Positions 1-64,000 of a stretch of 64,000 nt of DNA are shown piece by piece. This stretch comes from Vairimorpha apis BRL 01. Taxonomy: Eukaryota; Microsporidia; Nosematidae. Made by a program: the position numbers and the translations under genes. The notes under the pieces are model-generated. The model made no database searches. It was given only the letters and a program-made list of their open reading frames with translations, and was not told where the DNA came from. Numbering within the stretch: position 1 is the stretch's first letter; each line of letters opens with the position of its first letter. The stretch lies in NCBI GenBank assembly GCA_000447185.1, contig KE647232.1:1-64000 (forward strand), given 5' to 3'.

Positions 1-45
1 TAAAATATTTATTTACAAATAATGATACTTTTAAAAATTTGTTTT

Positions 46-2521
46 TTATACATTACTACTATTTTTATAATTTATCACTTTCGATATTAAAGTTCCTATA
101 TTGTCTAAAATTTCAATGACATTTTTTTTATCATTTTCATCAAACATTATCTTAATTTTATTTGCTTGAATCACGCATTCTTCATATTTAATTTTAATAT
201 CGTCTAATTTATCTGAAACAAAAACTAAAAAATTTTTAAAAGTCTCTTTGTCATATTCTAATGAATAAAAGATCTCTAAATTTTCTGAGTATTGAATAAT
301 AAAAAAATTTATTTTATCCTTTATTTTTGATAAATGTTCTTTTCTTACAAAATCTAAATATTTAAAATCTTTAATTAGATTTTCTATCATATTTTTATCA
401 TCTATACATTCCATTAAATATTTAAATAAATTATAATCATTCTGTCCTTTGTAATCAAAAAATAAATTTATACTAGATAGTTTAAAGCCAGACAATTTTT
501 TCGTTCTTCCCAAAAAATCAGAATTTATCATATTTCCTAAATCAAGTAACATTTTTAATAAAATTTTAATTTCTTCACTATTTATCAATTTTTCAAAAGT
601 GTATCTAAACTTATCTAATAATTCTTCCAATAAAAAAATTTCATCAAAAAATTTTCTTTCAAAAATTAAAATTTTTACAAGTTTATTAACTTCCGTTAAT
701 TTAGAAAATTTTAACATAGTTTTCTCTTCATAGCTTAATTTATCAAATTCACTTGTTGCTAACATATAAGCTTCTTCATAAGTTGGAAACATTCTTTCTA
801 AGTTCAATAAATCTTGTATAAAAATATTTTTTGAGTTATTTTTTAAAATGTTGTATATATTTTCTGACGTTATATGCTTTTTATTTAAATGTTTTAAAGC
901 TAATGAAACAAGAAATAAACGCTTTGAATCAATAATGTTGTTTACAGGTTTTAACTCATTTTGAAATTTCGCAACTTTTTCATTTAAAACACAAAAGTGT
1001 TTTTTAAATTTTTCTATATCATAGTTTATATTATATGAATCTAAATTTTTAAAAATTGTATTTTCACTAGACATTACAGGAACCCAATGTAATGGTCTTA
1101 TACTATGTATATTATTTAACTTAGAAATATTATTTTCAATATTCTTTTTTTTAAAAGAACCTTTTGTTTTTGTTTTTAATATTTGAGGTGGAATGTAAAT
1201 TTCATCTATTATTAAATCAATTTTTTTATTTCATTAGATTTAATATTTTTATAAAGTTCGATTTTTTTTATATAATCTTTAGCTGCACTTTCTTTATCAT
1301 TTTTTTCTTTATTTTCATATTTTATAGAATTTAATTTTTCTGGTTTTTTTTCTTGAATTAAATTTTTATAACCTTTTGCTTCTAAATTATTAACTAGTGA
1401 TTGACACTCTATTTCATTATAATTCATTTGTGCACAAAATTTTGCTATATGTCTATTATATCCAATTTGTATGAGTTTCTCAAATTGTTGTTTATCATTA
1501 GAATTTGTTATATAATTTGTTAATACTTCTATACCTAAAATTATATTTTTTTGAAACGGACAACATTCTTGGTATGAATACATTTTATTTATATCTAGAA
1601 GTACTATATCAAATTTAAAATCTTCATCAAAATATTTAAAATAGTTTGTTATTATATCTTCTTTGTTATATCTAAATAATCCTTGTTCATATAAAAAGCA
1701 GTTAAATGGAAATTCAAAAACTTTTAAATCATTAAAAAAAATAATAATATTTGCATCTCCTTCCAATTCAATCTTTAAATTAGTAAATATAATATAGAAT
1801 TGGTCTTTGTAAATGACATCATTATTATCAAATTCGTTTATAACAATTTTATTGTTTTTTTGATGAATTTCCAAAATGATTTTAAAATTTAGAAATTCTT
1901 TAATTTTAGGATAATTTGATATTATTAATTGATGTAATAGCAATATATCAAATTTGTGTGATTTTTTATAATTTACTAAATTAAAAAAATATGATTTAAA
2001 TCTTTTTATAGTTTCAATATCTGAAATTTTTTCTCTAAATATTTTTTTCTCTAACACAAAAATATTATCATTTTCTATTTTAGTAAAATACAAAATAAAA
2101 CATTCAATTATCAAAGTAAAAAATGATATCTTATTTAAATCTAATTCAACAATAACAAAATTATTGTTATTTATTTCAAACCAGGCTTCGACTGCATTAC
2201 AAAAATTTGAAATATTTTCACAATTAAATTCAAAATTTACAAGAAGAAAAAAATTTTGAAAAACTTTTGAATAATCTTTTGTTGAAATATACAAAGTTTC
2301 TTTTGATCCATTTTCGTTTATAAAATTTTTTACATCTTCAATATCATTTGTCAATGTATCAAAATCGGTTTTTTATTAGTTATAGGTCCTACTATAAAAA
2401 AATTTGATTTAATTTTCCACTTATTTAAACGTGAAATATTATTACTTATTGGGATAGTTTTAGTCTCGATGCGTTTTTCAAATATATTTTTACTATTGGA
2501 AATATTTTTAATTTTTTTCAA
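46..2521 (-). CDS. Formin with degenerate PTEN-like/C2 N-terminus and FH2 domain (frame-broken)
   Basis: Formins nucleate and elongate unbranched actin filaments through a dimeric FH2 domain. The FH2 part is read from about 1230 down to 46: it opens with the hallmark PLHW (codons at 1084-1095) and later has LLDLGNMINS followed by GFKLSSINLFFDYKG, the FH2 signature block. Upstream, 2354-1212 encodes a region resembling the inactive PTEN-like phosphatase plus C2 module of auxilin, tensin and plant class II formins: NDIEDVKNFI, then FCNAVEAWF, then a P-loop position reading VELDLNKIS that lacks the catalytic CX5R. The linker contains only a short IPPQ, so FH1 is almost absent. The parts lie in different frames: a -1 shift is needed in the T7 run at 1221-1227 and another in the T6 run at 2369-2374. 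A further open stretch reaches 2521, where an in-frame TAG (2522-2524) follows a possible ATG at 2566. The true start is unresolved. The FH2 call is strong, the PTEN-like call good; whether the gene is intact is uncertain. Confidence 0.8.
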
Positions 2522-2566
2522 CTATTTTTTGAGCTTTGGATTGTTCACATACAAATTTTTTGTCAT

Positions 2567-3528
2567 TTCAATAATCTCTTTTTTCTTTATTCATATAAAA
2601 AAAAGCTAATACATTTATACCAAATTTAAAACGTGTTTATAGGTGCAATTTGATTTGTAAGTTTAAATCATTAGTGTTTGAAACAAGAAATTATTTTTTA
2701 GCAGTAAAAATTATAAAATTATTTGTATAATAAATAAAAATTAAATATAAATTATTTTTCAATTTGAAAATATAATTAAAAATTACTAGTCAAATTAAAA
2801 AAAATTATCAAATACAAAAGTCTATTGTAATTTTATATTTTGCAATAAATTTAATTAAGTTTTAAAAATTATAAAATTAAAAACCATATTCATATGTTTA
2901 AGATTTATTTATTAATTATAATTTAGTTTTTCTTAAAACATATATTTGTTTTAAATTTTTTCAAAAAATTACATTTTTTAAATTTAATAAAATTTTTGTA
3001 TCTCGTTGAATATTTGATATCTAAAAATAATATATTTAAAATGATATAACAATGAAAAAAATTTAGTATTTTAATAACTTAAAGGCAATATTAATAAATT
3101 ATTGATCTTTTAAAAGTTATTTTTTAAAAAAACTTAATTATTTAAATAAAAATAGTATAGTAAAGCATAATATCACAAAATTAATATTTTTAAAATGTTT
3201 AAAAATTATAAGAAAAACATGTAAAACTATAATTTATTTTAAATGTTTTTAAAACATTTAGTTATTTTGATTTTTAAAAATTATATTAAGATGAAATTTT
3301 TTAGTTTCACAAATAATTTGATATTACAAGATTATTTTTTTAAAATGATTTAAATTTATAGATAATGAAATAAAAATAATTTAAATAATTAAAAATAATA
3401 TTTTCAAAAAAGTTAAAAGTGGTATTTTTTGATATTTAAAATGTTAAGTTAAAATATTTCTCAACCATTTAATATTTGTATATCTATTATAAAATATTGT
3501 AAATTTGAATTAACTTTTTTTACCCTAT
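2567..3528. other. AT-rich spacer
   Basis: Almost pure A/T with dense stops in all frames. It lies between the divergently transcribed formin and TAF6 genes and so probably holds both promoters. I see no RNA gene or repeat. The only clear signal is a CCC at 3523-3525 just before the TAF6 start. Confidence 0.6.
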
Positions 3529-4589
3529 ATGTTATTTTCACTTGATACATTGAAAATGTATGCACATTCTGTTGGAATTACAAATATAGATGATGATGCT
3601 TTAAGAGTATTATCGCAAGATCTTGAATATAGAATAAAAGAAATATGTCAAGAGGGAAGTAAATTTATGCTTGCTTCTAAAAGAAGTAAACTTAGCATAG
3701 ATGATATTAATTATGGTTTAATTAGTAGAAACGTAGATCCTTTGTTTGGATATGATCCACATGAGAACCTTGTTTTTAAAGGTTTACCATCTGGAATTTA
3801 CTATGTTCCAGATGAAGAAATTGATTTAGAAGAATTTTTAGAACGTCCTCTTCCAAAAATTCCACTTAATCCATCAATTCAGTCACATTGGCTAGCTATT
3901 GAAGGTGTTCAACCTCAAACAGCACAAAATCCTATTGTTATTGAAAAAATTGAACAAAAAAAGATACTTTATTGACATATCAAGAAGAAACAGAACTTAA
4001 AACACAAAATCGCCATATGCTTACAAAAGAACTGAGTATGTATTTTGAAAAAATAATACAAGCTATGGAAACAGAAGAAGATATAGCAATTGAATGTTTA
4101 AAGAACGAAAGTGGAATTCAACAATTAGTTCCATATTTTATACATCATTTTAATCAACAAATTATGAAAAATTTAAAAAATTCACCAAAATTAAAAACAG
4201 TACTTATGATGTACAATAGTTTGCTTAGAAATCAGTTTATTTTTATTGATGTTTATCTACATCAAGTATTACCTTCACTTTTAACTTGCGTTATTGGTAA
4301 ATATGTTGATGAATCAGTTAGATTTATTTCATCGGATGTTATAAAATATGTTTATCAAGAGTTTGCAAATAAATATAAAACTTTAGGACCACGTATAGTA
4401 AGAACTTTAGTAAAAACTTGGTTCGATAAAAATGCGGAAGAATGTGTGCATTTAGGAGCAATTCATTGTTTAAGTATTTTGTCAAAAGAAGTGATTAATA
4501 ATGTAATTAAACCAAAATTTGAAGTTTATAAAAAAGAGATCGGTTATAAAGGAGTAATCGAAAAAATTAATAATCTTTTACAATATTAA
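3529..4589 (+). CDS. TAF6: TFIID subunit TAF6 (histone-fold plus HEAT-like region), one frame break
   Basis: TAF6 is a histone-fold subunit of TFIID (and of SAGA in yeast). It pairs with TAF9 and contributes a HEAT-repeat scaffold to RNA polymerase II promoter recognition. The first ~70 residues form the histone fold (start MLFSLDTLKMYAHSVG, with SKRSKLSIDDINYGL further on), followed by the characteristic DPLFGYDPHENLVFK block of TAF6. From 3972 the second segment begins with KTQNRHMLTKELSMYFEKI and continues as the helical C-terminal domain. The segments are joined by restoring one base in the A7 run at 3956-3962, which removes the TGA at 3973-3975 and links EQKK to the KELSMYFEKI block as in other TAF6 proteins. 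CCC lies at 3523-3525, three bases before the ATG. Joined length is about 353 residues, shorter than yeast TAF6 (516). Identity is confident. Confidence 0.9.
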
Positions 4590-4856
4590 ATTATTTTTAT
4601 ACTTTAAAAAACATTTATAAAATATCTAAAAAATTTAACGATTATTTTTCTTAATTTTTTTGTAAAAATATTTAACTATTATAACTTTATAAATTTATTC
4701 TTATATTGTATAAAATTTTCTAATTAAGAAATAATATATGAGAAATTCCATAACAATACTTGATAAAAATTAAACTTTTTTTATTCTAAAAAAATTGATT
4801 TAAATATTATATATATAATTTTTTGTAAAAAAACAATAAATTATTTAAAAACTTTA

Positions 4857-6242
4857 TTATGTTGTATCAGGAAACGAAAGTGGACCAAGTCCAGAACTCA
4901 TTAAACCTTTATAAAATTTGATTTTAAACAATTTTTCAATTTCTTCGTTTGTGTTAAATAAAGAACAATTAGGAAATTCATGCTTAAGTTCTAAAATATA
5001 AAAAATCATTTTAATTTCAGCATTTGTTTTAAATCCATTAATTTCACAATGTGTAAAAGACACATCATACCCTAAATTTTTAAAGCAGTCATCATATCTT
5101 TATTTTTATACAGCAAATTTTTAAGAATTTACTTAATTGAGAAACTTCATAATACCATATAGAATCAATTTCTTGACAAAGAAAACGCAATATGCCTATT
5201 AATCTTTTATCACTATAAATAGAATTTTCTTTTGTGTTTTGTTTAAATTTTTCATCATTAATTATTTTTTCAATAAATAAATTATTGTGTAATTTTTGTA
5301 TCCAAAATGGACCACAAATTTTCATTTTTTTATTACATATATAACATATGTTATGACAGTATTCGTCTGTTATAGAATTAGTTTTTTGCAAGAAATTTTT
5401 GATTTTTGATAAAATTTCTGATGATTCTTGTGTATTCCATTCAGGTTTAAATGTATTTAATTTATGTGTTAAACTTAAAGAATTTCCACATCTACATAAA
5501 TAAAATAGTCCACTGTTCTCAACAACTTTTTTTGGTGTTCGTTTTAATACTCTTACAAAAATTCTCAAATAAAAATCAATATTAAGAGATACAAGCGGTT
5601 CAATTGATATACCAAATTTAGCAGCATGTCTAGATATACAAGATAAAAGTGCTCTAATTGCCATTTCATTCTGTGAAAATTTCTTTAAAATAGTAGTTTC
5701 ATATTTTATTATGCATTTATTTTCATTTGAACACAAGACTCCCTTATCTGTACTTGTAAGACATAAAATTCCATTGTGTTTTATTGATCTAAAAGCATTT
5801 TCAATGTACTCTGAACAACTTCCAAAGGGATCAATATCAATTACATCAAAATAGTTGAGTAAAGAACACATTAATACATTACAATCTGAATTAATTATAT
5901 TTATTTTTGAAGAGTTATTTTGAACATCTTGAATATTAAAATTTTTGTTAATAACATTTACATTTGAAATTTCGTTTAATTTTAAATTTTCTTGAATACA
6001 ATTGATAGAATCTAAACTTATATCATTAAAAATTATTTTAACGTTAGGAATTTCTTTAAAATATCTAATACCTCTTAAACCTGTAGCAGACATTGCATCT
6101 AATATACGAATAGATTCTTTTGTTTTAAAATATTCAGAGATAACTAATACTGAAATATCTCTATTTGTTTTTTGTGCAGGATTATAGAAAGTTGATTTAC
6201 TTTTTTTATTTTCGCAGATCCTTCATTTATTAATTCAGACAT
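4857..6242 (-). CDS. TRM1: tRNA (guanine26-N2)-dimethyltransferase Trm1, three frame breaks
   Basis: Trm1 makes m2,2G26 in cytosolic (and in other fungi mitochondrial) tRNAs using S-adenosylmethionine. N-terminal block: MSELINEGSAKIK, then STFYNPAQ and NRDISVLVI, matching the family's EG..FYNP.Q.NRD start. The methyltransferase core has DAMSATGLRGIRY and later the DIDPFGS catalytic motif. A Cys pair block follows (FYLCRCGN and CHNICYIC), typical of the Trm1 zinc-binding region. The C-terminus contains GYDVSFTHCEINGFKTNA, the family's terminal THF..TG.KTDA element. Breaks: T7 at 6201-6207, T5 at 5103-5107 and T5 at 5077-5081; each needs one extra base and the protein then reads continuously. 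The start at 6242 is preceded by a sense-strand CCC (6250-6252). About 460 residues. Three breaks could also mean a decaying gene, but the conserved blocks themselves are clean. Confidence 0.88.
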
Positions 6243-6565
6243 TATTATTGGGTTATTTAATAAAATAAAAGATTTTTAAAAATATTACGAATTTAGTTTA
6301 AATATAGTTTTAATAGTTAACAGTAATTTTTATAACTTTAATTAAAAGAATTACAAAAATACAATTTTTAGATTAATAATATAAATTAAATTTTCTCAAT
6401 TAAGATATATAATTTTGCAATTGAAAATTATACTTATTTAAATATTGAAAACGATAGATTTAGTATAATATTTGCAAACATTTAATTTTGTATAACAAAT
6501 AAAAATAAAAAGAATATTGTTAAATCATTTTTGAAAATTATAAAAAAGTATTAATTTTAAATTTT

Positions 6566-8098
6566 TTAATTAATTTTTTTACTTTCTTCAATATAAGTTT
6601 CAATGTTAGAGTTCAAAACTGTAGAAAAATTTTCCATTTCCTCAATTTCTGGTTTACTCCTCATAGATAAACAACTTGTAATCTTATCAGCAAACTCATC
6701 TACCGTGTAAACATTTAAATATTTCCATTGATGTCTAAATGTATTAGCAGATTTTTTTACAAGATCATGTAAACGATAGCTGTAATTAGGATTATTCTCT
6801 TGTCCAGAATAATCAGATAATATATCATAACTCAAAGATGAATTTGGTATCATTTTTCTAGGAGAATTAGTTATGTAAGATACCGTAGGAATAATATTTC
6901 CTCCGCTCATAATTTTTTCTTTTGTTCTTTCTGCTTTATTTTTAAAATAAGTAACATTAATTTTATTTCCATCAATAAAAATTTCATTTCCTTTTTCAAT
7001 TGCAATTAATGCTTCACTTGACAATTTATAGCATATGTAAGCATATTTTCTTTTTTCATGTAAAGTATCGTTTCCAACACACACTGAAACAATAGTTCCA
7101 AATTCACTAAATATATCAATAATATCATTTTTTTCTACAAAATCAGGAATGTTAGTAACATAAAGATTTCTTTTAACACTTTGACCTTCTAATGTTAATT
7201 GTTCAATAGATTTTTTTAATTGTTCTTCACGTTCTTCTTTCTTCTGCGCTTTTTGAATATAAAATGGCTCAGGATTTAAACATCCTTCATATTCTTCCTT
7301 AGAAAAAATATGTTTATCATGTAGCTCTTCAATTGCTTTTAATGCATTTTCTTGAGTATCAAAGTTTGCAAAAGCAATACCTTTTGAAATACTTGTTCCC
7401 TCTTTATATGGGAAATACAATGAAGTGACAGTTCCAAATTTACTTAAAATTTGTTCTAGTTTCTCTTCTGTCATAGAAACAGGAAAATTTTTAATAAAAC
7501 AATTTGTAAATTTCAATTCAATTTTCTTAGGAACCTCATTTTTTGTCAGCTCTTCCTGTCTTTTTCGCTTTTCTTTATCAAAAATTTCAACTTGGATAAT
7601 TTTATCATCTAATTGTCCACCATCACAATGTTTTATAGCTAATTTAGCTGATTTCTTTTTTTCAAATTGCACAAAACCATAGTTTTTAAGCTTTCCATCT
7701 GCATAAGTTGCTATTTTTGCACTTATAATTTTTCCAAACATAGAAAATGAATTAAACAAATTTTCATTTGTAAAACTAGAAGGTAGATTTTTAACTATTA
7801 AATTAGCTTCTTCTTTCTTGCCTTTATTATCGATACATCGGGTTACTCTCATAACTTTATTATTTAATTTAAAATTATTGTATTCTTTAACCGCTCTGCT
7901 AGAATCTTCTTCTTTAACAAATGTAACAAAAGCAAAAGACGATAAAGGCTCATTTCGTTTTTTTAATTTAATTTTACTGATTTCTCCGATAGAAGAAAAT
8001 ATCCTAAACAGATCTGATTCTAGTGTTTTTGAAGATAAATCACCGACATAGATAGTTGATACTAAATTTTGACTATTGTTCAATTCATTTTGATCCAT
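6566..8098 (-). CDS. PAB1: Polyadenylate-binding protein, four RRMs
   Basis: Cytoplasmic poly(A)-binding protein: coats mRNA poly(A) tails and promotes translation and mRNA stability. The 510-residue ORF is uninterrupted. Four RRMs can be read at about residues 14-88 (RNP2 IYVGDL, RNP1-like SSFAFVTF), 98-175 (LIVKNL, KNYGFVQF), 200-290 (CFIKNF, KGIAFANF) and 311-388 (LYVTNI, RKYAYICY). This is the PABP arrangement, including the charged linker between RRM3 and RRM4. The C-terminal ~110 residues should contain an MLLE peptide-binding domain, but the KITGMLLE core is not visible: the closest stretch is ADKITSCLSM. The domain is therefore lost or very divergent. A sense-strand CCC (8112-8114) lies 13 bases upstream of the ATG. 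Confidence 0.93.
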   Translation of the reverse strand: MDQNELNNSQNLVSTIYVGDLSSKTLESDLFRIFSSIGEISKIKLKKRNEPLSSFAFVTFVKEEDSSRAVKEYNNFKLNNKVMRVTRCIDNKGKKEEANLIVKNLPSSFTNENLFNSFSMFGKIISAKIATYADGKLKNYGFVQFEKKKSAKLAIKHCDGGQLDDKIIQVEIFDKEKRKRQEELTKNEVPKKIELKFTNCFIKNFPVSMTEEKLEQILSKFGTVTSLYFPYKEGTSISKGIAFANFDTQENALKAIEELHDKHIFSKEEYEGCLNPEPFYIQKAQKKEEREEQLKKSIEQLTLEGQSVKRNLYVTNIPDFVEKNDIIDIFSEFGTIVSVCVGNDTLHEKRKYAYICYKLSSEALIAIEKGNEIFIDGNKINVTYFKNKAERTKEKIMSGGNIIPTVSYITNSPRKMIPNSSLSYDILSDYSGQENNPNYSYRLHDLVKKSANTFRHQWKYLNVYTVDEFADKITSCLSMRSKPEIEEMENFSTVLNSNIETYIEESKKIN

Positions 8099-10350
8099 GC
8101 AATTGAAATAAGGGTTCTAAAAAATATTTTTTTATATAATATAGTTATAACATTTGTGTAAAATATCCAATTATATTTTAAATATCGAAACTAAAATAAT
8201 TTCGTTTCAAAATATTTTTATTAAAAGGTCAATCATGTCATATTTTGATCATATAAATTTTTTATTTTTAAAAACATTTTAAATTTTCATTTAACACTAA
8301 AAAAAATTAATTCTTATTTTAATTTAAAAAAATAATTTTAAATTTCTTAAATTTTATTAATCATAATATTCAAAAATATTTAACATTTACCATTCTTTAA
8401 ATATGCAATTATTTTTTATTAAGAAATTTTCAAAGTTAACTTATAATATTAAAAAATTAATTTTATTATTGTTAATTAAATAAATAATAATTTTACTAAA
8501 AAATTTATCATTTGTTTATTTATTTTTATGAGTTTTTTTTTAATTTTAAGGTTTATTGCATAAAATTAAAACAATTCAAATAATTTTTCTTTTATTCTAA
8601 AAATTTATGTTCAAAGTAAAAATTTAGAAAATTTATTTATAAAATTAAAAATTATTTTATGTGTACATTTATAAGTAATAATTTTTTTTTAATAATTATA
8701 ATGAATTATATGATTTCTAATTTTTAAAATAATTAAAATAAAATAAAAATTATAAAAAAATTATATATTGATTATTACATTTTTTTTTAATAAATATTTT
8801 TTATTTGTATTATTTATAAAAATCATAGATTTTAATTTCTATGTGTAATTTTTTTTCATTAAGATTTGATAAATATAAATTGATTTAAAATATATTTTAT
8901 TAATATATTCATTACATTTTTTATACTATATTTATATAAATTTAATTTATTTTATCTTATATATTTATAAAAAATAAATTACTTTTTCGTTTTTATAATT
9001 TAAATTATATAAAATTTAAAATTAGTTATGATATTTTAAAATTGAATTATTTATCATTTTTAAATTAACCTGTTCTGATATTTAATTTTAGATTTTTTTA
9101 TAGATTATTTAATTCAAACTATTACATAAAACAATTAATGATTGTTTACTTAAAAAAAAATTTAAATTCTAAAAACAATTATAAAAGTATTATTAAGCTA
9201 TAAAACTTTCGTTAACACAATAATTAACAAAATTAATTTAAAAAAAATTTATATGAAATTTTATATTTCTAAATTTTTATTAAGTAAATAATTAAACATA
9301 TCTTAATTTAAAAAAAATTTAATTATAAATTAATAAGCTATGTTTTTTACATGGATATAGGAAATGGATATTTTAATATATGTTAATATGGAATGTTATG
9401 GTATGCTTACTAAATACCATGTAAAATATAGAAAAATGCTTGAAATATTAGAATGTTTCTCAGAAATCATTCAACCGTTCACTTTTAAGAAAACTTTAGA
9501 GAGTAATTCATTAAAATAAAGAAAAAGAACAACTTAATATTAACAGAATTCAAAAGAAACGAAAACATACATTTTAAGTAAACTCGTTTGATACTAAAGT
9601 AACAATATAATGTTATAATGAAAATATATTTTGAAATAAATTTTTTATTTAATTATAAATTAAAACCATAAATTTTATTGAAATTATACATGAAAATTAT
9701 AGATATGTTTATTTCTATTAAATTAAACATGATTTATATATTGTTAAAGTGTATATAACATTTTACGGTTATCTTATATATTTATTTTATTATATTTATA
9801 AATTTTGACTAACAAAAAATATTAATTTTTATTTTATAATATATAAAAAGAAAAATATTTAATTTAATAATATATATATTTAAATTATTTAATAAATATA
9901 AATTTTTAGTATATAATATAAAATAATAAAAAATCTAAATCATTTAAAATTTTCAAATTTTAAGACAAAAAAATTTTAGATATTAAGTAATTTTTTAACT
10001 TATTAATTATATAATATACTAAAAATTTATCTTAATAATATCTCATAAGTTTCTAATTTTAAATACATTTATGTACTGTAATTTTCAATTTTGTAATAAT
10101 GACTTATAAATAATTAGGTTTTAACAAACATAAATTTATTTCTGTTTACATCTAATATATGTTAAAATTATAAATTTTTTTTACAATGTAATTATTCAAA
10201 TATAAAAAAAAATTTAAATTTTTATAAAACATAAACTATACATCAAATACATATTCTAAAATTTTTTATTTAAAAATTAATTTAAATTAAAAATGCAAAT
10301 ACATACAAAAATATCAATTTTACTAATAATTTTCTTTATTTAAAACCCTT
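8099..10350. other. Long AT-rich spacer with an embedded retroelement scrap
   Basis: More than 2 kb of near-pure A/T with no coding signal, apart from the endonuclease-domain fragment annotated at 9340-9600, whose base composition is visibly richer in G/C. Possible promoters: PABP leftward at about 8100 and the J-domain gene rightward at about 10340. Confidence 0.6.
9340..9600 (+). mobile_element. Decayed non-LTR retrotransposon 3' fragment (endonuclease C-terminus)
   Basis: From 9391 the + strand reads GMLTKYHVKYRKMLEI and then FTFKKTLESNSLK before a stop. This aligns directly with the tail of the longer copy at 51292-51690 (GIVTKYHAKYRNALEI, then VTLKKTLESVSLE). Only this short block is recognisable. 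Upstream, 9340-9390 is more G/C-rich than its surroundings but unalignable by eye. Clearly non-functional. Confidence 0.65.
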
Positions 10351-10971
10351 ATGGAATACAAATTAAAAGGGGATAGATTTTTTGAAGAAGGAAATTATAA
10401 AAAATATCTAGAAAATTATAAAGAATATCATAACATAGAGCGTAGTCAAACCTCTCAAAAGCATTATGAAAACGCAAAGAAAAAATATGAATTATATAAT
10501 GAAATTCAACAATTTTTAAAAAAAGATGAAAATGATTATTACAATCTTCTTGGTGTTAAAAGTGATGCTACACAAAAACAAATTAGAGATGCATATACAA
10601 AATTGATAACAAAATTTCATCCTGATAGAACAAAAATAAAAGAATCAAATATTGTTTCTAGAAATATTCAGAGGGCATATACTGTATTAAGTAATAATAA
10701 TGAAAGAGAAAAATATGATTATAGCAGACGAAAGTTTAAAAATACTAATGTTTTTAGATCTAATTCTGAAAATGAAGTTTATAATAATATGTTTAATCAA
10801 TTTGCATATACTTCCTTTATGACAGGGGATACTTCATTTCATATATACAATGATTTTGATATGTTAAACAATCTTTTATATAGAAGCTTTTTAAGACAAC
10901 CCAGAAGAAGTAATATTCGAAGGGAAAGATGGGATCATCAAAATTACATAAAAATTTCAATTTTTTTTTGA
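10351..10971 (+). CDS. J-domain co-chaperone, possibly tail-anchored
   Basis: A Hsp40-class protein that would stimulate an Hsp70 ATPase. A helical N-terminal ~60 residues (YKLKGDRFFEEGNY) precedes a J domain at about residues 62-130, with DYYNLLGVKSDATQKQIRDAY, the HPD tripeptide in FHPDR, and NEREKYDYS at the end of helix IV. There is no zinc-finger or client-binding domain. As assembled, the protein stops right after a T9 run (10961-10969) with KISIFF. One more T would extend it to a stop at 10995-10997 and create a hydrophobic end (ISIFFLIFIFLLFN), which would make it a membrane-anchored J protein such as the ER DNAJB12/Caj1-like types. That extension is inference. CCC at 10346-10348 immediately precedes the ATG. 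Confidence 0.8.
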   Translation: MEYKLKGDRFFEEGNYKKYLENYKEYHNIERSQTSQKHYENAKKKYELYNEIQQFLKKDENDYYNLLGVKSDATQKQIRDAYTKLITKFHPDRTKIKESNIVSRNIQRAYTVLSNNNEREKYDYSRRKFKNTNVFRSNSENEVYNNMFNQFAYTSFMTGDTSFHIYNDFDMLNNLLYRSFLRQPRRSNIRRERWDHQNYIKISIFF

Positions 10972-11085
10972 TATTTATTTTTCTATTATTTAATTAATGA
11001 ATGATTTTATCAATATTTTAAATGAAGTTATAAATAAATTTAATTATTAATTTGTAAAACTGTATGATAATTAATTAATCATAGT

Positions 11086-11624
11086 CTAAACTAATTTTTG
11101 TTTCCTACAATCAGCACAATACCATAAATTTTTCGGAGGTAGAGTAATACCAACACAATCAAAATGGAACCATTGAATTTTACAACTAGGTTCCTCACAG
11201 GCTATCATGTTTTCACAAGCATATTGTCTGCATGTACAATATTTATTACCAAAAGATTTATTTTTCCCTACTTTTACTATTCTATTGATATTTTCTAAGT
11301 TAACATTTGGAATTACAATATCAAAACAATTTTTAGATATTATTTGTTTTGTTTTTGAAATAATTGGAGCAATAACATCATTAAATTTAAGAATCGATTT
11401 ATCATATTTTTTTTATATTTTTTAAATTTATATTGTAATTTCATAATTTCATTCTCATCAATTTGTTGTCCTTTTAAAGCTTTTTTTGTTAAAATATCGA
11501 TTTTATTTTTTATTTTTACATATTTTTTTTCAATTCTTTTATTTCGTTTATCTAAAATATAAACATCTAATGGAATTTGTTGAATATTTTCTATAACTTC
11601 ATCATAAGTGTCAAAAATTCCCAT
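11086..11624 (-). CDS. ING-family PHD-finger protein, one frame break
   Basis: ING proteins (yeast Yng1, Yng2, Pho23) are subunits of histone acetyltransferase or deacetylase complexes and bind methylated H3K4 through a C-terminal PHD finger. The N-terminal ING helical block is visible (MGIFDTYDEVIENIQQIPLDVY, then a lysine-rich coiled stretch). The PHD lies at 11089-11240 and is read in another frame: CTCRQYACENMIACEEPSC, IQWFHFDCVGIT and NLWYCADCR, giving the complete C4HC3 set plus the conserved WFHF..CVG. The -1 shift needed between them lies in the T8 run at 11407-11414, after which the linker is open throughout. A sense-strand CCC (11627-11629) lies two bases before the ATG. About 180 residues, shorter than fungal ING proteins. 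Which complex it serves cannot be told. Confidence 0.85.
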
Positions 11625-12456
11625 ATGGGTAAAAAAAATTTTAAGTAAATAAAAAAAATTACAAAATTCATCATAATATTATAATAATAATTTTGATTTT
11701 TATTTTTTAATAAAAATTTTATACATTTATTAAAAAAAATATTATAATGTAATAAATGTTTATAAAAATTCAATATGTTATTATAAATTCGAAATAAATA
11801 TTTGTTTTTTACAATACTATATACAACATTATAATTTAAAAAATAAATATAATAATAAAATACAAAAATATTAAACTATTGTATAAGATAGCTTTTTTAA
11901 TATAATTTGATTATTGTATCAAAATATTATAAATGCATTTATAAAACCATAAAAAATTTTTTTTGACATAAATATCATTTATCTGTTAGTTTTATTTATT
12001 TTTTGAATTAATCATAACTTATTACATATTTTTCTGTTTTATAATTAATTTTTCATATATTTATATTAAATTGTAAATTTTATAGTATCGCTTTACTAAA
12101 TTTAAAATTTGATAAAATTATAACTTAATAATAGATAAAAAGTAATAAAAAAACAAAATCAAAATATATAAAATAATTTTTTTTTTAAAATAAATATTTA
12201 TAAAATTTTTCTTTTATATATATTTTTTATTATCTATATAAATTTAAAAAAATTATTCTTTCCTTTCATAAGTAAATTAAGTTTTATTTTTTTTAAAAGA
12301 TTTTTATAATATCAAAAATATTAAATTTTTAGATAATAAAAAATTAAATACATTAACTTTATGTTTTTAATTTGTAATGTTTATGATAAAAAAATACTTA
12401 TATAATTTTATTAAAAATTTAAAAAATTTTCGTATTTTATTCTATAAAATTTTATA

Positions 12457-13076
12457 NNNNNNNNNNNNNNNNNNNNNNNNNNNNNNNNNNNNNNNNNNNN
12501 NNNNNNNNNNNNNNNNNNNNNNNNNNNNNNNNNNNNNNNNNNNNNNNNNNNNNNNNNNNNNNNNNNNNNNNNNNNNNNNNNNNNNNNNNNNNNNNNNNNN
12601 NNNNNNNNNNNNNNNNNNNNNNNNNNNNNNNNNNNNNNNNNNNNNNNNNNNNNNNNNNNNNNNNNNNNNNNNNNNNNNNNNNNNNNNNNNNNNNNNNNNN
12701 NNNNNNNNNNNNNNNNNNNNNNNNNNNNNNNNNNNNNNNNNNNNNNNNNNNNNNNNNNNNNNNNNNNNNNNNNNNNNNNNNNNNNNNNNNNNNNNNNNNN
12801 NNNNNNNNNNNNNNNNNNNNNNNNNNNNNNNNNNNNNNNNNNNNNNNNNNNNNNNNNNNNNNNNNNNNNNNNNNNNNNNNNNNNNNNNNNNNNNNNNNNN
12901 NNNNNNNNNNNNNNNNNNNNNNNNNNNNNNNNNNNNNNNNNNNNNNNNNNNNNNNNNNNNNNNNNNNNNNNNNNNNNNNNNNNNNNNNNNNNNNNNNNNN
13001 NNNNNNNNNNNNNNNNNNNNNNNNNNNNNNNNNNNNNNNNNNNNNNNNNNNNNNNNNNNNNNNNNNNNNNNNNNNN
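12457..13076. other. Assembly gap (620 N)
   Basis: A run of N only. Any reading frame drawn through it is artificial. Confidence 1.
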
Positions 13077-13119
13077 TAATTATTTATTTCAAATTTATTC
13101 TTATCGCTTTATTTGTTTA

Positions 13120-13215
13120 TGTAGTATTGACTTTAGACAAAAAAAAGTAAACTGATTTACCTTTTCTGTTTCTATTATCCCAACATATCTTTTATACTCC
13201 ATTGTAATGTTTTAA
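13120..13215 (-). mobile_element. Possible reverse-transcriptase scrap
   Basis: The minus strand reads MEYKRYVGIIETEKVNQF from about 13203 downward. This resembles the YLGI motif region near the end of the palm/thumb of CRE/R4-type non-LTR reverse transcriptases. A weaker similar stretch occurs at 17540-17605. The fragment is very short, there are no catalytic motifs, and the assembly gap is adjacent. Tentative. Confidence 0.25.
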
Positions 13216-13680
13216 AATATTTTATTAAAAATTATAGATTTTTTATATGATTCTTTCAGTCAGTGTTATAGTTTCTATTCTATGTTTAGTGTAACATTTC
13301 TTCTCTTATTTCTCATGTTTTTCATACGATATTTACTTTTTTTACATTAATATACCAAACCTAATTAATTTGAAAGTTCATAAATTTTTAAATTTTTTTG
13401 ACTCGACTTGTTGTAAAATGTCAAATGAAAAAGCTCACTCTTCAAAATTAAGTCGTTTTAATTTCTTTTGTCAATTTTAAGTATATATATTTTCATCTTA
13501 TCTTAAAAAATCAAAAATTAATTTTATTATATTTATAAGCTAAAGCTTAAATAACAATTTACCATTTTTGATAAAATTTTTAGATTTTAATTAGAATAAT
13601 AATCAATACTAGCCTGTCCTGTTTTTATTTAATTTTTATCGAATTAAATTATTTATTTAGGGTATAATGGTATTTCAATT

Positions 13681-14115
13681 TTATTTTTTTAATATATCAT
13701 CACAAATAGATATAGGGCGATTTTCGCACATATTTGATTCCAAATTTTCTTTCTCAGTAACCTCCTGTTCATTTTCCATAATGACTTCGCCTCTTCGGGC
13801 TTCCATAGAAAGACTCTCTAAGGTCATCTTAAGCACTCTGGCTTGTATATATGCCTGGGTTCGGCTGTCTAAATTTAATTCACTCCTATATTTTTTGTGG
13901 AAAGTTGTTGTTATTCCCTCCCATGTCATGGAGTATGGTATAATCCTTGTTTTGTACCCATTCATTGCTCCACAATGGTTAGCAAGCAGATCGTATTTGT
14001 GCTTTTTTTCCGTTTCAACAGCCCGAAGGTTGTCAAAGCTTGTAATTCCTACCTCTACCATTAGTATTTCCTTTTTTATTTTATCCAGAATAAATACATC
14101 GGGTTTATTGAATTT
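13681..14115 (-). mobile_element. Non-LTR retrotransposon 3' end: restriction-like endonuclease domain
   Basis: An open frame with markedly higher G/C than its surroundings. It begins KPDVFILDK (about 14110), runs through ILMVEVGITSFDNLRAVETEKKHKYDLLANH, TRIIPYSMTWEG and YRSELNLDSRTQAYIQ, and ends in an acidic tail. The PD...E spacing (PDVF, then about 12 residues, then EVG) fits the PD-(D/E)XK restriction-like endonuclease at the C-terminus of R2/R4/CRE-type LINEs, which nicks target DNA to prime reverse transcription. It aligns nearly end to end with the copy at 51292-51690. No reverse transcriptase lies directly upstream, so this is a truncated, probably dead copy. It is the least decayed of the copies here. 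Confidence 0.7.
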
Positions 14116-14141
14116 TTATCGATATAATTTTTTTTCATAAT

Positions 14142-14827
14142 ATAGACTACAAAAAATTTAAGTAAAATTTTAATGTAAATAAATTAAATAGTATGCTTAA
14201 CACTTTTTAAAAACTAAGTTATATTATATTTTTATCATATATTTTGTAATAAACAAATTAGAATTACAAAAAATTATAAATATTTATCGTGAGAAATATT
14301 TGCAAAATGATGATTAAGACATTTAATTTATAAACTTTATTATCTCTGTATATTAATTGATTTATTATTTTTAAAATTAATTTTTTATCTTATATAATAA
14401 AACTTAGTTATTTTTTAACTTGAAAACAGAATTAAAAATAATTTTTTTAAAATCTATATATATTTTCTGATTGATTAACATAAAAAAAATATAAAATTAG
14501 ATTTTATGTATAAAAAAATTTAAGACTTAAAATATTTGTAATTTATAAATCCATGTAAATAAAAAGAAAATTTTTTATAACGGATTACATGTTATCATCC
14601 AGTATCTTCTGAGTAATCTAATGATATATTATATAAATAATTATTTAGGTAAATTATAAAATTTAAAACATAATCAAACATTCAAATGATAAAAAAAATT
14701 AAATTAGCCTATGATTATTATATAATAACTAATTACAATTATTAAAATGTAATTTTTTAAGACATATTTAAAGTTATAAATATTTTTATATTTTTTATTT
14801 GATTTTAAAAAAAACAATTTAGTTTTT
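14142..14827. other. AT-rich spacer
   Basis: No coding frame, repeat or RNA gene recognised between the LINE fragment and the GPI12 gene. Confidence 0.6.
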
Positions 14828-15502
14828 TTAAATTTTAAAATAAGAATTATAAGAAGTATAATTTGAAAAAAATAGATACAAATATCTAAACCATAAAAGT
14901 TGAGACCAATGATATTTCATCATCACTAAAGCTTGAAAATAATTATCAAATCCCAAAATAAAATCGTTTTTACTAAAATTTAGTATATATTTTGTAAATA
15001 AATTTTTGCTATTTAAATACCAAAATTGAATATGAAAATTAGGTCTTGATGATTTATTATTTCTAAATTTTTCTGCTCCTAAAAAACAGCTAATATGGTT
15101 TTGATGATAAGACACTCCAAAATTATCAAATGTTATTAATGTTTTAAATGGACTTGTTAAAAATGTATATTCTAAAATATCACTAATTACATTTTCATCC
15201 CATTTATCATTATCAAAGAAATTATACAAAATTAACTCAAAATTATAATTTTTACATAATTTAATCATCTCTAATTCTCTTTTTGAATATACAAATTGTG
15301 TATTTCCTTTACTTAAACATAAAATTCTAATTCTTCCTTTTAAATTTAGTAAAGTCGGTGCAAAAAACATAGATTCATCGTCCGGATGTGCAACAAGTAA
15401 TAAATAGTTACCAGAAACGTAATTGTAATAATTATATGATGATCTAAATATTCGATTGAAATTTCTTAATATTAAAAATAAAATATAAAATATAAAATTC
15501 AT
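14828..15502 (-). CDS. GPI12: N-acetylglucosaminyl-phosphatidylinositol de-N-acetylase (PIG-L/GPI12)
   Basis: The second enzyme of GPI-anchor synthesis: it removes the acetyl group from GlcNAc-PI on the cytosolic face of the ER in a metal-dependent reaction. The 224-residue ORF starts with a hydrophobic anchor (MNFIFYILFLIL), as in PIG-L. AHPDDESMFF at residues 38-47 is the metal-binding AHPDDE motif, and VSYHQNHISCF carries the second conserved histidine motif (HxxH type, HQNH). ITFDNFG, just before it, corresponds to the family's T(F/L)D..G block. Length is slightly under the usual ~250. The frame is intact. The upstream trinucleotide signal is weak (only CC on the sense strand). Confidence 0.92.
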   Translation of the reverse strand: MNFIFYILFLILRNFNRIFRSSYNYYNYVSGNYLLLVAHPDDESMFFAPTLLNLKGRIRILCLSKGNTQFVYSKRELEMIKLCKNYNFELILYNFFDNDKWDENVISDILEYTFLTSPFKTLITFDNFGVSYHQNHISCFLGAEKFRNNKSSRPNFHIQFWYLNSKNLFTKYILNFSKNDFILGFDNYFQALVMMKYHWSQLLWFRYLYLFFSNYTSYNSYFKI

Positions 15503-15915
15503 CTCAAGGTAATAAAAAAATATTTATATAAAATATTTATTTAAGGTAAAATTGTTTTGTGTGATTATGTAGTATTTTTTTAGATTTAATTAAAAAAGAT
15601 TTAAGAACAGTTTAAGTTTAAAATTTAAAAATAACTTTTGTTTTTTACTTGTAATGTGTTTAAAGCTTTACACTTCAATATTTAAGCCTTTAAGGTAATT
15701 TTCAATATCATATATTTAAAATAAGATTTTGTGCAATTGTATATAATTTATTTTTTATGATCTTATAAAAACTACAAATTTATAATATAAATTTTTGAAA
15801 AATATTAAAGGAAGAGAATTTAATTAATAAAATTGTAAGATAAATAACAAAATAAAAATTTTAACAAAACTAAAATTTATAATATAAAAAAATATTAAGC
15901 TTTATTAAAAAATTA

Positions 15916-16014
15916 TTATGTTTTACACGAACATACAATTTTTTTAATATTTTTTTTTGATACTGTTATAATTTTTTTACATGTCGTACATACATTAGTA
16001 CTTTTGTATAAAAC
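15916..16014 (-). other. Short zinc-ribbon-like open stretch, status unknown
   Basis: In one minus-strand frame this 33-codon stretch reads NVCTTCKKIITVS and ends IVCSCKT-stop, i.e. CxxC then CxC about 16 residues apart. A loose resemblance to the zinc ribbon of ribosomal protein eS27 is visible. The frame has a stop at 16015-16017 and no ATG. The upstream sequence cannot be joined by a single one-base correction. It could be an exon-sized relic, the end of a gene broken by several errors, or chance. Confidence 0.2.
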
Positions 16015-16319
16015 ATCTTAAAAATTTTGATGTTTTTAAAGGCTAAAGTTTTACTTTTTTATTTAATAGTGAGTAAAATAAATACAATTTGTAAACATTG
16101 TATAATTTTTCTTAGTATTTAATTTTAGTATAAATTTAACATATACATAAATTAATCATACACATACACAACCTAAAAAAATTATTTAACAGTTATAATT
16201 TAAAACTTTATAATTTAAATTAATATTAAAAACATTTACATTTTATTTTAAATTTAATTAATTGGTATTATTTTTAATAATAAATTTATATCCATATGTT
16301 TGCAAATTAAAGTTTATCG

Positions 16320-16742
16320 TCATTCAGATTTAAATCTTGCAAAATTTTTATGGAATAATTCGTAATATATTAATAATAAAATACAAACATACAAAAAACA
16401 CCAATAATAACTATAGAATATAAAAAATTTGACAATCATGTTTACTGCTAAAATATCAAACAATAATGATGGTATGCCTTGTTTAGTCAAAGAAGTACCA
16501 GGATCAACCAATTCTATAGTGTTATTTTCATACTTAAAAGATGGTTTGCTAATTTTCAATATACACATAATTACGATTATTTCTGGTATAGAACTAATTA
16601 TCATTTTTGTAAAATTAAATCTACCATTAAAGTAAAACAAAATTACTGTAACCAAATTAAAAATAATACAACTTGAACATAAAGCCTTTTTTACTTGGTA
16701 ATTATCATCATATATTTGTTTGTTTATTTTACTACCTCTCAT
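16320..16742 (-). CDS. SND2: SND2/TMEM208 family ER membrane protein
   Basis: SND2 (human TMEM208) is part of the SRP-independent route that targets proteins to the ER, especially those with internal or C-terminal membrane segments. The 140-residue ORF has two hydrophobic stretches near residues 22-60 (CIIFNLVTVILFYF, then IISSIPEIIVIMCIL) and a hairpin near 95-133. Between them lies the family signature LVDPGTSLTKQGIPSLLFDI (residues 77-96), equivalent to the G.(D/S)L...G..EY.FDI block. A sense-strand CCC (16748-16750) sits five bases from the ATG. Intact, of typical length. It lies just upstream of SUMO on the same strand, with no sign of a shared transcript. Confidence 0.8.
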   Translation of the reverse strand: MRGSKINKQIYDDNYQVKKALCSSCIIFNLVTVILFYFNGRFNFTKMIISSIPEIIVIMCILKISKPSFKYENNTIELVDPGTSLTKQGIPSLLFDILAVNMIVKFFIFYSYYWCFLYVCILLLIYYELFHKNFARFKSE

Positions 16743-16996
16743 TTAAAGGGTAGTTTGTGTAAAAATATATTTTAAAAATTATTTTTTGCATTAACATTAA
16801 ATTTTTAAAAATTAACTAATGATAATATATAATTTTATTGATATAAAATTTATTTTATTTTAAACTAAATTTTTCCAATATTAACATTTTTATTAGAAAA
16901 AAAATTAATAAGCCAAATTTTTATAAAAAAACTTTAATAAAAAATCGAAAAATATCTTAAATGTTTTTATAAATAAATATATCTTAAATCAAATAT

Positions 16997-17271
16997 TTAT
17001 TGGTTAGTATATAAACCGCCAACTTGTGAAGCTGCCACTTCTAACTCATCTCCATCTTCCATATTTCTGAAATCTGGTGTTTCGTCTAGATTTAATACTT
17101 TACCATTAAATATTAATCTAAGTTCATTGGGATTTTTATGTACATTTTCTGCGTAAGTTTTTAATATTTTTCTAAATGTGATATTTTTTTTGACTTTAAA
17201 CTCAAGCTCTGATCCATCTTGGTCTTGAATTTTCAAATTTATTTTATCATTATTTTTTCATCTTGATCCAT
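16997..17271 (-). CDS. SMT3: SUMO (Smt3) precursor, one frame break near the N-terminus
   Basis: Small ubiquitin-like modifier, conjugated to lysines of nuclear proteins by the E1/Ubc9 pathway. The beta-grasp core is complete: KIQDQDGSELEFKVKK, then ITFRKILKTYAE, LRLIFNGKVLNLDETPDF and MEDGDELEVAASQVGG. The conjugating di-glycine is followed by LYTNQ, so the precursor must be trimmed by a SUMO protease. The ORF as read begins at a TTG. The real ATG is at 17269-17271 (MDQDEKNN...), reached by restoring one base in the T6 run at 17253-17258, which yields an INLKIQDQDGSE block typical of SUMO. A sense-strand CCC (17276-17278) sits four bases upstream of this ATG and supports it. Confidence 0.93.
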
Positions 17272-17539
17272 CTTAGGGTTATTTTAAAAATAAAGTATTT
17301 TCTATTTTGAGAAAAATAATATAAATTTTTATCAATTAAATACTTTGATGTTTTGCATATAAAACAAAAAATATATATTTAACAAATCGATATATAATTT
17401 TTTTATACATATTGTATATAAATTTAGTTTTAATAAAAATAAAAAGATTGATTATTGTTGTCTATATTAAGTCAGTTACAAAAAAATATTTATAAAATAT
17501 ATATACATAAAGTATTAATCATATAAAGTAAATTTTTTT

Positions 17540-17605
17540 GTTTTCAATAATCCTAACATATTGTGCACATATTTATAAGTTCCATTGATAAAAAAAATAG
17601 CTGTC
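17540..17605 (-). mobile_element. Possible second reverse-transcriptase scrap
   Basis: The minus strand reads QYVRIIENKKIYF here. It is similar in sequence and reading to the YVGIIETEKV stretch at 13120-13215, and the surrounding DNA of both shares a TCC-AACATAT-type block. No other motifs. Tentative. Confidence 0.2.
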
Positions 17606-18150
17606 AATCTAAATAAAAATTATGTTTAATGCGTATAAATATTTTAGTGTTTTATTTATTTTTGTTATTATCTGTTAAATTTTAACAAATCAAAACATAA
17701 TATTTTTTTGCATATAGTTTTAAATAGTTTAAGTAATTAAAAAACACAGTAAATTTAAGATTTTTATTTTTTATATTAACACATTAATTGAATAAAATTT
17801 TTTTATCAAAAAATTGTTTTTCTTAAATTTTAGAATACATATTTGATTTTGGATATTCTTTTATTTAAATTTTCTAAAATTAACCTTCTTGATATAAATA
17901 ATTTTTCATTGTAAAGATTCTAAAACTTTTACTACTAAATATCAATTTAAAAAACGAAAAATTGTAATCTATTATTATTTTATGCATTGATGTTCTAATT
18001 ATCAAGAAAATATTAAATTTTGAATATAATGAAAAAAAATTAAATATTGAATTAATTTAAATAAATCATTTTAATCAATTTAAAATTTTAATATAATTGT
18101 TTTCTTTTTAAATCTAAATTTTTGTTGTGCATATTACTTAAATAACATAA
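17606..18150. other. AT-rich spacer
   Basis: Nothing recognised: no open frame with protein-like composition, and no hairpin or repeat that stands out. Confidence 0.5.
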
Positions 18151-18396
18151 ATGAAAATAAAAATAAAAATTTATTGTAAAAAACCTTTGCACCAGAAGAA
18201 AAACTATCAAGTTACCAAAACTACACATAAAAAACAAAACGTCAATATTGAATTTACACGCCAGCATATCTTTACGACTTTGCTTGTAAGAGAAAGGGTG
18301 TTTCCTTTAGATACTACTCAGTTATTAAGTATAAGTAACAATCGCCAAGCTGCAATACACCATTCAAGAATACAACTCACTTCAGCGGAAATTTAA
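18151..18396 (+). CDS. Unrecognised 81-residue ORF in a G/C-richer island
   Basis: This ORF begins KIKIKIYCKKPLHQ, has HIFTTLLVRERVFPLDTTQLL in its middle and ends HHSRIQLTSAEI. I do not recognise it. Its codons use clearly more G and C than the flanking DNA, where random frames of this length do not occur, so it is probably a gene or a relatively recent fragment. There is no CCC signal before the ATG. There is no membrane segment, signal peptide or cysteine pattern. It could be a piece of a mobile element, a horizontally acquired fragment or a fast-evolving gene. The reverse strand also has a fairly open frame but with an internal stop. Confidence 0.35.
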   Translation: MKIKIKIYCKKPLHQKKNYQVTKTTHKKQNVNIEFTRQHIFTTLLVRERVFPLDTTQLLSISNNRQAAIHHSRIQLTSAEI

Positions 18397-19893
18397 ATAA
18401 CATTGTATTTTTATGTGTATTAAAAACTAATAAAATCTAAATTTAAACAAAAAAAGTAAATATGTTTTGTTAAAAAAACAAAACAATTAAATGTTAGTTT
18501 TAGTTAATTATAAGTAAAATATATATTTAATAAAAGTATTTATTAAACAAAATACTTTTAAATGAAATTTATTAAATAAAATACAAATACTATCAATTGA
18601 TTAAGTTTTTTAAGATAATTATTAAAATTAATTTATTTTATAACAAAAAGGAAATTTGTAAACATATTTAAAATTTCCTATTTTTATCAAATTATTTTAG
18701 AATTAAATTATACATTCAGTATTAAATATAAAATAACCGACGCAAAAAATTTTTATTATAAACCGTTGTTATAATTATGAATTTTTTTAAAAAATAAAGA
18801 ATTCTTTGCAAATATTTTTATCAAAAACAATATATTTACATTAAAATTTTATATTAGTTGTAATAATCTTATAATTTAACAATTAATTTTTACATAAAAT
18901 CGAAATCGAATTTTTTTTTAATTTTAATAAGTTAAAATTTATTTAAATTTGTTCAAAAATAAAACTAATTTAAATTTTAATTTTTGTAAGAAATAAATAT
19001 ATAATTTAATTTGTAATAAAAATTGTAATAGTTTAATTAACATAAAATAATCTATTTTAACAAATATTATTACTTTTAAATTTTTTACAATAAAATTATA
19101 AAGAATGTCTAATATAATCATTATATTAAAATGCATATATTTTAGTCTATAATTTGAACAACATTTTTTCTAAATATTAAATTTTCAATTACAAAAATAT
19201 CATATATTTAATATTCTACAAAATTATTAATATAATAATAAATTAGTTGAAATATTTAGGTTGAAATATATTGATATGCAAATTTTGTGTTGTTGTATGA
19301 TTTAAAACATTTAAAGCTTTAGTCAAACGATAAGTTTATTATTTTTATATAATTTAACACATAATATTTACATTTTTTTTTAATTTTTATACTTAAAATT
19401 TTAAATTTTTTTATTGTCTTGTAAAATATATTTAATTTAACTTATTTTCAGAGCATAAATTTATTTTCATAAACATACTTAATAATTTATAAAAAAAGTA
19501 TTTCATGTTATTATAATAGAAAGTAAACTTTTAATTTACTTTTTTTTGTAATTAAAATTATAAAAAAACTTTACAAAATAAATTGGATAAAAAATATTAG
19601 TTTATTACAACTGTAGAATTAACTTTTTTTTTGCTGAAAAAAAGTACATAAAATTAAAATGGTTCTTTTAAATTTAATAAACACGATTTATATTTTATAT
19701 AAATTCTATGATTGTATAAAAACATTTTTTTAGCATGAAAATCGTTCTATTTTAATTCTTATTTTATACAATAATTTATAAAATCATTGATGTATTTTAT
19801 ATTAATATTTATTTTAGATATAATTTATAGTAAACAATAAAAACATACGCCAATAAACACATGTTTTATATTGAATTTGGATACCCTTAAATA
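18397..19893. other. Long AT-rich spacer
   Basis: About 1.5 kb without a credible gene. The 65-codon minus-strand frame at 18939-19136 has only Ile/Leu/Lys/Asn/Phe-type codons and is a composition artefact. CCC at 19884-19886 marks the beginning of NPL4. Confidence 0.6.
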
Positions 19894-21375
19894 ATGATTA
19901 TTTTCGTCCAAGGACCAAATGATCGGAAAAGAATAGACATTGGTTTGAACGATAAATTATGTAATAAAATTAAAGAAATATTCAAAATAGAAAAATTTTC
20001 TATGTCATTCGATCAAAAAAACACAAAAGTAATTGATATAAATAAAACACCACAGGATTTGAATTTATATAAAGGAATTATTCTATACATTCATTATGAT
20101 ATAATTAAGAAAGATATTAAACGTGAGAAAGATAAATTTATGTGTTCGCATGAAGTAAATGCAATGTGTCCTAATTGTGCACCATTGGACCCTTGGGATG
20201 AAAAATATTACAAAGATAAAAAGATTAAATATTTAAGTTTTGGTTCATATAAAGAAATGTGTAAGAAAAACAATACTGAAATAAAAATGGAAAACTATAC
20301 ATCAACTGTTTGTAAAGATCATAGCAAGAAAACCAGATGTGTTAATTGTGAGGAAAAAGATATTTACCTTACACCTCAAATATATAGAATGGTCGATCAT
20401 ATAGAATTTGATGATGCAGTAATTGTTGAAAATTTTATTAAACAGTGGAGAGATTCAAAAAAGCAATATTTTGGAATTTTGGTTGGCAAATACAAATCTT
20501 ATGACAGATCTCCTTTGGGTTTAAAAGCTGTTGTATCTGGAATTTGGATTCCTGAACAAGAAAATTATCCAGATGGGTTTGTAATAAAAGAAAATCTTGA
20601 TGATGATTTTTTGCTACATAGTAATTTATCCTTTTTAGGAATGATTTATACAGATTTAATATTTGATAAACAAATTATGAGTAAACGAAATGAAAAAAAT
20701 TATTTTTTATCTTCTCTAGAAATTGAGTTTATTGCAAAAATGCAGTTTATGTTTCCTTATATGGAAAATAATATTTTATTTAATTCGAGATTTGTTACTT
20801 GTTTAATAAGTGCTAATGAATACGGAGATATAGAAATAAATGAATATCAAGTAAGTTCGCAATGCATGGCTTTAACTAGAAGTCAATTTATTTTACCTAC
20901 AAATAATTCTTTTTTCTATACTAAAAAAAATGTATTTTATAAGGAAATTCAAGATGATTCGCTTGTTACAACTAAGGCTGATAAAATACTTCCAAGTGAA
21001 TATTTCATAATTAAATTAACAAGTGGAACTAAACAAAATCCAATTTTTAAGAATAATTCATATATATCTAATATTTTTACAAATCAAAAAATGGCAGACT
21101 ATTTCGAACAACAATTTACTTTTGAAAAATTTTCTAATTTTAGTTTATTGATGAAAATCAAAGATAGAGTATCAGATTTTAATAGATTGTTAAAATGTAT
21201 AGTTGAAGATGATAAAAAATATTTTGAAAGGTTTACAAGACATGAAGATTATAAAAACATTTTAGAAAGCTTAACTAAATTTCATAAAGTAATATGGACT
21301 TGTGAAGCTTGTACATTTATAAATGAACATAGTATACATGCATGTGAAGTATGCGGAACACCAAAAACTACTTAA
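19894..21375 (+). CDS. NPL4: Npl4, ubiquitin-binding cofactor of Cdc48/p97
   Basis: Npl4 pairs with Ufd1 to hand polyubiquitinated clients to Cdc48/p97 in ERAD and nuclear proteostasis. The 493-residue ORF is complete. It has an N-terminal UBX-like fold (residues 1-78), then the zf-NPL4 region with CSHEVNAMCPNC (about 88-99) and VCKDHSKKTRCVNC. The inactive MPN-like domain starts at YLTPQIYRMVDHIEF and includes FGILVGKY and VVSGIWIPEQ. The C-terminus carries an NZF zinc finger, WTCEACTFINEHSIHACEVCG, with the TF dipeptide that contacts ubiquitin in mammalian NPL4. Keeping the NZF is notable because yeast Npl4 lacks it. CCC at 19884-19886, eight bases before the ATG. Intact. Confidence 0.95.
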   Translation: MIIFVQGPNDRKRIDIGLNDKLCNKIKEIFKIEKFSMSFDQKNTKVIDINKTPQDLNLYKGIILYIHYDIIKKDIKREKDKFMCSHEVNAMCPNCAPLDPWDEKYYKDKKIKYLSFGSYKEMCKKNNTEIKMENYTSTVCKDHSKKTRCVNCEEKDIYLTPQIYRMVDHIEFDDAVIVENFIKQWRDSKKQYFGILVGKYKSYDRSPLGLKAVVSGIWIPEQENYPDGFVIKENLDDDFLLHSNLSFLGMIYTDLIFDKQIMSKRNEKNYFLSSLEIEFIAKMQFMFPYMENNILFNSRFVTCLISANEYGDIEINEYQVSSQCMALTRSQFILPTNNSFFYTKKNVFYKEIQDDSLVTTKADKILPSEYFIIKLTSGTKQNPIFKNNSYISNIFTNQKMADYFEQQFTFEKFSNFSLLMKIKDRVSDFNRLLKCIVEDDKKYFERFTRHEDYKNILESLTKFHKVIWTCEACTFINEHSIHACEVCGTPKTT

Positions 21376-22422
21376 AAATAAAACAACTGAAAAAATATTT
21401 TTTGATCAATGTTTACTTGAAAATTTATATTTTACAGAGTATTTTAGAAAATAATATTTTAATTATTAAAAAATTAATATAGTAAAAAATTTTTAACATC
21501 TTGTTTTTCTGTTTTATTTTATAGTTTAAGCTATTACTTTTTCAAAACTTTTATGTAATATATTATAAATAACATTTAACTCATTTTACACAAAAAACAT
21601 CTATTTAGTCTATGGATTTATAAAAAAGAATTAGAAAAAAAAGATTATATCTACTTACATGTTTTTAACTTGTAACATTTTAAAAAAATTTTGCAAATTA
21701 AAAAATTATTATTTATAAGTTAAAAAAAACTTTAAATATTGACTTTCAAAACTTAATTTTTGTTTAAAATTGCTTTTTGAATATTTTTATATAAATTATC
21801 AAATTAAACATATATTTTCATTATTTAAAAGTGAAATTGAATAAACAAATTATTTCACTTTTTTTAATAATTAATCTAGTCTTTTGTAGTAAATTATAAA
21901 TAATTATCATCATTTAAATATTATTTCTATCCTTTTTTATGAAAAAAAATAAATGATAATATAATCATATTTAATTTGTTCGTTTTAAAAATTAAAAGCT
22001 AAATTTTATTTTTTATAAAATATTTGTTCATTTAATAAAAATTTCTAAAAAATTTATTTTAATATTATTTAATAATTATAAAAATGCAAATTAGAATTAA
22101 TTCTGTTAAAACAATTTTTTAAAAATATTGATGTAAAAAATATAAAGAATATTTTTTAAAACTTATATATAAACATATGTTTTAGATTTTCTTTTATAAT
22201 TCTTAAATTATCAATTAAACATTTTGTTTTTAAAAGATATCAAAAATAAATCAACAAATTTTCTTATTTGCTAAAAATAACAAAATTTCGAAACAATTTT
22301 TTTTTATAATTATTATTTATGTTTAATTTTATCTTTAGAACGAATTCAATGTGTTTATTATTTTGTTTTAAAAATTCTAGAAATTTTTTTCTATAAATAA
22401 TAAAAATACCCATACATATAAA
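21376..22422. other. AT-rich spacer
   Basis: About 1 kb with no credible gene or repeat. The promoter of the DnaJ gene must lie at its right end (CCC at 22409-22411). Confidence 0.6.
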
Positions 22423-23646
22423 ATGGCTCAAGATCCAGAAGGTTTATATGAAGTATTAGGATTAAAGGCAGGAGCGTCTATAAAAGAAGTTAAAGATGCA
22501 TTTACAAAACAACAGCTTAAATATCATCCAGATGGTAAATTATTTAAAACAGCTATGAAAAATTGTAAAACTGAAGCTGAAAAACAAAAACTTAAATCTG
22601 AATGGGAAGAAAAATCTAAAAAACTTAATCAAGCAAAAACTATTTTATTTGACGAACAAAAGAAAGAGGCATATGATTCTGGCATGTCTAATTTTGGTGG
22701 TCATAATTTCGGCGGAGCAGGTGATTTCTTTGATATTTTTTCACAAATGACAGGTGGTTCAAGACGTAATCAAGTCAAAAAAGTGAAAGATACAGAATAT
22801 GAAGTTACCTTAACATTTAAAGAATCATATTTGGGCAAGGTTTCTAAATTTAATGTAAAAGTACAAAGAGAATGTGTTGCTTGTAATGGACAAGGTGGAG
22901 ACCAAGTTCAAACATGTAATAAATGTGGAGGAAAGGGTAAAATTGAGCATCATAGAAGAATGGGTCCGTTAATTTCTGTTTCAGAGAGTCCTTGTACTAC
23001 TTGTAATGAGACCGGTAGAATTGTAAAAGGTAAAATTTGTTCAATTTGTAATGGTCATCAATATGTTCAAACGCAAGAAAAAATTGAACTTAAAATTGAA
23101 CCTGGTGTCAAAAATGGAAGACGTTTCGTATTTACCGGTAAAGGTAATCAAAAGAAAGGATATGTTTCAGGAGATATTATTATAATTACAAAAATACAAA
23201 AAGATCCTAAATTTAAAAGAAGTGGATTTAATATTATTGCAAAGGCAGATATTCCACTCTACACAGCATTAACAGGGGGAAATATTTATTTTGATCATGT
23301 CGATGGAAGAAAAATGGAAATTTACATAAGACCATTCAATAATTTTAAAAAATGTCTTGTTGTAAGAAACGAAGGATTTAAAAAACCTAATACAACTAGA
23401 TGTGGTGACTTATTTATTGATCCAAATATTATAATTGATAGAATCGTTGACAAAGATTTATTGGCCAAAGCACTTAGATATACACCTACTAGAAATATAA
23501 CAAGTAAATGTACCGAAGCACAATCAGAGTTTAGTAATCTACCAGAGGAAGAACAAAGCGATGAACAACATACTAGATCAAGTGCAGCTGAAGATTTTTT
23601 TGGAGGTGCAGCAAGTGATTTTTTTAGCCGTGTGAGCTTTTTTTAA
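22423..23646 (+). CDS. Type I (Ydj1/DNAJA-like) DnaJ chaperone
   Basis: A cytosolic Hsp40 that delivers clients to Hsp70. The J domain is at residues 7-88 with HPD at 35-37. It is longer than usual because helix III carries an insertion (residues 38-60, Lys/Glu-rich). A short Gly/Phe stretch follows (FGGHNFGGAGDFFDIF), then the zinc-binding region at 151-215 with CVACNGQG, CNKCGGKG, CTTCNETG and a fourth repeat degenerated to CSICNGHQ. After that come the two C-terminal client-binding barrels. The protein ends FSRVSFF, without the CaaX box by which Ydj1 is farnesylated, so membrane attachment by prenylation is not expected. 407 residues, of normal length. CCC at 22409-22411. Frame intact. Confidence 0.93.
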   Translation: MAQDPEGLYEVLGLKAGASIKEVKDAFTKQQLKYHPDGKLFKTAMKNCKTEAEKQKLKSEWEEKSKKLNQAKTILFDEQKKEAYDSGMSNFGGHNFGGAGDFFDIFSQMTGGSRRNQVKKVKDTEYEVTLTFKESYLGKVSKFNVKVQRECVACNGQGGDQVQTCNKCGGKGKIEHHRRMGPLISVSESPCTTCNETGRIVKGKICSICNGHQYVQTQEKIELKIEPGVKNGRRFVFTGKGNQKKGYVSGDIIIITKIQKDPKFKRSGFNIIAKADIPLYTALTGGNIYFDHVDGRKMEIYIRPFNNFKKCLVVRNEGFKKPNTTRCGDLFIDPNIIIDRIVDKDLLAKALRYTPTRNITSKCTEAQSEFSNLPEEEQSDEQHTRSSAAEDFFGGAASDFFSRVSFF

Positions 23647-23957
23647 AACGTAAATAAATTAAAATTATTTGTTTTCTTTTTTTAATTTTTTTTTAAATTT
23701 ATTATTAATAAAATTAATTTTAAGAAATTAAAACCGTAGTGTTTTTTATTCAGAATTTATTAAAAAAGTAAAACTGCAAATTTTAATAAAATAATATTTT
23801 TATATAATTTTTAATTTTTATAGAAAATTTTATTTTTTCGTTTGTATTTATTAATAATCAATGAAAAAAATAGAATTTTATTGTTTTTTATGTAAAATAA
23901 TTTTATTTTTTAAAAAAAAAAGATTTTAAGTTTAGTTTTCCCCTATTAAATTCATTT

Positions 23958-25113
23958 ATGTCAAATTTATTCGAAAACATAGATTCGGATACATATAAAA
24001 TTTGGAGAAAGAATGTTCCATATATGTATGATTTAATGTATTCTTATACACTTGAATGGCCTTCATTATCTGTTCAATACTTTCCAGATGTTAATAGAGA
24101 TGAAAAAAGAGAAAAAACTTTTCAACGATTATTAATTAGTACCAATACAAGTAATAAAGATCAAGAATATATACATATTGCATCGATAGAATATCCGGAT
24201 ACATACGATGAAGATTTAAGTGAAGGATGCATTGGCGATATGAAACTAAAATTTATTCNNNNNNNNNNNNNNNNNNNNNNNNNNNNNNNNNNNNNNNNNN
24301 NNNNNNNNNNNNNNNNNNNNNNNNNNNNNNNNNNNNNNNNNNNNNNNNNNNNNNNNNNNNNNNNNNNNNNNNNNNNNNNNNNNNNNNNNNNNNNNNNNNN
24401 NNNNNNNNNNNNNNNNNNNNNNNNNNNNNNNNNNNNNNNNNNNNNNNNNNNNNNNNNNNNNNNNNNNNNNNNNNNNNNNNNNNNNNNNNNNNNNNNNNNN
24501 NNNNNNNNNNNNNNNNNNNNNNNNNNNNNNNNNNNNNNNNNNNNNNNNNNNNNNNNNNNNNNNNNNNNNNNNNNNNNNNNNNNNNNNNNNNNNNNNNNNN
24601 NNNNNNNNNNNNNNNNNNNNNNNNNNNNNNNNNNNNNNNNNNNNNNNNNNNNNNNNNNNNNNNNNNNNNNNNNNNNNNNNNNNNNNNNNNNNNNNNNNNN
24701 NNNNNNNNNNNNNNNNNNNNNNNNNNNNNNNNNNNNNNNNNNNNNNNNNNNNNNNNNNNNNNNNNNNNNNNNNNNNNNNNNNNNNNNNNNNNNNNNNNNN
24801 NNNNNNNNNNNNNNNNNNNNNNNNNNNNNNNNNNNNNNNNNNNNNNNNNNNNNNNNNNNNNNNNNNNNNNNNNNNNNNNNNNNNNNNNNNNNNNNNNNNN
24901 NNNNNNNNNNNNNNNNNNNNNNNNNNNNNNNNNNNNGAATTTGAAGAAAATCCACCTGAACTTGTGTTTTTACATGGAGGTCATACAAACAACGTTTTTG
25001 ATTTAGATTGGAATCCAGCAGAACCACTTGAAATTATTGGTGTAGATGAAGATAATACGTTACAAATTTGGCAAATTCCAGAACTTAAAAATAATGAAAA
25101 CATTTATAATTAA
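23958..25113 (+). CDS. RbAp48/Msi1-Hat2 family WD40 histone chaperone, interrupted by an assembly gap
   Basis: This family binds histone H4 and serves in CAF-1, Hat1, Rpd3 and related complexes. Before the gap the protein reads [18 protein letters not shown], then [13 protein letters not shown], the invariant N-terminal block of RbAp46/48, Msi1 and Hat2. After the gap (24937 on) it reads [22 protein letters not shown], then LQIWQIPE, the equally invariant C-terminal end of the same family. The middle WD repeats lie in the 678 N bases at 24259-24936. Total span corresponds to about 385 codons if the gap size is right, a normal length. CCCC at 23940-23943. Whether this is the Msi1, Hat2 or a shared paralogue cannot be decided. 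Confidence 0.92.
24259..24936. other. Assembly gap (678 N)
   Basis: A run of N inside the Msi1-type gene. Frames that cross it on either strand are artificial. Confidence 1.
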
Positions 25114-25541
25114 ATTATCATTCTAATAAATTAAGGTAATTAATATTTTATAATTTTAAAAATGAGCATTAACATATTTAATATCGATATTTATTAAAAG
25201 CAATTTACTAAATTTCTTTGCATTTTAATAATTTTTAAATTTGTTTTACATGAAAATGTATATAAAAATATATATAAGATTTTTAAATAATATGGCATTT
25301 TGTATGTATTATAATTTATGTTCTATATTCAATTTTATATTTTATGCTCTATATACCGATTTTGTTACAATACAAAAAATATAGATAAATCATAAAAAAT
25401 TCAAAAATAAATATTTTTAAATTTGATTAGTAAATTTTTTATGTAAATATGTAAAAAAATAAACTTGTTATTTTTTAGTTCTATTTTTTAATTTATGATA
25501 AAAAACAATTTTTTAACTCAATTTTAATTATATTACCCTTA
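25114..25541. other. AT-rich spacer
   Basis: No gene seen. It ends with the CCC (25536-25538) that precedes the Aurora kinase start. Confidence 0.6.
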
Positions 25542-26347
25542 ATGAATAAAAAAAATTTCTTTACAATTGATGATTTTATATTAGGAAAGCCATTGGGACG
25601 TGGTAAATTTGGTGAAGTATGGATGGCTAAAGAAAAACATAAAGGTTATATAGTTGCTTTAAAAATAATAAAAAGAAGTTCTGTTGTAACTAAAGAAACA
25701 GCTAAACAAATAAGAAGAGAAATAGAAATTCATAAAAAACTTAAACATGAAAATATTTTACGAATGTATGGTTTTTTTATGATTCTGAACGATTATATTT
25801 AATTTTAGAATATGCTGGCAAAGGTGAATTTTTTAAAATACTTAATAATAAAAAATTTAGCGAACAAACAACATCTATTTATATCAAACAACTAATAGAT
25901 GCACTTATTTACATGCATAATAATGATGTTATTCACAGGGACATTAAACCAGAAAATTTGATTCTAGGATGTGATAATAAATTAAAGTTAGCAGATTTTG
26001 GTTGGGCGGTAAAAAATAATGATAAAAAAAGAACTACTTTTTGTGGTACATTAGAATATTTAAGTCCTGAAATGTTAAATAATCAAGTTCATGATCATAA
26101 TATAGATGTATGGTGCTTGGGAATTTTAACTTATGAATTTTTAACTGGTAAGCCACCATTTGATATTAAACCAAGATCTTTGAGAGAAGCTAAAAGAAAA
26201 ATTATAAATTGTGATTTGACAAAACCTGATGATATGAGTACAATATCTTTTAATTTTATTGAATCGTTAGTTGTAAATGAAAAAGACAAAAGAATATGTT
26301 TAAAAAAAGCTCTTAAACAACCATTTATTGTTAAATATAATAAGTAA
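25542..26347 (+). CDS. IPL1: Aurora/Ipl1 protein kinase, one frame break
   Basis: Aurora kinase, the catalytic subunit of the chromosomal passenger complex, controls kinetochore attachment and cytokinesis. Motifs: glycine loop LGRGKFGEVW (residues 17-26), VALKIIKRS with the ATP-anchoring lysine, HENILRMYGFF, HRDIKPENLILG, DFGW (the Trp after DFG is Aurora-specific) and the activation loop RTTFCGTLEYLSPEM with the phosphorylated-threonine position. As assembled, the first part ends early at 25802. Adding one T to the T7 run at 25772-25778 gives GFF followed by YDSERLYLILEYAGKGE, exactly the expected sequence, and continues in the frame of the second part. The protein (~268 residues) is little more than the kinase domain; the N-terminal extension of fungal Aurora is missing. 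CCC at 25536-25538. Confidence 0.93.
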
Positions 26348-26523
26348 AATTTAAATATATATATTTTAAAATTATTATTTTCTACAAAAAATGATATTTT
26401 ATTAAATTATAAGCATTGTAATATAAAATTAGAAATTTTAAGATTAGATTTTAATTTAATATTAAATGTTTAAAAAAATAATTGTTTTTAAAAATGAAAA
26501 TTCTTATATTTTAAATTGCCCAT

Positions 26524-27702
26524 ATGCGAAAATATGAAAAAGTTAAAGAGTATCTAGTAAATATAGATTTTGATATGATTGATGATTCTGATTTATTAGA
26601 TAATGTTTATAGAGAAATAGAAACATATGAAGAAACTTTGTTATTAGATATGGATGTTGTTTCAAATTTTGAATTACTTATTAAAAAAAGCAATATATCA
26701 CAAATTTTAACATTATGTAAGAAGCTAAATTTTCCAAAAATAGCAATAAAAAAAACGGGATCGAAATTTTTAGAGATTATATTTATTCAAATTATCAATT
26801 TGAATTGTAATAAAAAAGAATTAAAAAAATTAAAAAATGTTGTAATAAATCCAATCAATGATAATTTTAAAAATATAATCTGTAATAAAAACGGAACTCA
26901 TGTAATAAGAAAATATTTTGAATTATTAAAAAATAAAGAGATTTTTCAGTGTTATAAAACCGAAATTTTAAAAATATTGAATGAAGAAATAGAAGTTGAT
27001 ATTTTAGTAACAATTATTTGTTATTTAAAATTAAGTTATAGCAGGACGATTTCTAGAAAAATTATAGAAGTATATTTTTCTTCTGATAATTGTAAAAATA
27101 AAATTTTTTCATATGTTTTTGAAGATTTAATTAATATTAGCGATAAAAAGACAATTCAAAAGATGTTTTTAATTTTAAAAAATTGTTATTCTGAATTAAT
27201 AAATAATAACATAGCTTCTTTTGTTGTGATTGCTTTTATAAAAAAATATTTAGAACAAACTGATTTTTTTTATGAAAATATTACAAATTTCCAAAATATG
27301 AATGTAATTCTAGGAATATTGGAAAATTATGTTAAGTTAAAAAATTATAAAAAAGTTAATGAAATTTTTAAAAATTTTTATGGAGTTGAAGATGATGTTT
27401 TTAAGTTTTTTTTGTTAAGTCGTACAGATACACCAGACACAAAATTTATTAATTTAATCTGTTTATTGATGGATGTTGATAAATATGATGTAAATAAAGA
27501 TTTTTGTGAATATTTTGAGAAGGAATGGATTCATAAAAAATATGGATTATGTTTAATGAAAGCATTTTTGGAAGGACAAGCAAGTAAAAAATTAAAAATT
27601 GAATTTGCTAAAAAATTTAATTTTAGCAGATCGTTAAGCACTAAAAAAGACGGGAAAAAAATTATGTCATTAATTAAATCTTATAGAAAATTGATAAAAT
27701 AA
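26524..27702 (+). CDS. NOP9: Nop9-like Pumilio-repeat protein
   Basis: Nop9 is a nucleolar RNA-binding protein needed for 18S rRNA processing. The 392-residue ORF shows degenerate Puf-type repeats: ILTLCKKLNFPKIAIKKTGSK at about residues 60-82, and later NDNFKNIICNKNGTHVIRKY with the G-(S/T)-H-V-(I/L) core. The N-terminal ...YREIETYEETLLLDMD... segment fits the YF..V...LE..F block that opens Nop9. The C-terminus is basic (KKDGKKIMSLIKSYRKLIK). Puf6 or another Puf-like ribosome assembly factor is the main alternative. The frame is intact. CCC at 26519-26521, two bases before the ATG. Confidence 0.65.
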   Translation: MRKYEKVKEYLVNIDFDMIDDSDLLDNVYREIETYEETLLLDMDVVSNFELLIKKSNISQILTLCKKLNFPKIAIKKTGSKFLEIIFIQIINLNCNKKELKKLKNVVINPINDNFKNIICNKNGTHVIRKYFELLKNKEIFQCYKTEILKILNEEIEVDILVTIICYLKLSYSRTISRKIIEVYFSSDNCKNKIFSYVFEDLINISDKKTIQKMFLILKNCYSELINNNIASFVVIAFIKKYLEQTDFFYENITNFQNMNVILGILENYVKLKNYKKVNEIFKNFYGVEDDVFKFFLLSRTDTPDTKFINLICLLMDVDKYDVNKDFCEYFEKEWIHKKYGLCLMKAFLEGQASKKLKIEFAKKFNFSRSLSTKKDGKKIMSLIKSYRKLIK

Positions 27703-27864
27703 ATTTTTTAGATTTAATTAATTATTATTTTTGCAATAATTAAATTTGTTTTTTATTTAATTTATTTTTATATTTATTTTGTACGAGAAAATATATCGTA
27801 ATAATATTTAAAAAATTTTTATATATACAATCTTAATTTATAAAAATTTTACATAAAATGTTTA

Positions 27865-28460
27865 TTAAATCAATTTCTTATTTTTAAAGAATTTTCTCAT
27901 ATTTTGAAGTAAATAAATTTGAACGCCGATATACGAAATTAAAGTAGCTAAACTCAATATAATAGAAAAGACAAACATTTTCTTATTTTCGATGCCTACA
28001 TGCTCTAATGAATAGGCAAGCTCTTCGGTTTTTATATTTGCCTCGTGCAATAAATTGTTAAGTTTTGTTAATGTATAAGTAGCTGGTTCAACACGAACTT
28101 GCTTAGCTACACTTTTATTAAATGTATCAAATTTTGTTTCAAATAATAATTCTAATTCTGATTTTTTATAATTATTATTTTTATCGGGATTAAACAAAAT
28201 TTCACAATATAAATCTTTATTGTCAGAGACATTAAATGCAAAAGGTGTATGATTTTTTAAATTTAATGCCTCAAAAAATAAACCTCCATCTTCTGATCTT
28301 ATTTTAACATCAAAAAACCCTTCATTACTATTCAATGGTTTAAAGAAACCTTGGCATATTTGTTCACCAGTTACATCAAAAACAATCGTCCGTTTTGTTA
28401 CATTTTTGTCAAACATATAAATTTCGCATAAACATGAATAAAAAAATAAAAAGAAATCAT
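27865..28460 (-). CDS. p24/emp24 (TMED) family cargo receptor, one frame break
   Basis: p24 proteins cycle between ER and Golgi and sort cargo, including GPI-anchored proteins, into COPII and COPI vesicles. The GOLD-like luminal domain runs from TIVFDVTGEQICQGFF to ELLFETKFDT. A coiled stretch (LTKLNNLLHEANIKTEELAY) leads to one membrane segment (FVFSIILSLATLISYIGVQIYLL) and the tail MRKFFKNKKLI, with the FF and dilysine-type signals of this family. A longer frame starts at 28512, but a better start is the ATG at 28458-28460. It has a sense-strand CCCC four bases upstream (28464-28467) and, after restoring one base in the A7 run at 28440-28446, gives a normal short signal peptide (MISFYFFYSCLC). 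Same secretory theme as GPI12 and SND2 nearby. Confidence 0.88.
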
Positions 28461-28512
28461 AATTGGGGTAAATAAAAATAAAAATAATAATTTTTTTATT
28501 TAAATTTAACAT

Positions 28513-30004
28513 AAAAAATTATATTTTAAAATTTGTATTTAATTGAATATTTACAATATTTAAACATTCAAATTAATAATAATATTCAAAAATATTAATA
28601 TAAATTGCTATATTTTATATTAGCTTTTAGTTGTTTAAAAAATTATCTTAAAATCATTTTTAAAATAAATAAAGTATTTAAATATGAAAATTTATACTTT
28701 AATTCTTATTTTATTGATATTTTATATTTACTAAATATATTATAATTTTTGATTAATACGTATTTAAAATATTTAAATATTTGAGGTAAAAATTTTGTTT
28801 TTTAATATTTTCTTTATAGATAAATATTTATAAAAATATTAAATGCAAATGTAATAAGTTTTAACATTTTATAAAAAAAATATATAAATGATAAAAATTA
28901 AAAAATTTATTCATCTATTTAAATATTATCAAAATCATTAAAATTATCTTTTTATAAAAGAAAACCATTAATTTTATTATATTTTTAATAAAATCTATAT
29001 TTATTTTGAAATAATTAAGTTTGAATAAATGTTTTAAAATTACTTTATTCTGTTCTTTTGAAAATTAAATTATAATATTGAATAATATAAAAAAATCTCA
29101 TTTATATTATTTATTTTAAAATGATAGTGTAAAATTAAAATTTTTGTTTTATTATAAAATATATACATAAAATATAGGCATTAAAACTTGATTTTAATGT
29201 AAAATATTTTTTATTTTGAATATTTTTTGTTTAATCTTTGCTTAAATAAGTTTATATTTTGTAAAATGATAATAATTGAATATTAATTACAATAAAATTG
29301 TTTTTTTGAATCAAAATCAACATTATGTCATTTATAAATTTACTTATAATATGATTTTATAAAATAAATTAATTTAATAGATATATTATAAAAATGTTAA
29401 AGTTTAATCTCATATCATATAATGAATATTTAATTAAATTAAGTTTTTAAAATTCTATAACTTCATAAATATTTACAATCTAAAATATTTTTGTCAATGA
29501 AATATTTGTTAAATTATTGAAAAAAACTTTTCTAGAACTTTCTTACATATTTTAAATGTTTTAATCTTGAAAAATGTGTATATTGGTTATGTTTAAAAAA
29601 TTAATATTTGTAAATTATTAAAAATTTTATTAATTACAATATTTTTTGGTTATATTCTTTATAAAATCTATCAGAATTCAAAAATTTAAAAAATATATCA
29701 TATATACTTTAAACTAAACTATTTGAAGGTTATACAATTAGAAATTTTTTTATTAAAATTTTTTTATATAAAATGTTTTTATCTATAATATAATTATTAT
29801 AATTAAATTTAAATATTTATTAAAAATATCATCACTATTTAAAATTTATATAAATTTTTTGTAAATTCATGAAACTATAATTATATTTTTGATAAATAAT
29901 TTTTCTATTTTAAATTTCAATGAAATAAAATTTAAATTATTAAAATTTTAATATAATTTAAAATTAAATAACTTAAAAAAATAGAGCAAATTTTATTAAG
30001 TCCT
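28513..30004. other. Long AT-rich spacer
   Basis: About 1.5 kb of A/T with no supported gene, repeat family or structured RNA. Confidence 0.6.
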
Positions 30005-30310
30005 ATGAAATTTTTTTTAATTGTTATAGTGCTTTTATCAGTTTCAAATTCAAACTTTAATGATTTACAAAAAAAAATTATGAAGAACATTTAAAAATAA
30101 TAAAATTCTTGTTGAATTTAGATATACTTTATATAATTACAACTTTATAGGAGATAGGCCTTTGTTTTTATTAGCAATTTTTTTTACTTGGACGTATGAT
30201 TATTTGGATATAATTTTATATGAATTTATACTGAATACGCTTATATGTTCAGCAATTTATTTTATTTTGACAAGTATATATAATTTATTACTTATGAGAA
30301 TTTTATCTTA
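30005..30310 (+). CDS. Small predicted membrane/secreted protein, unrecognised, two frame breaks
   Basis: Starts MKFFLIVIVLLSVSNS, a convincing signal peptide, then FNDLQKK before a stop at 30092-30094. Restoring one base in the A9 run (30069-30077) and one in the following A5 run near 30095-30099 keeps a frame open to a stop at 30308-30310. That frame contains KILVEFRYTLYNYNFIGDRPLF and then two or three strongly hydrophobic segments (FLLAIFFTWTYDYL, LICSAIYFILTSIYNLLL). About 100 residues. No family recognised. The protein-like composition in an otherwise barren 3-kb stretch argues for a real gene. CCT sits directly before the ATG. Confidence 0.45.
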
Positions 30311-31240
30311 AATAATTTTTTTAAAAAATAAACCATAATAAAACAAACAAATTAAGAATAAGTACGTATTCATAAATATTACCGTTTACTTAAAAAAATA
30401 AAAAAAATTTATTATTTGCTATAAAATATGTATAATTTACAAAAGTTTGTTTTGTTTACTACTAAAAGATAATTTAAATAAAATTTTATATGAAACTTTT
30501 TATTAATAAAATTTATAATAAATTATAAAAATTTTAACAAAATATTTTAGTAGTTATAATCCATTTAAAATATTTGTGTATAAATTTTTAATAATATTAT
30601 CTTTTATAAAAAAAGTGATTTTATTAATTTTGTGTTAAAACAATATAAATTTTAAAATTATTTGCACTTTTTCAAATTTTAAATATATCAAAAATAAAAT
30701 TTTTTAACTTATAATATTAAATTCTATCGCTCTAAGAAAAAAATTCAAAAAATAGATTTTTAAATTAAAAAATATAGTGTAATGTTTTTTTTTAAATAAT
30801 AAATCATTCTTTTTCAAATTTTTTATTATTTGTCAATTTAAAAAATTTAATAAATGCATAATATTAGAATAAAAAAAATTTTTATTTAAAAAGTTATTAA
30901 TTGATTTTTATTTAAAGTTTCTTTCATAGTAGAAAAAAAATTTAATTATATTATTTTGATTATTAAATTTTTTTTAAATAAATAAAAATCAATAAAATTA
31001 TGTATATAATTAAAATCAATAAAATTTATTATATATTTTCAAAAAAAGTAAAATATTAAATATAGAAAATATTTTTCATTACTAATATGTGATTGTAATA
31101 TTTTTAAATTTTAAAAGAAAATAATTAAAGATTTAAAATAATAAATTTAATCGTTTATTTTTACATATATTAAAATTTAAAAAAAACATATTTAAATATA
31201 TGAATAAAAAAAATAGTATATTTTCAATAATCAAGTTTTA
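30311..31240. other. AT-rich spacer
   Basis: No coding or structural signal recognised up to the G/C-richer retroelement remnant that starts near 31250. Confidence 0.6.
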
Positions 31241-31249
31241 AATATGGAC

Positions 31250-31800
31250 TGTTAAGCAAATAAAAATAAAGAATCACTCATACAAGAAATTTTTACAAAT
31301 GAAAAGTAATAATTCGAATAGATAAAAAAATTAACACGGACGTAATAATCTCTAACAATAAATCTAAGATAGCTGTGTTGGACAACTTAAATAAAAAAAA
31401 CTTTAAACGAAGTAAGTGTAACTATTATAACAACTTATACACACAAGTAAATGAAAAAAAGAAAGTATGATCTGTTAGCAAATAAGCTTGGTTTAATTGT
31501 AAGTGCAGAACAGAAATAATTCTGTTTGTTATAACATCTGATAGGATAAAAACTTCATAACATAATTAATACTCAAAGTAAATAGGTCTCTCTCCTAAAC
31601 AAAAACCTACATTTAAACTCTAACTTTAAAAAAATTGGTGGTATAGTATCTTTTTAGACTGCCGAAGGAGATTTGAAGAAATAGATAGTGGAATCTGCAA
31701 CTTTTAGCTGATGGAAGTTATGATTAATGATGAAATAATGGATATAAATAAGTTTATAAAAAAAGAATTGTGAAAGAAAGAAAAAAAACTTTAATGAATA
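31250..31800 (+). mobile_element. Decayed non-LTR retrotransposon 3' fragment
   Basis: The base composition jumps relative to both flanks. The + strand contains KINTDVIISNNKSKIAVLDN (31320-31390), matching the segment just before and at the PD motif of the other copies (but with SK instead of PD), then KKKYDLLANKLGLIVSAEQK (31455-31520), which matches the KYDLLANELG core. Near 31650 LLDCRRRFEE recalls the SLEYRRGG tail. Several stops and shifts separate these blocks, so this is a dead copy. Confidence 0.6.
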
Positions 31801-31887
31801 ATTTTTTATTTAAACAATCAAATTTATTTAGAAAAGTATATTTTTTAAAACAACAAAATCATTTATAAATTTTAAATGCTAAAAATT

Positions 31888-34800
31888 TTAATTTTTAAGA
31901 ATTGAGCATCTAAAATAATCAATAAATTCTACATTTTCAAAAATAAGTACTTTTCTATTATTACATAATTCTAATATATCAAAAATAGGATAAAATAAAT
32001 TTTGCTCATTTTTACATGTTAGAAAAATAGTAAAAATTTTACTTTTAAATGATTTGGCTTTTTCAAATGTTGTAAGAAAAATAGTATTAGAATTTTGTTC
32101 ATCTAAATCATTGGTGATATGTTTAAAAACATTTTTATTTGTCTCCAAATTATACAAAGCTATTTTTGTATATATTTCCACTTTTAATATGTTAACATCT
32201 GTCATTGATTTGCAAATAATCAGTAATGAGTCCTTTGATAAAAAATTTGACATAGATATTTCTACAAACTTTTTTCTAAATTCATTATATACATTATAGT
32301 GTGTTACAAAAAATGATATATTTATAAAATATGAACCATATAATTCAAGTTTTGAACTATAATAAATAGGTTTTATGCAATCTTTTCTATATATTTTTAT
32401 ATGATCGCATTCTGTATATTCTTCAATAATCGATATTTTTTTAGTACATGAATGAAAACCTTCATTTAATATATTTTGTTGATTATTACATTCTATTATA
32501 TTTTCTTCATTTTTAAAAAATTTATTATTATCAATATCAAAAATTTCAACAGTAATTGTTTTGACATTTATTATAGGTTTCTTTATAAAACCATCAAAGT
32601 TTCCTTTGCATGAATTAATATAAAAGATTTCTCCAGAGCAAGATAAAATTATCCAAAATTTGTTTATTGCCAAAATTTTGATCCTAATAAATTCATCACA
32701 ATCTAATATGGAAATTTCATATTTAGAATTTTTTTCTTTATTTAAACTTTTATTCAAATTAGAAATTAAAATTTTATTCAAAATTTTTAAAGATATATAA
32801 AGTAAATTAAATTTTTTCAAATATCTTAAAAAATCAATAAATGCACCTAATATTCTTTCAAAATTTTTAGCGATAAACATAGAGTCACATTTTAATGAAA
32901 AATGTGTAATTGGATAATGTTTTAAATATGCTATTTCAAGTATATATTTTTTATATTCAAGAACATCTAGAGATAAAATTCCTATTGCAGATGCTAATTC
33001 TAACAGTTGATATTCTTCTTCTTTTCTAGATTGGATATTTTCAAAATCTTTATTTTCCAATATTAAATTAATAATATCGTCAATTGATGATAAATAATCT
33101 ACTTTTCGAAGCCATTCTTGTATTGTACAATGTTCAAGATAATAAAAAGAAGATATTCTGCCAAATTCAGTAGATTCAAATTTCCATGTCATAAAATCAT
33201 CGTTTAAACATTTATTAATTTTAATTAAATTACATTCTTCTAAACGCTTGATAGTTAAAAATATATAATCAGCTAGTACTACATCTTCATTATTAATATC
33301 CTCTTCTTTTAAACCATACAAAGTTGGGTTTAATTTCATTCGTATATACATAAATGTATTCTTTAACCATTGTAAACCGTCTGAGACAGATTTAATACAT
33401 TCTAAATAAATTTCAGAATTTACTAAATTTGCTATTTTGTTTAACAATTTAGATTCAATTGGTGTATTATTTTTTAGCATTTTTAAATAATTACCAACTT
33501 TATTATATTCTGTAATCAATATTGCTTCACCAGTTATTTTATATTGCGGTCTTCCTGCTCTGCCAAAGATTTGAAAAATATCTAAAATTCCTAAATCTCT
33601 AAAACGTCCTATATTTGGATCATAAAATTGTGTTCCATTTATAATCACTACATGTGCAGGCAAGTTAACACCCCAAGCCAAAGTACTAGTGCACACTAAA
33701 ATATCTAGCTCTCCGTTTTTAAATTTGTTTTCCATAAATAATCTAATATTTCTAGGTAAACCTGCATGATGGATTCCTATTTTATGTTTGACTATTAATT
33801 CTAACTTACTGTTCAAATTTATTTTGTTTTTAAAATTTTGTTCAATTTCTTTATCAATTAAATATTTGGCGATATATAGTGTTTCATTCCTTGAGTTTAC
33901 AAAAACTAATATTTGTTTTTTATTGAATCTAAAATTATCAACACGATCTCTTAAAATCTGTAATTTTTGTTTTTTATTAATATTTTCGAAAACTCCTAAA
34001 ATTGATGTCTTTAAAGGAACAGGTCGATAATTTTGTTCAAAATTATATGTTTTAGTAGCTTTTAAAAATTTCGAAACATCTTTGTAATTAGGTAATGTAG
34101 CAGATAATCCTATAATACGTATATATTTTTGATTTAATTCTATATATCTAAATAACCTACTTACAATTGCTTCTATAACACAACCTCGATCTTCTTGCAA
34201 AATATGAATTTCATCTATGATTACTAGGTTCACTTTTTCTAAAAAAACATTACTCATTTTTCTAGTGTAAACATCAAATTTTTCAGGTGTGCAAACGATA
34301 ACATTTGCATTTATTATATCTTTTGTTTTCAATTCTGTATCTCCTGTAAATTCTAAAACAATAAAATCTTTTAGCTTTTTTTTGAATTTAGAAGTAATTT
34401 CAGATGCCAAAGCTTTCATAGGTACAATGTATATTATCATAGCTTTATACATTTTTATAGCTTTCAAAATACATAATAATGCTATATCTGTTTTTCCTGT
34501 TCCAGTAGGAGCACATACTAAAAAATTTTCATTTGTTTTGTATGCAGTATAAAACACTTCAGATTGAACAGGATTAAACACGTCATATTCAAAATATATT
34601 TTGTTATAATCCAAAATTTTAGTAGATACCAATTCTTTTTCATATTTTATAGTTTCAAATTCTGGTAATATAAATTCTGTAAAAAATTCTTTTGTTTTTT
34701 TATCTTCTGTTTTAATACTAAAATAGTCTTTATTTTTACATACTGCTTCAATAAAATCAATATTTTCAAAACCTAATAATTCAAATAATTCTTCTTGATA

Positions 34801-34893
34801 TGTTTCTTTAGAAAGAAGTTGAATTATAATTTTTTTAAGCTCTGTTGGTGTCAATTTTAATTTTTTAGCACATTTATAAAGAGCTTCGTCCAT
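31888..34893 (-). CDS. Ski2-like RNA helicase of the Brr2/ASCC3 (Slh1) family, single cassette
   Basis: Large DExH helicases of this group unwind RNA: Brr2 in the spliceosome, ASCC3/Slh1 on stalled ribosomes. The 1001-residue ORF is uninterrupted. After ~105 residues comes [30 protein letters not shown] (motif I at 128-135), PMKALASE (Ia), DEIH (II, 227-230), SATLPN (III, 264-269), [13 protein letters not shown] (V) and [10 protein letters not shown] (VI, 441-450), then a winged-helix and Sec63-like region. Brr2 and ASCC3 have two cassettes; the region after ~700 is highly divergent and shows no second set of motifs. Either the second cassette was lost or it is unrecognisable. The N-terminal NP(V/I)QS..(Y)..AY.TNEN pattern fits ASCC3/Slh1 at least as well as Brr2; I cannot decide. 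The sense strand has GGG (34898-34900) four bases before the ATG. Confidence 0.88.
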   Translation of the reverse strand: [1001 protein letters not shown]

Positions 34894-35368
34894 TTTACCC
34901 TTATATAAAATGTCCTAAAAGTATTTGAAAAAAAAATTAAAATTACATTAAAATAAAAAAATTTAAATAATTATTTTTTCTTTGATTTATTTTCATGTTT
35001 GTACATTAAACATTACAATCGATTATTTATAAAATATTTTAGAATAAAAAATTGAGTTTTATTTTTACTTAAAAAAATCAAAATTAAATTATTTTAGCTT
35101 TAGAGAAGATTGATTTAAAAAAAAGTACGTCCCATTTTTGTTTTTAAAAAACATTTTACTATAAAACTAAAAAATTAAATATAAAAAAATTATATGCTTT
35201 TTACTTACATAAAATATATGAAATTATAAAGTTTATATTTTTTATATTTATTTTTTTAATTTATGAGTTTTAAAAAATAGCTTATAAATATTGTAAAAAT
35301 AACTAATAATAAACAAAATATATCCATATCGGAAATTTATAGAAAAATATATCAACATTAAAAATGCT
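34894..35368. other. AT-rich spacer
   Basis: No gene recognised. Its left end carries the helicase start signal. Confidence 0.6.
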
Positions 35369-36186
35369 TTAAGTTTGGGAAATAACAAACAAAAAAACAA
35401 GTCCAAGGTACAAAAAAAACAATATTAGATTTAAACACATAATTCTTGTTTTTGCTGTTTTAAATATTAAAAACCATTCTGAAATTTCCAATAAAAAAAT
35501 GCAAATACAAAAAGGTAAAAGTTGCATAATATCAATTTTTGATTTTTTTAAAGGTATAAAAAAATAAGTACCATTATCAAATGAATCAATAAATGAAAGA
35601 GTTTTCAAATACAATAAAAATGATTTGATATTGTTTCTAGAATATTCAAGATTAATATTAATCGTATTTGAATAATTAATATATGGAAAATTTAACAAAT
35701 TTGTTGGAGAAAAAAACAATTTTATAGGAAAGTAAAATTGTGATATGTATAACAAATCACTATTTGGCTGCAAATTACTTATCGGATAAATTTTTGTATA
35801 ATTTTTATCACTAAATTTTAAATTTATCACTATAAAATATTTTGAAGTTAAAGGTTTTCTATATGTTATTATTATTTCTTTTAGACGTGGTTTTAAAAAT
35901 TTAAGACTTCCATAAATTAGTTTTACATATTTAGTGTCTTTTTTGTTTATCAATATTAATATTGTTCTAGCAGGAGATTTTATTGTTACAAATTCATCTT
36001 TAAAAGCACACGGAACAATTTTGTTATTGTAAATTAAATTCTCATATAATAAATTATCAGAAGATATACTATATTTGTTTAATTTAATATCAATTAAAAA
36101 GGTTGAAATTACTAATATTAAAAATTTTATAAGTTGATGATTCTTAAAAATAATATTTTTATTCTTTATAAAAAATTAATAATCAT
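35369..36186 (-). CDS. Unrecognised membrane protein with N- and C-terminal hydrophobic segments, one frame break
   Basis: The main frame is open from about 36175 to 35369 but has no ATG. One missing base in the A6 run at 36170-36175 connects it to an ATG at 36184-36186 that is preceded two bases upstream by a sense-strand CCC (36190-36192), a typical start here. The protein (~272 residues) then has an N-terminal hydrophobic segment (LIKFLILVISTFLI), a ~170-residue middle part with many Asn/Tyr/Lys and beta-like spacing (KPRLKEIIITYRKPLTSKYF), and two C-terminal membrane segments (LLPFCICIFLLEISEWFLIF and LNLILFFLYLGLVFLFVI). A luminal domain tethered at both ends recalls ER assembly factors, but I recognise no family and name none. 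Confidence 0.6.
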
Positions 36187-37384
36187 TAAGGGTTTTCTAT
36201 ATTATCGATAATAAGTTAAGTGATAAAAGTTATAATTAAAATATAAAAACTTTAACATTATATAAATCAATTAACAAAGAAAATTATAAATTAAAATATT
36301 TTAATGTTCTTTTTTATTAGTAATATTTTTAGTTCATATAATATATATATATATAAATTTAAAATTAAATTACAACGATTAATTTATAATATTTTATTTT
36401 ATACGTTAATTTAGATAATTTACTTTATTATAAAACTATTTAATTTTACATGATCATTAAAAATTAAATAATTTTAACATCTTAATATTTTAAATATTAT
36501 AAAATGTAATAATTTTTTTGAAAAATGATGAAGATTATTTTATTAGAAATATAAAAAATTAATTAAACACTTTAGTTCAAAATAATTACATAAATTATTT
36601 TATAGGTTATAGTTATTTAAATATTATTGAAATAATTTTATCGAATTAAAATTTGATAAATTTGATATTTAAATTTTTAAAAGAAATAATTCAGTTTTGT
36701 GTATAGATAACTTATATTAAATATTCTAGAAATTTAAAAGTAAAAATACATATAAACTAAATGTAATAAAAATTAAATTTTAAGTATAAATATTATTTTA
36801 TTTTTTACAAAACAAAATATTACAAAAGCTTTTTCTATCAAAAAAATTATTAGATTAAATAAATTTTTATATGAAATTTTTTTAAAATTAAAAAAAATTG
36901 TGAAAAATTTTATATCATATAAATATAAAAGTCAAAGTTATATATTTCACCTTATTCTAAAATTATTTAACAAAAAATAATCATTTATGAATTTTTTTTA
37001 TATCCATTCAAATCTTAAATTTTTATATAATAAAAAAATCGATAGATAAAGTAATATTAATTATTTTAATTTAAATGAATGCATTTTTGTTTAATTATGA
37101 TGTTATTAAATATAAGAATAATTTTATTAATAAGCAAAAATAAATATTAAAAAAATTACATTTTGTATGGAAAACGCATAATAGGTTGCTAAAAATTATT
37201 AAACTTGTTGATTTTAGTTTTTATATTTTTTTTGTTATTTTATCAAACCCATTTATGAAAATATATTTTGTGTAAATTCAAAAAAAAATTAAATTAATCA
37301 ATCACAAAACTTAATTTATTTTTTATTGGATATTTAAAAACAAATAAAAAATTCAAAACAATAAAAAAAAATTATTATAATATC
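36187..37384. other. AT-rich spacer
   Basis: About 1.2 kb with no gene or repeat recognised. Divergent promoters for the membrane-protein gene and GAPDH are expected here. No CCC precedes the GAPDH ATG. Confidence 0.6.
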
Positions 37385-38364
<980 letters not shown>

Positions 38365-38765
38365 ATCATTTTATTTTTTTATAAATATTCAATTAAAAAA
38401 ATTTGAATATGTTATATTTCAAAAATTTTTGTTAATATGCAATTTAAGTAAATCTCAATCTTATTTTTAAATTTTAGCGTTATTTTTACATAAAAAAAAT
38501 TTACAGATTAACTGTTACATTATTTAATAAAATTTTGTAAATTATTTTTGAGAAGAATATCATAAAAGCTATGTTAGAAGTTTTAGTATACTAATTTTAA
38601 AAATAAATCTATTATTTTTAAAATAATTTATGCATAAAATTGATATAAAATTATAAAAAAAAATTAATAATAAATATTGCTTAGTTCAAAAATTTATGTT
38701 TAAAATTTAAAATTAAATAAAGCATGTAATATATTGTTTATTTAAAAATTTGAAACCCTAACTAA
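38365..38765. other. AT-rich spacer
   Basis: No gene recognised. CCC at 38756-38758 marks the next start. Confidence 0.6.
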
Positions 38766-40171
38766 ATGGAGCAAGAAATTGATGAATTATTTGAAAACGA
38801 TGATGGAAATTTTTCTGAAAAATCTATAGACAATTTAGATACATCTATTTCAAATATAAAAAAATATTACCTTATCTTAATTTAATAAAAGATCATATTT
38901 CTTCTATTGATGTAAATTTTGATTTATATCATGTAAAGTTAGATCGTTTGGCCAACGAAATAAATGACATTGAAGCAGAAAATACAAAATTAGAGAATGA
39001 AATTTTATATCAAAAACAAATTTATTCGAAGCTTAAAGAATTGCTTATAAATTTAGAAATAAAAGAAGATCACTTTATTAATTTAGAAACCGAATCTTTC
39101 GATACATCTGAAGGTATTACAAAAATAGAACAATCACTTGATGTATTGAATAGTTTTAATATTGAAAATTATACTATTAGGGTAGTTAAAGAAAAAAAGA
39201 ACGTGTTGTTCAAAGTATAATAAAATTTTATAACAGATTTATGATCTTATACAAATTACAATTTAAAAGTTTTGATGAATTCAGAGTCCATAATTATGTT
39301 TATGATAAACTAAATAAATTTAAAAAGATCATAAATCTATGTAAATCATTTTGTGAAAAAAACAATTTAAAAATATTTGAAAGTATTTTTATGATTTATA
39401 TTAAATTTTCAAAAAATGAATATGAAAATCAAATGAAAAATTTTTTAAAAATTTAAAATTAGCAAATATTGATTTAAAAAAAGCATTACTTGATCCTTAC
39501 AAAACAATCATAAAAATTGAAGAAAACTTTATGGAAAAAATATTTTTAGAAAAAAAATCAATAGAAATTTTTCAAATTTCAAATGAATTAATTGTTAAAT
39601 TTTTTGAAGAGGTTTTTAAACAAAAAAAGATTGAAATTATTATTTTTTAAACGAAAATATAAAAACAAAAGAAGATAATGTTTTTGGAGATTTACAAAAT
39701 TCACTGAAATCATTATTAGGTAAATTAAAAAAATATTTTTTGCAAGAAGAAGCAGAATATAAAAATAAAGATGAAGGTTTAACAAGATTAGAAAAATATT
39801 TAAAAATAAGTAATATTTCTGACCTAAATAGTTTACTTATAAGAATAAATTTTTATAGGATCAAAAACAATAAAGATAAAGATAATATTTATGAAGCCGT
39901 TAATAATAAAAGAAGACTATTTAAAATTAAAAAATTTTGTAGTAATCTTGATGAATATCAAAATATTGTTAAAGAAATAGATGATAATTTTGCAAGACAT
40001 GTAATCGATTTTATTTTAGAAACTGATCATCCAGTTAGTCAAACAAAAAAACTTTTTCAATTTATTACAGGGCAAGAACAGTTTGTAAAAAATTTAAAAG
40101 AAGATATATATGAAATTATTGAAGATAATTTAAGCGATAAAGAAAAAAATGAAATTAGTAAATTTATGTAA
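38766..40171 (+). CDS. SEC3: Exocyst Sec3-like protein, four frame breaks
   Basis: Sec3 marks exocytic sites and tethers secretory vesicles to the plasma membrane. The ATG at 38766 has CCC at 38756-38758. With one base restored in each of four A/T runs (near 38860-38866, 39190-39196, 39441-39450 and 39641-39649) a single ~468-residue protein results. Its coiled-coil region KLDRLANEINDIEAENTKLE, then KLKELLINLEIKEDHF and SEGITKIEQSLDVLNSF, matches the core of the Sec3 C-terminal family (..L..LL.TL.L.EE....LE....EGL..IE.AL..L). This is followed by RVVKEKKERVVQSI, equivalent to (M)R.V.EK..E......F. The C-terminal helical rods end at SDKEKNEISKFM. It lacks the N-terminal PH domain and is much shorter than fungal Sec3. 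Another exocyst rod subunit is the alternative. With four breaks, a decaying gene is also possible. Confidence 0.6.
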
Positions 40172-41653
40172 AAAAAGAAATTATTTTTTTTTAATGGTAA
40201 TTATATAGTTAATATAACACTAGTAAAATTTGACAAACCAATAATTTAAATTTTCTGATATATTTGTTGTACATTTTTAACAAAAAAGTATATTTAAAAC
40301 GTACTAATTTAATCAAAATAAATTTATTATTGTAAAAATTTTATTTATATTACATATAAATAAATTTAAATATAACATTTATAATAATAATTTTAAATAT
40401 TTCCTTTTAGAGATTTATATTTGTAAGAATTGATAGTTTATTTTTTTTATTTGTTAGTTATTTTGTTGTAATTATTAATTTCAAATATATTGTAAAAAAA
40501 CATCATTTAATAAAATTTAATTTAAAAATTTTGACGTACATTTTTGATTTTAAATTATAAAAAAAATTTTGCATCATAAAAAAGATATGTTTTTTTTATA
40601 AAAATAAAAAACACAACAAGGTTTTATTTAAATGTTTTAATATATCATATTTTTTAGAATTAAATTTAATTTTTATACTATTAAATACAACAACAAATTA
40701 TAAATCTTTTAATTTTTGTATATTAATAGTATAATTTTAAAATGATAATCAAAAAAGGCGATATAAATAAATATAATGAAAATAAAAATTCTATCAAAAA
40801 TATACATCAATAATAACATCAAAAAACAATAAAAATAACACGACAAATTATTATAAAATTAATATTAACTAAATTAATTTAATTTATTTCATTTTATTTT
40901 AAATATTTTTTAATATAATTTTATTTATATTTTTTCATTTTATTTCATTTTAAAATATTTTTTAATATAAAAATTTTTTTAAATTATTTTTTTTATCAAA
41001 ATATAATACAAAATTTAATAACAAAAAAATTATAAAATCTAAATAAAAAAATTTCTTAAGTATATGTTTTTGAAAATTTAATTAAATCAAAATATTTGAA
41101 TAAAAATTAATTGAGTTGTTTGTTTTATTATCGTCATTCTAAATGTAATTTTAGTACTTAATGATGGCAAATTATATTAAAATTTTTATTTTATTTAATA
41201 TATATATATTTTATAATTTTTTTTAAAACTTGTTTATTTTAATATAATTTAAAGTTTCATAAAAAACACAGTTTTATTTTCAAAATTTTATGAAACAGTT
41301 TTTAAAAAACTTCTAATTATTTTTTAATTAAGTATTATAAAGTATAAATAAACTCAAATATAAATTAAAGTTTTTATTTTTTATCTTGATATTATAATAT
41401 TTTTTAAAAAAACCATCATGAAATGTATAAAGATTTTTTAAAATTAAAAAAGATTATCTATTAAATAAACGTAACATAAATTTTTTTTAAAATTTATAAG
41501 TAAAAATATGTTTGTTAACATTTTTATCAAAAAAATATGATTTTATTGTTTAAAATAATTTAAAGTTTTTTATGATAAATATAATTATACAATTTAATAA
41601 TTAAAAAAACGTCATATAATTCGTAATATAAAAATAAACAAATACAACCTAAA
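40172..41653. other. Long AT-rich spacer
   Basis: About 1.5 kb with no supported feature. It contains direct near-repeats of a TTTCATTTTATTT-type block around 40890-40960, which look like simple-sequence drift. Confidence 0.55.
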
Positions 41654-43740
41654 ATGACAGACCCAAATGAGACTATGTTAAGAATTTTAGAAACTAAAGT
41701 AAATATGGTGGAAGGAAAAGAACAAGAAAGTATTAAATATAAGATTGAAAAATTAAAACAAATTTTACAAGGAACTGAAAGTAAATGTATGATCACAACA
41801 GCAAAAGTAGTATCCAAAGAAAATTTAGATCTCAAATTAAATAAAGAAAATAATTTGTTACAAGGTTATCGCAGGATAAAGGCTGCAGAACATAGTTTAA
41901 ATGATTGTATGATAAAAAAAATTGATTTTTGTAAAATTAAATTATTAATGTACGAAAAAGAATATAGGTCAGAAGAAAACAATATATTGTATAATGGAAA
42001 GTTTGAAAAAACAACAGGAAGTGTTGTTTTTCAAATAAAAGGTTTTGAATTTGATCCTATATTTGAAATTGAAAGTTTACACTTTTATATTGATTTAAAA
42101 TTAAAGTTAATTGTATCTATTCAAAATATAAATGAATTTGAAGTTACTTTTGAAGATTCAAGTGAATTGGAAATTTTTTTATTTGGAAAAAATGAGATAA
42201 TACTTGGTACAATTTTATTACCTTGCGAATTTTTTACAGAAAAAAATGATATTATTGTAGAAATGGATTTTAGGAATTTTAATTATATTAAATTCAAGAT
42301 CAATTTTAAACAAGAAATTGGATTAATAAGGAAAAATGCTATAATTACGTGTGTTTATAAAAATGGACATGGGTTAGAATCACTGCCCACTTTTACTCCA
42401 AAAATTTGTGGTGTATGTACAAATTTCATAACTATTTTCTCATCTCATTACAAATGTTTTAGATGTCTATTTACTTGTCATAAAAAATGTATCGGATTAA
42501 TTTTATTTTTTTGTAAAAATTCAACGATAACTGTAAAAACCGAAGAATTTAAAATTCAATATGATATTCCACATAAATTAATAGAAGTTGAATTAGGTAG
42601 TTTTTATTATTGCAATCATTGTGGTGAAAATATAAATTCTAAAAAAGCTTTATTATGCACAGAATGCGAAGTTAAATTTCATATAGATTGTGAAAAATAT
42701 ATTTTTAACTCATGTAAAATGTATATTGAATTGAGGAAAAAAATGGCAGAATTTAAACCAAAACATTTTAAATTAGATATTTCAGAACAAACTATAAAAA
42801 TTGAAGATTTTAAAATTATTAAAACAATAGGAAAAGGATCCTTTGGAAAAATTTTCTTAACAAAATATAAAGATTATGATTTTGTAGCTTTAAAAGTAGT
42901 CCAAAAAAAAAATTTGCAATTCGTATATGATTTAAAATATTTAAATACAGAAAGAAAAGTATTAAATTTGAATAAGCAATTTAATCATCCATTTTTAAAT
43001 CATCTTTTTTTTGTTTTCAAGATGATACGAGATTTTATTTTGGGTTAGAATATTTACCATCAGGTGATCTATTATATCAAGTTGTTCATGGAAAATTAAC
43101 TTGTGAACAAATTAAAATATATGCATGTGAAATATTACTTGGAATAGAATTTCTACACAATCAAAATATAATTTATAGAGATCTTAAACTTGATAATATT
43201 CTTTTAGGTAATGATGGACATATTAAAATATGTGATTTTGGTTTATGTAAAGAATTTATTGAAACTAATATGAGGACACATACATTTTGTGGAACTCCAG
43301 ATACAATGGCTCCTGAAATTATCAAATGTGAAGGATATACTAATTCTGTTGATTGGTGGTCTTATGGAATAGTATTATATGAAATGTATACAAAGTCTCC
43401 ACCTTTTTTAGGGTCAACTAATCGTGAAATTTACGAAAATATAACTCATTCAGAACCTATTTATCCATCAAGTTTATCTTATGAAAGTGTAGATTTGATA
43501 AAAAAATTATTATTAAAAAACCCAGAAGCTAGGCTTGGAAGTGGAGAAAATGGAATTAAAAATATTAAGGATCATTTCTATTTTAAAGACGTGAAATGGG
43601 ATGATATATATAACAAAAAAGGAGGAAATATAATAATTTTGCCAATGAAATATGAGAATAATATATTTGATGAGGTAGATAGTTTTAATTGTTTACAAAA
43701 AGATGATGAAGTTGATGACTATTTTGTAAATTTCCAATAA
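41654..43740 (+). CDS. PKC1: Pkc1-like protein kinase C (HR1, C2-like, two C1, kinase), one frame break
   Basis: Fungal-type Pkc1 transmits Rho1/cell-wall-stress signals. Domains in order: HR1-like coiled coil (residues ~1-80, LRILETKVNMVEGKEQESIKY through NNLLQGYRRIKAAEHS), a C2-like beta domain (~95-215), two C1 zinc fingers (~236-287, CGVCTNFITIFSSHYKC..C..CHKKC; ~305-352, CNHCGENINSKKALLCTEC..FHIDC) and an AGC kinase domain (IGKGSFGKIFLTKY, VALKVV, YRDLKLDNILLG, DFGLCKEF, THTFCGTPDTMAPE). The activation-loop sequence is the PKC type. One base is missing in the T8 run at 43005-43012; restoring it gives HPFLNHLFFCFQDDTRFYFGLEY. The C-terminal hydrophobic motif (F..F(S/T)Y) is not visible: the protein ends VDDYFVNFQ. 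Length ~695 against 1151 in yeast. Confidence 0.93.
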
Positions 43741-44713
43741 AAAAATTCTTTATTTTTTGGATTTTAATATTTGTTGTAACATATTTAATTTATATAAATT
43801 TATTTTTTTTAAAGAATTATATTGTGTATATAAAATACTTAAATGTTTAATTGTTTATCAAAAAATGCATTAAATAAAATAAAAAACGTTTTAAATTTTT
43901 TAATTATAATTTATAAATTTAACATTATTGAATATAAACTATATCATTTTTTTAACATATTAAACATTTTAAATTAATTATATATTTAACATAAACATTA
44001 ATTAAATCAAAAACTTACAAGATATAAATACATTGATAATTAATGTAAAAATATTTTTTTATTTGATCTATTTATTAATAAAATTAAGTTTTAAAAACTG
44101 AATTTTATTTTTTTTATAAACACGATTATAAAATGAACAATAAGTTTCATAAGAAAAAATTGTAAAAATTTTTCTTCTAAAACAAAATTCACGATTTTTA
44201 TATAGATATCCTATATAAATAATTTCTTTTTTAGATGAAATAAAAATTAAAATACTGATTACTATTTTCATAATATAAAAATATATAAAATTAATTTTTA
44301 ATACATAAATTGATCAATATATTATAATTTTAATTACAATAATGTATAAAAAATATAAATTAATTGTAATTCAAAATAATATCATCTTTTTTTAATTCTT
44401 TAGATATAAATTATCGATTGTAAAAAATATCTAAATTACTATTTTCTATAAATTTAATTTATATCAAAAAAATATTAAAATGTAAATTTTATCTTTAAAT
44501 AATTGTGTCATAATGAAGATGTTTTAGTATAATATTCTAATTAAAAATTATTAATTAAAAAATTGAAAATATATTTACGAATGTATGCAAATATTAATAT
44601 CAATAATTTATGACACATTATTAGATAATTAAAAGTCTTAATATATTTTAAAAAAAGTGATTTGTTTTGATTTTTAGTAAATTAATTAAATTTTAGATAT
44701 TTATAATTTTATT
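43741..44713. other. AT-rich spacer with one doubtful small ORF
   Basis: Nothing else recognised apart from the 67-codon frame annotated at 44068-44271. Confidence 0.5.
44068..44271 (-). CDS. Doubtful 67-residue ORF with hydrophobic start
   Basis: Begins MKIVISILIFISS, which could be a signal peptide, and continues with Tyr/Cys/Arg-containing sequence (YKNREFCFRRKIF, SYETYCSFYNRVY) that is less monotonous than chance frames in this DNA. No CCC before the ATG and no family recognised. It could be a small secreted protein or chance. Confidence 0.25.
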   Translation of the reverse strand: MKIVISILIFISSKKEIIYIGYLYKNREFCFRRKIFTIFSYETYCSFYNRVYKKNKIQFLKLNFINK

Positions 44714-45522
44714 TTAAACAGCATCATAAGATTTATTTGTGTATCTACAATATGGACATTTTGAAGACTGCTCACACAGCCATTTATCTACACATTTTTG
44801 ATGAAAATAATGATTACAAAATAGTATTCGTATATCATCTTCATCATTATATACGTCAAAACAAATTAAGCATGAATCAGAATCTTTTATAACAATGTCT
44901 TTATATTTTACAAGTTTAAATCTTCTAAGTTCATATTCTGTAATAATAGGATTTATTGTTGAATATATACAGCATATTAAATAGAATATTATAATTACAC
45001 ATGTTGTAATCATTGTCAAACTAAAAAAAACAATTATTAGATAAAAAGTTGAAACTTTAAACCGCTTTTCAAAAACTATTCTAAATGGTATATTTTGAAC
45101 TATTATATGTTTTAATATTTCGCTTATTTGTTCATCTAATAAAAAAAACTATATGGTTCTGTTATCGTGCATAAGGAATTGAAGTTATTTTGTAAAACTT
45201 TTTCTTTAGGAATATCATTATTAGATAGATAAAATATGTTAATTGAAGTATGAAGTGATAAAAATACATCTTCAATTGAAACATCAGGACTAATAAAAAT
45301 AGCAACTTTTTCAGGAAATTGATTAAATTTGTAAGTTTGTTGAATAGAATTGATTTTAGTATTATCTATATAATATATTTCGCTTATATCACGTTTATAT
45401 TTTCCTCCGTAAATACAGTTTAATTTTATTCCGTTTAAACATCCTACAGACGATTCAAAGAATGCAACACCATCTAAAGACATTTTCCAAATTAAATATC
45501 TAAAAATGTTAATAAGATTCAT
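44714..45522 (-). CDS. Membrane-anchored RING-H2 E3 ubiquitin ligase (RNF13/GRAIL-like layout), one frame break
   Basis: A ~268-residue protein assembled from two frames. One base must be restored in the A8 run at 45141-45148, which turns EPYSFFY-stop into EPYSFFLLDEQISEIL. The N-terminal ~150 residues (from MNLINIFRYL) would be luminal and contain short beta-like stretches (EKVAIFISPD, INIFYLSNN) that could be a reduced PA domain. A long hydrophobic stretch follows (FYLIIVFFSL, then CVIIIFYLICCIY), and then the cytosolic RING-H2: CLIC, then CNHYFHQKC, then CPYC, the complete C3H2C3 set. This order (luminal domain, membrane, RING) is that of endosomal/ER ligases such as RNF13. No CCC before the ATG. 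RING identity is certain; the PA comparison is inference. Confidence 0.82.
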
Positions 45523-46044
45523 TTTTTGTTTATTATAAAATATTTTTTACTAAAGCATAAACAAACAATATTTTAATTTTTTAAAAATAAAATTAGTTAT
45601 ATTATATAAAATTCTAGTTCTAATAAATAAAATTTCTACGTTTACAAGTTTACACACTTTTTTATTAAACTTAAAAAATATTATAAGCAAAAACTAAATA
45701 AAAACAAATTAAAGTACCATTTAACACAAAAATAAAATTTATGCTAAATTTTAAGATATTAACATCAAATAAAATTTATCTTTAAATTAAATCTATAAAA
45801 TTTATATTTATTAACAATATATCTAAATAAATATAACAAATTTAATTTCTTTGCAATAAATATATATATTAAGAGTTAAAAAATTAACAATTAAACATTT
45901 GTTAACGTTTAATAATTATTTTTTTAAAAGTATACATGTTGAAATGTAACAAAAAAGTATTAAAATGTTTTAAGATTTTTTTTATATGTTTTAAATTTAT
46001 ATAATTATAATTAATTTAATAGTAATTTGATAATTTTTTTAATA
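45523..46044. other. AT-rich spacer
   Basis: No gene recognised. It borders the duplicated contig ends described next. Confidence 0.6.
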
Positions 46045-47083
46045 TTATAAAAATTATATAATAAGTTTCAAAATACAAAAGATTAATTTTTCTTTGTTGT
46101 AGGTTATAAAAATATTATGAATATTATTTACATATACATTATATAAAGAATACATTTAAAATATTTTTTATGATATAATGTTAAAAAAATAATAATTAAT
46201 TAATAATATTTTCACTTAAAAAATTTTATTATTTTATTTATACTTGATAATTCAAATTTTAAAAAATAATTATGACTTTAAATTATTATTTTTAACAAAA
46301 AGTTATTGCAGTTTTAATAATAAATTTTTTTAAAAAACTTCCATTTATAAACAAAACATTTAAATATATAAATTTTTCTGTTAGTATAAAAATATAACAC
46401 ATATGTAAATTTTGGGATATTTACAAATAATATATAGCAAAGATATAAATGTAATTAGAAAAAATTATTAATTGAACAACTAAATAAGTGTTTGTAAATA
46501 AAAAAAAATTGTATGTTTTTGTGATATACAATATCACTACATATATTTAATTTATCGTTTGATTTATTATTTAATTTATCTTTTGTTTATTTAATTTATT
46601 ATTTTATATTAACGAATATATTAAATGATAAATTAAAATATAAACATAAATAGCGACATCACCCCTAAGGGATGCGCAAACAAGAGAAGGGCATTGACAC
46701 AGCCAATAATTTAAATAAATCATTTAGTTTAATAGAATATTATTATAAATATAACAAAGTCCCGGTAGTACAGGACAGTTTTCTTATATAGATTCATTTT
46801 GTTTTATGTCATAACATTACTGTACTATCATTGAAAAGTAAAATCTTAAATAAAAAATTTTAAAATAGTAGTTTAGCTTTTATAAACTTTAGTTCTTTAA
46901 AGTAGTTTAGTATATTATGTATGTTGTACAATTCATTTGTTCATAAAAATACATAAATAAAAAAACTAATTTTATTTACAATGTTTTGATGATAAATTAT
47001 ATTTTTTAAAAAAGTTTTATTCAGATTGAAATTTTTATAATAATTATTTATTATAATATATAATATGAAACAATCATTTTTAA
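46045..47083. repeat. Copy A of a near-identical pair flanking a 20-N gap (probably unmerged contig ends/haplotypes)
   Basis: Collinear with 47104-47879 over its entire length, with only scattered one-base differences, except for a 263-bp excess (46515-46777 or equivalent). 1039 minus 263 equals 776, the length of copy B. Copy A ends exactly at the N gap and copy B begins exactly after it. That is what two overlapping but unmerged contigs or alleles would look like; a true tandem duplication would have to end precisely at the gap by coincidence. Confidence 0.85.
46520..46777. mobile_element. 258-bp solo-LTR-like insertion with 5-bp target duplication
   Basis: Absent from the otherwise collinear copy B, which has an uninterrupted GTATGTTTTCTTATATAG. 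In copy A the insert is flanked on both sides by GTTTT (46515-46519 and 46778-46782). It starts TGTGATA and ends AGGACA, i.e. with 5'-TGT...ACA-3' ends, and a 5-bp target-site duplication is typical of LTR-retrotransposon integration. Near its left end lies a perfect hairpin (GTGATAT-aca-ATATCAC). The right half is G/C-rich, with another small hairpin around ACCCCTAAGGG. No ORF. A solo LTR is the best reading. A MITE or SINE-like element is the alternative. Confidence 0.65.
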
Positions 47084-47103
47084 NNNNNNNNNNNNNNNNN
47101 NNN
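47084..47103. other. Assembly gap (20 N, fixed size)
   Basis: Exactly 20 N between the two near-identical copies: a placeholder gap, not a measured one. Confidence 1.
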
Positions 47104-47879
47104 TTATAAAAATTATATAATAAGTTTCAAAATACAAAAGTATTTATTTTTCTTTGTTGTAGGTTATAAAAAAATTATGAATATTATTTACATATACATT
47201 ATATAAAGAATACATTTAAAATATTATTTATGATATAATGTTAAAAAATAATAATTAATTAATAATATTTTCACTTAAAAAATTTTATTATTTTATTTAT
47301 ACTTGATAATTCAAATTTTAAAAAATAATTATGACTTTAAATTATTATTTTAAACAAAAATTTAGAGCAGTTTTAATAATAATTTTTTTAAAAAACTTTC
47401 ATTTATAAACAAAACATTTAAATATATAAATTTTTCTGTTAATAAAAAATATAACACATATGTAAATTTTAGGATATTTACAAATAATATATAGCAAAGA
47501 TATAAATGTAATTAGAAAAAATTATTAATTGAACAACTAAATAAGTGTTTGTAAATAAAAAAAATTGTATGTTTTCTTATATAGATTCATTTTGTTTTAT
47601 GTCATAACATTACTGTACCTATCATTGAAAAGTAAAATCTTAAATAAAATATATAAAAATAGTAGTTTAGCTTTTATAAACTTTAGTTCTTTAAAGTAGT
47701 TTAGTATATTATGTATTTTGTACAATTCATTTGTTCATAAAATATACATAAATAAAAAAAACTAATTTTATTTACAATGTTTTGATGATAAATTATATTT
47801 TTAAAAAAATTTTTATTCAGATTGAAATTTTTATAATAATTATTTATTATAATATATAATATGAAACAATCATTTTTAA
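47104..47879. repeat. Copy B of the near-identical pair (empty-site allele)
   Basis: 776 bp matching 46045-47083 without the insertion. After 47879 the sequence continues into unique DNA, as expected if this is the start of the right-hand contig. Confidence 0.85.
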
Positions 47880-48321
47880 TTTCTATTCATATATTTTCTT
47901 ATATGTTTATAAAATAGAAAAAATCAACAAAATTTTACTTTTTTTAATTTAACACTAAATGAAAATTTTATTGATATTAAAACAATATTTTTTAAAAATT
48001 CTATATATTTTTTTAATTATAATATTTATGTAAAACTATATTTTTTAATAATATAATAAATCTTTAATTAGTTTGTTATATATTACTCAAATAATAAATT
48101 AAAAAAAATGATTTTTAATCATTTAATATAAAAAATAATTTTAATATAAAAAAAAGTAAAAATTAAAATTTAAGCAATATATAGATTACAAAAGTAATTA
48201 GATTATTTTAATTATATCATATATTGTTTCTTTATTAAATAAAATTATGTCCTTCTTTATTAAAAAAATATATTAAATTTTTTTTATATATTTATTAACA
48301 AATTTTTTCCCAAATACATTG
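47880..48321. other. AT-rich spacer
   Basis: No gene recognised. CCC at 48309-48311 precedes the next ORF. Confidence 0.6.
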
Positions 48322-48726
48322 ATGACACAAATAAATTTGAATGAAACTGAAACTATCATAAATCACGATGACGCAACTTCACAAAATAACACTTTAGAAA
48401 ATAATGAAAATTTATCAATAAATGATAATTCTAAAAACATTATAAATATTCAAGAAGAAAGTCAAAATTTGCAGAATTTTAATGAAAATCAACAAAATAG
48501 AACATTGATCAATATTGAATCAGAAAATATACAATTAAATAATGAAACATTTAATAATTGTGATGATTATATTTCATTATCAACATATAAGTCATATATT
48601 TTAAAAAGATTTTTATTATGTTTTTTAATATATTTAATTGTTTTCGCACTTATTATGACAAGAAATTATTGGTATTTAAAATTAGATGAAGAAAATTTAG
48701 AGGATAAAATTCAGCTGACAGATTAA
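48322..48726 (+). CDS. Asn/Glu-rich protein with one C-terminal membrane segment, unrecognised
   Basis: 134 residues from the ATG at 48322 (a TTG just upstream is in frame but not needed). The first ~90 residues are hydrophilic and rich in Asn, Glu, Gln and Ile (LNETETIINHDD, EESQNLQNFNENQQNR), probably disordered. They are followed by YKSYILKRFLLCFLIYLIVFALIMT, a basic residue cluster and one hydrophobic segment, and ~20 residues after it. A single membrane pass with a disordered cytosolic side is likely. The layout is like a tail-anchored protein, but no SNARE heptads are visible. CCC ten bases upstream supports a real gene. Confidence 0.6.
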   Translation: MTQINLNETETIINHDDATSQNNTLENNENLSINDNSKNIINIQEESQNLQNFNENQQNRTLINIESENIQLNNETFNNCDDYISLSTYKSYILKRFLLCFLIYLIVFALIMTRNYWYLKLDEENLEDKIQLTD

Positions 48727-49918
48727 TAAAAAAATTAAAATTTTTTAACAATATAATATTATAATATATATTTTGATTATTTTATAATCATTGAATTAAA
48801 AACTTAAATAAATGCTTTTAAGATAAAAATTTAACTTTATAACTCGTATTCATTCAATTATCATATAAATTATTTTGATAAAAATAAATACAAAAGTAAA
48901 CAACTTTTTTGAATCATATATTATTTTTTATTTAAGACAGACTATTTTAAATTTAAATTTAATTTATTTATGTATTGAAAGTAATTTAATTACATTAATA
49001 AAAAAGTTATAAATTAAAATTTTTAATTTGATTTAAAATAATATAAAACTTTATATTAAGTTTATATTTTTTTAAAAATATAACTTATGAATAAATAAAC
49101 TTTATAACAAGATCAAAAATAATAATATATAATTCTTTATAACTTCAAATAAGAACATATTATTATATAATACTTTGCTTAATAAATACATTTTTATAGA
49201 TCATAAGAAAATTTGCTTTTTATTATAAAAACAAAGTATCAAAATATTTTAGCGAGTTTATGTAAAAATTCAAACAAACAACATAAAATTATATTTTTTT
49301 TAATAAACTAAAATATTTTTTGATTTTATTGAAAGATTATTAATAAATCTATTATTATATATATTAATATTAATTTTAATTTTTAAAGTTTAATAAATTA
49401 TAACTAGTTTTTGTTAAATATAACATGTTTTGAAATTTTCTATAACAAATTTAAATTTTTGTTAAACAATATGAACGAAATTCAATTTAATTGTTTATTT
49501 GTTTATAAATAAGATTGATTAAATATAACTTTTATCTTTTTTATTAAAATTCCATTTTAAATTAAATACTTTTAATATTATAAAAATATAATTATTTATT
49601 TATTTTTATTTTATGTATATATAAATTATATAAAAATATTCTTAATATTTTAAAATATCTTTTCTATGTCAATTTAATAAATTTTTCTGTTTATATACAA
49701 CCAAGATATCATTTTAAAATTATATAATTTTTTATTTTAAAAATTAATACTTTTAATTTAATTATTAAATATATTAACATCAAAAAAATTTATACTTAAA
49801 GTTTGATTTTTTAAGCATATAGTGTGTTAATTTTTTTTGATTTAAATAATATATATTTTGTTAAATATTTTACTTAATTAAGATTAAACTTTTAAAAATC
49901 TTATAATTTACCCCTTGA
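48727..49918. other. AT-rich spacer
   Basis: About 1.2 kb with nothing recognised. It ends in CCCC (49911-49914). Confidence 0.6.
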
Positions 49919-50533
49919 ATGTCACTCAAATGCAAATTTTGTTCATCAAAGATTGATAACAATTATTGTAAAACATGTAGGGCTCATTTCAAATTTAAAA
50001 ACAATACACAAATATATACTTCTGTAGAAATTGACAAACTAAATTATTCTTCAATTCAAGATAGATTATGTATTAAATGTACAAAATATTATGCCACTAA
50101 TTGTGTAATATATGCATATTCATTTATAGATTATATAAAAAAATTAAAATTTTGTAGATCTTGTAAAAAAGAAAACGAAAAATTCATACGAAACATGTTT
50201 TATAATAACTTTATTATGTATAGATTTAAAAAGAGAATTTATAATAATTTTTATTTATTTTTTACTATTTTGATTTTTTTGTTATTTAAATCAAATTTTT
50301 TATTTTATAGTATAACATATCTTATTTTGTATAGTTGGAATTTTAAAGATTTAATTTTTTTTATATTAGGATGGTATGGAAATAATAATTTTGCTATAAA
50401 TATTATTTTTATATTGTATAATATATATATTATGCTTTTTAGAAAAAGAGATTGCTTTAAAATGCCAAATAATTTAGAAACTGTCAAAGATATGAAAATA
50501 GAAGAGCATATAAGAGATTTACATTTGAAATAA
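49919..50533 (+). CDS. Cysteine-paired membrane protein, possibly Ima1-like, unrecognised
   Basis: 204 residues. The N-terminal ~85 residues carry CxxC pairs (CKFCSSKIDNNYCKTCRAHF, RLCIKCTKY, FCRSCKKENEKF), suggesting two zinc-binding ribbons. After a basic stretch (YRFKKRIYNNFY) come about three hydrophobic segments (LFFTILIFLLFKSNFLFYSITYLIL; LIFFILGW; NIIFILYNIYIMLF) and a short charged tail. An N-terminal multi-CxxC domain followed by membrane spans is the layout of the inner nuclear membrane protein Ima1/NET5, but the likeness is architectural only. CCCC at 49911-49914 lies four bases before the ATG. Intact frame. Confidence 0.6.
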   Translation: MSLKCKFCSSKIDNNYCKTCRAHFKFKNNTQIYTSVEIDKLNYSSIQDRLCIKCTKYYATNCVIYAYSFIDYIKKLKFCRSCKKENEKFIRNMFYNNFIMYRFKKRIYNNFYLFFTILIFLLFKSNFLFYSITYLILYSWNFKDLIFFILGWYGNNNFAINIIFILYNIYIMLFRKRDCFKMPNNLETVKDMKIEEHIRDLHLK

Positions 50534-51291
50534 TTTGATGTCAAATATATATATAGAATTATAAAATTTTTTTAAAATTTTTTAAAAACTTAAACAAGTT
50601 TTTTTTGTTTTGAAAAAATAAAAATTACTGTTAAATTAATTATGTGATTATTTAATATTTTGAAAATTTTTTTAGTTTTTTATTTCTAAAGTTTGGTTTT
50701 AATATTTTATCAATATGAAATAAGATTATTTAAATAGTTTTTTATGCAAATAATATAATTAGATTTTATTAAAGAAAGATAAATATATTTTTTAATTCTT
50801 CTGTTTTTTAGCTTTTAAATATTAAATAATAAGTAAAAATATAATACAACTAAATATAAAATATAAACAAGGAAATTAAAAATTTTTGGTTTTAATTATC
50901 AATTTAAAAATTTATCCTTATGTTTATTTAAAAAAATTTAATAACTTAAAATTAAACAGAAACATTCTACAATCATAATATATTAAAATTTTAATATACT
51001 ACAATAAAATGTTTAAAAGATATATTTATTGAGATGATATATTTTTATTAAAGAAACAGAATACTATGTTCAAATATATATTTCTCTGTTAAGTTTTCAA
51101 ATTTTTGTAAATAAAAACAGAAAAAAATATAGAACTTATATTATATTTTGTTTAATTTTCTTCTTTAATACTGTACTTTTTTGTTTCACTTATTTTATAC
51201 TATCAAATTGCATAATAAAAAATTATATATAATGAATAAAATTATTTATTTAAGGGTTAATTTCATTACTTTATTATTTTTCGCTTCCGCA
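50534..51291. other. AT-rich spacer
   Basis: No gene recognised before the LINE fragment. Confidence 0.6.
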
Positions 51292-51690
51292 TCAAACGAG
51301 TTCACTTAGATGTACGTTTTCGTTCCTCTCGCTTTCCGCTAATATTAAGTCTCCTCCTCTTCTGTACTCCAACGACACACTCTCTAAAGTTTTCTTTAGA
51401 GTAACTGATTGGATATACGCTTCGATTCGGTCCGAGATTTCTAGAGCATTTCTGTATTTTGCGTGGTATTTAGTGACTATACCATCCCATGTTAGCATAT
51501 ATGGAATTATCCTTGTTTTACACCCGTGTATAAATCCTAACTCATTAGCTAAAAGATCGTAATTTCTTAATTTTTCTGTCTCTACTTGTTGAAGGTTGTC
51601 AATAGATGTGACACCTATTTCAACTATAAGAATATCTTTAGATTTCTTATCTATTACCACAATGTCTGGTTTATATAAAAAATTATATAT
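51292..51690 (-). mobile_element. Non-LTR retrotransposon 3' end: restriction-like endonuclease domain
   Basis: Open frame of clearly higher G/C than its neighbours, reading KPDIVVIDKKSKDILIVEIG, then TSIDNLQQVETEKLRNYDLLANELG, CKTRIIPYMLTWDGIVTKYH and TLKKTLESVSLEYRRGG. The PD plus downstream E (IVEIG) arrangement fits the PD-(D/E)XK endonuclease tail of R2/R4/CRE-type LINEs. It stops at 51292 shortly after HLSELV. No reverse transcriptase is attached upstream, where AT-rich spacer resumes. The conserved frame makes it one of the youngest fragments here. Confidence 0.72.
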
Positions 51691-51895
51691 AATTATGTAT
51701 ATATTAAAATAATTAATTTTTTAATTTTATATGATTTAAGATATAAAAAAGTTTTTTTGGATAAATAACAAAATATATAAATTTAATATTTAATCTTATA
51801 AATTTTAATTATATATATTATTTTATATTTTAAAATAAATGGATGAATTTTATACAAAAAAATATCATATTTTTTATTTATATATAATATATATT

Positions 51896-52030
51896 TTATT
51901 CGAAGAATTCATCATAACTCCAAATATTTTCGCTACTCTCATAATCATCATCTTCTTCTTCTTTTAAAGGATTTGACCTTTTAATTTTGCTAAATATTCC
52001 ATATTTAAAATTATTTAAATCATCCTCCAT
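51896..52030 (-). CDS. Small acidic protein, 44 residues
   Basis: Minus-strand ATG at 52028-52030, stop at 51896-51898. Reads MEDDLNNFKYGIFSKIKRSNP, then an acidic run EEEDDDYE and a C-terminal ENIWSYDEFFE. The higher G/C, the Asp/Glu cluster and the aromatic C-terminus are unlike chance frames here. A short acidic protein with Trp-containing end faintly recalls proteasome subunit Sem1/DSS1, but the arrangement differs and I do not assign it. No CCC upstream. Confidence 0.45.
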   Translation of the reverse strand: MEDDLNNFKYGIFSKIKRSNPLKEEEDDDYESSENIWSYDEFFE

Positions 52031-52983
52031 ATTTATGCTAAGAAATTATGTTTTAAAAAATCTTTTATTATTAAATAATTTAATTGTTTTAAACAAACAA
52101 ATAGTTTAATAATTATTAATACTTTAATTTTAAATTATCAGTTATTATTTTGATTAAATTATAGATTTATTATAAATTTATAAAAAAAATTAACAGTATA
52201 ATTACTTAAATTGTCTGAAAGTACAAATTTTAGTAAACATAAATGTATATGAAATAATTATAAAAAAAACTTATCTTACTTTTAAAATTTTTTATATATA
52301 AAAGTTTTAATAATGTAAAGATAACATCAATAAATAAATAAAATTTATTTTAAAATATTTATATATAGTATTTAAATAATTATTTTATTATCATAAAAGT
52401 TTTTAAAATTTTTTAGAAATTACTTAATGAAATATATTTATATGTTTAATAAATATTTGATGTTATCTAGCTTAATATTTAAAACATTTATTAATTTTAT
52501 TTTAGAAAAATCCATTTTATGTAAATTTTAACGACCTTTAAAAAAAATTATTTTTTTATTTATAATCACAAAAATATCTTTAAATTTTTTGTATCATTTT
52601 AATAATGTAAAACTGTAAAAATTAGAAAAAATCATATATCTTTTAAAACAAATATGTAATCATTAATTTAAAAAAAAACTTAAAATTTCTTATTAATTAT
52701 GTTTGAAGATTTTAAATTAAAAAAAAGTTTTAATATTATTATAAAAACAATACGAAAAAAAATTGCTTATATTTCAAAGATTGTAAAATTCATAAAATAT
52801 AAATATCAACTTAAAAGAAACGTTTATCTAATATAAACAATTTTAAAAAAATAAGAAAATGTTTTATTAATAAAATATTTAATAACAATTATAATATGTT
52901 AGAAAGGGATTCAAATATAAAATTTTAAGCGTATATTTATTAAGTAGAAATGATAAAAATTAACTACCCCTTTTAAAATACAT
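52031..52983. other. AT-rich spacer
   Basis: About 950 bp with nothing recognised. CCCC at 52967-52970 precedes NOP2. Confidence 0.6.
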
Positions 52984-53907
52984 ATGATAGAAAATTCCTA
53001 CAACGATTTTTTAAGAGAAAAAATTAAAGAACTTTTTCCAAAAAAAGAATGTATCACATTTATGGAAGAATCAGAGAAGAAAAGACCACTCGTAATTCGT
53101 GTAAATACATTACTTACTAGACGTAAAGAATTAACAAATAAATTAATGTCGCGTGGTGTTGATTTAGAACCGATAGAATGGTGTGATGATGCACTTATTA
53201 TATTCAATAGTAATATACCTATCGGAGCAACACCAGAATATTTAGCTGGTCATTATACAATACAGGGAGCTTCTTCTATGTTAAGTGTTCTTAACTTAGA
53301 AGTTAAAGAAAATTTAAAAATTCTTGATATGTGTGCAGCACCAGGAGGTAAAACTACATATATAGGTGCTTTAATGAACAATACTGGTGTATTATTTGCT
53401 AATGATATGAACGAAGACAGGATAATAGGTTTAAGAAGTAATTTACTCAGAATGAATATAAATAATTGTATTGTTACTAACATGGATGGTAAAAAAATTA
53501 ATATTGAAAAAATGGATAGAATATTATTAGATGCACCTTGTTCTGGTACAGGGATTATTTCTAAAGATCCTAGCGTTAAAATAAATAGAACTGAAGTTGA
53601 TCTTCGAAAAACTGTTTTTACACAAAAAGAATTAATACTAAAGGCTTTTGATTTGCTTAAATCTGGTGGAATAATGGTATATAGTACTTGTTCTGTACTA
53701 CCAAAAGAAAACGAAGAAGTTGTTAGTTATTTAATTAGTAAACGGAAGGATGCTAAAGTGGTTGAATGTGACGTAGATGTTGGTAAGCCGGGATTTCCTA
53801 CTTTTAGAGGGACATTTTATCATCCTAGTATGATTTTGACTAGAAGAGTGTATCCACATGTTCATAATATGGATGGATTTTTTTATGCAAAGATAAAAAA
53901 GAGATAG
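52984..53907 (+). CDS. NOP2: Nop2-type rRNA cytosine-C5 methyltransferase
   Basis: Nop2 methylates a cytosine of the large-subunit rRNA (C2870 in yeast) in the nucleolus and is needed for 60S assembly. The 307-residue ORF is intact. It shows the PUA-less Nop2/NSUN core: RPLVIRVNTLLTRRKEL near the start, HYTIQGASSML, SAM-binding DMCAAPGGKT (115-124), DAPCSGTG (183-190, with the release cysteine 186) and the catalytic STCS block (Cys 236), ending in GFFYAKIKK. YTIQGASS and the RVNTL(K/L)..R spacing are Nop2-specific among NSUN proteins. Yeast Nop2 is 618 residues; the long charged N-terminal extension is missing. CCCC at 52967-52970, 13 bases upstream of the ATG. Confidence 0.94.
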   Translation: MIENSYNDFLREKIKELFPKKECITFMEESEKKRPLVIRVNTLLTRRKELTNKLMSRGVDLEPIEWCDDALIIFNSNIPIGATPEYLAGHYTIQGASSMLSVLNLEVKENLKILDMCAAPGGKTTYIGALMNNTGVLFANDMNEDRIIGLRSNLLRMNINNCIVTNMDGKKINIEKMDRILLDAPCSGTGIISKDPSVKINRTEVDLRKTVFTQKELILKAFDLLKSGGIMVYSTCSVLPKENEEVVSYLISKRKDAKVVECDVDVGKPGFPTFRGTFYHPSMILTRRVYPHVHNMDGFFYAKIKKR

Positions 53908-54579
53908 AATTTAGAATAAAATAAGTTAATTAATAAATGATTTATTTTAAACATTATGTAGTTTAAAAATATTGTTTTGATTAACTGTATATTAATGAAT
54001 ATATAACAAAATGTTTAATTATAATTATGTCAAATATTTAGTAAATTTTTATAATTTTAATAAAAAAATAAAGCTTTTATATAAAATTACTGAACATAAA
54101 TTTATGAGCGCTTCTTAATCTTAGAACTAATAATTTTGTAAATAGATTCATTTCGGAGATCTGAAGAGTTTCGATTGTTTACATAAAAAATTTCCCGTAA
54201 TTGTTATTATTATTTAAATATTTTAAAGTTATTAATCTTTTTTAAATTTATTAAAGTTTTTTATAAAAATAATATATATATATTTGTAATTTTATTAAAT
54301 TTAATTAAAAATTATATTATTATATTTTAATTTAATATACATTTTAGTTTAGTAAAATAGTGTTTATTTTATTTTAATGTTAAAAATACAATAAATACTT
54401 AAACAAATTGTTTAATAATTACTAGTATTTGTGTTAAATAAAGATCAATTTAATTAATTAAAAATTAATTTTTGATTTAATCTTTATTTAAGTTTTTTTT
54501 AAAAAAATAAATATGAATAATATATAAAATTCTTCCTAAAAATGTTGATGGAATCTTAAAAAAAACAAAATTTATAACG
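53908..54579. other. AT-rich spacer with a small G/C-richer island
   Basis: Mostly A/T. The stretch 54100-54205 stands out in base composition. On its minus strand a 33-codon frame reads FYVNNRNSSDLRNESIYKI and ends KIKKRS-stop. No start and no known family; a gene relic or RNA gene cannot be excluded. Confidence 0.3.
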
Positions 54580-55500
54580 AAATTTATACACAACCAATCT
54601 CGGGAAGTTATACAAAGATAGAACACACGGACGCTTAAGTATCGGAATCTTCTACTTGGTTGATAAGGACAAAATTCAAGTTAAATCGGAAGCATTGTAT
54701 TGCATCGCACATGATAAGAATATATTCTGTAAATCACACAGGAAGACTCTCAACCATCTATTTACTAAGTACGATCGAATGTTAGATCATGATTACACAG
54801 AAAAGACAATAAAGTAGTGATGTGTTTACATCTTTTTCTGTGCATTAAATATGGATTTGAAAAAGCAAAAAAATCTGATGTTACTCTGTTTAGGAATCAT
54901 AGAAAATGATCTAGCAGAGATACAAATAGATACCAAAATTGATACGATATTAAGGTTAGTTATAATAATCTTGATATTCTTGTTTTTGACAAGAAAGGGA
55001 AAGAAAACCTTATAGTAAATTTTGGAATAACAACTTGGATCGACTTTCAATAATCGAAAATGAAAAACTTTTGAAATATGACCTTTTTGCAAATGAACTT
55101 GAAGCAAACCATAAATCTCGAACAAAGATAGTTCCCTATGTAATGACATAGGATGGAAAGATAACAATAACCACAGGAAGCACATCAGAGAGCTAGAAAT
55201 TAAACCTTTCCTAGAAACATACATTCTGTCTATAATACTTAAAAAGATCTTAGAATCTATTTCAATAAACGAAGACGAAGTTATCATTAGAAGAAATTCC
55301 AATGAAGATGAGAGAGCAAAGAATATTGAGAAGCAAGTACGGTCTGTTTAGTTTAGTGAAGTGTCGAAAAAACATAAAAAGATAAATATAATGGAAGCAA
55401 AATATGTGCCTGTAATTAATCCCATAGTATCTGAAAATTTAAGGTTCTTATAACTACCCAAGCTGAAGTGGAAGCTGATGAAATTAAAGAGTAAAAATGT
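54580..55500 (+). mobile_element. Decayed LINE 3' end: HHCC-type finger plus endonuclease
   Basis: The longest retroelement remnant. The + strand reads RTHGRLSIGIFYLVDKDKIQ, then SEALYCIAHDKNIFCKS, HRKTLNHLFTKYDRMLDHDYT, and after a stop DLKKQKN...LGIIENDLAEIQIDTK. This is the region between reverse transcriptase and endonuclease in R2/R4/CRE-type elements, including remains of the Cys/His finger (C.., then TL.H.F...DRML). After shifts it continues LDRLSIIENEKLLKYDLFANELEANHKSRTKIVPYVMT-stop-DGK, the endonuclease core. At least four stops or shifts: a dead copy. G/C is far above the surroundings. Confidence 0.72.
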
Positions 55501-56421
55501 CAGTATAACTCATTAAACTATTATAATTAAATATATAAAATTTAATACAGTGAGATTGTATATTTTAATATAGTTAAATAATTAAAATACTTTACATACT
55601 TTTTTATATAATACAAAATTTAAAACGCATAATTGCATGCTCCTTAATTGTTTATAATTTTATTTAAAATGATATTTAAAATGATATTTATATTATTTAC
55701 AATATTTTATTAGTTATTTATAGAAAATAATGTATAATAATGTAAATTATCATAATTTCATAATATTTTATTTAAAAAAGTTAATATAGAATATTGTCAT
55801 TAATTTTGAAAATATCGACTAATATTAAATTCTTTTTAAAATTAATTTTTATTAATTTATTTTTCAAATTTTTTTAATAATAAAAACAATTATATTTCTA
55901 AATTTTAATATAACTAATTTTTTGGAATTTTAAAATGAAATTTTTTTAATTTTACAGAGTATAATTTACAAAAATAACCTGAGTATTAGCTTAGAATGAT
56001 AAGTTTTTAAAAAAATATAATATTATATAAGTATTTTAAATAAAAATTTACAATAAGAATTTTTAAAAAATATAAATGCTATATGGATTAAAGAATTTTA
56101 AAAAATAATTTTTTTATGTTTTTATTGAGCATATTAATATTATTTAAATTATTTTTATTTGTTTACTTTTTAATTTAATTTATTTAAAAAATCAATTTTT
56201 AAATAATCACATAATTAATGTTATATTACATATATATCACATAAATAATAAGTATACTAATTTTAAAACAAAAATTTAATTAATCAAACATTATTAATAT
56301 AACAAAAAAAATAAATGCATATAAAAATTCAATTTTCTTTTACTACACCATATTTTAAACATTATATTTTTTTGTTTATTTATTTTTTCTTCTATAAAAA
56401 AAATAATTTGTTTACTCTTAA
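55501..56421. other. AT-rich spacer
   Basis: About 900 bp with nothing recognised. Confidence 0.6.
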
Positions 56422-59400
56422 ATGGTCGTATCAAATTCAAATAATTATACGCAGATGACACCAATGCTAATAAAAGGTTCAGTAAACCATAAACCAGTAG
56501 AAATTTTAGAATTAAATAATTGTCAGGCAGTTGTAGGTACAGCGGAAAATTTCAGGTTTTTAGTATTAATGTTAATTAGTAATAACATTGAAAGTGCTTA
56601 TATATTCGGTTTTTGTGGAAATAATGCAGTGTATATAATTGATAGGCATGGAAGATTTATGATATATGACGAAAATAATTGTGTTTCTGAGTATGCATTT
56701 GGAATCCCAAGAAATTGTGTTATTAATTACAATAATCCTAATAGTTTTAACAGAAGTAACTTTTTAGAATACACAATGTGTAATAATAATGTAAATAATT
56801 ATACAAATTTACAATATCATGATAGTAATTTAGTAATTAATAATTCAATTAATTATAATTCCTCTAACTTTAGTAATAACGATAATTCATTTAATAATGT
56901 TGAAAATATGAAAAATGTTTATAAAAATGAATCTTATAATTTTATTACAAAAGTTAATGAAAATGCAGTAAATGAAACTTATAAATTAAATCATACATCA
57001 AAAACTAATTTAAACGATGATATTATTAGAAATTATGACAATCAAATGTTTGAGCAACCTGTCGAGGAATGTATTAGTGAAAATATGGCAGAATTAATAG
57101 AGATGATTGAAAAATGGTCCATAAAAGGAAACGATATTGATGACGTTAATAATAATATATTAAATGAAAATACTTGTACATATAAAATCGAAAATAAAAC
57201 AAATAGACTAAATGTATATCAGATCGGTAAATATATTTATGATAATTCTCCAGATTACAATGAGTATAACATTTCAGAAAATCTTAAAGAATTAATTTTG
57301 TTGTTAGATAAATGTGATTTAAAAAAATGTGAAAGTAATATCATTAATGAAAACGAAGAAATTAAAATTTCGAATAATTTAGAAAATTTAATTACAGATA
57401 ATAACAATGAAATACAGAATATTCCTTATTCACAAATAAGTTTACCATACAATTCTACAAGCGAAACAATTTCTTATGATCAAGAACCATATTCACAAAT
57501 ATTACCCCAACATACATACATATCAACAAATTTATCTAATGCCACATCAACCGAAAATATTCCTAATGATATAACCTTTAACTTACCTGTATTGTATATT
57601 GACCCATATACAACATTAATAAGACACCAAGGAAGATCTACAAGACGTCCTATGAGATATCAAAGTTATCATGATCCAATGAATTGTAGTTGTGCTGAAT
57701 GTGGGATAATAATTAACAGAACTAATAAACATATGTTAAGACGTTCTATAATCAGAAAAAAATCATTAAGAAAAAACTTAAACCAACAAAAAAATTTCAA
57801 TGTAGAAAAAAATTTTATACAAAACTTCCATTAAATAATAACTCTATAATACAAAATTTCAACAATAATAACTATAATAATAATGAGTCTACTGTTAACT
57901 TGACTGTTTTAAAAAATAATTTTATTGAATCCAATGTAAATGTATCTGATTTGAATATTAGAAATTATAATGAGTCTACTGTAAATGAGACTGTTTTAAA
58001 AAATAATTTTAACGAATCTAATGTAAATGTATCTGAATTGAATAATCATAATTATAACGATTCTACAGTAAATGAGACTGAATCAAATGAATCTTCTATT
58101 AGTGAGCCTGCGGCCAGTGAATATTCATCTAGTGAGACTACAGCCAGTGAAACCACCAGTGGTGACTCTTCGGATGATGATTCTTCTGTTAACGAAATAA
58201 CTGAAAAAAATGAAGCAATTATAAGAGATAATGAAACTGAATCATTTGCAAATAACAATATTATACCAGAAAGTTCTAGTACGAATTATAACAATGAAAC
58301 TACAAATGACTCTTGTTTTTCATCTGAAAATTTACCTACTTCATCTACAATTCCACAACAAAAGAAATTGGTCTGTACAGGACAAAAAGGTTGTCCATGT
58401 GAATCTTGTTCTTCTAAACTTCCTAATTCTAAATTTTCATTTACAGATAAATCACAAATAAAAAACAATATAGATATAAATAATATAATAAAAGATTCTA
58501 GCGATGTTAATGATAATAAAAATCAGAAAATTGATTTAAAAAATACTGGAAATAATAATTTTTTTGAAAAAGCGTGTACAAATAAAAATAATGATAAAAT
58601 CATTAATCCATTATATAATTATACAAAAATATCAACAGCATCTACGAATATAGAAGAACAAAAATCTTTTAGTCCGATTATACAAACACCTCTACCTTTA
58701 AATTCTTCATTTTCAATATGTCAAAAACAACCACAAGAATCCAGTACCAACTTTCATCAACAAACAGACTCTTCTATTAGTAAAAAGCAATATGATGATT
58801 TTTTAACATTAAAACAACGCAAAGAAGGTAATTTTAAAAATGATTTACTATCTAAAACAACTAATAGTGATGATAATAAAATCTGTACAAGAAATAAAGA
58901 ATTAAATGACAATGAAAACAATTTAATTGATTATGATTTGGATGAAGAAACAATCGATGACGTTGATAGGGAAAAAAAATCATCTTATTTAAGTAGTTCT
59001 AAAAGAAAATTTAAAAGAAAATCTTTTTCTATTTCATCAAGATATAGAAAAAACCTATACGAAAATCATTTTTACATAAAAAAAAGAAAATAATTTCAAG
59101 AAAAACCGTTGTAGAAAAATTTATAACAACAATTCTTTACAACAATCATGTCCTCCAGGTTGTTCATGTGATTTATGTATTTCTATGCTTTTCTTTAAGT
59201 TTCAACATATTAATAAAAATAATTTAAAAGAAAATTTCAATACTTTTTCTTTGGAAGATATTAGACGATGGTATAACAATTTATCTTTTGTAGAGTTTAG
59301 TGAAAAACCTGAACAAAATCAAGTAGTTGATGAAGATGTAATAAATGAAAATTCTGAACAGAATGAGGATAAAGATTTGTCAAATAAAGACTCAGAACAA

Positions 59401-60101
59401 AACTTAGTTATAGATAAAGATACAGTAAATGAAAATTCTGAACAGAATGAGGATAAAGATTTGTCAAATGAAAACTCAGACCAAAACTTAGTTATAGATA
59501 AAGATACAGTAAATGAAAATTCTGAACAGAATGAGGATAAAGATTTGTCAAATGAAAACTCAGACCAAAACTTAGTTTTAGATAAAGATACTGTAAATGA
59601 AAATTTAGATAATAATGAAGCTATTGATAAAGACATAATGATGGATTACTATTTTGAACTTGTTAACCCTATTAAAAGAAAGATTGATGATATAATAGAA
59701 TATGAAAAATGGTTCAAATTTGAAGAACATAAAAAATTTTATGAAGGAATTAAATTCTTAAGAAATGATAAATCTATTACATCAAATGAATTATGTGATA
59801 ATCTAAATAATCTCAAAATATCTAATAATCTATCAGTGTCTAGATACAAAAAAAGAGCATTATTACACGAAAAATATAAGAAACGAAAAACAGAAGATTT
59901 TTATACAAATTCAAAAATACAGAATATTCATCATTCATATTAGAAATATTTAATACAATTCTATACACACAGAAAGATGCTTTTACTGATAACATAGACT
60001 CTAAAAAGCGTAAATATAAAGATTTTAAACGTATGTTATTAATTCAAAATGCACAACCTGCACCATTACATCCAAATTATGTACCAAAAAAAATATTTTA
60101 A
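56422..60101 (+). CDS. Large Asn-rich repeat protein with three CxCxxC motifs, unrecognised, four frame breaks
   Basis: Three long open frames (56422-57834, 57900-59093, 59185-59943) and a short last part become one protein of ~1226 residues when one base is restored in each of the A7 at 57806-57812, the A8 at 59078-59085, the A5 at 59101-59105 and the A5 at 59913-59917. Only the first ~100 residues look globular (MLIKGSVNHKPVEILELNN, FRFLVLMLISNNIESAY, IFGFCGNNAVYIIDRHGRF). The rest is Asn/Ser/Glu-rich. Three similar Cys blocks are spread along it: NCSCAECG (about residue 430), CTGQKGCPCESCSS and CPPGCSCDLC. Basic segments occur after the first two (KHMLRRSIIRKKSLRKN; SSKRKFKRKSFSI). There are two sets of tandem repeats. 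No signal peptide or membrane segment, so probably intracellular, perhaps nuclear and metal-binding; function unknown. Upstream there is only CTC, not CCC, before the ATG. Confidence 0.55.
57882..58055 (+). repeat. Tandem 87-bp (29-residue) coding repeat, two full units plus partial third
   Basis: Units at 57882-57968 and 57969-58055, with a third beginning at 58056. Each encodes NESTVNxTVLKNNFxESNVN and a VS-LN-NY end. The frame is maintained within the repeat, so it expanded as coding sequence. It lies in the Asn-rich middle of the large protein. Confidence 0.9.
59344..59595 (+). repeat. Tandem 84-bp (28-residue) coding repeat, three units plus partial fourth
   Basis: Units at 59344-59427, 59428-59511 and 59512-59595, then a partial one from 59596. 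Each encodes NENSEQNEDKDLSN, then (S/D)QNLV(I/L)DKDTV. The second and third are almost identical, so the expansion is recent. The block is strongly acidic. Confidence 0.93.
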
Positions 60102-60484
60102 ATTTTAAAGAGATTTTAAATGATGTTAAAAATTTTAATGAATCGTGTTATTTTAATAAGTTATCTAATAAAATATATAGAATCTATTTATTGTTTTCAA
60201 AAATTTCTTATTTGTTAATACTTTGTTTTAATAATCTTATTTTATTTCTTAAATTTTATAAAATTTATTTGTAATTGTAATAATAAGTTTAATTTACATA
60301 TTATATATGTTTTATGAATAGACTTTTTGACTTTAATTTCAATTTTATGTTGTGTATATTTGTATTTTTTTTACATATATCACAATATAAAATATTAATT
60401 TTAACATATACTTAAACTATATATGTTTATTTAATTTATTCTATATAAAATAATAATTTTTATTTAATTAATGTTTAAAAATGA
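60102..60484. other. AT-rich spacer
   Basis: No gene recognised between two convergent genes, so both 3' ends lie here. Confidence 0.6.
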
Positions 60485-60790
60485 TCATATAATTAATATA
60501 TCAATAATTTCCCTCTTAACACCACCAACATAATCTTTTATATCACATAATAATCTTTTACAATAACTTCTCAGTTCATATATAAGATAACAGTACATTA
60601 AATAATCTATAATTCGTTCGTCTTGACAAACTGTCCATATTTCACTAAGTCTTTCTATACTACGTATATTTTGGTTAGTAGAAAGCACGTCTATTAGTGA
60701 AGAATAGTCTGTTATATTTTTATATGATACTTCTAGTAAATAAGAATAATTACAAGGTAGAATTAATGATTGTAGTTTGTCATTGTCCAT
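60485..60790 (-). CDS. Unrecognised ~101-residue helical protein
   Basis: ATG at 60788-60790 (MDNDKLQSLILPCNYSYLL). The frame extends a few codons upstream to a GTG, but the ATG has a sense-strand GGG (60802-60804) upstream. The sequence is rich in Leu, Ile, Tyr and Cys with helical spacing (SSLIDVLSTNQNIRSIERLSE, YLMYCYLIYELRSYCKRLL). No family recognised. It lies 26 bases downstream of the stop of the large gene on the same strand. No homopolymer correction joins the two, because a TAG without a nearby run separates them, so I treat it as its own gene. Confidence 0.6.
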   Translation of the reverse strand: MDNDKLQSLILPCNYSYLLEVSYKNITDYSSLIDVLSTNQNIRSIERLSEIWTVCQDERIIDYLMYCYLIYELRSYCKRLLCDIKDYVGGVKREIIDILII

Positions 60791-60816
60791 TTTAATAAAC
60801 ACCCTTTTATAAAGTT

Positions 60817-63800
60817 CTATGTAGATTGAATTGGATGTGTTTTTAGTAAAGTTATTTCCTTTTGTAGATATTGTATTGCTAGTATTTTTTCTTTAATTGT
60901 TCTGTTTTCATTTTTTATACATTTATCGTATTTATTAATATTTTTCTCATGAATACCATCTTGTTCTTCAACACAATTATTTATTAACCATAGGTAAATT
61001 ATATCTACATCATATTCATTTAAATCTTCCACACTAATCTTTTCACAGACCATTTTCTTAATATTTTCACTTAAATCTAATTTAAGCAATTCTTTACATT
61101 CTTTTTCATTTAACAATTCAATTATAAATGGTTTATTTAAGAAGTTTAAGTTATACATAACTAAGTTATAAATTATGTTACTATTGTTCTCTAAGAATGT
61201 TTGTAAATAATTATTTGTACTATAATTACACAATATATATAAATATTCAAATACTACTTGTTTATCTATGCCATAAAAAATTTCTAAAAGTTTATAATTA
61301 ATATAATGGTTGTATTTACTTATTTTGTTCGTATTATTTTTAAAAAAGATGTCTTCGCTAATACTTCCATCGTCATTTATTCCACATATCTTGTTCATGT
61401 ATTTATAACTAATATTATCACAAATAATTTTTTTTTCTTCATCACAATTTACTCTATTAATTTCTATAATATTTTTTCCTTTCTCTATTATGTAAATTCT
61501 ACATGCATCAATCCATTTTTCTTTTTTCAATCCTTCAACAAACAATATTTTAGAAAGAATATTATCATATTGTTTTACACAGTATTCTATGTCAATACTA
61601 TTATAGTATTTACTTACTAATTCTCTAACTACATTAACACTTGTGTCCGGTATGTATTCGTAGTACTTATTTAGTAATCCAAGGATATTTTTCCAGTAGT
61701 TTTTTATTAAAATATTGTAATTTTCTATTTTTCCTTTTAAAAGTTCAGCTACTTTTTTTCTAACCAATTGATTGGAGTCGTATTTAAATATGTACAAAAT
61801 AGTAGACGGAACAGGAATATTTGATTGAAATGAAACGTTATTTATATTACTAACAGTTTCTTTTGAATATTCTTTATTACTATCAAATTCAATTTTACTA
61901 TTATTAATGATCTCTAAACTACAAATTCTATTACCACTATTTATAAAACATTCATTCACTAGATATTTATAAACCTTCTCTTTTCCACTCAACTTACTAA
62001 ATGCCTGTATTGCTATCTTATTATCTTTACTATTATAAATATCTTTGAGTTTATCAAAATATTCAGGAAGGTATTCTTGGAATATTTCTAGATCAAATGC
62101 ATGAGATAAGAAATTTGAATTGTTTTTTAATATTTTAATAATTTGTATACTTAATTGAGTATTGTTTAGTAATTTAAGTATTTGTACTATAAAATACGAA
62201 ATTCGAAGATCTTTGTCTATATTTTCTATAAGTGGTTGGAAATCTGAAATTTGAAGCTGTTGATTATTATCCAAATCAATATTTACATTTTTATCATTAA
62301 TTTTACTATCATTACTTTCTCTACTTACAAATTCCCTCATTACATTCACACATTCATCAATACAAAAATTATTATTTACTACAAACAGGTTCAATATACA
62401 AAATACTTCTTTTACATACCACTCTTTGTCCTCTACAATATTATATAATCCTTTTAGTATCTTGAATACCATCTCTTTATACTCTTTTATACTAATCCGT
62501 ACAAGTTCTATTATAAATTTGATAGAGTATATATCTATCATGTAGTTGTATTGTAGGTTAAAAAGAACGTAGAGTGTGTTTTGTATAGTCATTTTATTAG
62601 TATAGGAATTTATTATTTGTGATTTAAGTAGTTCCAAATCCGGGTTTAGTTTCATTTGAAGAAGAAGCATCCGAGAGGAGTTTACTACTTGTTTATTAGA
62701 GTCAGCAAGTAAAATAAATAAAGTATGTATGTAAGAATGATCTAGAGAGAAAGAATTAAAATTTTCGTTACTGTTGGTATTTTGAATAAAATTATTTTTA
62801 TTATTTTCTTTTTCGTTAAATTCTTTTAAATTAATAGAACTTTTAAAAAGATTTCTTAAATAAGGTTCAATATTAATCGAATGTAAAATACAAGGAGACT
62901 TTAAATAATTCATTATTTCTAGATATTCAAGTGATTTATTAATATAAGACAGGATGAAATATTCATAAAATTTGTAAAAGATACAAAGACCGTCGTTGTA
63001 TCTAATTTTATAGAGTAGGTAACAAAAGAGTTGCATATTATGAACAATAAATATATTTGTACTATTTTCAGCTTTATTTTGATTTATACAAATATTCTTG
63101 ATATCTTTTTTATTGTTATATTTAATATAATGCTCAATACAAATATCACAACATTCAATATCATCTATTTTTTTGTTAGTACCCAAATAATATATTAAAT
63201 GACTTTCAGTATTAAAATTTATATTACACCCTATTGTTTCTCGTTTGCTATTACAAAGTATCTTAAACAAGTTTATTCCTTCTTCAATGGTGCAATTTTC
63301 TTGATCAACATTGGTTATGTATTCATGTGGATAAAAATTTATACTATAATCTGTTAAGAGGTCTTTAAAAAAATTTCTATTTATATTTATTTTATTCTTA
63401 TTATTCGATTTTTCATTGTCTACCAACTTCAATAAAATATTATAAATTTCAAAATCTTTTATATTTTTAACTATCATTTTAATGATCTGAAAATAATCAA
63501 GATAATTAAAAACAGAAATATGAAATTTACCCTGTAAAACCTGTTGAGATAAAATCTCTAGATAGGGTGATCGCTCATCAGGGAATAGAGAAAGAGAAGT
63601 ATTAAAGATATTTAAAAATGATTGTGTGGTACTTAAATAAGAGAAAACTAAGTTTTTGAGATTTGTGTCCTTATATTTATCTATTATTGTTTTTAAATTG
63701 TTTTGAATATTATTTATATCGTCAATAGTATTATCATCATCTATTATTTTTCCATAATATATATTTTTATTATCATCACCTTTATTTTTTCCATTATTAA

Positions 63801-64000
63801 TTTTTATACTTTTTCCATTTTTAACATTATAATTATAACAGTATGAATTTTTCCAAACAAGTACATTATAAATAAATCTATCGCTTATATAAAAACGATC
63901 AACATACTCTACAAGCAAATCAATTTTGTTATGTTTAACTAAAGAGAAAAAAATCTGGTCATCTATTTTTTTGTTAATATTAAAAAAGTAAGTTAATGGT
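60817..64000 (-). CDS. Large helical-repeat (HEAT/ARM-like) protein, 5' end beyond the window
   Basis: Open from 60817 to the right edge of the window (at least 1061 codons). The apparent start at 63918 is a TTG inside the frame, so the N-terminus is missing. The sequence is almost wholly alpha-helical, with recurring ~40-residue Leu/Ile patterns (e.g. LLADSNKQVVNSSRMLLLQMKL, YSIKFIIELVRISIKEYKEMVFKILKGL, YKYLVNECF, SNQLVRKKVAELLKG), like HEAT repeats in very large scaffold proteins. Candidates of this size and look include the Gcn2 activator Gcn1 and other giant HEAT proteins; I cannot choose. It has no frame break despite many A/T runs, in contrast to other genes here. Confidence 0.7.
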   Translation of the reverse strand, partial: PLTYFFNINKKIDDQIFFSLVKHNKIDLLVEYVDRFYISDRFIYNVLVWKNSYCYNYNVKNGKSIKINNGKNKGDDNKNIYYGKIIDDDNTIDDINNIQNNLKTIIDKYKDTNLKNLVFSYLSTTQSFLNIFNTSLSLFPDERSPYLEILSQQVLQGKFHISVFNYLDYFQIIKMIVKNIKDFEIYNILLKLVDNEKSNNKNKININRNFFKDLLTDYSINFYPHEYITNVDQENCTIEEGINLFKILCNSKRETIGCNINFNTESHLIYYLGTNKKIDDIECCDICIEHYIKYNNKKDIKNICINQNKAENSTNIFIVHNMQLFCYLLYKIRYNDGLCIFYKFYEYFILSYINKSLEYLEIMNYLKSPCILHSINIEPYLRNLFKSSINLKEFNEKENNKNNFIQNTNSNENFNSFSLDHSYIHTLFILLADSNKQVVNSSRMLLLQMKLNPDLELLKSQIINSYTNKMTIQNTLYVLFNLQYNYMIDIYSIKFIIELVRISIKEYKEMVFKILKGLYNIVEDKEWYVKEVFCILNLFVVNNNFCIDECVNVMREFVSRESNDSKINDKNVNIDLDNNQQLQISDFQPLIENIDKDLRISYFIVQILKLLNNTQLSIQIIKILKNNSNFLSHAFDLEIFQEYLPEYFDKLKDIYNSKDNKIAIQAFSKLSGKEKVYKYLVNECFINSGNRICSLEIINNSKIEFDSNKEYSKETVSNINNVSFQSNIPVPSTILYIFKYDSNQLVRKKVAELLKGKIENYNILIKNYWKNILGLLNKYYEYIPDTSVNVVRELVSKYYNSIDIEYCVKQYDNILSKILFVEGLKKEKWIDACRIYIIEKGKNIIEINRVNCDEEKKIICDNISYKYMNKICGINDDGSISEDIFFKNNTNKISKYNHYINYKLLEIFYGIDKQVVFEYLYILCNYSTNNYLQTFLENNSNIIYNLVMYNLNFLNKPFIIELLNEKECKELLKLDLSENIKKMVCEKISVEDLNEYDVDIIYLWLINNCVEEQDGIHEKNINKYDKCIKNENRTIKEKILAIQYLQKEITLLKTHPIQST

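Follow-up and report, generated by a model that had tools for sequence, protein, structure and literature searches.

The DNA analysed here, a stretch of 64,000 nucleotides that we call the window, raises the question of why so many of its reading frames break off and resume one base out of step at runs of A or T. An earlier note on this sequence had counted more than 20 such breaks in about half of the genes, each one a base short, and had set homopolymer undercalling against correction by RNA-polymerase slippage. Our analysis indicates that the assembly almost certainly carries the breaks and the organism does not. We have next to no doubt that they are consensus length errors in A/T runs (homopolymer miscalls) of 454 pyrosequencing, and that the genes themselves are whole.

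Frame breaks in the window

We call a break short when one base is missing from the run (the common sign) and extra when there is one base too many (the opposite sign). A frame-finding HMM, which set an equal price on a missing and an extra base and was trained on the same sequence that it decoded, called 21 short and 6 extra breaks in the window, and 17 short and 5 extra at a stricter setting. Of the breaks planted as a test, it recovered 57 of 60 short and 58 of 60 extra ones, equally well for both signs. A frame-preference filter left 15 short and 2 extra calls in 11 of the 30 genes that encode 100 aa or more, although it was picked after the unfiltered and log-odds-filtered counts had been seen, which makes the filtered ratios soft; the log-odds filter proved overly strict, leaving 2 short calls and 1 extra call in the window and 1 short call in the sample from other contigs. 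Some HMM event, artefact calls included, was present in 17 of 33 genes of at least 50 aa, so that "about half" is roughly borne out, as is the number of breaks.

The same holds for their siting. An A/T run of at least six bases lay inside the possible break interval for 18 of 20 short calls, against 5.6 expected, and none of 5,000 random draws reached that figure. All 11 runs that the earlier note had located proved to be pure A or pure T, 5 to 8 bases long and correctly positioned; ten are given with the genes below, and the other belongs to a putative p24 gene (28440-28446). The broken genes are as follows.

46..2594, minus strand: formin (FH2 domain); six breaks, two short and four extra at the gene start (2515-2585); FH2 Pfam match, intact same-species copy and frame-aware alignment
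3529..4589, plus strand: TAF6; one break at an A run (3956-3962); TAF and TAF6_C Pfam matches in two frames, HMM short at both settings
4857..6242, minus strand: Trm1 (tRNA dimethyltransferase); three short breaks (6201-6207, 5103-5107, 5077-5081); Pfam TRM in two frames, intact same-species copy and alignments
11086..11624, minus strand: PHD-finger gene (ING-like, ING being the earlier label); one break (11407-11414); HMM short at both settings
16997..17271, minus strand: SUMO; break near the start (17253-17258); Rad60-SLD and ubiquitin Pfam matches, HMM short at both settings
25542..26347, plus strand: protein kinase (Aurora being the earlier label); one break (25772-25778); Pkinase matches in two frames, HMM short
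37385..38364, plus strand: GAPDH; one break (37943-37949); Gp_dh_C match split over two frames, intact same-species copy and alignment
38766..40171, plus strand: Sec3-like gene; four short breaks called; Sec3_CC Pfam match on one fragment, HMM at both settings and after filtering
41654..43740, plus strand: C1-domain kinase (PKC-like); one break (43005-43012); C1_1 and Pkinase matches, HMM short
44714..45522, minus strand: RING-finger gene; one break (45141-45148), called at one of the two HMM settings; zf-RING_2 match
56422..60101, plus strand: Asn-rich gene; three breaks called by the HMM, two short and one either extra or two short

In Trm1, GAPDH and the two kinases, Pfam matches switch frame and carry on. 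The breaks in the TAF6, ING-like, SUMO, Sec3-like, RING-finger and Asn-rich genes were called from frame statistics, helped by partial Pfam matches, and not from a same-species copy. Among these, the SUMO break lies too near the gene end for the frame-preference filter, the PHD match of the ING-like gene is weak (E 0.0012, below the cut-off), and the Asn-rich gene has no Pfam match at E 0.001. The putative p24 gene received no HMM call at its run, and its p24 match is also weak (E 0.0057, below Pfam's cut-off). Within formin (46-2594), a PTEN_C2-like stretch precedes FH2 (E 7e-05, below Pfam's cut-off), and three relatives have both domains in their precomputed Pfam lists.

Other features of the window are of a different kind. 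The stretch 54780-55360 is coding-like, with a GC content of about 0.3 and stops in all frames of both strands; it resembles a gene or mobile element in decay, in contrast to the clean single-base breaks, and one of the 15 filtered short calls in the window (55119) falls in it. Two GC-rich islands (13661-14137 and 51254-51720, GC 0.32-0.38) have open frames on both strands; their minus-strand frames gave no Pfam match over the cut-off, and the islands no Rfam match. Runs of N at 12457-13076 (620), 24259-24936 (678) and 47084-47103 (20) are perhaps scaffold gaps. The window as a whole has no Rfam match at gathering score and no tRNA. It covers bases 1-64,000 of a contig (C140) whose length is probably 65,112 bases, in a genome sequence of 5.96 Mb and 223 contigs.

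Intact copies of the broken genes and the sign of the errors

For three of the genes, public sequence holds full-length same-species copies: GAPDH (P0001, 326 aa, 16 contigs, the longest 15,522 bases), Trm1 (P0121, 462 aa, 11 contigs, the longest 27,359 bases) and formin (P0241, 848 aa, 10 contigs, the longest 27,359 bases). They are near-identical to the window on either side of every break, align to it without any intron, and lack the breaks in all three cases. Frame-aware alignment gave one length difference in GAPDH, three in Trm1 and six in formin, i.e., ten one-base length differences against three amino-acid differences over 1,636 residues, and an A/T run of 3 to 7 bases adjoins all ten. 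Events called only by the formin relatives P0242 and P0243 (46-48% identity) and end effects in the GAPDH relatives and the Trm1 relative P0123 (73%) were not counted. P0123, which comes from a public contig, points to a close and as yet undescribed relative of the species; the nearest named relative is Vairimorpha necatrix (72% identity in GAPDH, 58% in Trm1).

These numbers bear on whether the broken genes are true pseudogenes or reflect run-length polymorphism between isolates. The intact copies do stem from other data sets, possibly from other isolates, which leaves some room for such a reading. However, the excess of length differences over amino-acid differences, together with the fact that about half of the genes are hit and that these are otherwise conserved housekeeping genes, makes it very unlikely. 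Relaxed constraint, with substitutions and in-frame stops beside the indels, was not seen in the three genes.

According to the slippage alternative, the run lengths are real in the DNA, and some of the mRNA regains its frame when RNA polymerase slips on A/T runs. The AT-rich genome of an intracellular organism, in which genes that are otherwise conserved are broken at A/T runs, is a setting that suits it, and eight genes of Blochmannia vafer offer a model (PMC3017870). As described there, the Blochmannia and Buchnera cases share with ours single-base indels within poly(A/T) tracts of genes that are intact apart from them, but they concern eight genes in one genome, with some frameshifts conserved between species, whereas here the breaks reach about half of the genes, both signs occur and same-species DNA contigs are intact. 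Since Trm1 and formin are neighboring genes and both list a longest contig of 27,359 bases, this would be a single genomic contig and can hardly represent transcripts; judging by the size of the contigs, the intact frames of these two genes appear to sit in accurately sequenced genomic DNA. An intact frame in genomic DNA would leave nothing for polymerase slippage to correct, and the slippage alternative thus fails for GAPDH, Trm1 and formin, whose intact frames apparently lie in DNA contigs of up to 27 kb. Some genes would moreover need at least three corrections. The earlier remark that breaks in runs of five bases fit slippage less well was sound: two of the three Trm1 breaks, at runs of five, are real by alignment and count against slippage. 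We consider it extremely unlikely as an explanation of the breaks.

The sign of the errors is where the earlier description went too far. Every break had been said to need an added base, and the two common-sign breaks described for formin are indeed there, but alignment to the intact copy revealed four further errors of the opposite sign within 2515-2585 that had been missed. The ten aligned events in the three genes are therefore six of the common and four of the opposite sign, the latter clustered at the start of formin, a cluster that the HMM misread as one extra and one short break. The six extra HMM calls in the window fall in this formin stretch, at the window edge, in an N gap, in Trm1, at 54992 and at 59079. 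The Trm1 call is really two short events by alignment, the one at 54992 lies in the decayed sequence, and the one at 59079, in the Asn-rich gene, could instead be two short events. Shortfalls dominate, and the rule is not absolute: a strictly uniform sign is ruled out by formin and, less firmly, by a chaperonin gene on another contig (C193), which probably has one opposite-sign event among four, judged by eye from a chaperonin motif. An opposite-sign change in the chaperonin gene of contig C152 was discarded, since it reads better as two common-sign breaks.

In Euplotes, frames are changed by programmed ribosomal frameshifting, and a similar system would account for many genes changing frame at A/T-rich sites. 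We regard it as practically negligible here, given that in the three genes compared the same-species proteins are encoded without breaks and that both signs occur. Slippage, ribosomal frameshifting and pseudogenes are all rejected as general explanations. It is likewise highly improbable that in genes lacking a same-species comparison, such as the Sec3-like and Asn-rich genes, some breaks are real and read through by slippage; to our knowledge, such slippage would be the first in a eukaryotic nuclear genome.

A/T run lengths and the other contigs

Homopolymer miscalls should not be confined to genes, and the lengths of the A/T runs point the same way. The chance that a run extends by one more base is 0.47-0.50 at lengths 2 to 6 and drops to 0.37, 0.22 and 0.12 at lengths 7, 8 and 9, and no A/T run in the window exceeds 10 bases. 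Compared with a simple geometric expectation, used in place of an accurately sequenced AT-rich microsporidian genome, runs of at least 10 bases numbered 2 against 28.6 in noncoding and 1 against 9.0 in coding sequence. In 52.6 kb from other contigs, there were 2 against 21.7 expected, one of them a run of 11. Noncoding DNA has the cut-off as well, which suggests that it stems from the data rather than from selection acting on genes, and this is another point against polymerase slippage.

The breaks themselves are also found outside the window. In eight stretches of other contigs (52.6 kb), the filtered HMM called 21 short and 4 extra breaks, with 13 of 23 genes broken (16 short and 3 extra in 12 of 23 genes at the stricter setting); without the filter, and with sequence ends and repeats counted in, the calls rose to 30 short and 20 extra across 38 genes. 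Seven chaperonin (CCT) genes were examined from 13 matches; two were whole and five split, the latter with 8 short and 1 extra HMM calls. A kinase search returned four adjacent split pairs, one on C12, one on C95 and two within the window; arithmetic on their coordinates gives each the common sign. In contrast, genes matching PF00227, PF00133, PF00012, PF00152 and PF00004 were mostly unbroken, with a candidate split on C173, so the breaks are unevenly spread over the genome.

454 pyrosequencing and the annotation of the genome

In pyrosequencing, the light signal of a homopolymer run gives its length only roughly. Applied to a very AT-rich (about 81%) microsporidian genome, the method would miscount A/T runs, usually with too few bases and at times with too many, and with about 15x depth and consensus calling, such errors would not be averaged out. 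The source is most likely the published Nosema apis (Vairimorpha apis) assembly, for which one 454 Titanium paired-end library, about 15x coverage in non-repeat contigs and Celera Assembler 6.1 are reported, with a GC content of 18.78% and 8.5 Mb in 554 scaffolds (PMC3726280, which gives SRA067788 for the 454 reads); the base counts of the window give 18.8% GC. From this we infer that 454 chemistry caused the breaks, and direct support for run-length errors comes from the intact same-species proteins of three genes, the run-length cut-off, the location at A/T runs and the breaks in other contigs. The earlier reading of homopolymer miscalls is therefore upheld by the intact copies, the cut-off and the likely 454 source, but uniform undercalling is too narrow a description of errors that go both ways.

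Published 454 data match this picture in part. A GS 20 benchmark on plastid genomes, as reported in PMC1564139, had an error rate of 0.037%, made up of one-base changes in A/T runs, often of at least five bases, with hardly any substitutions, and its errors were partly grouped in neighboring runs, which fits the formin cluster. However, insertions there outnumbered deletions (78.8% against 21.2%) and errors were rare, whereas in this 81% AT sequence errors are far commoner and shortfalls dominate. The excess of shortfalls is not what that benchmark would predict and counts against the 454 explanation. An open full-text literature query on 454 Titanium errors gave no match. A closer parallel is the 454 assembly of the related Nosema ceranae, where homopolymer runs are named as error-prone and where, in 58 cases, neighboring ORFs can be merged if a frameshift error of one base is assumed (PMC2685015), although 58 cases among 2,614 genes are a far smaller share than in the window.

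The N. apis forward primer of that paper matches the genome exactly, which favors N. apis or a very close isolate as the source. Its site occurs twice on one contig (C70, L011), 923 bp apart, maybe as a repeated or misassembled piece of rDNA. Against this source, the two primers of the paper lie about 1.2 kb apart in the genome, compared with the 269 bp stated in PMC3726280.

The breaks are an ordinary data artefact with no new biology, but they call for caution when the N. apis assembly is used. Introns were predicted in 612 of its 2,771 genes (22%), described as "inserted in random places" with a loose splice consensus, from gene prediction by GeneMark.hmm-ES and Augustus (PMC3726280). A later survey inferred that N. 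apis and N. bombycis gained introns secondarily and stated that confirmation is needed (PMC8476143). In the passages returned from open full-text literature on Nosema apis introns, frameshifts and microsporidian annotation, none linked the introns to frame breaks. With about every second gene broken, gene finders that allow for introns would tend to span the breaks with spurious ones, and the introns reported for N. apis may be partly artefacts of these breaks, a possibility that we rank as likelier than slippage.
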